Positions 1 to 41,820 of a stretch of 41,820 nt of DNA are shown here, one piece after another. Positions within the stretch are counted from its first letter, which is position 1. Every line of letters begins with the position of its first letter. The translations under genes were made by a program, and so were the position numbers. Below the pieces are notes generated by a model that ran no database searches, was not told the DNA's origin, and saw nothing but the letters and a program-made list of their open reading frames with translations. Origin of the DNA: Hylemonella gracilis ATCC 19624. GTDB lineage: Bacteria > Pseudomonadota > Gammaproteobacteria > Burkholderiales > Burkholderiaceae_C. The DNA is taken from positions 1 through 41,820 of the forward strand of contig NZ_AEGR01000073.1 of NCBI RefSeq assembly GCF_000211835.1. Direction: 5' to 3'.

Positions 1-1148
1 AGGATGTTGGTCTGGAAGGCGATGCCGTCGATCACGCTGATGATGTCCTCGATCTTGCGGGCACTTTGGTTGATGTCCTTCATGGTCTCGACCACCTGGG
101 TCATCACCTCGCCGCCCTGCATCGCCACGGCGCTGGCGCTCTGGGCCAGTTGGTTGGCTTGTTGCGCGCTGTCGGCGTTCTGCCGCACGGTGGAGCCCAG
201 TTCCTCCATCGACGCGGCGGTTTGCTCCAGGGTGCTGGCTTGGCTTTCGGTGCGCGCGGACAGATCCTGGTTGCCACGCTCGATTTCGACCGCGGCAACG
301 GCCACCTGCTGGGCCGAAGCCCGCACGCCGGACACCACCTTGAGCAGACCATCGCGCATGGATTTCATCGCCGCCATCACGCTGTCCGGATCGGCGCCCC
401 GGGTGTCGATGTCGGCGGCGAGATTGCCGGAGCGGATATCGTCCGCCACCGCCTTCACCTGCCAGGGCTCGGCGCCCAGCGCGCGCGTCACGGCCCGTGC
501 GATCAAGGCGGCCGCGGCGGCCCCCAGCAGCACCGCCACGACCGTCCAGGCGATCATGAGGGTTGAGAACCCGGTCGCCGTGCCTTGGGCCTCGGCCAGA
601 CGTTGCTGGATCAAGTTCTCCTCGAAATCGATCAAGGCATTGATGCGGGCCAGCCATTCGACGAACAAAGGTTTGAGATCGCGCCACACGATTTGTTGCG
701 CTTCTTCACGCCGCCCCTCGGTGCGCAGTTGGATCACCTTCGTGATCAAGGGCAGCACCTGGGCCTCCGTGGCCTTGATGGCGGCGAGCAGCCGTGGCAC
801 GTCGGGATGGAGGGTGCGGTCCTGAGCCAGCATCTGATCCAGCGGCACGGCCGATTTGGCATAAAAGGCCGCGAGGCGCTCGATTTCAGCGACCTCGCGC
901 CGAAGTTCCTCGGCACTGACGGACGCCGCCACGTCGCGTATGGCGATCGCGCGGTCGTGCGCGCTGCCTCGGAAGTTGATCGCGTAACGCTGGATCAGCG
1001 AATTCTTCTCTGAGTTTTCCTCGAGAGCCTGCTTGATCACGCCGACCTCGCGCAGGCCCGTGATGGTGAGGAAAACCAGGATCAGGAGAATCACGCCAAA
1101 GCCGGCCGTCAATTTTTGACGCACGGTCATCCTTGCAAACCAGTTCAT
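1..1148 (-). CDS. Methyl-accepting chemotaxis protein (3' part outside window)
   Basis: A membrane chemoreceptor that signals to CheA/CheW. The frame is open from the ATG at 1148 to the window edge, so about 382 residues are seen and the C-terminus is missing. The N-terminus is a short basic stretch followed by a transmembrane helix (about residues 11-31). Next comes a periplasmic region of about 160 residues that is helical and charged, as in four-helix-bundle sensors, then a second transmembrane helix (about 195-217) and a HAMP-like linker. The start of the methyl-accepting signalling domain follows, with glutamine/alanine-rich coiled-coil repeats. The last visible residues are IEDIISVIDGIAFQTNI, the conserved lead-in to the signalling hairpin. 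The ligand cannot be read from the sequence. It is convergent in reading direction with nothing and lies downstream of the terminator that closes the Bug/liv unit, so it is probably transcribed alone. Confidence 0.93.
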   Translation of the reverse strand, partial: MNWFARMTVRQKLTAGFGVILLILVFLTITGLREVGVIKQALEENSEKNSLIQRYAINFRGSAHDRAIAIRDVAASVSAEELRREVAEIERLAAFYAKSAVPLDQMLAQDRTLHPDVPRLLAAIKATEAQVLPLITKVIQLRTEGRREEAQQIVWRDLKPLFVEWLARINALIDFEENLIQQRLAEAQGTATGFSTLMIAWTVVAVLLGAAAAALIARAVTRALGAEPWQVKAVADDIRSGNLAADIDTRGADPDSVMAAMKSMRDGLLKVVSGVRASAQQVAVAAVEIERGNQDLSARTESQASTLEQTAASMEELGSTVRQNADSAQQANQLAQSASAVAMQGGEVMTQVVETMKDINQSARKIEDIISVIDGIAFQTNI

Positions 1149-1250
1149 TTTTTCCTTGTATTGTTGAGAAGGCAGCGCGCAAGGTCGATCAGGCGCCGCG
1201 GGCCAGGGGATTCTGATCGCAACGGAGAAACCGTTTTCGCGGCGGGCATA

Positions 1251-1285
1251 AAAAAACAGCTGTTCTATCGAACAGCTGTTTTTTT
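1251..1285 (-). terminator. Strong rho-independent terminator closing the liv/Bug unit
   Basis: A perfect 9-bp stem, CAGCTGTTC at 1257-1265 and GAACAGCTG at 1270-1278, has a 4-nt loop. It is flanked by six A on the left and seven T on the right, so it can end transcription in both directions. It follows the stop of the minus-strand Bug gene (1336). The rest of 1149-1335 shows no gene. Confidence 0.9.
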
Positions 1286-1335
1286 GCAAAGCGAGCTGCG
1301 CCGTCATCATGACCGCGCGCAAGGTGCGGGTGCAC

Positions 1336-2328
1336 TCACTGCTGCGGGATCTTGGCCTTCACGATCACGTCGCCCCAGCGCTTGATTTCGGCCTGGAGGA
1401 AAGCGGCCGTCTGCTCGGGCGTTTGGCCACGCGGCTCGATGTTGAGTTCGCGCAGCTTCTTGCTGACTTCGGGATCGGCCAGCGCGGTTTGGATCTCCTT
1501 GTGCAGCCGGGTGACCACCGCCTTGGGCGTGGCCGAGGGCACCGCCAACGCGTTCCACGACGAGGACAGGTAGGCGGGCAAGCCAGCTTCCTTGGTCGTC
1601 TGCACATCCGGCAGCGCGGCGGAGCGCTTTTCGCTCGTCACGGCCAGGGCGCGCAAGGCACCCCCCTTGATCTGTCCCATGACGGGCGCGAGGATTTCCA
1701 CCGCCGCGTCCACCTGCTTGCCGCGCAGGGCGTTGACCACCGCGGGCGTGCCATTGAAGGGCACGATCTGCACGTCGATACCCGCAACCGACTTGAACAA
1801 CTCGGCGGACAGGTTTTGCGTGCTGCCGATGTTGATGCTGCCGATGTTGAGCTTGCCCGGATTGGCCTTGGCATCCGCCAACAGTTCGCCCAGGCTCTTG
1901 TACTTCGAATCACTGGCGACGACCACGCCAATGTCAAACAGGCCCAGCGTGCTGATCGGGGTGAAGTCCTTCACCGAGTCGTAGGGCAGGCTCTTGAACA
2001 GGGTGGCGCTGACCGCCGTGGCGTTGGACATCAGCAGCAGCGTGTGGCCGTCCGGCGCAGACTTGGCCACCTGATCGGACGCGCCGACGCCGCCAGCGCC
2101 AGGCTTGTTCTCGATCACCACGGGCTGACCCAGCAACTCATTGAGCTTCTGCGCCACGATGCGCGCGGTCAGGTCGGCCACGCCGCCCGCGCCGAAGGGC
2201 ACGACGATGCGCAGCGCTTTGCTGGGAAAGTTCTGGGCCAGCGCCAGGGGCGAGGACAGAGAGGCCAGGCCGCCGACCAGCGGCGTGCCCAGCAGGGCGA
2301 GAGCGGATCTCCGGTTCAGTCGGTTCAT
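1336..2328 (-). CDS. Bug-family (TctC-like) periplasmic solute-binding protein
   Basis: Periplasmic binding protein of the Bordetella uptake gene family, 330 residues, the usual family length. An N-terminal signal peptide (basic NRLNRR, hydrophobic core, LALAQ cleavage region at about 31) leads into the family hallmark LRIVVPFGAGGVADLTAR and ENKPGAGG. Later family blocks include GHTLLLMSNA and the RSAALPDV segment. The ATG at 2328 has an AGGAG ribosome site directly upstream. It starts 57 bp after the livF stop, so it is probably the last gene of the liv transcript. Family members bind organic acids and other small carboxylates. The classical partner membrane genes tctA/tctB are absent here, so how its ligand crosses the membrane is unknown. 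A function with the neighbouring aromatic-acid genes is inference from position. Confidence 0.9.
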   Translation of the reverse strand: MNRLNRRSALALLGTPLVGGLASLSSPLALAQNFPSKALRIVVPFGAGGVADLTARIVAQKLNELLGQPVVIENKPGAGGVGASDQVAKSAPDGHTLLLMSNATAVSATLFKSLPYDSVKDFTPISTLGLFDIGVVVASDSKYKSLGELLADAKANPGKLNIGSINIGSTQNLSAELFKSVAGIDVQIVPFNGTPAVVNALRGKQVDAAVEILAPVMGQIKGGALRALAVTSEKRSAALPDVQTTKEAGLPAYLSSSWNALAVPSATPKAVVTRLHKEIQTALADPEVSKKLRELNIEPRGQTPEQTAAFLQAEIKRWGDVIVKAKIPQQ

Positions 2329-2385
2329 GTTGTGACTCCTAGGGAAAACAGGATGTTTGGAAGCGGACGCGGCGCAGCGGCAGGC

Positions 2386-3108
<723 letters not shown>

Positions 3109-3220
3109 TTAAATTCCCCCACGCTCTTCGCTGCGCGAAATTCGCTGCCCCTCAACGCAGGCTTGCCCTGCGCTTCGCTTAGGGTGGGGCTTCGCTGTTC
3201 TTGGAACGGTCCGGCGGCGC
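3109..3220. repeat. GC-rich intergenic spacer resembling a dispersed repeat
   Basis: This spacer between livG and livF contains C-rich and G-rich tracts with repeated CTTCGCT/GCTTCGC words, for example at 3123-3131, 3174-3180 and 3189-3193. Its style matches the leading halves of the repeat copies near 11100 and 40900, but the diagnostic 37-nt hairpin is not present. Assignment to the same family is uncertain. Confidence 0.35.
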
Positions 3221-4003
3221 TCATGCGTGGCTCCCTTCCGCATGACCAAGGTAAACCTCTTTCACGCGCGGGTCGTTGGCGATTTCGTCCGGGTTGCCCT
3301 CGGTGAGCACCGTGCCGTTGACCAGCACCGTCATGCGCTTGGCGAAACTGAAAACCAGGTCCATATCGTGTTCGATCAGCAGCACCGACACATCGGCGGG
3401 CAGGGCCGCGACGGTCTGCAAAAGTTCCTCGCGCTCACCGGCGGGCACGCCAGCCACGGGCTCGTCCAGCAACAGCACGCGCGGCTCGCAGGCCAAGGCG
3501 ATGGCGATTTCCAGCAAGCGGCGCTTGCCATAGGCCAGGACATCGGTGCGCTGGTTCATCACCTCGGTGAGGCGGAACTGCTCCAGCAACACCTCGCACC
3601 GCTCGACGACCTTGGGGTTGCGCCCCAGGGGCTGCCACCAGCGCGCGCCCAATCCCATCTGCTGGGACACGGTCAGCGCCAGGGTTTGCAAAGGGGTCAG
3701 CGTGTCGAACAGCTGATTGATCTGGAAGGTGCGCACCATGCCGCGGCGCACGCGCTGGTGCGGCGCCAGACGGGTGATGTCCTCACCTTCCAGCAGGATG
3801 CGACCTTCGGTCGGTTCAAGCACGCCGGTCAGCAGGTTGATCAGCGTGGTCTTGCCCGCCCCGTTGGGGCCAATCAGCGCATGGCGCGCGCCACGCTGGA
3901 GGTCCAGGCTCACATTGCCCGTGGCCGTGATGCCGCCGAAGCGCTTGACCAAGCCTTGGGCCGACAGGACGACGTCTTTTTGAACGATGTCGGAAGCACT
4001 CAT
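3221..4003 (-). CDS. livG: Branched-chain amino acid-type ABC transporter ATPase (LivG)
   Basis: Second ATPase of the importer. I place the start at the ATG at 4003, which overlaps the livM stop as ATGA. This gives 260 residues (MSASDIVQKD...), the normal LivG size. An upstream ATG at 4027 would add eight residues but has no ribosome site. Walker A GPNGAGKT is at 45-52. LivG-typical features are KRFGGITATGNVSL at the N-terminus, the extended insert after Walker A with MVRTFQINQLFDTLT, VLLLDEPVAGV (Walker B) and a C-terminal EVYLGH segment. Translational coupling with livM implies balanced synthesis of the complex. Confidence 0.94.
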   Translation of the reverse strand: MSASDIVQKDVVLSAQGLVKRFGGITATGNVSLDLQRGARHALIGPNGAGKTTLINLLTGVLEPTEGRILLEGEDITRLAPHQRVRRGMVRTFQINQLFDTLTPLQTLALTVSQQMGLGARWWQPLGRNPKVVERCEVLLEQFRLTEVMNQRTDVLAYGKRRLLEIAIALACEPRVLLLDEPVAGVPAGEREELLQTVAALPADVSVLLIEHDMDLVFSFAKRMTVLVNGTVLTEGNPDEIANDPRVKEVYLGHAEGSHA

Positions 4004-4977
4004 TTTTTCTTGCCCCGCGATGCCCAAGTCCAGGGACGGATCACACGCTCACGGCCCACCATCATCAGCACGACGAGGAACAAGCCGATCCAGAACGTCC
4101 AGTACTGCGGGGTGATGGAGGAAATCCAGTCCTGCAACACCTTGAAGATGGCCGCGCCGATCACGCCGCCATAGAGCCAGCCCGCGCCGCCGATCACGAC
4201 CAGCAATACCAGGTCGGCCGAGCGGTCGAACGCGAAGACTTCGACCGAGGCAAAACTGGTGGTCTGCGCCAACAGCGCCCCCGCAGCACCGGCCACGCCG
4301 GCGGCGATGGTGTAAATGAGGGCCAGGCGCGCCGTCACCGGGATGCCGATCGCCATGGCGCGCAGGCGGTTGTCGCGCAGCGCCATCAGCGTGCCGCCCA
4401 GGGGCGACTGCACGAAACGGCGTGACAAGAGGAAGAACACGAACAGCACCGCGAGCGAGTACCAAGCCGCCACTTGCCCATAGAGATCGAACTCGAATCG
4501 GCCGACGAACGGAACATGGACCGGGCCCATGATCACGCCCTGCAGGCCATCGGCGCCGCCCGTCAGCCAGTCGAGCTTGTTGGCCAGTTCCATGAGGATC
4601 AGGGCAACGCCCATGGTCACCATCAGCAAGGTCAGGCTGGTGCCGCGCATGATGGACAGAGACGCCAGCGCCCCCAGCACGGTCGAGACGGCGATGCCGA
4701 AGAAGAGGCCCATCACGGGATCAGGGTTGATGTGCTTGGCGAACAGGGCGGCCGCGTAGGCCCCCATGCCGAAGAAAGCCGCGTGGCCCAGCGACACGAC
4801 GCCCGCGTACCCCATGACCAAGTCGAGGGACAGCGCGAACAAGGCGACGATGGCCACTTCGTTGATGAGCAGCGCGTGGCCGCTCAGGTACCAGGGCGAG
4901 GCCAAGGCCAGCAGCCAGAACAGCGGTTCCCAGCGCTTCCAGCGCTGGTACTCGTGCAGGGAAGAAGCTGCGTTCAT
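4000..4977 (-). CDS. livM: Branched-chain amino acid-type ABC transporter permease (LivM)
   Basis: Inner-membrane permease, 325 residues, with many hydrophobic segments. It shows the LivM/LivH family signature: NEVAIVALFALSLDLVMGYAGVVSLGHAAFFGMGAYAAAL near the N-terminus and a permease-loop region RDNRLRAMAIGIPVTARL near the middle. Its 3' end overlaps livG by 4 bp (ATGA) and its start overlaps the livH stop by 4 bp (4974-4977), so the three genes are translationally coupled. It forms the channel together with LivH. The C-terminal ASRGKKK is a short basic cytoplasmic tail. Confidence 0.94.
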   Translation of the reverse strand: MNAASSLHEYQRWKRWEPLFWLLALASPWYLSGHALLINEVAIVALFALSLDLVMGYAGVVSLGHAAFFGMGAYAAALFAKHINPDPVMGLFFGIAVSTVLGALASLSIMRGTSLTLLMVTMGVALILMELANKLDWLTGGADGLQGVIMGPVHVPFVGRFEFDLYGQVAAWYSLAVLFVFFLLSRRFVQSPLGGTLMALRDNRLRAMAIGIPVTARLALIYTIAAGVAGAAGALLAQTTSFASVEVFAFDRSADLVLLVVIGGAGWLYGGVIGAAIFKVLQDWISSITPQYWTFWIGLFLVVLMMVGRERVIRPWTWASRGKKK

Positions 4978-5852
4978 GCTTTACCCCCCTTGCGAACGAA
5001 CAGGCCTTGCGGGCGCCAGATCAGGATGACGATCATCAGGAAATACACGATGAACGCGCCGAAGCGCGGGATGTAGTACTTGCCGGCCACGTCGGCGATG
5101 CCCAGCAGCAGCGCGGCCAACAGGGGGCCGGTGATCGAGGACGTGCCGCCCACGGCCACCACGATCAGGAAATAAACCATGTAGCGCAGGGGAAAGCTCG
5201 GGTCCAGGATCAGGATTTCCGCGCCCAACGCACCACCCAAGCCCGCCAGGCCCGAACCCGCGGCGAAGGTCAGCAGGAACACGGCGTTGACGTTGATGCC
5301 CAGGCCCGCGGCCACGCGCTGGTCATCCACGGAAGCACGCAGGCGGCTGCCAAAGCGGGTGCGACTCAAGATGGTCTGCAAGGCGATCGTCAGCGCCAAG
5401 CACACCGCGACGATGAAGAGGCGGTAGTGCCCCATGCCCAGTTCCCAGGCGGTGCCGCTGCCCAGTTCGGTACGGCCCTTGAGCCACTCAGGCAATTGGA
5501 CGATCTGCTGGCTGGAGGTGAAGAAATAGTCCATCACCGCCACGGCCATGAAGGTCAGGCCGATGGAAAACAGCACTTGGTTCAGGTGAGGCTTGCTGTA
5601 CATCGGTCGGTACAGCGTGCGCTCCAGCAAGGCGCCCAGCAGCGCCGAACCCAGGAAGGCCAGCGGCAAGCACAGCAGGAAGGGCACGCCGTGGCGCTGC
5701 ATCAGGATGACGGTGAGGTAGCCTCCCACCATCGCGAAGGCGCCGTGGGCCAGGTTGATGAAGTTCATCAGGCCCATGGTGACGGACAGGCCGACCGCCA
5801 GGATGAAGAGCAGCATGCCGTAGGCGATGCCGTCGAAAAGTATGGTCAGCAT
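4974..5852 (-). CDS. livH: Branched-chain amino acid-type ABC transporter permease (LivH)
   Basis: Inner-membrane permease, 292 residues, normal for LivH. The N-terminus (FDGIAYGMLLFILAVGLSVTMGLMNFINLAHGAFAMVGGY) is the classic LivH opening. A cytoplasmic loop reads RTRFGSRLRASVDDQRVAAGLGI, where the ATPases are expected to dock. It overlaps livM by ATGA. It lies 121 bp downstream of the binding-protein gene, with a transcription terminator in between, so its expression probably depends on readthrough. Confidence 0.94.
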   Translation of the reverse strand: MLTILFDGIAYGMLLFILAVGLSVTMGLMNFINLAHGAFAMVGGYLTVILMQRHGVPFLLCLPLAFLGSALLGALLERTLYRPMYSKPHLNQVLFSIGLTFMAVAVMDYFFTSSQQIVQLPEWLKGRTELGSGTAWELGMGHYRLFIVAVCLALTIALQTILSRTRFGSRLRASVDDQRVAAGLGINVNAVFLLTFAAGSGLAGLGGALGAEILILDPSFPLRYMVYFLIVVAVGGTSSITGPLLAALLLGIADVAGKYYIPRFGAFIVYFLMIVILIWRPQGLFVRKGGKA

Positions 5853-5923
5853 GGGGACACAGACTCGAAAAGCGCGAACCCGAGAAACACGAATCCGGAA
5901 TCAGGAGGAAAGAGGTGCAAATG

Positions 5924-5962
5924 AAAAAACATGGGCGCCCCTTCCTGAGCAGGGGCGCCCCA
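5924..5962 (-). terminator. Intercistronic terminator between livJ-like gene and livH
   Basis: On the minus strand, just past the binding-protein stop (5974), a 9-bp GC stem (GGGGCGCCC at 5952-5960 with GGGCGCCCC at 5933-5941) is followed by TTTTTT (5924-5929). This is a standard intrinsic terminator. Its position inside an operon suggests partial termination, giving more binding protein than permease, as is common in ABC operons. Confidence 0.8.
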
Positions 5963-5973
5963 TGCGCTCAGCC

Positions 5974-7140
5974 TTACTTGGCCTTGCCGGGGTCCTTCAC
6001 GTCCTTGATGACGTCGAATTCCACGTTGTAGAGCTCGCCGTCCTTGCGCTCCACCTTGCTCAGGTAGATGTTCTGCACGATGTCACGGGTTTCGGGGTCC
6101 AGCGACACCGGGCCGCGCGGGCTTTCCCACTTCAGGTTCTTCATGGCGTTGACCAGGGCTTCGCCGCCCTGGCCCTTGGTCGCCTTGAGGCCTTCATAGA
6201 TCACGTGCATGCCGTCATAACCGCCGACCGCGAAGAAGTTCGGGCGGAAACCACTGGCCTTCTTGAAGGCGGCCACGAAGGACTTGTTCTTGGCCGAGGG
6301 GTGGTAGGCCGAGTACTGCATCGACGTCACGACGCCCAGCGCCACGTCGCCCATGCCGTTGAGCTGGTCGTCATCGGTCAGGTCGCCCGTGCCGATCAGC
6401 TTGATGCCGGCCTTGTCCATGCCGCGCTCTTGGAATTGCTTCATCACCGCGGCGCCCGCGCCCGAGGGCACGAAGACGAACAGGGCATCCGGCTTCAAGT
6501 CACGCACCTTCTGCAGGAAGGGAGCGAAATCGGGGTTGCGCATGGGCGCGCGCATCGATTCGACCACCGTGCCGCCGGCGGCAGTCAGGCGGGCCGTGAA
6601 GAACTTCTCGGCGTCAATGCCAGGACCGTAATCAGAGACCAGGGTCACGACCTTCTTCATGCCGTTCTTGGCGGCCCAGTCAGCCAGAGGCGACGAGGTC
6701 TGCGGCAGCGTCATGCTGGTGCGCACGATGAACGGGGACGACAGGGTGATGCTGGAGGTGGCGGCGGCCATCACGACCAGGGGCGTCTTGCTCTGGGTGG
6801 CGATGGGCGCGGTGGCGAACGCCGAGGGCGTGATGCCCATGCCGGCGAGCACGTCCACCTTGTCTTGCACCACGAGCTCCTGGGCCAGGCGCTTGGTCAC
6901 ATCGGGAATGCTGGTGTCGTCCTTGACGATGAGCTGGATCTTCTTGCCCGCCACGGTGTCGCCGTTCTGCGCGATGTACAGCTTGACGGCGGCTTCGATC
7001 TGCTTGCCGGTCGTGGCCTGTTGCCCGGTCATGGGAACGATGAGACCGACCTTGAACACGTCCTGCGCGAGCACGGCCGTGGAGCCGAGCGCGGCCGCCA
7101 GGGCCAGGGCCGAAGCGCCCAGGAAGGAACGTTTTTTCAT
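5974..7140 (-). CDS. LivJ-type periplasmic substrate-binding protein
   Basis: Binding protein of the adjacent LivHMGF importer, 388 residues. A signal peptide (MKKRSFLGASALALAAALGS..., cleavage near VLAQ/D at about 25) precedes the type I periplasmic binding fold: VFKVGLIVPMTGQQATTGKQ, IQLIVKDDTSIPDVTKRLAQELV and VSDYGPGIDAEKFF. This group differs from true leucine-binding LivJ. Similar proteins often serve amides or aromatic acids, such as CouP for p-coumarate in Rhodopseudomonas palustris. Given the amidohydrolase immediately upstream on the same strand and the feruloyl-CoA synthase beyond it, a hydroxycinnamate or other aromatic ligand is the best guess. The residues that would prove this cannot be judged by eye. 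A canonical CTC-type ribosome site (plus-strand gactcctttt) lies upstream. Confidence 0.9.
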   Translation of the reverse strand: MKKRSFLGASALALAAALGSTAVLAQDVFKVGLIVPMTGQQATTGKQIEAAVKLYIAQNGDTVAGKKIQLIVKDDTSIPDVTKRLAQELVVQDKVDVLAGMGITPSAFATAPIATQSKTPLVVMAAATSSITLSSPFIVRTSMTLPQTSSPLADWAAKNGMKKVVTLVSDYGPGIDAEKFFTARLTAAGGTVVESMRAPMRNPDFAPFLQKVRDLKPDALFVFVPSGAGAAVMKQFQERGMDKAGIKLIGTGDLTDDDQLNGMGDVALGVVTSMQYSAYHPSAKNKSFVAAFKKASGFRPNFFAVGGYDGMHVIYEGLKATKGQGGEALVNAMKNLKWESPRGPVSLDPETRDIVQNIYLSKVERKDGELYNVEFDVIKDVKDPGKAK

Positions 7141-7278
7141 GAGAGTTGACTCCTTTTAATAAGTCTGAAGATGGCCGCCATCGCGCAAGGGCGCGGGCAC
7201 CTCACCATGACCGCGCGGACACGTTCCGGCAGCGGAAACGCAAGAGCACAACGGGGCAAAGGTGCGCTACTGTCGCTG

Positions 7279-7402
7279 CAAACCGTTGCATCCGCAAGCC
7301 AAAAAACAGACTGATAGATATAACGGTTTGAAATATCTTACCCCGCGCCCCAGCGTGCGCGAGAGAGCACGGAATTACGGGTAAACCCGAATCTCAAACC
7401 GT
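7279..7402. promoter_or_regulatory. Control region of the livJ unit with three CAAACCGT motifs
   Basis: The 299-bp gap 7141-7439 has no gene. It contains the octamer CAAACCGT at 7279-7286, its complement ACGGTTTG at 7323-7330, and CAAACCGT again at 7395-7402. The last two form a 9-bp inverted repeat (ACGGTTTGA/TCAAACCGT). They flank the only AT-rich patch of the gap (about 7310-7340), where a promoter would be expected. A regulator-binding array is inferred. No protein can be named. Confidence 0.45.
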
Positions 7403-7439
7403 CAGGCGCCAGCACGCCGCGAAGGCGCGCACCGCAGGC

Positions 7440-8303
7440 TCAAGTCAGGCCCAGGAGGCGCACCGCGTTGTCTTTGAGGATGCCGGGCATGACCTCGGGC
7501 TTGAAGCCCGCTTCCTCGAAATCCTTCATCCAGCGCTCGGGCGTGATGAGCGGGTAGTCGCTGCCGAAGAGCATGCGGTCTTTCAGCAGCGTGTTCGCGT
7601 ACTGGACCAGTTGCTTCGGGAAATACTTGGGGCTCCATCCCGACAGATCGATCCAGACATTGGGCTTGTGCATGGCCACGCTCAGGGCCTCGTCCTGCCA
7701 AGGCCAGCTGGGATGCGCCATCACGATCTGCATGTCGGGGAAATCGATCGCCACGTCGTCCAGGTGGATGGGGTTGCTGTATTCGAGCCGCAGGCCACCG
7801 CCGCAACGCATGCCACTGCCGATGCCGCTGTGCCCGGTGTGGAAGATGGCCGGCAGCTTGTGCTCGGCGATCACCTCGTAGATGGGCCACGCCATCTTGT
7901 CGTAGGGGTGATAGCCCTGAACCGTCGGATGGAACTTGAAGCCCTTGACGCCATGTTCGGCGATCAGGCGGCGTGCCTCCCGCGCGCCCATCTTGCCCTT
8001 GTGCGGGTCGATGCTGGCGAAGCACATCATCATGTCGCTGTTGGCCTGGGCGGCCTCGGCAATCTCCTCGTTCGGAATGCGGCGACGGCCCAACTGTGCC
8101 TCGCTGTCCACGGTGAACATCACCAAGCCGATCTTTCTTTCACGGTAGTAGGCCACGGTCTCGGCGATCGTTGGCCGGCGGCCTGAGCGGAAGTACTTGT
8201 CGGCGGCGCGGTCGTACTCCTCGCCGTAATTGTCGAAAGGATTCCAGCAGCTCACTTCCGCGTGCGTGTGGATGTCGATGGCGATCAGATTCTTGTGGTC
8301 CAT
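7440..8303 (-). CDS. Amidohydrolase (PF04909-like), candidate aryl-beta-ketoacyl-CoA hydrolase
   Basis: Metal-dependent amidohydrolase of the ACMSD-like superfamily, 287 residues from the ATG at 8303. A GTG at 8348 would add 15 residues that do not look like family sequence. Metal-site motifs are IDIHTHAE (His12 and His14), GVKGFKFHP, IFHTGHSG, IVMAHPSWPW and the late aspartate in FGSDYPLIT. In Agrobacterium fabrum, hydroxycinnamate degradation uses an enoyl-CoA hydratase, a dehydrogenase and a 4-hydroxyphenyl-beta-ketoacyl-CoA hydrolase. Here an amidohydrolase stands divergently beside the hydratase, feruloyl-CoA synthase and SDR genes, which makes it the natural candidate for that last step. 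That assignment is inference. A decarboxylase of the same superfamily is the main alternative. It could also be co-transcribed with the liv genes downstream. Confidence 0.85.
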   Translation of the reverse strand: MDHKNLIAIDIHTHAEVSCWNPFDNYGEEYDRAADKYFRSGRRPTIAETVAYYRERKIGLVMFTVDSEAQLGRRRIPNEEIAEAAQANSDMMMCFASIDPHKGKMGAREARRLIAEHGVKGFKFHPTVQGYHPYDKMAWPIYEVIAEHKLPAIFHTGHSGIGSGMRCGGGLRLEYSNPIHLDDVAIDFPDMQIVMAHPSWPWQDEALSVAMHKPNVWIDLSGWSPKYFPKQLVQYANTLLKDRMLFGSDYPLITPERWMKDFEEAGFKPEVMPGILKDNAVRLLGLT

Positions 8304-8374
8304 GCGTGAAGCCTGGTTTTGGAATGAGCGGAATCCACGGGTAAACACCGAAGAAAGCTTGGGGTCCGCAGCTT

Positions 8375-8403
8375 GAATTGGTTATTTCTCATAACAATAA
8401 TTC
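8375..8403. promoter_or_regulatory. Palindromic operator in the divergent amidohydrolase/hydratase promoter region
   Basis: An interrupted palindrome, GAATTGGTTAT (8375-8385), spacer TTCTC, ATAACAATAATTC (8391-8403), lies in the 120-bp divergent region. The arms match as GAATT(AT)TGTTAT with one mismatch and a 2-base insertion. It is the only AT-rich stretch there. MarR regulators (CouR, HcaR, FerC types) control such clusters from operators of this kind, and a marR gene ends the plus-strand operon (13142). Binding is inferred. Confidence 0.6.
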
Positions 8404-8423
8404 ATCCTCACCGGAAACACAAG

Positions 8424-9215
8424 ATGACGAACCCTGACCTGCACCTTGAGCGACGAGGCGATCACGACGAAATCGCCGTGATCCGTCTGTCCCGCCCCGT
8501 CAAGCGCAACGCGCTCAATGACGCACTGATCCTCGCCCTGCGCGATCTGTTCGAAAACCTGCCCACTGGCGAAGGCGGCGTGCGCGCCGCCGTCATCGCG
8601 GGTGAAGGTGAGCACTTCTGCGCGGGACTGGACCTCTCTGAACTGAAGGAACGCGACGCGGGCGAAGGCCTGCACCATTCACGCATGTGGCACGCCGCGC
8701 TCGAACGCGTGCAGTACGGCCCCGTGCCCGTCATCGCCGCGCTGCATGGCGCGGTCGTGGGCGGCGGCCTTGAACTGGCCTCGGCTTGCCACATCCGCGT
8801 GGCGGATGACACCACCTTCTACGCCCTGCCCGAAGGCTCGCGCGGCATCTTCGTCGGCGGCGGCGGCGCGGTGCGCATCCCCCGGTTGATCGGTGCCGCG
8901 CGCATGACGGACATGATGCTGACCGGCCGCGTCTACAACGCTGCCGACGGCGAGAAGGCCGGCTTCGCGCAATACCTGGTGCCGCAGGGCACGGCCTTTG
9001 ACAAGGCGTTGGAACTTGCCGCCCGCGTGGCCCAGAACGCGCCCCTGACCAACTACGCATTGATCCATGCCCTGCCGCGCATCGCCGAGCAACCGGCGGA
9101 TCAAGGCTTCCTGACCGAGGCCATGATGGCCGCCATCGCCCAGAGCGCGCCGGAGGCCAAGGCCCGCGTGCGCGCCTTCCTCGACGGCAAGGCCGCGAAG
9201 GTGAAAAAAGCATGA
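8424..9215 (+). CDS. Enoyl-CoA hydratase/isomerase (crotonase family), hydroxycinnamoyl-CoA hydratase candidate
   Basis: Crotonase-fold enzyme, 263 residues from the ATG at 8424, preceded by GGAAA. An in-frame TTG at 8373 would add a non-family leader and sits inside the operator. The oxyanion-hole segments are FCAGLDLSE (65-73) and GAVVGGGLELA (109-119). Both hydratase glutamates are present: Glu117 in GGGLELA and Glu137 in ALPEGSRG. The hydratase-lyase that makes vanillin directly (HCHL/Ech of Pseudomonas) has GGGFSPL at the first site and lacks that glutamate. So this protein looks like a true hydratase that would hydrate feruloyl- or coumaroyl-CoA to the 3-hydroxy ester, for oxidation by the SDR downstream. 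It overlaps the feruloyl-CoA synthase gene by ATGA. Confidence 0.88.
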   Translation: MTNPDLHLERRGDHDEIAVIRLSRPVKRNALNDALILALRDLFENLPTGEGGVRAAVIAGEGEHFCAGLDLSELKERDAGEGLHHSRMWHAALERVQYGPVPVIAALHGAVVGGGLELASACHIRVADDTTFYALPEGSRGIFVGGGGAVRIPRLIGAARMTDMMLTGRVYNAADGEKAGFAQYLVPQGTAFDKALELAARVAQNAPLTNYALIHALPRIAEQPADQGFLTEAMMAAIAQSAPEAKARVRAFLDGKAAKVKKA

Positions 9216-11095
9216 GCGCCCAGGCCCGTTACCGTTCCGTGCGCTTTGGCGTCACCCGCGTCAAGGTGCGAGAAAGCAAGGACGCGCAAGGACGCGCCGT
9301 GCGCTACGTCGACGCGGAGTTGCCCCTGGGGCCCTACGCGCGCCGCCTGAGCGACCACCTGCTGCACTGGGCCGAAGCCGCGCCCGACCGCACCTTCTTC
9401 GCGCGCCGCGAACAACTGCCCGACGGCAAGACCGGCGACTGGGTCCGCGTCAGCTACGCGCAGGCCCTGGGCGGCGCACGGCGTGTCGGACAGGCCCTGC
9501 TGGACCTTGGCCTGAGCGCCGAGCGCCCCGTGGTCATCCTCAGCGAAAACACGCTGGAACACGCGCTGACGTCGCTGGCCTGCATATACGCCGGCGTTCC
9601 TTATTGCCCCGTGTCACCGGCTTATGCCACGGTGAGCCAGGACTACGACAAGTTGCGGCACGTGATGGACACGCTGACGCCCGGCCTGGTCTTCGCGGCC
9701 GACGGTGCGCGCTACGGCAAGGCCATCCAGGCCACCGTGGGCAAGAACGTGACCGTGGTGCTGGCCCAAGGCCGTATCGAGGGCCGCAAGACCAAGACAA
9801 TCCAATCCCTGCACGACACCGTGCCGCGGACCAGCGGCCAAGGCGCCGTGGACGTGGCCATGCACGCGGTGCGTCCCGACACAATCGCCAAGTTCCTCTT
9901 CACCTCGGGCTCGACCAAGATGCCCAAGCCGGTGATCAACACCCACCGCATGTGGTGTGCCAATCTGCAGCAGATCACCCTCTCCCTGCCCGCGCTGGCC
10001 GAGGAAGCGCCGATCTTCGTCGACTGGCTACCCTGGAACCACACCTTCGGCGGCAACCACAACGTGGGCCTGACGCTGATGCACGGCGGCACGCTCTACA
10101 TCGACGACGGCAAACCCACGGCGGCGGGCATCGCTGAAACCCTGCGCAATCTGCGGGAGATCGCGCCCACGGTGTACTTCAACGTGCCCACGGGCTTCGA
10201 GATGATCGCCCAGGCCATGAAGACCGACGCGGCGCTGCGCAAGACGCTGTTGTCGCGCGTGAAGATGTTCTTTTACTCGGGCGCGGGCCTGGCCCAGCCA
10301 GTCTGGGACAGCCTGCACGCCACGGCCGAGGCCGAGATCGGCGAGCGCATCGTGATGGCCACCGGCCTGGGCATGACGGAGTCCGCGCCCTCGGCCATGT
10401 TCGTCAACAGCCCGGACGTGAAGGCTGGCGACATCGGCGTGCCCGTGCCGGGCATGACGCTCAAGTTGGTGGAGGTCGACGGCAAGACCGAGGTGCGCTA
10501 TCGCGGCCCCAACGTGACGCCGGGTTACTGGCGCTCCGAGGCCGCCACGCGCGAGGCCTTCGACGAGGAGGGTTACCTCTGCACCGGCGACGCCGTGCTG
10601 TGGATCGATGAGCAGGACATCCACCGCGGCCTCAAGTTCGATGGTCGCATCGCCGAGGACTTCAAACTCGCCACGGGCACGTTCGTGAGCGTGGGCCCGC
10701 TGCGCGCCAAGGTCATCGTGACCGGCGCGCCCCTGGTGCAGGACGTGGTGCTGACCGGCCTGAACCGCAAGGAAGTTGGTGCGCTGATCTTCCCCTCGCC
10801 CGCCTGCCGCGCGGTCAGTGGGCTGGGGCCGGACGCGCCCATGAGCGAGGTGCTGGCCAGCACGGCGGTGCGCCAACGCATGCAGGCCGTGATCAACGAA
10901 CTGGCGCGCGGCGCCACCGGCAGCGCCAACCGCATCGCGCGGGCGCTGTTGCTGGCCGAGCCGCCGTCCATCGACAAGGGCGAGGTCACCGACAAGGGTT
11001 CGATCAACCAGCGCGCCGTGCTCAAACACCGGGATGCGTTGGTGCAGGCGCTGCATGATGACGTGGCGCCCGGCATCCTCAAACCTGAAACATGA
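9212..11095 (+). CDS. fcs: Feruloyl-CoA synthase (acyl-adenylate-forming)
   Basis: ATP-dependent CoA ligase, 627 residues, the length of proteobacterial feruloyl-CoA synthases. The AMP-binding P-loop reads FTSGSTKMPKPVINTH from residue 230. The FCS-type segment WLPWNHTFGGNHNVGLTLMHGGTLYIDDGKP follows, then the adenylate motif ATGLGMTESAP and the Y-R-G-P-N-V-T-P-G-Y-W / EGYLCTGDAV block. It activates ferulate, p-coumarate or caffeate to the CoA thioester, the entry step of the pathway. The start ATG overlaps the hydratase stop (9212-9215), so the two are coupled. The C-terminal half (DEQDIHRGLKFDGRIAEDFKLATGTFVSVGPLR) is characteristic of this subfamily rather than of fatty acyl-CoA ligases. 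Substrate range within the hydroxycinnamates cannot be read off. Confidence 0.92.
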   Translation: MSAQARYRSVRFGVTRVKVRESKDAQGRAVRYVDAELPLGPYARRLSDHLLHWAEAAPDRTFFARREQLPDGKTGDWVRVSYAQALGGARRVGQALLDLGLSAERPVVILSENTLEHALTSLACIYAGVPYCPVSPAYATVSQDYDKLRHVMDTLTPGLVFAADGARYGKAIQATVGKNVTVVLAQGRIEGRKTKTIQSLHDTVPRTSGQGAVDVAMHAVRPDTIAKFLFTSGSTKMPKPVINTHRMWCANLQQITLSLPALAEEAPIFVDWLPWNHTFGGNHNVGLTLMHGGTLYIDDGKPTAAGIAETLRNLREIAPTVYFNVPTGFEMIAQAMKTDAALRKTLLSRVKMFFYSGAGLAQPVWDSLHATAEAEIGERIVMATGLGMTESAPSAMFVNSPDVKAGDIGVPVPGMTLKLVEVDGKTEVRYRGPNVTPGYWRSEAATREAFDEEGYLCTGDAVLWIDEQDIHRGLKFDGRIAEDFKLATGTFVSVGPLRAKVIVTGAPLVQDVVLTGLNRKEVGALIFPSPACRAVSGLGPDAPMSEVLASTAVRQRMQAVINELARGATGSANRIARALLLAEPPSIDKGEVTDKGSINQRAVLKHRDALVQALHDDVAPGILKPET

Positions 11096-11137
11096 AGCAC
11101 CCCCGAAGCGCCTTCGGCGCCTCCCCCTCAAGGGGGC

Positions 11138-11174
11138 GCACCCAGTGGCCCGGCCAAGCCGGTTCCACGGGTGC
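11138..11174 (+). repeat. 37-nt structured intergenic element, copy A
   Basis: Nested hairpin between fcs and the SDR gene. The outer stem is GCACCC/GGGTGC (11138-11143 with 11169-11174), the middle stem GTGG/CCAC and the inner stem CCGGC/GCCGG (11150-11154 with 11158-11162) with loop CAA. It is preceded by a C-rich/G-rich hairpin lead (11099-11137). It has the same geometry as copies at 22479, 33799 and 40948, and lies in transcript orientation. Confidence 0.75.
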
Positions 11175-11194
11175 TCCCGTATGGATATCTGCTT

Positions 11195-11210
11195 GCTCGA
11201 AATTTCGAGC
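11195..11210. promoter_or_regulatory. Perfect 16-bp palindrome before the SDR gene
   Basis: GCTCGAAATTTCGAGC is an uninterrupted palindrome ending immediately before the ribosome site (GAGGAG at about 11212-11217) of the SDR gene. It could be an operator for an internal promoter or an RNA hairpin affecting initiation. No binding protein can be named. Confidence 0.5.
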
Positions 11211-11225
11211 TGAGGAGCATCGGTC

Positions 11226-11990
11226 ATGAAGATAGAAGGACAAGCTGCGCTCGTGACGGGCGGCGCCTCGGGCCTCGGCGAAGCAACCGCGCGCGAACTG
11301 GCCCGGCTCGGCGCCAAGGTGACCGTGCTGGACGTGAACGCCGCCGCGGGTGCCAAGGTGGCGGCCGACATCGGCGGCCTGTTTCAGACCTGCGACATCA
11401 CCAGCCCCGACAGCGTCAGCGCTGCGTTGGCCCAGGCCGAAGCCCAACACGGCCCCGCCCGCATCCTGATGAACATCGCGGGCATCGGCACGGCCAAGCG
11501 CATCGTCGCCAAGGACGGCAGCCCAGCGCCGCTGGAAGAGTTCGCCCGCGTGGTGAACATCAACCTGATCGGCAGCTACAACGTCAGCCGCCTCTTCGCC
11601 GCCGCCTGCGCCAAGTTGCCTGTGCTGGAGGAAGGTGAGCGCGGGGTGATGATGTTCACGGCCTCGATCGCCGCCTACGACGGCCAGGTCGGCCAGCAGG
11701 CCTACAGCGCCTCCAAGGGCGGCATCGTGGGCATGACCTTGCCCATGGCGCGGGACCTGGCACAACATGCCATCCGCGTCTGCACGATTGCGCCGGGTCT
11801 GTTTGCCACGCCCTTGGTGAAGGAACTGCCAGCGGAGGTGCAGCAGTCGCTCGCCGCTTCCATTCCCTTCCCCAAGCGCCTGGGCGAGCCCGAGGAGTTC
11901 GCGCGCTTGGCCTGCCACATCGTGACCAATGGGCACCTCAACGGCGAAGTCATCCGGCTCGACGGCGCGCTGCGGATGGCGCCACGATAA
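11226..11990 (+). CDS. Short-chain dehydrogenase, HSD10/type II 3-hydroxyacyl-CoA dehydrogenase-like
   Basis: NAD(H)-dependent SDR, 254 residues. The cofactor motif TGGASGLG is at 11-18, with LDVN after beta-2 (acidic residue, NAD preference). DI lies at 57-58, NIAG at 83-86, catalytic Ser147 (TASIAAYDG), Tyr160 and Lys164 (YSASK). The insert KDGSPAPLEEFARVVNINLIGSYNVSRL and the end IPFPKRLGEPEEFARLACHI...LNGEVIRLDGALRMAPR are typical of the HSD17B10 group that oxidises 3-hydroxyacyl-CoA. In this cluster it is the natural enzyme for the 3-hydroxy-3-arylpropionyl-CoA made by the hydratase. Good GAGGAG ribosome site. Enzyme class is sure; the aromatic substrate is inferred from context. Confidence 0.9.
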   Translation: MKIEGQAALVTGGASGLGEATARELARLGAKVTVLDVNAAAGAKVAADIGGLFQTCDITSPDSVSAALAQAEAQHGPARILMNIAGIGTAKRIVAKDGSPAPLEEFARVVNINLIGSYNVSRLFAAACAKLPVLEEGERGVMMFTASIAAYDGQVGQQAYSASKGGIVGMTLPMARDLAQHAIRVCTIAPGLFATPLVKELPAEVQQSLAASIPFPKRLGEPEEFARLACHIVTNGHLNGEVIRLDGALRMAPR

Positions 11991-12005
11991 AACCGACCCG
12001 GGGCA

Positions 12006-12045
12006 CGGGCAGCGCCATCTGCCCGGCGTCGGAAACATTTTTCCG
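12006..12045 (+). terminator. Two small hairpins between the SDR and Bug genes
   Basis: CGGGCAG/CTGCCCG (12006-12012 with 12019-12025) is followed by CGGAAA/TTTCCG (12030-12035 with 12040-12045). The pair could be an attenuator or 3'-end stabiliser. There is no proper U-tract, so full termination is doubtful. Confidence 0.35.
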
Positions 12046-12077
12046 CCCCTCGACAACTTCACATTAGGAGACAAACC

Positions 12078-13073
12078 ATGAAACTGAATCGACGTCACTT
12101 CAATCTGGCTCTGGGCGGCGGTGCCGCGTTGGCGGCCTTGCCGTCACTGCCCGCGTTAGCGCAGGCGGCGCAAGTGGCCCAGCCCAAGATCTACTACGGA
12201 TTCCCCGCCGGCAGCGCGGGCGACAGCCTGGCGCGCCGCGTGGCCGACAAACTGGGCGGCACCCCCTATGCACAGAGCAATGCCGTGGTGGAAAACAAGC
12301 CCGGCGCGGGCGGTCGCATCGTGCTCGAAACCCTCAAGACCTCGCCCGCCGATGGCTCCGTGCTGACGCTGGCGCAAGCCTCGGCGCTCACGATCTACCC
12401 GCACGTGTACACCAAGATGAACTACACGATGGCGGATTTCGCGCCCATCTCCATCGGCGCGCAGATGGTGTTCGCGCTGGCCATCGGTCCGATGGTTCCG
12501 GACAACGTGAAAACGCTCAAGGATTTCATCGTCTGGGCCAAGGCCAACCCGGAGAAGTCCAGCTTCGGCTCGCCCGGCGCGGGTTCCATGCCGCACTTCG
12601 TCGGTTCGCTGTTCGGCGTGAATGCTGGCATCACCTTCCAGCACGTGCCCTTCCGCGGCTCGCTGCCAGCCGTGAATGACACGGTGGGCGGACAGATTGC
12701 CGCCTGCGTGACGCCCACCGGTGATTCGCTGGCCCACGCCAAGAGCGGCCGGCTGCGCATCCTGGCCGTCTCCGCGCCCAAGCGCGTGGCGGAACCGGAC
12801 GCACCCACCTTCACCGAGCTGGGTTATCCCGAGATCGTGGCCGAGGAGTGGTTTGGCTTCTTTGCCCCGGCCAAGACACCCTCGAACGTGATCAACGCCG
12901 CGAACACCGCGATCCAGGCCGCTCTGAAAGACAAGGCCGTGATCGACGGTCTGGCCGCCATCGGCTTGGTCGCGGCGGGCAGCACGCCGCAGGCCATGCG
13001 TGCCTCGCTGGAATCGGAGTACCAGCGTTGGGCCCCGCTGGTCAAGAAAGTGGGCTTCACCGCGGAATCCTGA
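12078..13073 (+). CDS. Bug-family periplasmic solute-binding protein, probable Tat export
   Basis: Second TctC-like binding protein of the region, 331 residues. The leader MKLNRRHFNLALGGGAALAALPSLPALAQA has the twin-arginine pattern RRxFxLA, so Tat export is likely. Cleavage is expected after ALAQA. Family blocks: IYYGFPAGSAGDSLARRVADKL, VVENKPGAGGR, a central FGSPGAGSMPHFVG, RILAVSAPKRVAEPDAPTFTELGYPEI. AGGAG lies 7 bp before the ATG. It follows the SDR gene by 87 bp in what looks like the same operon, and is only distantly like the Bug protein at 1336. A hydroxycinnamate or related carboxylate ligand is inferred from position only. No tctAB genes are present in the window. Confidence 0.9.
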   Translation: MKLNRRHFNLALGGGAALAALPSLPALAQAAQVAQPKIYYGFPAGSAGDSLARRVADKLGGTPYAQSNAVVENKPGAGGRIVLETLKTSPADGSVLTLAQASALTIYPHVYTKMNYTMADFAPISIGAQMVFALAIGPMVPDNVKTLKDFIVWAKANPEKSSFGSPGAGSMPHFVGSLFGVNAGITFQHVPFRGSLPAVNDTVGGQIAACVTPTGDSLAHAKSGRLRILAVSAPKRVAEPDAPTFTELGYPEIVAEEWFGFFAPAKTPSNVINAANTAIQAALKDKAVIDGLAAIGLVAAGSTPQAMRASLESEYQRWAPLVKKVGFTAES

Positions 13074-13087
13074 TCTTGTCGGCTCGC

Positions 13088-13119
13088 GCCCCGGCCGGGC
13101 TTCTCAGCCTTGCCGGGGC
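13088..13119 (+). terminator. Possible terminator between Bug gene and marR
   Basis: GCCCCGGC (13088-13095) and GCCGGGGC (13112-13119) form an 8-bp stem with a 16-nt loop, followed by GTTCTTC. The stem is strong but the U-tract weak, so it may act only partly and leave some readthrough into marR. Confidence 0.4.
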
Positions 13120-13141
13120 GTTCTTCATCCATGATGTCCTG

Positions 13142-13687
13142 ATGTCGTCCTATTCCACCGTCTCAACACCCCCAAGCCGCCCTGCCAAACGAGCCCCCAC
13201 TCGCGAGAGCGCGCGCGGCAAGCGCGCTGCCACGCCGAAAGAGCTTGGGTCCGCAGTGGACCAGGTGGACACCAGCTTCCTGCAGACCCTGGTGGGCTAC
13301 GGCGCGCGGCGCGTCTCGCTCGCGGCCATCGCCAGCTTCCTGCCGCGCATGGCCGCCTATGAACTGCGTCCGGTCGAGTTCTCCGTGCTCTCGCTGATTC
13401 ACCACAACCCTGGCATCACCTCGCGCCAGCTTTGCAGCGTGCTCAACATCCAGCCACCGAATCTGGTGGGCATGCTGCAGCACTACGAGAAAAAGCGTGG
13501 GCTGATCGAACGCCGCCCGCACCCCAGTGATGGCCGCGCCCTGGGCCTGCATCTGACGACGGCGGGCCGTCAACTCGCGCGCAAGGCCGAACACGCGGCC
13601 AGCCAGAACGACGCCCAGGTCACCGCGCGGCTGAGCGCGGCCGAGCGCCGCACCCTGTTGCGCCTGCTGGAAAAAATCTACCTCTGA
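13142..13687 (+). CDS. MarR-family transcriptional regulator
   Basis: Winged-helix regulator, 181 residues from the ATG at 13142. The N-terminal 40 residues are basic and Ser/Pro-rich, without family match. The MarR core follows: RRVSLAAIASFLPRMAAYELRPVEFSVLSLIHHNPGITSRQLCSVLNIQPPNLVGMLQHYEKKRGLIERRPHPSDGRALGLHLT, containing helix-turn-helix and wing (R-R-x-x-x-x-S-D-G-R). MarR proteins such as CouR sense hydroxycinnamoyl-CoA and repress their catabolic genes. Its place at the end of the cluster, and the operator-like palindrome at 8375-8403, support that job here. Ligand and target are inferred. No strong ribosome site is seen at this start, so the exact N-terminus is less certain. Confidence 0.85.
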   Translation: MSSYSTVSTPPSRPAKRAPTRESARGKRAATPKELGSAVDQVDTSFLQTLVGYGARRVSLAAIASFLPRMAAYELRPVEFSVLSLIHHNPGITSRQLCSVLNIQPPNLVGMLQHYEKKRGLIERRPHPSDGRALGLHLTTAGRQLARKAEHAASQNDAQVTARLSAAERRTLLRLLEKIYL

Positions 13688-13708
13688 ACCCGCCCCGGCG
13701 CGGTTCAC

Positions 13709-13732
13709 ATCGGCCGCCTATATCGGCCGCCT
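13709..13732. repeat. Tandem 11-bp repeat downstream of marR
   Basis: ATCGGCCGCCT occurs at 13709-13719 and again at 13722-13732, a 13-bp period. Each unit contains the palindrome CGGCCG. It lies between the marR stop and the promoter of the next gene. It could be an operator pair or a weak terminator stem. Confidence 0.5.
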
Positions 13733-13775
13733 TCGTTCTTTTCGCACGCCTGCGGTCTTCCCTTAGCTATGAATG

Positions 13776-13804
13776 TTGTAGCACGCGGAAAACTGCGCTA
13801 TATT
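13776..13804 (+). promoter_or_regulatory. Putative sigma-70 promoter of the HxlR-like gene
   Basis: TTGTAG (13776-13781) and TATATT (13799-13804) are separated by 17 bp. The -10 is five of six to consensus; the -35 is weak. A start near 13811 fits the coding start chosen at 13859 and argues against the in-frame ATG at 13769. Confidence 0.45.
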
Positions 13805-13858
13805 GCGCCTCCCTCCGCCCCGCCTAGGCCCCGCCTATTTCACCGCGCAGCTCTTCCC

Positions 13859-14233
13859 ATGACCGGCACAGCGAAAAACACCCTCGGTACCGGCGGCAAG
13901 TCCGGCATGAAAGACATGGGCACGAAGGACAGCGCCGCCGTGGGACAGCTGCTGGCGCTGCTTGAATCTCGTTACGCGATGCGGGTGATCTGGGCCTTGC
14001 GCGACGGGCATGCACAGACGTTCCGGCTGTTGCAAGACAGCGTGGGAGGCATCACGCCGAACACCTTGAACACGCGCCTGAAGGAGCTGCGCGCGACGGG
14101 TCTGCTGCACCATGACACCGAAGGCTACCTGCTGACCACCACCGGCATTGAGCTGGCGCGCCGCCTTGGTGAAATCACGGCTTATGCGCCCAAGTGGTCC
14201 GCGAGCCAAGGGCGCGGCAACAAGTCGCGCTGA
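13859..14233 (+). CDS. Small winged-helix regulator, HxlR-like
   Basis: DNA-binding protein, 124 residues from the ATG at 13859. An ATG at 13769 would add 30 residues but lies inside the predicted promoter. The core SAAVGQLLALLESRYAMRVIWALRDGHAQTFRLLQDSVGGITPNTLNTRLKELRATGLLHHDTEGYLLTTTGIELARRL has the HxlR layout: a short helix with RYAMRVIWAL, then the recognition helix TPNTLNTRLKEL and a wing. It lacks the usual leading cysteine of the redox-sensing members. The N-terminal 25 residues are Gly/Lys/Thr-rich and probably disordered. Its target is unknown. It converges on the GST gene with 41 bp between stops, where AAGCCGG/CCGGCTT could pair. Confidence 0.75.
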   Translation: MTGTAKNTLGTGGKSGMKDMGTKDSAAVGQLLALLESRYAMRVIWALRDGHAQTFRLLQDSVGGITPNTLNTRLKELRATGLLHHDTEGYLLTTTGIELARRLGEITAYAPKWSASQGRGNKSR

Positions 14234-14274
14234 TCAGAAAGAAGCAAGCCGGTACACATTCCACCGGCCCGGCT

Positions 14275-14964
14275 TCACGCCGGGGCTTGCCGATAGGGCT
14301 CCTCGAAGTCGAGGAAATCGTGTTCAGCCAGGGCATCCTCCACCCAGGCGCGCACACCCGGCAGGGCATGCACACGCGCCATGTACGCGGCAATGTCCTC
14401 GGGCACGGGCAAGGCGTATGTCTTCAGACGCGTGCACACCGGCGCGAAGTAGGCGTCGGCGATCGAGAAATCACCAAACAGCAGATCCTGCCGGCCGCTC
14501 TCACGCAGCAGCTCGCGCCACATCTGCGTGATGCGCTGCACGTCGGCTCGCACCGCGGGCTGCTCATCCCAAATGCGGGCACCCGCCTGGGACAGATCGG
14601 CTTCGATGTTCATGGTGCAATGGGTGCGCAAGGCCGAGAACCCTGAATGCATTTCAGCGCACACGCTGCGCGCGCGGGCGCGATGCGCCCGCTCTTGCGG
14701 CCACAAATGTTTTTCGGGAAAGGCCTCCGCCAGGTACTCGGCAATCGCCAGGGTGTCCCAGATGACCAGCTCGCCGTCCGTGAGCACCGGCACCTTGCCC
14801 ACCGGGTTGACGCGCGCGATGGTGCGCTTGAACTCGGAATCCGCGTCAAAGGAATCAAAGCGGACCTTGACTTCCTCGAAAGGGATGCCTGCCTGACGCA
14901 GCACCACCCAAGGACGCATGGACCAGGACGAGTAGTTCTTGTTGCCGATGTAGAGCTTGAGCAT
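14275..14964 (-). CDS. Glutathione S-transferase family protein
   Basis: Cytosolic GST, 229 residues. The thioredoxin-like N-domain reads LYIGNKNYSSWSMRPWVVLRQAGIPFEEV, with the catalytic-type serines of the SSWS motif at 12-15. The cis-proline motif NPVGKVPVL and the glutathione-binding LVIWDTLAIAEYLAE follow. The helical C-domain contains DLLFGDFSIADAYFAPV (the N-capping box region). It conjugates or reduces small electrophiles using glutathione; its substrate is unknown. The start has a GAGG ribosome site. A terminator lies only 14 bp upstream of the ATG. Confidence 0.9.
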   Translation of the reverse strand: MLKLYIGNKNYSSWSMRPWVVLRQAGIPFEEVKVRFDSFDADSEFKRTIARVNPVGKVPVLTDGELVIWDTLAIAEYLAEAFPEKHLWPQERAHRARARSVCAEMHSGFSALRTHCTMNIEADLSQAGARIWDEQPAVRADVQRITQMWRELLRESGRQDLLFGDFSIADAYFAPVCTRLKTYALPVPEDIAAYMARVHALPGVRAWVEDALAEHDFLDFEEPYRQAPA

Positions 14965-14977
14965 GTCGCACCTCGTT

Positions 14978-14998
14978 CAAAAAACAGGCCTCGGGCCT
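14978..14998 (-). terminator. Terminator after kdsA, abutting the GST start
   Basis: On the minus strand CAGGCC-CGA-GGCCTG (14984-14998) is followed by TTTTTT (14978-14983). It is a textbook intrinsic terminator for the kdsA transcript, ending only 14 bp before the GST ATG at 14964. Confidence 0.8.
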
Positions 14999-15083
14999 GC
15001 GACCCCCCCCGTGCCGCGCCAGAGAGTTGCCAGCGCACCCAAGCCTTTCCGGCGGCTGGCGGGGACAGTCGCGTCCGCTGAAT

Positions 15084-15938
<855 letters not shown>

Positions 15939-15990
15939 TCAGGAGTGAACGAAAACCCTGGATTTTACGTTCCGCGGACCCTTGCCGTTT

Positions 15991-17160
15991 TCAGGCGTCG
16001 CCGCCAAAGAGATCGCGGGTGTAAACCTTGTCCGGCACGTCGTCCAACTCGGCCACGCGGCGGTTGGCGACGATCACGTCGGCGGTCCGCTTGAATTCCG
16101 CGAGGTCGCGGATGACGCGCGAGCCGAAGAAACTGTCTTCCTTGAGCACAGGCTCGTAGACCACCACCGCGACGCCCTTGGCCTTGAGCCGCTTCATCAC
16201 CCCCTGGATGCTGCTGGCGCGGAAGTTGTCACTGCCGGCCTTCATGATCAGACGGTGAATCCCCACCACCTTGGGCTGGCGCCGCAGGATGTCCTCGGCC
16301 ACGAAATCCTTGCGCGTGGTGTTCGCGTCCACGATGGCACGGATCAGGTTCTGGGGCACGTCCTGGTAATTGGCCAGCAACTGCTTGGTGTCCTTGGGCA
16401 GGCAATAGCCGCCATAACCAAAGCTGGGGTTGTTGTAGTGGTTGCCAATGCGCGGATCCAGGCCCACGCCCTGAATGATCTGGCGGCTGTCGAGACCGTG
16501 GACCGCCGCGTAGGTATCCAGCTCATTGAAGAAAGCCACCCGCATCGCCAGGAAGGTGTTGGCGAACAGCTTGATCGCCTCGGCCTCGGTGTTCTCGGTC
16601 AGCAGCACCGCGGCGTCGGGCTTGAGCGAGCACTGGCGCAACAGATCCGCGAAGACCTGCCCTCGCGTGGAGCGCTCGCCAACCACGATGCGGCTGGGGT
16701 GCAGGTTGTCGTAGAGCGCCTTGCCCTCGCGCAGGAACTCCGGGGAAAAAATGATGTTGTCGGACCCCAGCGTGCGCTTGAGCTGCTCGGTGTAGCCGAC
16801 CGGGATGGTGGACTTGATGACCATCACGGCGCGCGGATTGATCGCCATCACGTCACGCACCACCGCCTCGACCGAGCGGGTGTTGAAGTAATTCGTTTCC
16901 GGGTCGTAGTCCGTGGGCGTGGCGATGACGACGTATTCCGCCTGCCCATAAGCTTCTTGCTTGTCCAGCGTGGCGCGCAAATTCAAGGGCTTGCTGACCA
17001 GGTAGTCCTCGATCTCCCGGTCCTCGATGGGCGAGTGGCGGCGGTTGATCAGTTCGACCTTGGCCGGATCGATGTCCAGGGCAATCACTTCATGCTGCTG
17101 GGCCAGCAAAACGGCGTTGGACAGGCCGACGTAGCCCGTTCCGGCGATGGCAATCTTCAA
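15991..17160 (-). CDS. ugd: UDP-glucose 6-dehydrogenase
   Basis: Oxidises UDP-glucose to UDP-glucuronate in two NAD-linked steps, for acidic surface polysaccharide or lipid A modification. I place the start at the TTG at 17160, which gives 389 residues beginning (M)[24 protein letters not shown]. That matches the E. coli Ugd start and length (388). Starting further upstream adds 36 unrelated residues. The dinucleotide motif GTGYVGLS lies at the N-terminus. The catalytic cysteine is Cys253 in [14 protein letters not shown], with [30 protein letters not shown] and the lysine of [21 protein letters not shown]. It is followed by kdsA, so the two probably supply envelope sugar precursors together. 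Confidence 0.94.
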
Positions 17161-17357
17161 GATGAATCCCAATCGATGGTCGCGTGAATGGCCGCGTGCG
17201 AAGGCGACCGGATGAAAGACGGCGGGCGAAGCGGCGCCCGCGAGGCATTCCCATGCACAGCATGGCATGCCCGAGCGAGGATTCTAGACAGCAAATATTG
17301 TGGCTTGATGGCAAGCCCTCATCCCGGGTGGCCGGAACGAAAGTCGCGGTCTCAGGG

Positions 17358-18962
17358 TCAAGACAGTGGTTGAACGCCCGGGCGCCCGGCCTCGGTGACC
17401 AAGGAGGCCAACGTGCCAATGCCGGAATCAGCGCGGGTGGCGTCGTCCAGGACACGCAAGGACATCAGCAATCTTTGGGGCGACAGGTCGATCAGGCCAT
17501 AGCCCCGCTTTCGGGAGTGGACCAACAGGCAATGCGGATTGGCACGTCGCGCCTTCGCGTCCGCCTCCTCGGAAGCGCCGCGCACGGTGGAGGTGATGCT
17601 GGTGCCGCAGTACTCCGCGGCCACCACCGGAGAATCGATGGCGTAGGGATCACGATGCACCTGGGCCACCCAGTTCCTGTGGATGTCCCCGCCCAGGATG
17701 ACGGGGTTGCGCGCCTCGCTCGCCACCAAGGCATCGATCAGCGCTTGGCGCGCGCCTGGGTAACCATCCCAGCCATCGGTGCCCGCGGCAACGCCCAGGC
17801 CGTGGGCATAGTTGGCGGGTGTGAAGCGGGTTTGCTGCGCGATCAGGTTCCAAGCGGTGCCGGCGCTGCGCGACTCCCGCAGGGCGCCTTCCAACCATTG
17901 CTCCTGTTCGCGCCCCAGCATGGAGCGACGCGACGTGGGTTCCTCGCTCAGGCACACCTTGGCTTCGGCCGCCCTGGGTTCCTTGCCGCACAAGGGGCGG
18001 TCGCGATACTGCCGGTTGTCCAGCAGATAGAGCCGTCCCAGGCGTCCATGGTCGTGATATCGATGGATGCGCAGTCCACCCACACCGGCCTGCAGACCGT
18101 GCAGTCCCTTGAGCATGACATCGGCACGCAGCGGCATGTGCTCGTAATACGCTTGGTAGGACGCCACCCGGCGCGCGGCGAAATCGCGCGTGTCCGTGAT
18201 GGACCAGGTACCGCCGTTGTTGTTCTCCAGCTCGTGGTCGTCCCAGGTCACCAGCCAGGGACAGGCGGCATGCATGGCTTGCAAGGCGGGATCGCTCTTG
18301 TACAGGGCATACCGCGCGCGGTAAGTCGCCAGGGTGCGGGCCTCGGGCAGGTCATGGTGACGTGCCTCGTCAGGGCCCGCCGATGCACCAGCTCTCTCGT
18401 AGATGTAATCGCCGACGAAGACCACCATGTCGGGAGACTCCGCATGCATGTGCCGGTAGGCCGCATAGTGGCCGGACTCCCAACGCTGGCAGGAGGCCAA
18501 GGCCAGGCGCAAGCGATCCACCGCGGCACCAGGCGCTGGCGAGGTCCGCGCTCGCCCCAAAGCGCTGACCGCACCGCCGACCATGAATCGATAGCCATAC
18601 CAGCGGTCGGAGCGCAAGCCTGTCACTTCAACGTGCACGGCATGGCCGAGTTCGGGTTCCGCCCACGCCTCGCCACGGGCGACCGGTCGGCGGTCGACCC
18701 CTTCCTCGAACAATTCCCAGCGCACCGGCACCGGCCCCGCGTCCATCAACTCCTCGCCCAACAAGCGAGTCCACAGCACGAAACCATCCGGCGAGGGCGA
18801 GCCGCTTGCGATGCCCGCCGCGAAGGGATCGTTGCGAAACTGTATGCGAGCCCCTGATGCCCGTGCCGTGGACTGCGGGGGAAGCAGCGCCAGGCCGGAC
18901 AAACCGGCGAAGGCCTTGATCAGGGCGCGACGCTGAGGTGACGAGAGTGCCTGCGTGTCCAT
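17358..18962 (-). CDS. phoD: PhoD-type alkaline phosphatase/phosphodiesterase
   Basis: Exported metallophosphatase, 534 residues from the ATG at 18962. The leader MDTQALSSPQRRALIKAFAGLSGLALL carries a double arginine (QRRALIK) before the hydrophobic core, as in Tat-exported PhoD. The N-terminal Ig-like domain (FAAGIASGSPSPDGFVLWTRLL, then the WYGYRF region) is followed by the catalytic domain: LALASCQRWESGHYAAYRHM, DMVVFVGDYIYE, LVTWDDHELENNN, LLDNRQYRD, WNLIAQQT and NPVILGGDIHRNWVA. These supply the metal-ligand Asp, Asn and His residues of the family. It releases phosphate from organic esters. No Pho box is visible in the 64-bp upstream gap, so phosphate control would have to come through another promoter. 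It follows the addA stop on the same strand. phoX and the pst genes are about 20 kb away. Confidence 0.92.
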   Translation of the reverse strand: MDTQALSSPQRRALIKAFAGLSGLALLPPQSTARASGARIQFRNDPFAAGIASGSPSPDGFVLWTRLLGEELMDAGPVPVRWELFEEGVDRRPVARGEAWAEPELGHAVHVEVTGLRSDRWYGYRFMVGGAVSALGRARTSPAPGAAVDRLRLALASCQRWESGHYAAYRHMHAESPDMVVFVGDYIYERAGASAGPDEARHHDLPEARTLATYRARYALYKSDPALQAMHAACPWLVTWDDHELENNNGGTWSITDTRDFAARRVASYQAYYEHMPLRADVMLKGLHGLQAGVGGLRIHRYHDHGRLGRLYLLDNRQYRDRPLCGKEPRAAEAKVCLSEEPTSRRSMLGREQEQWLEGALRESRSAGTAWNLIAQQTRFTPANYAHGLGVAAGTDGWDGYPGARQALIDALVASEARNPVILGGDIHRNWVAQVHRDPYAIDSPVVAAEYCGTSITSTVRGASEEADAKARRANPHCLLVHSRKRGYGLIDLSPQRLLMSLRVLDDATRADSGIGTLASLVTEAGRPGVQPLS

Positions 18963-18968
18963 GCGGGT

Positions 18969-18990
18969 GTCCTTGTGTCTTGTGTCTTGT
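18969..18990 (-). repeat. Short tandem repeat in the phoD ribosome-binding region
   Basis: On the minus strand two copies of ACAAGAC and a third variant ACAAGGAC stand in a row directly before the phoD ATG. Only the variant copy contains the AAGGA ribosome site. Slippage here would change the leader length but not the ribosome site. Confidence 0.6.
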
Positions 18991-19026
18991 TTCGTTCGTT
19001 GTGGAAGGGGTCTGTGTTCGCAGGCA

Positions 19027-22000
19027 TCACGCCAGCGTCTCCCAGTGGCCTTGTGCGTCCAGCAAGGCGATGCGCACGGGTTCGCCGGCGCAAGCAGCGC
19101 GCACGGCATCGCCATAAGCCCGAAGCTGCGCGAGCATCTGCGCGCGCGTGACCTCCGCGGCCTGGGCATAACTCGCGGACTTGTAGTCCAGCACCCACCA
19201 GGTGCCATCCCGATGACGCACCAGGCGGTCGATGCGCCTAGCCTGCCCCTCAATCGTCACGGGCACTTCATTGGACCACCAGGCGACGTCGGCACCGCGC
19301 CAGACCCAGGCCCCCGCCCCGTGCACGATGCGACGCGCCATGTCGGCGGCTTGGCGGGCCTGTGCGGGCGTCAGTCCTTGCTCGGCGCCGGCACGCTCCA
19401 GCTGGGCCGGGCTGAATTCCGCCGTGTCCAAGGCGGTCCACTCCAGCAGGCGGTGCATGGCCGAGCCGATGCGCGCGGCCAAGGCGTCTTCCTCCGACGA
19501 AGGTGCGAGCACCGGCACGGGCTGATACCGGATGTCGGGCAAGACCCGCAGCACGATGGCCGACGACGCGGCTGGGGCCGCGACGGCTGGCTCGTGCTGG
19601 GTGGGCGCGCCCGCCTCGCGGCCATCCATGTCGCTCACGCGGCCCATGCCCTCGAAGCGAGCGACACCATCGGCAGGCGACTGAGGGGGTGTCGGCTCCC
19701 AAGGCTGGCACTCATGCAGCAAACGCTGCCACCAGCTTTTGCCCTCGGTGTTCTGCTGGTGGGGCTGCACGGCAGAGAAGACCAATTGGGCTCGTGCTCG
19801 AGTGAGCGCGACATAGAGCATGTTCAACTCCTCGCGCCCTCGCGCGGCCCGCTCTCGCGCATGAGCCTCCCGCGCGCTGGGCGGCAGGCGCTCCTCCTTC
19901 TCGCTGGCCAGGAAGACGAAGCTGCGGGGCGCCGACGCCTCGCCGGGCCAGTCCAGCAGCACACTCATGGTCTGGGCGCGCTGCGGCGGCGTGTCGGTGT
20001 CGAGAATGAGCACGGTCTCGGCTTCCAGCCCCTTGGCGCCATGCACGGTGAGCAGGCGCACCGCGCCTCCCTCGGGCATGGGCTGCGCGGGGGCGGGCAA
20101 GCGGCCCGCGCGCAAGGCCCGCACCAAGGCGTAGGGTGTGGCGTAGCGTCCGCCGTCAAACTGCAAGGCTGCTTCAAGCAGTGCCTGCAAATGGGTCTGC
20201 ACGCGTGCTCTCAAATGCGGGGGCGCAGCCGCGGCGTAACGCGCCACCACGTCGCCATCGGCGTAGATCGCGTCCAGCGCGTCGTGCGGCGGCAAGGTCC
20301 GCACCCACTGTTGCCAGCGTTGCAGACGCGGCCCCACCTCGCGCAGATCCGCGTGGGCCCAGGCCGCGGGGGGCGTGGTTTGCAGCAGGTCGAACCAGGC
20401 CTGCTTGCCGCCACGCTGCCGCGCCGCGATCTCCAGCAACGCCGTGTCATCCAGGCCCAAGTGGGGCCCGAGCAAGGGCGAGCGCAGCACCCGCGCCAAT
20501 GACAAGTCATGGCCGGGCGACACCAGCACGTCCAGCAAGGCGGTGAGGTCCTGCACCTCGGGCGCGGCGCCCAGATCTGCCTGCTCCGGCTGGGTGGCGG
20601 GCACGCCCAGGGCCAGCAGCTCGGCTTGCATGGCCACCAAGCGGTCGCGCTTGCGCGCCAACACCATGACTTCCTTGGGGGGCAGACCGGCCTCGATGCG
20701 CTGCGCGATCCAGCGGGCGGCCTGCCGGCACTCGCGTGCGCGCAACGTGTCCTCGGGCGTGAGGCGCGGCGCGAGCAGGCTGTCGCGCCAGACGGTGGCG
20801 GCCTCTTTCTTGTCCCGGGCTTGGCGCTCGATCGGCGGCAGGACCCAGGCTTGCCCGGCCTGCGTGGATTCGGTGGTGTGCGCACGAAAGCCCTCGTACT
20901 CCCCTTGAGACTGCGCCTCACCCAGCACCGCGTTGACCCGCGCCAGCACGGCGGGGGCGTTGCGGCGTGTGTGGTCGCAGGCCAGGAGATCACCGCCCAG
21001 GGCCTGCACGAAACTCTGCGCGGCCCGGAAGATCTGCGGCTCGGCGCGGCGAAAGCGGTAAATGCTTTGCTTGGGGTCACCCACGATGAACAAGCGCGGA
21101 GCGCCGCCCGCCCCGCTCGCACCGCCGCCCACGCCCGCGTAACTCGAGAGCCAGGCATGCAGGGCTTGCCACTGGAGCGGGTTGGTGTCCTGGAACTCGT
21201 CGATCAGCAAGTGGCGCGTGCGCGCATCCAGGCGCTGCTGCAGCCAGGCGCTCAGCTCGGAGCGCTCGAGCAAGTGCAGGGCCGCGCGCTCCACATCGCT
21301 CATGTCCACCCAGCCGCGCTCGCGCTTCAAGGCGGCGTATTCCTCCAACAGGATGCGCGCCAGGCGGATCATGCGCTGCTGGTGCACCCAAGCCTCGTGC
21401 TGCTGCTGGGCTTGCAACAAGGGCTGCAGCTCGGCCTCGGCTTGCTGGGCCGCGGGGTATTTCTTGAGGTGTTGCGTGAGCCGGTCCGCCTCCGCCACGA
21501 ACACGGCCTTGCGCAAGGCGGCCAGCCGCTGATCCGCGTCCGCTTGCTGCGTGAACGCCTGTTCGATGGCCTGCGCGGCGGTTTGCGGCGTCTTGTTCTT
21601 TTCCTGCCCCAGGACCTGAGCCCAGGCTCGCCAACGCGCGGCGACGGCTTCGCTCAACAAGGCCTGAGACGGCAGGGCCAAGCCACGGAACATCGGAAAC
21701 ACCTCCGCGAAGCCGGGCACCGACGTCTCGACGTTGCCCGCCGCGTCGGCCAAGGCGAACTCCACGCGCTTGTCCAAGACGGCCTCCAACGCCTTTTCGG
21801 TTTGGCTGCGTCCATGGCGGGACACCACGGCCTGGTAGTCCGCCAAGACAGTGCCGCCTTGGTCTTGCTCGCGCAACAAGCGCGCGTGGAAGGGACGCCA
21901 GACCTGGGCTTTCACCTCGTCGTCGTTTTCCAGCAATTCATAGGCGGCGGGCAATCCCAGTTCTTCCAGCACCGCCAGCGGGGCATTGCGCAGCAAGGCC

Positions 22001-22428
22001 GCGAACCAGCTGTGGAAAGTGCGGATCTGCACGGCCCGCCCCTGCTGCAGCAGGCGCAGATGCAGGCCGCGCAAGGGAGCGATGAGCACGTCCACGCGCG
22101 CCTGCTCGACGCCGCGCGCGCGCAACTCCGCGCGCAGTTGATCGTCGTCGTAACACGCGAATGCCGACAGCCACTCCGTCAGGCGCTGGCGCATTTCACC
22201 CGCGGCCTTCTTGGTGAAGGTGATGGCCAGAATCTCATGCGCCTGCGCGCCATCGTCGCCCTGTTCGCCCAACAAGGCGCGCAGGATGCGCGAGACCAGC
22301 ATCCACGTCTTGCCCGCGCCCGCGCAGGCTTCCACGGCGACATGGCGCCTGGGGTCGCAGGCGATGGCGTAAAACGCCTCGCGGCTGACGTGCCTGCCGT
22401 TGTGTTCGTAAGCGGCTTGCATATTCAT
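19027..22428 (-). CDS. addA: UvrD-family helicase-nuclease (AddA-type)
   Basis: Helicase/nuclease subunit for double-strand-break end processing before RecA loading. 1133 residues from the ATG at 22428, which has GGAG 8 bp upstream; an ATG at 22446 adds six residues. Motifs in order: Walker A EACAGAGKT (about 33-41), LAITFTKKAAGEM (Ia), LLIDEFQDTNPLQW (II), FIVGDPKQSIYRFRRAEP (III), LLTVHGAKGLEAETVLILD (V), LYVALTRARAQLVFS (VI). The C-terminal RecB-like nuclease domain carries GSAMHRLLEW and RRIDRLVRHRDGTWWVLDYKSASY, with the catalytic Asp-Tyr-Lys. The addB gene lies just upstream, so the two form an AddAB-like pair. The intervening gap holds copy B of the hairpin element. Confidence 0.9.
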   Translation of the reverse strand: MNMQAAYEHNGRHVSREAFYAIACDPRRHVAVEACAGAGKTWMLVSRILRALLGEQGDDGAQAHEILAITFTKKAAGEMRQRLTEWLSAFACYDDDQLRAELRARGVEQARVDVLIAPLRGLHLRLLQQGRAVQIRTFHSWFAALLRNAPLAVLEELGLPAAYELLENDDEVKAQVWRPFHARLLREQDQGGTVLADYQAVVSRHGRSQTEKALEAVLDKRVEFALADAAGNVETSVPGFAEVFPMFRGLALPSQALLSEAVAARWRAWAQVLGQEKNKTPQTAAQAIEQAFTQQADADQRLAALRKAVFVAEADRLTQHLKKYPAAQQAEAELQPLLQAQQQHEAWVHQQRMIRLARILLEEYAALKRERGWVDMSDVERAALHLLERSELSAWLQQRLDARTRHLLIDEFQDTNPLQWQALHAWLSSYAGVGGGASGAGGAPRLFIVGDPKQSIYRFRRAEPQIFRAAQSFVQALGGDLLACDHTRRNAPAVLARVNAVLGEAQSQGEYEGFRAHTTESTQAGQAWVLPPIERQARDKKEAATVWRDSLLAPRLTPEDTLRARECRQAARWIAQRIEAGLPPKEVMVLARKRDRLVAMQAELLALGVPATQPEQADLGAAPEVQDLTALLDVLVSPGHDLSLARVLRSPLLGPHLGLDDTALLEIAARQRGGKQAWFDLLQTTPPAAWAHADLREVGPRLQRWQQWVRTLPPHDALDAIYADGDVVARYAAAAPPHLRARVQTHLQALLEAALQFDGGRYATPYALVRALRAGRLPAPAQPMPEGGAVRLLTVHGAKGLEAETVLILDTDTPPQRAQTMSVLLDWPGEASAPRSFVFLASEKEERLPPSAREAHARERAARGREELNMLYVALTRARAQLVFSAVQPHQQNTEGKSWWQRLLHECQPWEPTPPQSPADGVARFEGMGRVSDMDGREAGAPTQHEPAVAAPAASSAIVLRVLPDIRYQPVPVLAPSSEEDALAARIGSAMHRLLEWTALDTAEFSPAQLERAGAEQGLTPAQARQAADMARRIVHGAGAWVWRGADVAWWSNEVPVTIEGQARRIDRLVRHRDGTWWVLDYKSASYAQAAEVTRAQMLAQLRAYGDAVRAACAGEPVRIALLDAQGHWETLA

Positions 22429-22478
22429 CAAACGCACTCCATCCATCTACCCGATGCGCCCTGCTCACCCAGCCCAGG

Positions 22479-22515
22479 GCTCCCGTGGAACCGGCTTTGC
22501 CGGGCCAATGGGAGC
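22479..22515 (-). repeat. 37-nt structured intergenic element, copy B
   Basis: Minus-strand copy between addB and addA. The outer stem is GCTCCC/GGGAGC (22479-22484 with 22510-22515) and the inner stem CCGGC/GCCGG (22491-22495 with 22499-22503) with a 3-nt loop. It is preceded on the minus strand by a CCCCC-TCA-GGGGG hairpin. Relative to copy A the outer stem changes A-T to T-A while keeping pairing. Confidence 0.75.
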
Positions 22516-22569
22516 GCCCCCTGAGGGGGTATGCCGACCCACACGAAGTGGGGGAGCAACGGGGGGGAA

Positions 22570-25317
22570 CTATGCATTCCAAAAATCCTTGCGGCACAGG
22601 CCGCGCGCGGCGCAGGTGTCGCACACGGCACCCTCACCCAGCGGCGGCAAGGGCGCGCCCTCAGCGAGGCGCGTCACATCGTGCACCAGACCTTGCAGCA
22701 AAGCCACGCGGGCCTGTTCGATCTCTGGCTGCTCGTGCAGCCGCGTTTCGCCCTCGCCCACGTTGACGTAGGCCGCGCGCAGATTGGCGACCGACACAAC
22801 CTGAGAGGGCAAAAACGCCGCGCCTTCCCCCTCCGACGCGGACAACAGCGCCGCGTAAAACGCCAGCTGCGTGTCCTCCAGCGCCTCCTTCACCCGGTTG
22901 CGGGTGGTCTGCTCGGCCTCGGTCTTGTAGTCCATCACCATGAGCGCACCCGAAGCCCGGTCCACCCTGTCTAGCCGGCCGAAAAGCGTCACGATGTCCA
23001 GCGCCTGTTCGGCCGGATGTTCTCCCAGCGCGAAGCGCCAGCCCTCGGCTTCGTGGGTGACCAGCCAATCGAGATAGCCCTCGCGCACCCGAGGCCACGC
23101 GGCCTGGTAGGGCAGGAACTCGTCGTCGGCCAGGCGCTGCTCGCGGGCGACGGCTTGCGCCGCCGCGTCCAATCGCGCGGCGCGGTCCTCCCGGCTGGCA
23201 CCGTTGGGTGTGTCCTGGACATGGAAGGTTTGCAGCACGGCATGCAGCCAGAGGCCGAAGTCGCGCTTGTCGAGTTCACCTTCCATTTCCTCGGCTTCGC
23301 GCAGCCCGAGGAGACGCAGCGCATGGAATCGGTAGGGGCAATGACGCAAGTCCTGGTAGGCACTGGCCGACAGCCGCGTGGGCCGCAGTGTTTCGTTCCA
23401 GGGTGGAGCCAAGCGAGGCGCGGGCTTGGCAATGGGCGCTGGCACCACCGCGCGGCGTTCGCGCGGATCGGGTGCCGAGCCCACCAGCACCATGGCCTGT
23501 GCCGCGGTCACGTCATCGGCCTCGCGCGCGCTGACCCACCCCGCCTGCGCGCGTTGCTCCCCGCGGGCTTGCCACTGCAGCTGCAGAACCAGGGGACTGG
23601 CCAAAAGCGGTTCGCCATCCGAATCATGGCCTCGCCACAGAATGTCGATGGGGCAGGCACGCGACACAGCCTCGTCCCACGCGGCCTGCTGCGCCGCCCG
23701 CAGAACCTCGCGCGTGGGCAGGCCCAGCGCGGCGCGTTGTGCGGCGGTCCACGGCCCCGTGGGCTCCGGCGCGGCGGGCAGGCTGCGCTCGTCGCACCCT
23801 GGCAGCACGATGGCCCCGAAGTCGCGCCCCAGCATCTGCGCCAGGGGCAGCAGGACGGCCTGTTCGCGCAAGGGGTAGGCTGGCTTGAAGATCGCGGATT
23901 CCAGCGCGCGGTCCACCCAGCCCGTGAACTCACTCAAGGACCAGCGCCTCCGCGCCCAAAGCGCCTGCGGGGGCAGCTGCGGCGTGGCTTGACCGGTTTC
24001 GTCCAGCGCGTAGTGCAAGGCCCGGGACACTTCGAGTCCAGCCTCGTCTTGGATCAGCGTGTCCCAGATTCCGCACAGGCTCAGCAGGGCATGCAGGGCC
24101 TCCAGCCACTCCTGCAGGGTGCGCGTGCTCCGGCCCCCGGTCAGAGCGGCGCGCCAACCTTCGGTGTCCCGCAGCAGGGCCTGCAGCACGTTCCCCTCGA
24201 GCTGGGCTGGCGACGCTTCGGCCAGGCCCGCCGCGGCATGCCGCCACAAACGCCGGGGCTGGCGGCGCAAGGCGGCCTCCAATGCGCGCAGGGCTGTCTC
24301 GTCGCACGCCGGTGCGTGCTTGAGCCAGTCGAGCACGGCGTCGCTCCCCGCATCGCGCGCGCAAGCGCGCAATGCGGTCATCAGCTGCGCGCCAGCGCGG
24401 GTGGTCGACAGCTTCCAGCCGGTCTCGTCGCGCATTTGGACGCCATGGCGCGCCAGCATGGCCCGCACCCTGCGCGTGAGCGCCCGGTCGATCACGGCGA
24501 CGGCCACGGGTGCACGACCGGCCTGCAGGTGACGCAAAACACACGCGGCCGCGCGTTGCGCCTCATCGGCGGCGTCGATGGCGTCATGCACGGCATGGGC
24601 ACCGCCACGGACATCGGACACGGACGCGGATGCCGCGGGGGCGAAACTCGCGGGGGCGTCCAGCACGACGAGGTCGTCTCCCCAGGTTAGACACAACCCT
24701 TCCACCAGGGGGTCCGGCTGCAGCCCAGGCAATACCAGCAGGCAGTCGGTCGAAGCCCGCGCCTGCGATGAAAAGAACACATCGCTGCCATAGGAAGAAT
24801 TCACCACCCAGGCCACGGCGATCTGAGCGACCGCGGCCTCCAGCCGCAGCACTTCGCCTTCCAGAGCATCGTCGAGGCCGGCGCGCGCGGCCTGCGCAGC
24901 CCCGTCGCCCCAGACAGCCCGTTGCGCGGGGGGTTGCGCCGCCGCCAGCGGCGCCAGCTGCTGAGCCGCTTCCAGCAACATCGGCGCCGCCACCGCCGCA
25001 CGGGCACCCAGGCCCGCCTGCTCGAGCAGCACGTGCGCCGTCAGCAAGTCCAGCGCGGGCTTGAAGCGCAAATCCGCGCCATCCGGGCCTGGCTGCCCCC
25101 CCTGGGCATCGGCCGCACCTGCGAGGGCCTGGGCCCAGTTCTGGGTGGTTTCGAAGCGCGGCGCGAAACCCGCGGGATGCAATTCCCCCCACAGCCGCGC
25201 CGCCACGGGCATCAGCTGCGCATAAGGCAGCAACACGACCGCGCGGGCGGGGTGAACCCGCCGCTCGCGCAAGGATTCAGCGACCGCCTCAAGCCAGCGC
25301 CGCCAACGATGGTTCAT
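22570..25317 (-). CDS. addB: PD-(D/E)XK nuclease family protein (AddB-type)
   Basis: Partner subunit of AddA, 915 residues from the ATG at 25317 (MNHRWRRWLEAVAESL). An ATG at 25389 would add 24 residues reaching toward trxA. The N-terminal region has a helicase-like fold remnant (VVLLPYAQLMPVAARLWGEL) but no intact GxGKT, so ATPase activity looks lost. The middle part contains GAIVLPGCDERSLPAAPEPTG, the AddB counterpart of motif V. The C-terminal nuclease domain starts at SASAYQDLRHCPYRFHALRLL and has DKRDFGLWLHAVLQTF and ALMVMDYKTEAEQTT (catalytic Asp-Tyr-Lys). Its end C899-x2-C902-x5-C908, with the cysteine of RHCPYRF, forms the four-cysteine iron-sulfur set known from AddB. It is probably co-transcribed with addA. 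Confidence 0.88.
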   Translation of the reverse strand: MNHRWRRWLEAVAESLRERRVHPARAVVLLPYAQLMPVAARLWGELHPAGFAPRFETTQNWAQALAGAADAQGGQPGPDGADLRFKPALDLLTAHVLLEQAGLGARAAVAAPMLLEAAQQLAPLAAAQPPAQRAVWGDGAAQAARAGLDDALEGEVLRLEAAVAQIAVAWVVNSSYGSDVFFSSQARASTDCLLVLPGLQPDPLVEGLCLTWGDDLVVLDAPASFAPAASASVSDVRGGAHAVHDAIDAADEAQRAAACVLRHLQAGRAPVAVAVIDRALTRRVRAMLARHGVQMRDETGWKLSTTRAGAQLMTALRACARDAGSDAVLDWLKHAPACDETALRALEAALRRQPRRLWRHAAAGLAEASPAQLEGNVLQALLRDTEGWRAALTGGRSTRTLQEWLEALHALLSLCGIWDTLIQDEAGLEVSRALHYALDETGQATPQLPPQALWARRRWSLSEFTGWVDRALESAIFKPAYPLREQAVLLPLAQMLGRDFGAIVLPGCDERSLPAAPEPTGPWTAAQRAALGLPTREVLRAAQQAAWDEAVSRACPIDILWRGHDSDGEPLLASPLVLQLQWQARGEQRAQAGWVSAREADDVTAAQAMVLVGSAPDPRERRAVVPAPIAKPAPRLAPPWNETLRPTRLSASAYQDLRHCPYRFHALRLLGLREAEEMEGELDKRDFGLWLHAVLQTFHVQDTPNGASREDRAARLDAAAQAVAREQRLADDEFLPYQAAWPRVREGYLDWLVTHEAEGWRFALGEHPAEQALDIVTLFGRLDRVDRASGALMVMDYKTEAEQTTRNRVKEALEDTQLAFYAALLSASEGEGAAFLPSQVVSVANLRAAYVNVGEGETRLHEQPEIEQARVALLQGLVHDVTRLAEGAPLPPLGEGAVCDTCAARGLCRKDFWNA

Positions 25318-25447
25318 GCTTTCTGTCACAATCCCGCGCACTGTAGCCGCATCGCCCGCTTGCCTTGATATTGAGGCAGCCCGACCCATCTAGGCCAGAC
25401 ACGTACTTCATATCCATCGCCATCCACAGCACATCAAGGAGCTCTCC

Positions 25448-25783
25448 ATGGCCAGCGAACTCATCAAGCATGTTTCCGACGCTTCCTTTGAAGCCGACGT
25501 TCTGAACGCCAGCCAGCCCGTGCTGGTGGACTACTGGGCCGAATGGTGCGGTCCCTGCAAGATGATCGCGCCCGTGCTGGACGAAGTCGCGGGCACCTAT
25601 CAGGGCAAGCTGCAGATCGCCAAGCTCAACGTTGACGAGAACCGCGACATTCCGGCCAAGTTCGGCATCCGCGGCATCCCCACGCTCATGCTGTTCAAGG
25701 ACGGCCAGCTCGCCGCCACCAAGGTCGGCGCCATGAGCAAGGCTCAGTTGACCGCCTTCATCGATCAACAGCTCGCCGCCTGA
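25448..25783 (+). CDS. trxA: Thioredoxin 1
   Basis: General cytosolic disulfide reductase serving ribonucleotide reductase, peroxiredoxins and others. 111 residues. The active site WCGPC is at 33-37 inside [24 protein letters not shown], the cis-proline loop [13 protein letters not shown] and the C-terminal [16 protein letters not shown] helix complete the fold. A GGAG ribosome site lies 8 bp before the ATG. It is divergent from addB (130-bp gap, no clear promoter picked) and upstream of rho, separated by a strong terminator and a separate rho promoter. trxA-rho adjacency is common in proteobacteria. Confidence 0.97.
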
Positions 25784-25827
25784 GCCTGAAGCGCTCAGAT
25801 CCGGCCACGAAGCCGGAATCTTGCGAG

Positions 25828-25865
25828 AACGACCGCCCTCCCTCAGGAGCGCGGTCGTTTTTTTT
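25828..25865 (+). terminator. Terminator after trxA
   Basis: AACGACCGC (25828-25836) pairs with GCGGTCGTT (25851-25859). It is followed by an eight-T run (25858-25865). A strong intrinsic terminator separates trxA from rho. Confidence 0.92.
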
Positions 25866-25914
25866 GACCTTGCGACTCGCGCCAGCGAAGCGCGCGGGCC
25901 GTGCCATTTTTTCC

Positions 25915-25923
25915 TGTCATAAT
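25915..25923 (+). promoter_or_regulatory. Extended -10 promoter candidate for rho
   Basis: TG-T-CATAAT is an extended -10 (five of six in the hexamer). No good -35 is visible 17 bp upstream. Transcription from about 25930 would give a leader of about 125 nt before the rho ATG. Confidence 0.5.
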
Positions 25924-25980
25924 CAGTTCCGCTCATCGATGGCCCGCACGGCCGCCGGTCAGAATCCGGCAGACTGACCA

Positions 25981-26040
25981 CCCGCGTCAGACTCTGCCCA
26001 GAACTCCCCGTTCCCCCTCCCCCCAGTTTCCACCGACTCC
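25981..26040 (+). promoter_or_regulatory. C-rich, G-poor rho leader (rut-like)
   Basis: In these 60 leader bases I count 33 C and only 8 G, against the general G-plus-C balance of the window. C-over-G stretches are what Rho binds. E. coli rho is autoregulated through its leader, so feedback control is a natural inference here. No sharp motif can be given. Confidence 0.55.
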
Positions 26041-26055
26041 CTACCGAGGGACCTC

Positions 26056-27321
26056 ATGCACATCAACGAACTCAAGGCCTTGCACGTTTCCGAACTGCTG
26101 CAACAGGCCGAAGCGCTGGAAATCGAGAACACCGGCCGCATGCGCAAGCAAGAGCTGATGTTCGCCATCATCAAGAAACGCGCCAAGGCGGGCGAGACGG
26201 TCTACGCCGACGGCGTGCTGGAAATCCTGCCCGATGGCTTTGGCTTCCTGCGCAGCCCCGATTCGAGCTACACCGCGAGCACGGACGACATCTACATCAG
26301 TCCCAGCCAGGTGCGGCGCTTCAATCTGCACACGGGTGACCTGATCGAAGGCGATGTGCGCACGCCCAAGGATGGCGAGCGTTATTTCGCGTTGAACAAG
26401 CTGGACAAGGTCAATGGCGGGGCGCCGGAGCAGAACAAGCACAAGGTGATGTTCGAGAACCTGACGCCGCTGTTCCCCAAGGTGCAGATGAAGCTGGAGC
26501 AGGACGGCCTCAAGAGCGACGAGAACATCACGGGCCGCATCATCGACATCATCGCCCCCATCGGCAAAGGCCAGCGCGCCCTGCTGGTCGCACCGCCCAA
26601 GAGCGGCAAGACGGTGATGATGCAGCACATCGCCCACGCCATCAGCGCCAACTACCCCGAGACCTACATGATGGTGCTGCTGGTGGATGAGCGCCCGGAG
26701 GAAGTGACCGAGATGCAGCGCACCGTCAAGGGCGAGGTCATCGCTTCCACCTTCGACGAACCGGCAGCGCGCCATGTGCACGTGGCCGAGATGGTGATCG
26801 AGCGCGCCAAGCGCCTGGTCGAACTGAAGAAGGACGTGGTGATCCTGCTGGACTCCATCACCCGTCTGGCCCGCGCCTACAACAACGTCGTGCCGTCCTC
26901 CGGCAAGGTGTTGACCGGCGGCGTGGACGCCAACGCACTGCAACGCCCCAAGCGCTTCCTGGGCGCCGCACGCAATGTGGAAGAAGGCGGCAGCCTGACC
27001 ATCATCGCCACGGCGCTCGTCGACACCGGCAGCCGCATGGACGAAGTGATCTTCGAGGAGTTCAAGGGCACGGGCAACAGCGAAATCCACCTGGATCGCC
27101 GCCTCTACGAAAAACGCGTCTTCCCCTCGATCCAGCTGTCGCGCAGCGGCACGCGCCGCGAAGAATTGCTGCTGCAGCCGGAGATCTTGCAAAAGACGCG
27201 CATCCTGCGCCAGTTCCTCTACAACATGGACGAGATCGAGGCCATGGAAATGGTGCTCAAGCAGATGCGCGCCACGAAGACCAACAACGAGTTCTTCGAC
27301 ATGATGCGTCGCGGCGGCTGA
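26056..27321 (+). CDS. rho: Transcription termination factor Rho
   Basis: Hexameric RNA-dependent ATPase/helicase that ends transcription. 421 residues, normal size. The N-terminal domain starts [23 protein letters not shown]. The cold-shock-like RNA-binding fold has the [39 protein letters not shown] primary site. Walker A is APPKSGKT (about 179-186), with [16 protein letters not shown], Walker [18 protein letters not shown], the Q-loop region [61 protein letters not shown] and the C-terminal [13 protein letters not shown]. No insertion is seen. The leader is C-rich (see the separate entry), which fits autoregulation. It is followed by an intrinsic terminator. Confidence 0.98.
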
Positions 27322-27340
27322 CCCAGCCCGTCCGCGATCC

Positions 27341-27364
27341 ACGGCCGCCTCGCGCGGCCGTTTT
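27341..27364 (+). terminator. Terminator after rho
   Basis: ACGGCCGC (27341-27348) and GCGGCCGT (27354-27361) form an 8-bp stem with loop CTCGC, followed by TTTT. It lies 20 bp after the rho stop. Confidence 0.85.
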
Positions 27365-27389
27365 CATTTCAAACAACGGGCTTGGGATC

Positions 27390-27746
27390 TCACTCGGCGA
27401 CGATGCGCGCGCGCTGCGCCAGGTTTCGATAGCGGACGATCTCGGTCTCCATCAGTCCCGCGAAGGCCTTCTGACCGAGGTTGGCCGGCTCCATGCCCTG
27501 CGCACGCAACTGCGCCTGCAAGGCGGGATCGGCGACCACGGCCTGGATGTCGCTGATGAGGCGCTGCTGGATCGGCAGCGGCACCTGGACCGGTACGGCA
27601 AAGCCGTACCAAGCGTCAAAGGTGGCTTCGGGCCAACCTTGCTCACTCAGCGTCGCGACGTCCGGCAACAGCGATGAACGCGTGGCCCCCAGCCAGGTGA
27701 TCGCCTCGGTCCACCGACTGGGCGGGAAGAAAACTGCACAGGTGCT
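27390..27746 (-). pseudogene. C-terminal remnant of a Bug-family binding protein
   Basis: The frame is open from 27746 to the stop at 27390, about 118 codons, and has no plausible start with a signal peptide. From about ITWLGATRSSLLPDVATLSEQGWPEATFDAWYGFAVP to the end (MEPANLGQKAFAGLMETEIVRYRNLAQRARIVAE) it matches the last third of Bug/TctC proteins; compare RSAALPDV in the gene at 1336. The N-terminal two-thirds (signal peptide, VPFGAGG and PGAGG blocks) are missing, and the upstream DNA is the rpmE2 control region. I read it as a decayed gene fragment left between rho and rpmE2. Expression as a short protein cannot be excluded. Confidence 0.8.
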
Positions 27747-27798
27747 TCACGCCGCCGGGCCCGTGGGCAGGTCGGCCTTCGCCAAGTGCTTGATTTTG

Positions 27799-27807
27799 TG
27801 CGACAAT
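27799..27807 (+). promoter_or_regulatory. Possible extended -10 for rpmE2
   Basis: TG-C-GACAAT is four of six in the hexamer with the extended TG. No convincing -35. It would give a leader of about 90 nt. Low confidence; offered because the start at 27903 needs a promoter in this gap. Confidence 0.3.
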
Positions 27808-27902
27808 CTAAGGCTGTTCGCGGAAAGTGCCTGGAACTTCAGTATTGCGCATCGGCTTGCGCAAGGTTGCCCGGTGGCTCCCGCACATGAGAAGGAAGCA
27901 TC

Positions 27903-28160
27903 ATGAAAGAAGGCATTCACCCGAACTACCGCGAAGTCTGTTTCTTGGACCTGTCCAACAACTTCCAGTTCGTGACCCGTTCCTGCGCTCCGACCAAGGA
28001 AACCATCAAGCTGGACGACGGCCGCGAGCTGCCGCTGTTCAAGCTGGACACCTCGAGCGAATCGCACCCCTTCTACACGGGCACGCAAAAGTCCGTCGAC
28101 AACATGGGTGGCCGCGTCGAGAAGTTCCGCAACCGTTACGGCAAGACGGCTGCCAAGTAA
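27903..28160 (+). CDS. rpmE2: Ribosomal protein L31, type B
   Basis: Large-subunit ribosomal protein, 85 residues. It has the type B layout (MKEGIHPNYREVCFLDLSNNFQFVTRSC..., HPFYTGTQ, GGRVEKFRNRYGK) and lacks the zinc-binding cysteine set of type A, so it does not need zinc. The strong AAGGAAG ribosome site lies just before the ATG, and an intrinsic terminator follows, so it is probably a single-gene transcript. It lies immediately beyond the Bug remnant. Confidence 0.97.
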   Translation: MKEGIHPNYREVCFLDLSNNFQFVTRSCAPTKETIKLDDGRELPLFKLDTSSESHPFYTGTQKSVDNMGGRVEKFRNRYGKTAAK

Positions 28161-28199
28161 GCACACGTCGGACCCGACCCAGGTCAGGTCGCAAGCAAG

Positions 28200-28228
28200 A
28201 AGGCAGCCGAGACATGGCTGCCTTTTTT
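28200..28228 (+). terminator. Terminator after rpmE2
   Basis: AAGGCAGCC (28200-28208) pairs with GGCTGCCTT (28216-28224) around a 7-nt loop, with a six-T run at 28223-28228. Strong intrinsic terminator. Confidence 0.93.
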
Positions 28229-28299
28229 GTTTCCATGGTTTTGTTTCCTGACACTCCGGATACCGCGGCGCAACATCCCGCCTATATCATCCCGCCACC

Positions 28300-30078
28300 G
28301 TGACCAATCCCGCCATCGTTGCCCAAGGCGCCGTCCGGCGCCTGCCGCGCCTCGCTCTCTGGCTGCTCTGCCTGGCCTATGTGTTGCCAGGCTTCATCGG
28401 ACGCACGCCCTGGAAACGCGCCGACATCACCGCCTTTGGCTACATGGCGGAGTTGGCGGCGGGCCACACGGACTGGCTGGCACCCCGGCTCGGCGGGATG
28501 CCGACCGACCTGGATGCCTTGCTGCCCTACTGGCTCGGCGCCTGGGCGCTCCAACTGGCGCCCGACTGGATCAACCCCGGCTTCGCCGCGCGGATCCCCT
28601 TCATTGGCCTGCTCGTGCTCACGCTGCTCAGCGTTTGGTATGGCATCTATCACCTCGCCCGCAGCCCCCTGGCGCAGCCCGTGAGCTTCGCGTTCGGCGG
28701 CGAGGCCGAGCCCCGGGACTACGCCCGCGCGCTGGCGGATGGCGGCTTGCTGGCATTCATCGCCTGCCTGGGACTGGCCCAACTGGCGCACGAGACCACG
28801 CCTGCGGCGGCTCAGCTTTGCTTCGTGGCGTTGAGCTTTTATGCCTACGCAGCCTTGCCGCACCATCGCTGGTTGCCGCTGTGGTCCGCGGGCATCGGGC
28901 TCACGGGCCTGACGCTCTCGGGCGCACCCATCCTCGCCCTGCTGCTGTCGGCCGGCGGTTTGCTGTTCCACGCGCTGGACCGTGCCCAAGCGGTCGAGAA
29001 TCCCGCGCGCCATCGCCACGGGCTGTGGCGGCTTTTGGCCCTGACGGTCTTCATCGCGGTGCTCGCGAGCGTCTTGGACTTGTGGCACTGGCGCGTGCGC
29101 TGGAGCGAGTTCGGCCTGCCCGACGCGGCCTTGCGGTGGCAGAGCCTGGGCCGCATGCTGCTGTGGTTCACCTGGCCGGTGTGGCCTTTCGCGTTGTGGA
29201 CCCTGTGGCGCTGGCAAGGTCGCTTGCTGGCCCATCAACCCAGTCGGCACCTGTCCTTGCCACTGTGCTGGACCCTGCTCACGGTGGGCACGACCGCGCT
29301 GACGCCCGCGGGTGACCGCGCGCTGCTGCTGTCACTGCCCGCGCTGGCGGCCCTCGCGGCCTTCGCCCTGCCCACCATGAGCCGTGGCCTGACGGCCTTG
29401 ATCGACTGGTTCACGCTGCTGTTCTTCACCCTCTGCGCGCTGTTCATCTGGACCTATTGGATCGCCATGCAAACGGGCATTCCCCCGCAACCCGCGGCGA
29501 ACATCGCCAAGCTGGCGCCTTACTTCGAACCGCGCTTCGTCATCCTGCCCTTTGTCTTCGCCCTGCTGGGCACCCTGATCTGGGCCTGGCTGGTGAAGTG
29601 GCGCATCGGGCGCCACCGCGCCGCGCTCTGGAAAAGCATGGTGCTGCCCGCGGGCGGGGTGACCCTGTGCTGGCTGCTGCTGACCACGCTGTGGATGCCG
29701 CCGCTCGACCATGCACGCAGCTACGGGCCCTTGATCCAGCGCATGGACGCCGTGATTCTTGGCGGCGGCGCGGCCACCTCCAGTCAGGCCAGCTCTTCTC
29801 AGGCCACGCCTGACACGGCGCAAGCGTCCTGCCTGACCTGGTTCGGCCTCTCACGCGCTCAGGTGGCTGCGCTGCAATACCACAGCCGCGTGGTGCGCGC
29901 CCGCGGACTGGAACCCCTGACCGATGCCACCCGCTGCACCTGGCTGGTGATCGATCGCGACAAGTTGCAGCAGACGCCCGGTTTGCTGGACAGCTCGCGC
30001 TGGCAGCGCGTCACGCTGCTCGAGCATCCTCGCCAAGGCGGTGAAGACGGCCTGGTGGTATTGCGCCGCCTGCCTTGA
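28300..30078 (+). CDS. Polytopic membrane protein, ArnT/PMT-like glycosyltransferase
   Basis: 592 residues from the GTG at 28300, with about a dozen hydrophobic segments and a C-terminal soluble part of about 100 residues. The N-terminus LWLLCLAYVLPGFIGRTPWKRADITAFGYMAELAAGHTDWLAPRLGGMP is the usual opening of ArnT-like (GT39/GT83) lipid-linked sugar transferases: a transmembrane helix followed by an acidic first loop with Asp/Glu residues. Such enzymes move a sugar from an undecaprenyl carrier to lipid A or another surface acceptor. Acceptor and donor are unknown. A low-complexity Ser/Gln/Ala stretch (ATSSQASSSQATPD) separates the last membrane helix from the soluble tail. The gene begins 72 bp after the rpmE2 terminator and precedes the MATE gene by 30 bp on the same strand. 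Confidence 0.75.
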   Translation: MTNPAIVAQGAVRRLPRLALWLLCLAYVLPGFIGRTPWKRADITAFGYMAELAAGHTDWLAPRLGGMPTDLDALLPYWLGAWALQLAPDWINPGFAARIPFIGLLVLTLLSVWYGIYHLARSPLAQPVSFAFGGEAEPRDYARALADGGLLAFIACLGLAQLAHETTPAAAQLCFVALSFYAYAALPHHRWLPLWSAGIGLTGLTLSGAPILALLLSAGGLLFHALDRAQAVENPARHRHGLWRLLALTVFIAVLASVLDLWHWRVRWSEFGLPDAALRWQSLGRMLLWFTWPVWPFALWTLWRWQGRLLAHQPSRHLSLPLCWTLLTVGTTALTPAGDRALLLSLPALAALAAFALPTMSRGLTALIDWFTLLFFTLCALFIWTYWIAMQTGIPPQPAANIAKLAPYFEPRFVILPFVFALLGTLIWAWLVKWRIGRHRAALWKSMVLPAGGVTLCWLLLTTLWMPPLDHARSYGPLIQRMDAVILGGGAATSSQASSSQATPDTAQASCLTWFGLSRAQVAALQYHSRVVRARGLEPLTDATRCTWLVIDRDKLQQTPGLLDSSRWQRVTLLEHPRQGGEDGLVVLRRLP

Positions 30079-30108
30079 AGCCAACTTCGCAAACACCTTG
30101 GCCTCCGT

Positions 30109-31515
30109 GTGACCGACACGCGCAAGAGTGAACTGAGCCTCGTGACCCGCCACGCCCTGACGGTGCTGGCCGGGCAATTGGCCACGATCGCCTACGGGGT
30201 GACCGATACCGTGGTCGCCGGGCGCTATTCTGAAAGCTCACTGGCGGCGCTTTCGGTCGGCGCCGCCATCTACATGAGCGTCTACATCAGCCTCATGGGC
30301 GTGCTGCAGGCGCTGCTGCCGGTCTGGGCGGAGCTGCATGGGGCGAGCCTGCGCGAGGGCACGGCCCTGGAGTCGCATCACGCGGGAGATGAAGCGACGC
30401 GTCGCCTGGGTTACTCCGTGCGGCAGTCCATCTACCTGTGGGCGGGCCTCTCCCTGCTGGGCATGTGCCTGCTGCTGTCGCCTGGCCCCTTGCTGGCCTG
30501 GGCACAAGTGCCCGACGCCTTGCGCGGCGAGGTCACGCATTACCTGACGGTGCTGGCGCTGGCCCTGCCCGTGGCTTTGCTGTTCCGCTTGTTCGCCACG
30601 CTCAACCAGAGCCTGGGGCATCCGCAGTTGGTGACGTGGTTGCAGCTGGGTTCGCTCGGACTGAAGATCCCGCTGTCCATCTGGTTCGCGCTGGGCGGCT
30701 TGGGGCTGGCCCCGCAAGGCGCGGCGGGCTGTGCCTGGGCCACCCTGCTGGTGCAGCTCAGCCTGCTGCTGCTCGCGATCTGGCTGCTGCGCACGCGCAC
30801 GCTCTACCAACCCTATCGGCTCTGGCGTCAACCGGAACCGCCAGACGCACGGGTGCTGATTGGCTTCCTGCGCATGGGACTGCCCAGCGGGCTCTCCCTT
30901 CTGGTCGAAGTCACCTCGTTCACGCTCATGGCCTTGTTCGTGGCGCGCTTGGGCACGGCCGCCGCCGCCGCGCACCAGATCGCCGCGAACATGGCCGCTG
31001 TCCTCTACATGATGCCGCTGGCCATCGGCATCGCCAGCAGCGCGCGCACGAGCTACTGGCTGGGGGCGAACCAGCCCGCACGGGCTCGTCAGGCCGTGCG
31101 CATTGGGCTGGGCCTGGTGGCAGGCAGCGCCTTGCTGCTGGCGGCCACGCTGGCGCTTCTGCGCGCGCCACTGGCCGGCCTGTACGCGCCCAGCGCGCAA
31201 ACGCTGGCCTTGGCCACGCCGCTCCTGGCCTGGGTCGCGCTCTATCACCTGTTCGACGGACTGCAGTCGCTGGGAGTGTTTCTGCTGCGCTGCTGGCGCA
31301 TCACGGTGGCGCCCTTCGTGGTCTATGGCGTGCTGCTGTGGGGTTTGGGCCTGTACGGCGGTTACAGGCTGGCCTACCTCGGACTGGGACCCTGGCCCGC
31401 CATGGGCACGCCCGTGGCTTTCTGGGCGGCGGGTGCGGTGGCCTTGGCGCTGGCGGCCGCTTCGTTCTGGTTCATGCTGTGGCGGGTTCTGCGGCGCACA
31501 CCCACGCGGCCCTAG
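30109..31515 (+). CDS. MATE-family efflux transporter
   Basis: Cation-coupled multidrug or metabolite exporter, 468 residues from a GTG at 30109 (another GTG overlaps at 30107 out of frame). The expected twelve hydrophobic segments are present. Family features: LAGQLATIAYGVTDTVVAGRYSESSLAALSVGAAIYMSVYISLMGVLQALLPVWAELHG near the N-terminus, the mirrored second-half block GLPSGLSLLVEVTSFTLMALFVARLGTAAAAAHQIAANMAAVLYMMPLAIGIASSARTSYWLGA, and VFLLRCWRITVAPFVVYGV. The start lies 30 bp after the preceding gene, so they may share a transcript. It converges with phoR; no clear terminator is seen between (31516-31580). Substrate unknown. Confidence 0.9.
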   Translation: MTDTRKSELSLVTRHALTVLAGQLATIAYGVTDTVVAGRYSESSLAALSVGAAIYMSVYISLMGVLQALLPVWAELHGASLREGTALESHHAGDEATRRLGYSVRQSIYLWAGLSLLGMCLLLSPGPLLAWAQVPDALRGEVTHYLTVLALALPVALLFRLFATLNQSLGHPQLVTWLQLGSLGLKIPLSIWFALGGLGLAPQGAAGCAWATLLVQLSLLLLAIWLLRTRTLYQPYRLWRQPEPPDARVLIGFLRMGLPSGLSLLVEVTSFTLMALFVARLGTAAAAAHQIAANMAAVLYMMPLAIGIASSARTSYWLGANQPARARQAVRIGLGLVAGSALLLAATLALLRAPLAGLYAPSAQTLALATPLLAWVALYHLFDGLQSLGVFLLRCWRITVAPFVVYGVLLWGLGLYGGYRLAYLGLGPWPAMGTPVAFWAAGAVALALAAASFWFMLWRVLRRTPTRP

Positions 31516-31580
31516 CGTGGGCGTGGCCGGCCTGGCCCAGTCCAGCGCTGACCGACGTTGCCAAGCGGCTGATGCGGGAT

Positions 31581-32978
31581 TCAGGCCATCGGCCGCAAAC
31601 GGGACGCCGGAAACAGCAAGGCGAAGCGAGAGCCCAGTCCCAGGGTGCTTTCAATCTTGAGTTCAGCGCCGTGACGCTGCGCGACATGCTTGACGATGGC
31701 CAGGCCCAGCCCGGTGCCGCCCGTCTCGCGTGAACGGCTGCGGTCGACGCGGTAGAAGCGTTCGGTCAACCGGGGAATGTGCTCCGCGGCGATGCCGGGG
31801 CCGGTGTCCTGGACCCAAAACTCGGCGCCCTCCATCTCGCCGCCCTGCCCGAGCAAACGCCAGCCACAGCGCACGGTGCCATCGGCAGGCGTGTAGCGCA
31901 CGGCATTGCTGACCAGATTGGACAAGGCACTGTGCAGCTCGGTGCTCGCGCCCGCGAGCTCGTAGGCTGGCGCCGCTTCGAAGTCCAGCGTCTGCCCGCC
32001 CCTCTTCGCCTCCAGTGGCGCCTGGGGAGGCAAGGTAGACGCTGCAGGGTGCAGAACAGCCGACAAGGTCTGCGCCTCCTGCTGCAACTGGCGCATCATG
32101 GCGGGCAAGGCCACCCACTCGCCCCCACCCGGCGGGGGACTGCCCTCCAGCCGAGACAACATCAGCAAATCATTCACCAGGGCCTGCATGCGCTCGGCCT
32201 GTTGAGACATGAGGCCGAGGTAGCGGGTGCGCTCCTCTTCCTGCAAGGGCAAGGTTTGCAGCGTCTCGACGAAACCGGACAGCACCGTCAGCGGTGTTCG
32301 GATCTCGTGGGACACATTGGCCACGAAATCGCGGCGCATGGCATCGGCCTGCTCGAACATGGTGACGTCACGCGACAGCAACAGGCGTCGGCCTTCGCCG
32401 TACTCGTGCAGTTGCACGGACAGGCGCACCGGGTTGAGGGCGCTCTGGCTGCGCCCAGGCAAGGTCACGCCACCGCCGTACTGGCCCGACGCCATGTAAG
32501 CGGTGAAGGCCGGGTTCCGCACCAGGTTGACCAGATGCTGCTGCAGGTCGCGCACCGGGTCCAGCCCCAGGTGGGCCGCCGCGGTCTGATTGAGCCACTC
32601 AATGCGGCCCGCGGCATCCAGCAGCAGCACGCCGTTGGGCGAAGCCTGCAAGGCGGACAAGACGTTTTGCAGGCGGCTTTCACTCTCGCGCGCGGCGCGT
32701 TCCCGGGCGCGGGCCGCGCGGCTCACCCGTTCCGCAACCTGCCCCCACAAGCCCAGGCGCAGAGGTGGGGCGGTGGCGAGCGCATCGGCACGCAGCCACT
32801 GCAGCACGCGCAGGCCACGCGTGAAGTCGTACAAGCCCCAGAGCATGCCGGCGCCCAGCATGCCCGCGAGCATGCCGCGGATCTGCAACGCTTCGGGTGC
32901 GACCTGGTAACCCAGCCATGCGCCCAGCGCCTGGAACAGCAGGAAAGAAAAAATGCGCAACAGCATGGAAAAGCTCAT
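31581..32978 (-). CDS. phoR: Phosphate regulon sensor histidine kinase PhoR
   Basis: Membrane kinase partner of PhoB. I use the ATG at 32978 (465 residues). A GTG at 33023 or an ATG at 32966 are alternatives, and none has a clear ribosome site. Two close transmembrane helices at the N-terminus (MLLRIFSFLLFQALGAWLGYQV, MLAGMLGAGMLWGLYDF) give the short-loop PhoR topology. A PAS domain follows (LSALQASPNGVLLLDAAGRIEWLNQTAAAHLGL). The H-box FVANVSHEIRTPLTVLSGF has the phospho-accepting His near residue 224. N-box NLVSNAVRYTP, G1 VQDTGPGI and G2 GGTGLGLAIV complete the ATP-binding domain. It is last in the pst-phoU-phoB-phoR order and lies 66 bp after the phoB stop. Confidence 0.94.
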   Translation of the reverse strand: MSFSMLLRIFSFLLFQALGAWLGYQVAPEALQIRGMLAGMLGAGMLWGLYDFTRGLRVLQWLRADALATAPPLRLGLWGQVAERVSRAARARERAARESESRLQNVLSALQASPNGVLLLDAAGRIEWLNQTAAAHLGLDPVRDLQQHLVNLVRNPAFTAYMASGQYGGGVTLPGRSQSALNPVRLSVQLHEYGEGRRLLLSRDVTMFEQADAMRRDFVANVSHEIRTPLTVLSGFVETLQTLPLQEEERTRYLGLMSQQAERMQALVNDLLMLSRLEGSPPPGGGEWVALPAMMRQLQQEAQTLSAVLHPAASTLPPQAPLEAKRGGQTLDFEAAPAYELAGASTELHSALSNLVSNAVRYTPADGTVRCGWRLLGQGGEMEGAEFWVQDTGPGIAAEHIPRLTERFYRVDRSRSRETGGTGLGLAIVKHVAQRHGAELKIESTLGLGSRFALLFPASRLRPMA

Positions 32979-33044
32979 GAACGGTGCCGCCGCGCGACGG
33001 CACGTGGCCGCGCGCTCCCGCACGCGGGCTGGATTAAACCACCG

Positions 33045-33743
33045 TCAAGAAGTGGCGACCGTTTGGGTCGTGAGCCGATAGCCGGCGCCGCGCACGGTCT
33101 CGATCATGGGCGCTGCCGCGCCCAAGGCCTCGCGCAGGCGCTTGATGTGCACGTCCACCGTGCGTTCCTCGATGAAGACATGGTCACCCCAGACCTTGTC
33201 CAGCAACTGACCCCGGCTGTGCACGCGCTCGGCATGGCTCATGAGGTAATGCAAAAGCTTGAACTCGGTCGGCCCTAGCTTGAGCAGTTGCTCGTCGTAG
33301 CTGACGCGGTGCGTGGCCGTGTCCAGTTTGAGGCGGCCCGCCTCCAGCGTCACCGCGGCCTGCTCGGGCGCACGGCGACGCAGCACGGCGCGGATGCGCG
33401 CGAGCATCTCCTTGGTGGAAAAAGGCTTGGCCATGTAATCGTCCGCGCCCGCGTCCAGGCCCGCCACGCGGTCGGCCTCGTCACCGCGAGCGGTGAGCAT
33501 GATGATGGGCACGGCCTTGGTGCGCGGGTCTCCGCGCCAGCGCCGCGCCAGGGTCAGGCCACTGGCGCCGGGCAGCATCCAGTCCAGAAGAACGAGATCG
33601 GGCAGCATCGCGTCGATCTCGCGTTGCGCGCTCTCGCCGTCCAGCGCGAGCGTGGGCTGAAAGCCGTTGTGACGCAGGTTGACGGCAATCAACTCGGCGA
33701 TGGCCGGTTCATCTTCGACGATGAGCACAGTAGGTTGCTTCAT
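33045..33743 (-). CDS. phoB: Phosphate regulon response regulator PhoB
   Basis: OmpR-type response regulator, 232 residues from the ATG at 33743 (MKQPTVLIVEDEPAI). The receiver has acidic residues near 10-12, phospho-acceptor Asp54 (LVLLDWMLPG), MLTARG and the conserved lysine of MAKPFSTKE. The effector domain has GPTEFKLLHYLMSHAERVHSRGQLLDKVWGDHVFIEERTVDVHIKRLREAL, with the PhoB-type recognition helix. It binds Pho boxes; two are visible in this window, before pstS and ppx. No Pho box was seen in the gap upstream of phoB (33744-33888), which holds copy C of the hairpin element, so phoB is presumably reached by readthrough from the pst operon. Confidence 0.95.
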   Translation of the reverse strand: MKQPTVLIVEDEPAIAELIAVNLRHNGFQPTLALDGESAQREIDAMLPDLVLLDWMLPGASGLTLARRWRGDPRTKAVPIIMLTARGDEADRVAGLDAGADDYMAKPFSTKEMLARIRAVLRRRAPEQAAVTLEAGRLKLDTATHRVSYDEQLLKLGPTEFKLLHYLMSHAERVHSRGQLLDKVWGDHVFIEERTVDVHIKRLREALGAAAPMIETVRGAGYRLTTQTVATS

Positions 33744-33798
33744 TTTCCAATCGTCCCTGGGACTCCCTGATCCGCTCCGCGGGCCCATCCACGCCCAG

Positions 33799-33835
33799 AC
33801 TCCCGCGCAGCCGGCTTGGCCGCACCGCGAAGAGC
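33799..33835 (-). repeat. 37-nt structured intergenic element, copy C (diverged)
   Basis: Minus-strand copy between phoU and phoB. The outer arms AAGAGC (33830-33835, plus) and ACTCCC (33799-33804, plus) pair with wobbles, and the inner stem is CGGC-CAA-GCCG on the minus strand. It has the same 37-nt frame as copies A, B and D but weaker pairing and no C/G-tract lead. Confidence 0.5.
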
Positions 33836-33888
33836 ATCCCCCAAAACGAGGTGGCGCGACGAACGACGGTGACGGAGCCTGAACGTGC

Positions 33889-34590
33889 TCACTTCAGCAT
33901 GGCCTCGATCTCTTCGATCGTGTGGTGGCGCACGTCCGCGCCCTTGACGATGTAGATGATGAGCTCCGCGATGTTCTTGGCGTGGTCGCCCACCCGCTCG
34001 ATGGCCTTGGCGAGGAACAACAGGTCCAGGCTGCTGGAAATCGTGCGAGGGTCTTCCATCATGTAAGTGATCAACACGCGCGTGAAGCTGCCGAACTCAC
34101 GGTCGATCAGATCGTCCTCGCGCATGATGGCGGCGGCGGCGTCGACGTCCAGGCGAGCGAAGGCATCGAGCGACTTGCGCAGCTGGCTGGCGGCGAGATC
34201 GGCCTCCATGCGCAGGGCCGGCGCGGGCAAGGCGCGCGGCGCACCCGCTTCGAGGATGGACAGCACCATGCGCGCCATCTTCTCAGCCTCGTCGCCGGCG
34301 CGCTCCAGGTTGGCCACGGCCTTGGAGACCGCCATCAGCAGGCGCAGGTCACGCGCCGTCGGCTGGCGACGCGCGATGATGGAGGCAATCTCGTGATCGA
34401 GAGCGATGTCCATGGCGTTGACCTGCTTTTCCAGCAGGATGACTTCACGGGCGGCTTCGGCGTTGAAATGGGCCAGGGCCAGGATGGCTTGCTGAACCTG
34501 GGATTCGACCAGCCCCCCCATTTCCATCACGCGGCTGGAGACGGTGCTCAACTCGCTGTCGAACTGGGTGGAGAGATGTTTGTCGGGCAT
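33889..34590 (-). CDS. phoU: Phosphate transport/signalling regulator PhoU
   Basis: Cytoplasmic helical protein that links Pst transport to PhoR inhibition. 233 residues from the ATG at 34590, with an AGGAG ribosome site. The two repeated three-helix PhoU domains are visible: FDSELSTVSSRVMEMGGLVESQVQQAILAL ... DHEIASIIARRQPTARDLRLLMAVSKAVANLERAGDEAEKMARM, then LDAFARLDVDAAAAIMREDDLIDREFGSF ... LLFLAKAIERVGDHAKNIAELIIYIVKG. The metal-binding E-R-x-G-D-E/H pattern occurs in both. It follows pstB by 53 bp. Confidence 0.96.
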   Translation of the reverse strand: MPDKHLSTQFDSELSTVSSRVMEMGGLVESQVQQAILALAHFNAEAAREVILLEKQVNAMDIALDHEIASIIARRQPTARDLRLLMAVSKAVANLERAGDEAEKMARMVLSILEAGAPRALPAPALRMEADLAASQLRKSLDAFARLDVDAAAAIMREDDLIDREFGSFTRVLITYMMEDPRTISSSLDLLFLAKAIERVGDHAKNIAELIIYIVKGADVRHHTIEEIEAMLK

Positions 34591-34643
34591 GTTGTGCTCC
34601 TGCGGTTCGTTCGGTGTGTCTGCGGTGGGGTCGGCGTCGCCGC

Positions 34644-35504
34644 TCAACCGAAGCGGCCCGTGATGTAGTCTTCCGTCTCCTGGCGCACCGGCTTGAAGAA
34701 GATCTGCTCGGTGTCGCCGAACTCGACCAGCTCGCCCAGGTACATGTAGGCCGTGTAATCGCTGCAGCGCGCGGCCTGCTGCATGTTGTGCGTGACGATG
34801 ACCACCGTGTAATCGTTCTTCAACTCGGTGATCAGTTCCTCGATCTTGCCGGTGGAGATGGGGTCCAGCGCCGAGCAGGGCTCGTCGAGCAGCAGCACCT
34901 CGGGGCGGATGGCGATGCCGCGCGCGATGCACAGACGCTGCTGCTGGCCACCCGAGAGGCTGGAGCCGCTCTGGCGCAGCTTGTCCTTCACCTCGCTCCA
35001 CAGCGCGGCCTTGCGCAGCGCCCATTCCACGCGCTCTTCCATGTCGGCGTCGGACAGCGACTCGAAGAGCTTGATGCCGAAGGCCACGTTGTCATAGATC
35101 GACATCGGGAAGGGGGTGGGCTTCTGGAACACCATGCCCACACGGGCGCGCAGCAGGGCCACGTCCTGCTTGCTGGTCAGCAGGTTCTCGCCGTCCAGCA
35201 GCACTTGCCCCTCCGCGCGTTGCTCGGGGTAGAGCGCGTACATGCGGTTGAACACGCGCAGCAGGGTGGACTTGCCGCAGCCGGACGGACCAATGAAGGC
35301 CGTCACCTTGTCCTTGGGGATGTCGAGGTTGATGCCCTTGAGCGCGTGGAACTTGCCATAGTAGAAGTTCAAGTCGCGCACCGCGATCTTGGACGGAACG
35401 GCGGCGTTCACAGGCGCGGTGGCGGGAGCGTGGGTGGTTTCCATGGCATTCATCACAGGCGTTTCGGGTCCGTGGGCGTGGGTGGAGCGGTCGCTGGCAA
35501 ACAT
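34644..35504 (-). CDS. pstB: Phosphate ABC transporter ATPase PstB
   Basis: ATPase of the high-affinity phosphate importer. 286 residues from the ATG at 35504. The first 38 residues are a non-conserved Ala/Thr/Pro-rich leader, so ATGs at 35453 or 35444 are also possible (E. coli PstB has 257 residues). Walker [10 protein letters not shown] lies at 72-80, Q-loop [23 protein letters not shown], signature LSGGQQQR at 183-190, Walker [13 protein letters not shown] and H-loop [32 protein letters not shown]. All are typical of PstB. Confidence 0.95.
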
Positions 35505-35531
35505 GGGCTTTCGTGGTTTTTGGGGGCCGTG

Positions 35532-36395
35532 TCAACGGGGCTTGCGGGTCATCAAGCGCGCCAGGATGTTGAGCCCCAGCACCGCCACGGTGATCAGCAA
35601 CACACCAGCCCAGGCCAGGTGCTGCCAGTTTTCATACGGGCTCATCGCGAACTTGAAGATCGTGACGGGCAGGCTGGCCATGGGCGAACCCAGGTCCGAG
35701 TTCCAGAACTGGTTGTTGAGCGCGGTGAACAGCAAAGGCGCGGTCTCGCCCGCGATGCGCGCCACCGCCAGCAGCACGCCAGTCACCACGCCGGCCATGG
35801 CTGCGCGCAGGGTGATCATGGTGACGACCTTCCACTTGGGCGTGCCCAGGGCATAGGCCGCCTCGCGCATGGCGGCGGGCACGAGTTGCAGCATGTTTTC
35901 CGTCGTGCGGATCACCACGGGAATCACCAGCAGCGCCAGCGCCACCACGCCAGCCCAACCGGAGAAGGTCTTGAAGCGCGCGACCACGATGGTGTAGACG
36001 AAGAGGCCGATCACGATCGAGGGAGCCGACAACAGGATGTCGTTGACGAAGCGCGTCGTCTCGGCCAGCCAGCCCTTGGGCTTGTACTCCACCAGGTAGA
36101 TGCCCGCCAGGATGCCGATGGGCGCGCCCAACACGGTGGCCAGCAGCACCATCAGGAAGGAGCCATAGATGGCGTTGGCGATGCCCCCGGCTTCGTTGGG
36201 CGGCGGCGTCATCTGGGTCAGGGTGCTCCAGGCCAGGCCACTCAGGCCCAGGTAGAGCGTTTCCCAGAGGATCCAGAACAGCCAGAAGAGGCCGAAGGCC
36301 ATGGCGCAGAGCGACAGCGTCAGCGCGATCGCGTTGGTGCGCTTGCGCCGGGCGTAGGCGGCGCGGCGGATGTTGTCGAGCGACGGGTTGCTCAC
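35532..36395 (-). CDS. pstA: Phosphate ABC transporter permease PstA
   Basis: Inner-membrane permease, 287 residues from a GTG at 36395. The GTG overlaps the pstC stop (GTGA), and AAGGGGA stands upstream as ribosome site. A longer reading of the frame runs into pstC and is not real. Signature region: [119 protein letters not shown], the PstA permease-loop and EAA-type segment. Confidence 0.95.
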
Positions 36396-37393
36396 GATTT
36401 GTCCCCTTCGCGTTTCTTGAGCTGGACCAGCAGCAATTTGGAGAACGACAGCACCACGAAGGTGATGAAGAAGAGCACCAGCCCCAGGTAAATGAGCGCC
36501 GCCTGGTGCAAGCCGGCGCCGGCCTCCGCGAATTCGTTCGCCAGGGCCGAGGTGATGCTGTTGGCGGCGTCGAACAGGCTGAGCGTGTCGAGCTGGTTCA
36601 TGTTGCCGATCACGAAGGTCACGGCCATGGTCTCGCCCAGGGCGCGTCCCAGACCCAGCATGATGCCGCCGACCACGCCCGTCTTGGTGTAGGGCAGCAC
36701 CACCTGGTAGACCACCTCCCAGGTGGTCGAGCCCAAGCCGTAGGCGGACTCCTTCAGCATGGGCGGGGTCACTTCGAACACGTCGCGCATGACCGAGGCG
36801 ATGAAGGGAATGATCATGATGGCGAGGATGATCCCCGCCGACAGGATGCCAATGCCGACCGGCGGCCCCGACACCAGCGCGCCCAGGTAGGGCACGCCAT
36901 GCAACAGTTTCTGCAGCGGTTGCTGCACATAGGTGGCCAGGATGGGGCCGAACACCAGCAGGCCCCACATGCCGTACACGATGGACGGCACCGCGGCCAG
37001 CAATTCAATCGCCGTGCCCAGCGGCCGCTTGAGCCAGGCCGGGCACATTTCCGTCAGGAAGAGCGCGATGCCGAAGCTCACGGGCACGGCGATCAAGAGC
37101 GCGATGACGGAGGTGGCCAGCGTCCCGTAAATCATCACGAGACCGCCAAAGTTCTCCTGCACCGGGTCCCACACGGGACTCGTCAGGAAACCCAGGCCGT
37201 ATTTGTGGATGGCGGGCCAGGCGCCCACCAACAAGGAAATCAGGATGGAAGCCAGCAACGCCAGAGTCAGCCAAGCGGCCCCTTGCGCCAGAAAACCAAA
37301 CACGACATCGAACCAGGCGCCGGGCGCGCGGGTGCGGGTCTTCGTGCCGGATGCCGGCTGGACGGTGGACAGGGTGGCGGACGTTGAACTCAT
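36392..37393 (-). CDS. pstC: Phosphate ABC transporter permease PstC
   Basis: Inner-membrane permease, 333 residues. A short cytoplasmic Thr/Ser-rich leader precedes six hydrophobic segments. Conserved blocks: [128 protein letters not shown]. The last carries the conserved arginine/glutamate pair (GRALGETMA) needed for transport in PstC. Coupled to pstA by GTGA overlap. Confidence 0.95.
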
Positions 37394-37440
37394 GGCGTGC
37401 TGCTTCGCTTCATGCGTTGTTGGAAAAACGCTTCTTGCAA

Positions 37441-37460
37441 GGCGCGTCCTGGGACGCGCC
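37441..37460 (-). terminator. Hairpin between pstS and pstC
   Basis: GGCGCGTC (37441-37448) pairs with GACGCGCC (37453-37460), loop CTGG, just after the pstS stop. No direct U-tract, so it more likely protects the pstS mRNA end or terminates partially than ends transcription fully. Confidence 0.5.
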
Positions 37461-37465
37461 GGGAT

Positions 37466-38473
37466 TTACTTCACGGTGCTCATCAGCTTGCTGACCTGCG
37501 CCTTCACGCTGGCCGGCATGGGCACGTAGTCCAGGCTTTCGGCGGTGGCGTCACCGTTCTTGTAGGCCCACTCGAAGAACTTCTTCACGGCCTCGCCTTG
37601 CGCGGGCTTGTCCTGCTTGGTGTGCATCAGGATGAAGGTGGCGCCGGTGATGGGCCAGGACTTGGCGCCGGCCTGGTTGGTCAGCACTTGGTAGAAGCTC
37701 TTGTCCCACTGCGCGCCAGCGGCGGCGGCCTTGAAGGTGTCGAAGTCGGGCGCGACGAACTGACCGGCGGCGTTCTGCAGCACGGCATAGCTCATCTTGT
37801 TCTGCTTGACGTAGGCGTACTCGACATAGCCGATGGAGCTGGGCAGGCGGTTCACGAAAGCGGCCACGCCTTCGTTGCCCTTGCCACCCGCGCCCGTGGG
37901 CCAGTTGACGGCGGTGCCTTCACCGACTTTGTCTTTCCACTCGGGGCTGACCTTGGACAGGTAGTTGGTGAACAGGAAGCTGGTGCCCGAACCGTCGGCG
38001 CGGCGCACCACGGCGATCAGCTCGTCTTCCAGCTTGAGGTCCTTGTTGATGGCGACGATGGCCGGGTCGTTCCACTTGGTGATCTTGCCCAGGTAGATGT
38101 CGGCCAGGATGGGACCCGTCAGCTTGAGCTGGCCGGGCTGGATGCCCTTGATGTTCACCACCGGCACCACGCCGCCCATGACCGTGGGGAACTGCACCAG
38201 GCCCTTCTCGGCCAGTTGCTCATCCTTCAGGGGGGCGTCGGACGCGCCGAAGTCAACGGTCTTGGCTTCGATCTGCTTGATGCCAGCGCCAGAGCCCACG
38301 GATTGGTAGTTGATCTGAGCGCCGGTCGCCTTGGCGTAGTCAGACGCCCACTTGGCGTACAGGGGGGCCGGGAAACTGGCACCCGCGCCGGTCACGTTCT
38401 GGGCGAAAGCGACGCCAGCGAAAGCCAGGGCGGCGCTCAGACCCAGGATGCGGAAATTCAAACGAGCTTTCAT
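37466..38473 (-). CDS. pstS: Phosphate-binding periplasmic protein PstS
   Basis: Periplasmic high-affinity phosphate receptor of PstSCAB, 335 residues. Signal peptide [25 protein letters not shown] with cleavage after AFA. Phosphate-contact segments: [54 protein letters not shown]. The end [21 protein letters not shown] is standard. AGGAGT ribosome site, own Pho box upstream. First gene of the pstSCAB-phoU-phoB-phoR unit. Confidence 0.97.
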
Positions 38474-38510
38474 CGAGGACTCCTATGAGGTTGTTTGGAA
38501 AGCAGCCTGA

Positions 38511-38543
38511 ATTTAAGAACCTTTTGTGACGCGTCCGTGACAA
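38511..38543 (-). promoter_or_regulatory. Pho box and -10 of pstS
   Basis: On the minus strand TTGTCACGGAC and GCGTCACAAAA lie as direct repeats (TGTCAC and CGTCAC, 11-bp period), the PhoB-site pattern. A -10-like TTAAAT (38511-38516 in plus coordinates) starts 15 bp after the second unit. PhoB control of pstS is well known in other bacteria. Confidence 0.8.
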
Positions 38544-38679
38544 CCGGGGCGGCGCAGTGTAGCGCGGGGTTCATGGGCTTGTCACACAGAGTGCCCAAGA
38601 TGGGCGCGCTTTCCAGGGTCCGCGTGCGCCTAGCCCACGCGCTCCCTCCAACGATGCCCATGACGACAAGGTCCGCACC

Positions 38680-40887
38680 ATGAACCCAAGCCACACCCCC
38701 TTCACCCCCGCCATCGACCCCGACGAAGTCGGCTACAACCCCTGCACGCAGGCGCCGCTGGAAACCCTGATCGCCACGCGCATGAGCCGGCGCGGCCTGC
38801 TGCGCGCTGGCACGGCGGGCGCCGCCATGCTGGGCGGCATCAGCGGCCTCGGCTTCAGCCCCTTGGCGACAGCGGCGCCGGCGCAAGGCGCGGCACCCGA
38901 TCTCAGCTTCGGCACGGTGGCGAAGCACCTGGAAGACCGGGTGGCGGTCCCTCCCGGTTACACAGCCCGCGTGCTGTACCGCCTCGGCGACCCCATCGCC
39001 GCGGGCGTGTCCGCCTACAAGAACGATGGCACGGACGATCCGGCCAGCTACGACCGCCGCGCGGGTGACCACCACGACGGCATGACCTGGTTCGGCATGG
39101 ACGCGCAAGGCCGCTGGGCCTCGCAGGCCGCCGACCGCGGCCTGCTGGTGATGAACCACGAGGCCATCACCCCGGCGTTTCTGCACGCCACGGGTCAAAC
39201 CATCGTCGGCGCGAAGGACGAAGCCCGCCGCACGGATGCGCGCGAGGTCCAGCGCGAGTTCTACCTGCACGGCGTGAGCGTGATCGAAACGCAAAAGAAG
39301 GGTCAGGCCTGGAGCTACCGTCAAGACTCGCGCTACAACCGGCGCATCCACACGCTGACCGAAATGACGCTCTCGGGCCCCGTCGCGGGCACCGATTTCG
39401 TGAAGACGAAGTACGCGCCCGACGGCAGCAAGACTCGCGGCACCGTGAACAACTGCGCCAACGGCACCACGCCCTGGGGCACCTACCTCACCTGCGAGGA
39501 AAACTGGGCCGGCTACTTCCGCCGCCTGGCTGCCGACGACGCCCGTCGCAGCGCCAAGGAACTCGCGGCGTTCAAACGCTATGGCGTGTCGGGGGCCGGC
39601 CGCGAGGGCTGGGCCACGGTGGGTGACGATGACCTCTACGCCCGCTGGAACACCGAGGTGCGCGGCGCCAGCGCCACGGAGGACTTCCGCAACGTCAGCA
39701 ACACCTACGGCTGGGTGGTGGAGATCGACCCGTTCAACCCCAAGAGCGCGCCGAAGAAGCGCACCGCCCTGGGCCGCTTCGGCCACGAAGGCGCCTGCCT
39801 GGGCCCGGTTGTGCCCGGCCAGCCCCTGGTCTGGTACATGGGCGACGACGCGCGCAACGAGTACATCTACAAATTCGTCTCCGCCCGCAACTGGGACCCG
39901 AAAGACCAGGGCAAGGGCACGGCGGCGGGTGACAAATACCTGGACGAGGGCACGCTCTACGTCGCCAAGTTCAAGGACGATGGCAGCGGCGAATGGCTGG
40001 AACTGAGCTTCGGCAAGAATGGCATCGACGCCGACAACAAGTCCTATGCCTTCGCGAACCAAGCCGACGTGCTGGTGCACGCCCGCCTGGCGGCGGATGC
40101 CGTCGGCGCCACGCGCATGGACCGCCCCGAATGGACCGCGGTCAACCCGCGCACCGGCGACGTGTATGTGACGCTGACCAACACCAACGCCCGCTCGCGC
40201 CCGATCGACAAGACCAGCGCGGCCAACCCCCGCCACTACAACGACCCCAAGAACGGCAAGGACGGCAAGAAGGAAGACCAGTGGGGCAACCCCAACGGCC
40301 ACATCGTGCGTTTCGCCGACGCGGGTGGCAAGCCGACCTCCCTCGCCTTCCAATGGGACGTTTACCTCTTCGGCGCGCGCGCCGGCAGCTCGCCCGACGT
40401 GAACCTGTCAGGCCTGACGGCGGACAACGACTTCTCCAGCCCCGATGGCCTGTGGTTCAGCCAAGCCGTGCCGGGCCTGGCCTGGCTGGAGACCGACGAT
40501 GGTGCCTACACCGACGTCACGAACTGCATGCTGCTGGCGGCCGTGCCGGGCCAGGTGGGCGATGGCGGCAAGCAGACCGTGGTCAACATTGGCCCGGGCA
40601 ACACCCGCACGCAAGACACCTACGTTGGCGCCCAAGCCAACCAAAAGGGCACGCAACTGCGCCGCTTCCTGGTCGGCCCCAAGGGCTGCGAGATCACCGG
40701 CATCGCCGAATCGGGCGATGGCCGCGCGCTCTTCATCAACATCCAGCACCCCGGCGAGAACACGCTGGACGCCGACATCGGCGACCCGTCCAAGTTCGAG
40801 AGCCACTGGCCTGACGGCGGCAACGCCCGTCCCCGCTCGGCGACCGTGGTGATCACGCGCGACGACGGCGGAAGAATTGGAGTGTGA
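38680..40887 (+). CDS. phoX: PhoX-family phosphatase (DUF839)
   Basis: Secreted calcium/iron-dependent alkaline phosphatase, 735 residues. The N-terminus holds a Tat signal, SRRGLLRAGTAGAAMLGG from residue 36, after a 35-residue lead, as in PhoX. Blocks of the family: FGTVAKHLEDRVAVPPGYTARVLYRLGDPI, DHHDGMTWFGMD, GLLVMNHEAIT, NNCANGTTPWGTYLTCEENWAGYF, GWVVEIDPFNPKSAPKKRTALGRFGHEGA, VYMGDDARNEYIYKFVS (read VWYMGDDARNEYIYKFVS here), GTLYVAKF, RPEWTAVNPRTGDVYVTLTNT and SPDGLWFSQA. It releases phosphate from organic esters and nucleotides outside the cytoplasm. It is divergent from pstS; only one Pho half-site (TTGTCAC, 38579) is seen on its side. Confidence 0.95.
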   Translation: MNPSHTPFTPAIDPDEVGYNPCTQAPLETLIATRMSRRGLLRAGTAGAAMLGGISGLGFSPLATAAPAQGAAPDLSFGTVAKHLEDRVAVPPGYTARVLYRLGDPIAAGVSAYKNDGTDDPASYDRRAGDHHDGMTWFGMDAQGRWASQAADRGLLVMNHEAITPAFLHATGQTIVGAKDEARRTDAREVQREFYLHGVSVIETQKKGQAWSYRQDSRYNRRIHTLTEMTLSGPVAGTDFVKTKYAPDGSKTRGTVNNCANGTTPWGTYLTCEENWAGYFRRLAADDARRSAKELAAFKRYGVSGAGREGWATVGDDDLYARWNTEVRGASATEDFRNVSNTYGWVVEIDPFNPKSAPKKRTALGRFGHEGACLGPVVPGQPLVWYMGDDARNEYIYKFVSARNWDPKDQGKGTAAGDKYLDEGTLYVAKFKDDGSGEWLELSFGKNGIDADNKSYAFANQADVLVHARLAADAVGATRMDRPEWTAVNPRTGDVYVTLTNTNARSRPIDKTSAANPRHYNDPKNGKDGKKEDQWGNPNGHIVRFADAGGKPTSLAFQWDVYLFGARAGSSPDVNLSGLTADNDFSSPDGLWFSQAVPGLAWLETDDGAYTDVTNCMLLAAVPGQVGDGGKQTVVNIGPGNTRTQDTYVGAQANQKGTQLRRFLVGPKGCEITGIAESGDGRALFINIQHPGENTLDADIGDPSKFESHWPDGGNARPRSATVVITRDDGGRIGV

Positions 40888-40947
40888 CCTCCCCAGGCTC
40901 CGCTCCCTTCGTTCGCTTCGCCACCCCCTCCTGCTACGCGGAGGGGC

Positions 40948-40984
40948 GCACCCAGCGGCCTGGCAGAGCCAGTTCCGCGGGTGC
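40948..40984 (+). repeat. 37-nt structured intergenic element, copy D
   Basis: Between phoX and ppx, plus orientation. Outer stem GCACCC/GGGTGC (40948-40953 with 40979-40984), middle GCGG/CCGC, inner CTGGC/GCCAG (40960-40964 with 40968-40972), loop AGA. Against copy A, two stems differ by paired changes. The preceding 40888-40947 is a C-rich spacer with a CCTCC/GGAGG-type hairpin, resembling the lead of copy A. Confidence 0.75.
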
Positions 40985-41020
40985 CCGCGATGACAGCCCC
41001 ACTCAGGCGACTCATGCTTG

Positions 41021-41053
41021 CGTCACGGCACCGTCATTGCCCTGCCATATAGT
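41021..41053 (+). promoter_or_regulatory. Pho box and -10 of ppx
   Basis: CGTCAC (41021-41026) and CGTCAT (41032-41037) are 11 bp apart, and TATAGT (41048-41053) starts 16 bp after the second unit. The arrangement copies the pstS site (GTCACGG then CGTCA). PhoB activation of ppx is inferred. Confidence 0.7.
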
Positions 41054-41064
41054 GCGGCCCTGAC

Positions 41065-41820
41065 ATGAAAAACGGAACCGAACTTGCCGCGGTCGATCTG
41101 GGCTCCAACAGCTTCCGGCTCGAAATCGCCCAGCTGGACCACGGCTTGCTCAAGCGCCGTGAGTACCTCAAGGAAACCGTGCGCCAGGGCAATGGCCTGG
41201 ATGAAGATCGCAATCTCACCCAGGAAGCGATGCAGCGCGGCTGGGATTGCCTCGGCCGTTTCGCCGAACGGCTGGCCGGTTTCAAGCGGACCCAGGTGCG
41301 CGCGGTCGCAACGCAGACGCTGCGCGAGGCACGCAACCGCGATGTCTTCCTGAGCCGGGCTCAGACGCTCTTGGGTTTTCCGATCGAAGTGATCTCGGGC
41401 CGCGAGGAAGCGCGCCTGATCTACCAGGGCGTCACCCACCTGCTGCCGCAATCCAGCGAACGTCGCCTGGTCGTCGACATCGGCGGACGCTCGACCGAGT
41501 TGATCCTCGGACAGGGCCAGCGCCCGCGCTTCATGGACTCCTACCACGTGGGCAGCGTGGCCTGGTCCATGCGCTATTTCCCCGAGGGATTGTTCAACGC
41601 CGAGGCCTTCGAAACCGCCGAGGTCGCGGCCCAGGCCATGCTGGAAGAAGCACTGGGCCACTGCCAACCCGCGAGCCGGGGCGAAGGCGGCTGGGACACG
41701 GCCTATGGCGCGTCAGGCACCGTGGGCGCCGTCAGCGACGTGCTGGACGCCGAATTCAATCCCCGCTCGGGGCTACCCGCGCACCGCATCACGCGCGCGG
41801 GACTGGACTGGCTGGGGGGG
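41065..41820 (+). CDS. ppx: Exopolyphosphatase/GppA family phosphatase (3' part outside window)
   Basis: Hydrolyses terminal phosphates of polyphosphate or pppGpp. The reading frame is open to the window end; 252 residues are visible of an expected 500 or so. The ASKHA-fold N-domain has phosphate-1 motif AAVDLGSNSFRLEIAQ (DLGSNSFRL at 11-19), VRAVATQTLREARN, the catalytic-glutamate segment VISGREEARLIYQGV and the phosphate-2 motif LVVDIGGRSTELILG (138-145). Start ATG at 41065 follows a Pho box and -10. Placement after phoX and near pst/pho links polyphosphate use to phosphate starvation. Ppx versus GppA cannot be decided from the visible half. Confidence 0.93.
   Translation, partial: MKNGTELAAVDLGSNSFRLEIAQLDHGLLKRREYLKETVRQGNGLDEDRNLTQEAMQRGWDCLGRFAERLAGFKRTQVRAVATQTLREARNRDVFLSRAQTLLGFPIEVISGREEARLIYQGVTHLLPQSSERRLVVDIGGRSTELILGQGQRPRFMDSYHVGSVAWSMRYFPEGLFNAEAFETAEVAAQAMLEEALGHCQPASRGEGGWDTAYGASGTVGAVSDVLDAEFNPRSGLPAHRITRAGLDWLGG

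Follow-up and report, generated by a model that had tools for sequence, protein, structure and literature searches.

The question raised by this locus was why one short hairpin should recur between genes of Hylemonella gracilis ATCC 19624, and whether it matters in the transcript or in the DNA. The original prediction, made on the 41,820-nucleotide stretch analysed here (the window), had described four copies of a 37-nt intergenic hairpin with compensating base changes, each lying between two co-directional genes and reading with them, and had taken this to point to an RNA-level role or to a selected mobile repeat.

Anatomy of the element and its four window copies

All four copies were found at the predicted positions and strands, and at each locus the flanking genes were indeed co-directional and the hairpin read in their direction. 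The predicted layout (three stems, a one-base bulge and a 3-nt loop) was right overall, but it had omitted an asymmetric internal loop, C opposite TT, which is conserved between the 4-bp stem and the 5-bp stem, as well as a mismatch (T/C) within copy B's middle stem, and had credited copy C with a fold that this copy does not adopt on its own. It had also missed that each 37-nt hairpin forms the 3' portion of a longer dispersed repeat, mostly 76–107 nt: just past the stop codon comes a C-run, next a GC hairpin whose loop is CTNCG, then a hairpin pairing a C-run with a G-run, and finally the 37-nt hairpin. The copies, all single and none tandem, are as follows.

11096–11179, + strand: copy A, whole element; hairpin 11138–11174, directly after TGA 11093–11095; 72.2 bits
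22474–22569, − strand: copy B, whole element; hairpin 22479–22515, directly after TAG 22570–22572 (minus strand); 71.9 bits
33794–33888, − strand: copy C, diverged; hairpin 33799–33835, directly after TGA 33889–33891 (minus strand); 46.7 bits
40888–40989, + strand: copy D, whole element; hairpin 40948–40984, directly after TGA 40885–40887; 69.8 bits

The prediction had rightly called copy C diverged, as its score against 69.8–72.2 bits for the others bears out; on its own it does not form the 37-nt hairpin (DNA fold z −0.06, vs −4.2 to −5.3 for copies A, B and D), and its RNA fold z was −0.5, with −3.5 for copy A (11096–11178). Rfam gave no match at the gathering level across the window, and around copy A only weak ones, the best at 16.9 bits against a cut-off of 98. 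Genes were called with a purpose-written codon-usage script rather than a standard caller, and the neighbours of the four copies were identified as:

9212–11095, + strand: AMP-binding enzyme, upstream of copy A (PF00501, 6.6e-52)
11226–11990, + strand: short-chain dehydrogenase, downstream of copy A (PF00106, 2e-41)
22570–25389, − strand: PD-(D/E)XK nuclease, presumably AddB-like, upstream of copy B (PF12705, 6.7e-36)
19027–22446, − strand: UvrD-type helicase/nuclease, which we take to be AddA-like, downstream of copy B (PF00580, 9.3e-44)
33889–34647, − strand: PhoU, upstream of copy C (PF01895, 5e-36)
33045–33788, − strand: response regulator, presumably PhoB-like, downstream of copy C (PF00072, PF00486)
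38680–40887, + strand: PhoX alkaline phosphatase, upstream of copy D (PF05787, 9.5e-133)
41065–41820, + strand: Ppx/GppA phosphatase, downstream of copy D, running off the contig (PF02541, 2.5e-54)

Copy number, range and site occupancy

A core pattern had 18 exact matches in the 3.62-Mb genome and its reversed control had none, and the covariance-model search that the prediction had proposed returned 41 copies (E-values 8.7e-13 to 0.045; 150 of 5639 candidates scored), so the repeat is not a chance recurrence and extends well past the copies first noted. Of 60 relatives searched with the same model, 32 carried copies, all of them members of the host's own family, with Acidovorax, Variovorax and Hydrogenophaga among the named carriers (Comamonadaceae loci). 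Within one genus the counts ran from at least 0 to at least 91 per genome, these being lower bounds as some genomes are incomplete. Across the order, with 20 candidates scored per genome, 10 of 300 genomes from three families were positive, and a second family had elements of the same architecture as well as tandem arrays. One tandem array (L284) holds 4.3 copies of a 124-bp unit, and two neighbouring copies occur at each of four other loci (L273, L279, L282, L291). Phages gave no match to the element; among the matches listed, plasmids contributed seven different records, which range from 91 kb to 1.3 Mb and include two typed as conjugative. The bacterial family that carries the repeat lives in soil and water, and many of its genes have a copy near their stop signals.

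For 26 of the 41 sites an alignment with the related genome G003 was possible, the remaining 15 having no paired match in 1.6 Mb of that genome. The element was present in G003 too at 21 of these 26 (12 recognised by pattern and nine by reading, all nine being also among the model matches), three were empty and two held other sequence; this occupancy may be overestimated, as the ranges were chosen partly around known G003 matches. At the three empty sites the intergenic sequence differs from end to end, and neither a clean junction nor a target duplication was visible. At shared sites the 5' hairpins differ while the 3' hairpin is kept, and one site holds the element inverted. The G003 orthologue of copy C has an intact stem. 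G003 and G007 both lack an element at the site of copy A, their upstream protein being 96–97% identical; the site is likewise empty in ten further genomes with the same gene pair and filled in five others, with diverged copies in G002 and G025; two loci with paralogues only 44–46% identical (L347, L349) were left out of this comparison. At the copy-D site, some homologues read as carrying an intrinsic terminator in the same place.

Stem conservation and placement behind stop codons

Covariation was assessed on 24 copies selected with a pattern in which part of the inner stem is prescribed; alignment A1 excluded three chance-like pattern matches (L021, L023, L025) and one copy a base shorter (L016). 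The paired changes described in the prediction do keep the fold: 98.3% of pair cells were paired and there were 50 double-change cells, values that none of 500 shuffles reached. Two other measures separated less sharply, pairs with changes on both sides being equalled in 1 of 500 shuffles and further pair types in 169 of 500. In 126 distinct copies 1826 of 1890 stem cells were Watson-Crick, and the departures comprised 23 G-U and 18 A-C (p 0.53). A first tally of 20 G-U against 9 A-C had suggested a strand asymmetry, which we dropped as proof of RNA when more copies evened the numbers. Near-equal G-U and A-C give no sign that pairing is selected on the sense RNA strand only, so covariation alone is no proof of an RNA role. 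Wobble pairs would be expected to be commoner in ordinary structured RNA than they are in these stems. In a survey of REP sequences, an abundance of G-T pairs is taken to favour a function as RNA (PMC3733652).

The stems are also constrained in place. Across 15 sites occupied both in the host and in G003, 12 of 450 paired positions differed, compared with 22 of 105 unpaired ones (p 1.4e-9); of the 21 occupied sites, four gapped or inverted ones and two with both-side replacements had been set aside. At two G003 sites, eight pairs had changed on both sides at once. Gene conversion could likewise keep stems matched.

The placement of the element is narrow (one locus, L212, from the same strain as L195, was left out of the stop-anchoring, next-gene, terminator-signal, GC and element-free-stop counts). 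Of 80 named-genome copies, 71 have a same-strand gene that ends no more than 160 nt upstream, and for 69 of these 71 the first CCCC starts 0–12 nt after the stop (median 5). The same held for 60 of 426 stops without an element, and for 21 of 110 when this control was limited to gaps of at least 95 nt. By a measure independent of the C-run, 64 of 73 copies have the start of the 37-nt hairpin 39–70 nt past the stop, which places its end 76–107 nt behind the stop. The preceding stops include TGA, TAA and TAG, and in public records with their own annotation the C-run begins 10 nt after an arsC stop and 4 nt after a protocatechuate dioxygenase stop. Over their final 48+37 nt the 80 copies average 73.7% GC (63.5–82.4).

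Orientation is equally consistent, and the copies are neither randomly oriented nor without covarying pairs: a same-strand gene precedes 38 of 41 copies in the host genome, 71 of the 74 named-genome copies for which both flanking genes were called, and 27 of 30 in G003. The element lies nearer the sense stop than the next gene boundary in 55 of the 56 gaps between co-directional genes and in 12 of the 13 between convergent ones. Among the exceptions, the copy at G000 C60:105870 runs opposite to the genes beside it, as does the corresponding copy in G003. On a Methylibium plasmid, one copy falls, in antisense, within a gene annotated as a transposase, whose product matches only a stretch of HTH_Tnp_1; we take the overlap to be incidental. 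The co-directional setting itself, which the prediction had read as a pointer to function, did not hold up as one: the next gene was co-directional in 56 cases and convergent in 13, the same proportion as behind element-free stops (348:88), so co-directional neighbours are not special and an operon-specific role was rejected. Placement behind stop codons is a new point about this repeat; among the literature matches listed, screened by title and the start of the abstract, no paper on stop-codon-anchored repeats in the host's family was seen.

Possible function and known systems

Strict sense orientation beside stop codons favours a role at gene ends and at the level of the transcript, which is the part of the predicted RNA-level role that stands; covariation does not single out RNA. 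Our preferred reading, to which we give a probability of roughly 0.45, builds on the repeat as observed, with its fold, conserved stems, sense orientation, stop anchoring and range, and sees it as a dispersed, modular, BRE-like Burkholderiales repeat that would act as a sense-strand 3'-UTR structure, capping or stabilising the upstream mRNA. We infer its transcription and each step of its action. The element would start under or right behind the ribosome terminating on the stop codon, and with two or three very stable GC hairpins packed into about 100 nt it would ensure that no RNA is exposed once the last ribosome has passed. The hairpins would form a barrier to 3'-to-5' exonucleases and so set or stabilise the mRNA 3' end of the upstream gene, after Rho termination or intercistronic cleavage, with presumed read-through where the next gene has no promoter of its own. 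Stop anchoring, sense orientation, stem covariation, in-place stem constraint and persistence in G003 argue for the 3'-UTR reading, as does the transcript of about 80 nt seen on Northern blots at the Bordetella BprJ1 locus, a BRE-holding region, in the cited part of PMC3110155; the similar G-U and A-C counts, the scarcity of wobble pairs, the weaker covariation measures, gene conversion and the persistent orientation exceptions argue against it. A more specific proposal, which we regard as quite improbable, is that the copies are sense-only RNA modules acting with the terminating ribosome, the first C-run lying in its footprint and competing with the second for the single G-run, so that the 3'-end fold would read out translation, and that they spread through recognition of gene ends rather than of DNA sequence.

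It is rather doubtful that the element is instead a non-autonomous mobile DNA repeat (REP/REPIN- or MITE-like), inserted at gene ends, whose hairpin is a nuclease or transposase substrate and whose tight stem is a DNA requirement. The spread of copy numbers within a genus, the empty and filled states of site A, the exchange of 5' hairpins around a kept 3' hairpin, the inverted site, the tandem arrays in another family and the almost wholly Watson-Crick pair variants would all suit it, although the use of three stop codons means that the target has no fixed sequence, a single orientation is not expected from random insertion, and the empty G003 sites lack visible insertion traces. The results were not decisive either way on the mobile-repeat alternative in the prediction, and a linked transposase was not found: a search for the Y1_Tnp family detected it in 25 of 26 genus genomes, but neither the single gene of this genome (L029) nor any of 29 other genus loci had a copy within about 1.5 kb (0 of 30), and we rejected a RAYT/REP reading on this ground.

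An intrinsic terminator was rejected as well, a hairpin-plus-T signal occurring in only two of the 56 co-directional gaps that hold the element and in two of the 14 convergent ones. A factor-dependent terminator, in which C-rich RNA after the stop would recruit Rho and the hairpins would become the trimmed 3' end, fits the C-runs directly after the stop, the apparent intrinsic terminator replacing the element in some copy-D homologues, and the raw counts of intrinsic-terminator-like signals in convergent gaps (2 of 14 with the element, 11 of 40 element-free, gaps of at least 60 nt); we think it unlikely, and against it stands that in 12 of 56 co-directional copies at most 40 nt separate the element from the following start codon, a distance too short to hold a promoter. 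Slightly less probable still is that the element is a mostly neutral remnant, carried from one gene end to another by recombination, whose palindrome is preserved through gene conversion or hairpin-templated repair. Swapped 5' modules, decaying copies (copy C and the diverged site-A copies) and scarce wobble intermediates agree with such a history, but at shared sites stems evolve far more slowly than loops, templated repair would have removed the persistent bulge and 1x2 loop, and sense orientation and stop anchoring would be left unexplained.

Small dispersed repeats are usually regarded as intergenic debris or REP-type mobile DNA, whereas this element keeps a fixed orientation and a span of roughly a dozen nucleotides behind the stop in many genera, whatever the next gene. 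It makes testable both a repeat setting mRNA 3' ends or stability genome-wide in Burkholderiales and a process able to place a DNA repeat at gene ends.

REP, REPIN and BIME sequences are described, in the cited parts of the accounts, as many-copy intergenic short palindromes, some groups with a conserved bulge, lying mostly downstream of coding regions between unidirectional or convergent genes (PMC2817692, PMC3733652, PMC8266576), and some GTAG REPs provide the stop codon of the flanking ORF (PMC3733652). The present element is likewise a short imperfect palindrome with many intergenic copies, but it has no GTAG or CGTC tag, its hairpin being preceded by a G-run and a short variable GC/AC link (alignment A1); it had no linked RAYT (TnpA_REP) at 30 loci, and it combines two or three hairpins in one orientation to the gene at a narrow distance from the stop. 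It resembles a Rho-independent terminator in having a GC hairpin just downstream of the stop codon and differs in having no U-tract, a conserved sequence core and, in the 12 close-set copies, hardly any room before the next start. Integron attC sites carry core boxes of the GTTRRRY type, and attC was rejected, the outer stem ends of the element varying (GCTCCC, GCACCC, GACGCC, AACACC, ATCGCC) with no such box in alignment A1.

The closest known system, likened by description and not letter by letter, is the Betaproteobacterial repeat element BRE (Hot et al. 2011; PMC3110155). In the cited parts of that account BRE is a dispersed GC-rich repeat of ~90 bp, usually intergenic, single or tandem, found in Bordetella and in Comamonadaceae (Acidovorax, Polaromonas, Delftia, Rhodoferax), with one B. 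pertussis copy at 3605317–3605401; its Table 3 has no divergent gene pair, and some copies lie wholly inside coding sequences. Size and GC content overlap with those of our element without being equal (75–91 bp and a mean of 69%, range 63.7–78.9, in Bordetella, against 76–107 nt and 73.7%), and our element likewise occurs in Comamonadaceae and other Burkholderiales and is tandem at some loci. Stop anchoring, sense orientation, hairpin modules and covariation do not appear in the BRE account as cited (section 14, PMC3110155), whose authors propose no function there, and the present results would supply the 2011 repeat with an anatomy and a hypothesis.

Anatomy of the element and conservation of its stems

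The four 37-nt hairpins of the original prediction were all present in the window where it had placed them, with one mismatch in copy B and a decayed hairpin in copy C. The predicted layout held, apart from one feature that had been missed: the middle and inner stems are separated by a 1x2 internal loop, with C facing TT. Each hairpin belongs to a longer element, of which it is the constant 3' portion. Read in gene sense, the usual order has a C-run 0-12 nt past the stop codon, then a GC hairpin with a loop that is usually CTNCG, then a second C-run that pairs with a G-run; the 37-nt hairpin comes next, in many cases with CCTGG behind it. Among the matches listed from a near-exact 37-mer scan of genomes with organism names (hereafter named copies), CTNCG was present within 70 nt 5' of the 37-nt hairpin in 75 of 80, and the length from stop codon to hairpin end was 76-107 nt in 64 of 73 listed copies. 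The 5' hairpin occurred in several unrelated-looking sequence versions, and long-form elements contained an extra GC module. This module, of roughly 60-80 nt, preceded the G-run and in several cases had a TCCAAGCCTGCGCAGGCAGGCTTGGA-like hairpin. Two of the four window copies adjoin phosphate-related genes.

Long-form elements, and window copies at phosphate-related genes
C80:19401, contig of the window's own genome (G000), long form
C59:22679, G000, long form
C41:19918, G000, long form
C74:106266, G000, long form
L157, L173, L193 and L199, other loci, long forms
33794-33888, window copy, PhoU / response regulator
40888-40989, window copy, PhoX / Ppx-GppA

The compensating base changes that had been claimed are borne out by covariation of the pairs in 24 own-genome copies, chosen by a pattern that fixed part of the inner stem and not the outer stem. 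Standard pairs made up 98.3% of pair cells, and both sides had changed at 8 of 15 pairs. None of 500 shuffles was as high in paired share, double-change cells or covariation score; one was as high in the number of both-side pairs, and 169 in the number of pair types. The outer stem occurred as GCTCCC/GGGAGC, GCACCC/GGGTGC, GACGCC/GGCGTC, AACACC/GGTGTT and ATCGCC/GGCGAT. In a tally of 126 distinct copies, Watson-Crick pairs filled 1826 of 1890 pair cells, and the remainder were 23 G-U, 18 A-C and 23 other. At 15 sites common to the own genome and its relative G003, letters differed at 12 of 450 paired versus 22 of 105 unpaired positions; the stems are thus maintained in place. Stem conservation alone does not settle whether they act at the RNA or the DNA level.

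Placement and orientation at stop codons

The striking feature of the element is its placement. Among the matches listed, 57 of 81 named copies read in the direction of two co-directional flanking genes, and 14 lay at a convergent pair, on the strand of the upstream gene; three had no called upstream gene, two no downstream gene, two lay inside a called gene, two were antisense and one was at a divergent pair. After removal of one duplicate strain, the nearest upstream gene end within 160 nt was on the same strand in 71 of these 80 listed copies and on the opposite strand in two, with none in seven. The first CCCC began 0-12 nt past the stop codon in 69 of the 71 (median 5), and 31 and 42 nt past it in the other two. 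As a control, CCCC began at this distance at 60 of 426 element-free stops of the same loci, and at 21 of 110 such stops with a gap of at least 95 nt. The next gene was co-directional or convergent at a ratio of 56:13 among the matches listed, like the 348:88 at element-free stops, and the preceding stop codons were TGA in 39, TAA in 21 and TAG in 13 (n = 73, among the matches listed).

The sense orientation originally noted for the window copies thus recurs among named copies, as it does in the own genome (41 copies: 33 co-directional, 4 convergent, 1 without a called downstream gene, 2 antisense, 1 inside a called gene) and in G003 (30 copies: 27 co-directional, 2 antisense, 1 without a called upstream gene). 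The C-run distance was looser in G003, at 12 nt or less past the stop in 19 of 27. One antisense copy, at G000 C60:105870-105919 and L384:17713, is conserved in both genomes, and its 5' end adjoins an apparent start codon, not a stop codon. Four plasmid records were opened: the public annotation of two agrees, with the C-run 10 and 4 nt past the stop, one had no annotation at the copy, and in a Methylibium plasmid the copy was antisense inside an annotated transposase.

Taxonomic range and turnover

The core pattern had 18 exact matches in the own genome, and its reversed control had none there. A covariance model built from 24 own-genome copies gave 41 matches in that genome (150 of 5639 candidates scored). 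With at most 100 candidates scored per genome, so that counts are lower bounds, 32 of 60 genomes around the window's own were positive, all from its family: 23 of 26 in the genus, a count that includes the own genome, and 9 of 10 in the family's other genera, with 0 of 24 from other families at the same depth. Among 300 genomes drawn from the order (Burkholderiales), 10 were positive: six of the nine from the own family (again counting the own genome), three from family f4 and one from family f3; absence is weakly tested here because only 20 candidates were scored per genome. The near-exact scan found at least 117 stretches. Among the matches listed (80 loci), the named carriers were Acidovorax, Pseudacidovorax, Variovorax, Hydrogenophaga, Curvibacter, Xenophilus, Pelomonas/Roseateles, Hylemonella, Caenimonas, Rhodoferax and Giesbergeria, together with one Methyloversatilis MAG. 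The MAG record (L193) has a name from outside the Comamonadaceae group, and its copy may reflect either a transfer or a contig binned with the wrong genome.

Alignment to G003 was possible at 26 own-genome sites, of which 21 were occupied there, three were empty and two had other sequence; among the shared sites, at least three combined a different 5' hairpin with a closely similar 3' hairpin, and one was inverted. Site A, the gene gap of copy A, was compared in 24 rows. The same gene pair contained the element in six genomes (the own, G002, G004, G017, G024 and G025) and lacked it in 12, where the genes were 3-27 nt apart; the latter include G003 and G007, with an upstream protein 96-97% identical. 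Five genomes had another next gene, G009 among them with a diverged element, and one row was a fragment without a stop. Covariance-model matches coincided exactly with the sites read as filled. Site D, the gap of copy D, was filled in G003 and G007 and, among more distant homologues, in G012 and G018; the remainder had an apparent intrinsic terminator (by reading) or neither. This occupancy at G003-shared sites, site A and site D indicates that sites persist for long yet are gained, lost and converted.

At the inverted site, G000 C36:7251-7300 and G003 L415:16229-16278 have opposite orientations in the same gap and different 5' hairpins. In the G003 gap orthologous to copy B, the stop codon is directly followed by another hairpin-like sequence that has C-runs and a GGGAGCGGCCCGGCGGCGG part; it may represent a second family of repeats occupying this niche.

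Proposed role and relation to known repeats

A single sense orientation, anchoring at the stop codon and lack of dependence on which gene comes next all point towards a role at the 3' end of the upstream transcript. There is no U-tract 3' of the element, and 12 of 56 co-directional copies among the matches listed leave 40 nt or less to the next start; efficient termination is therefore unlikely at those 12. In E. coli, 3'-to-5' exonucleases process Rho-terminated 3' ends, according to the part of the source consulted (PMC7815308), and a hairpin stack past the stop codon would be a natural end point for such enzymes. We tentatively propose, at slightly under even odds (about 0.45), that the element is a 3'-end barrier and stabiliser of the upstream mRNA.

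The portion consulted of a REP survey (PMC3733652) places most REPs downstream of coding regions and notes REP-like families that have no tag, with Bordetellae among their hosts. A search for copies near 30 loci with Y1_Tnp, the domain of REP-associated transposases (RAYTs), revealed no RAYT linked to the element in the window's genus. Beside the only Y1_Tnp gene (L029 ~2400-3330, G000 contig C68) there are GTTAGA / TCTAAC-type repeated motifs recalling integron attC cassettes. In the sections consulted of the literature on such repeats we found no report of 0-12-nt stop anchoring or sense-only orientation, and relative to that literature both appear to be new.

The closest published description, in the part consulted, is that of the Betaproteobacterial repeat element (BRE), a repeat of ~90 bp that occurs in Bordetella and in several Comamonadaceae, with some copies in tandem; the portion consulted proposes no function for it (PMC3110155). 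Copies in family f4 have the same architecture as the window element, mostly with the core GGACCGGC..AGCCGGATCC. In one f4 locus (L284 1472-2007), a 124-bp tandem unit comprises the element and the apparent last codons of the upstream gene. Some f4 copies stand in tandem arrays, as some BREs are described to do. Judged by the published description, the element is quite probably BRE or its Comamonadaceae branch.
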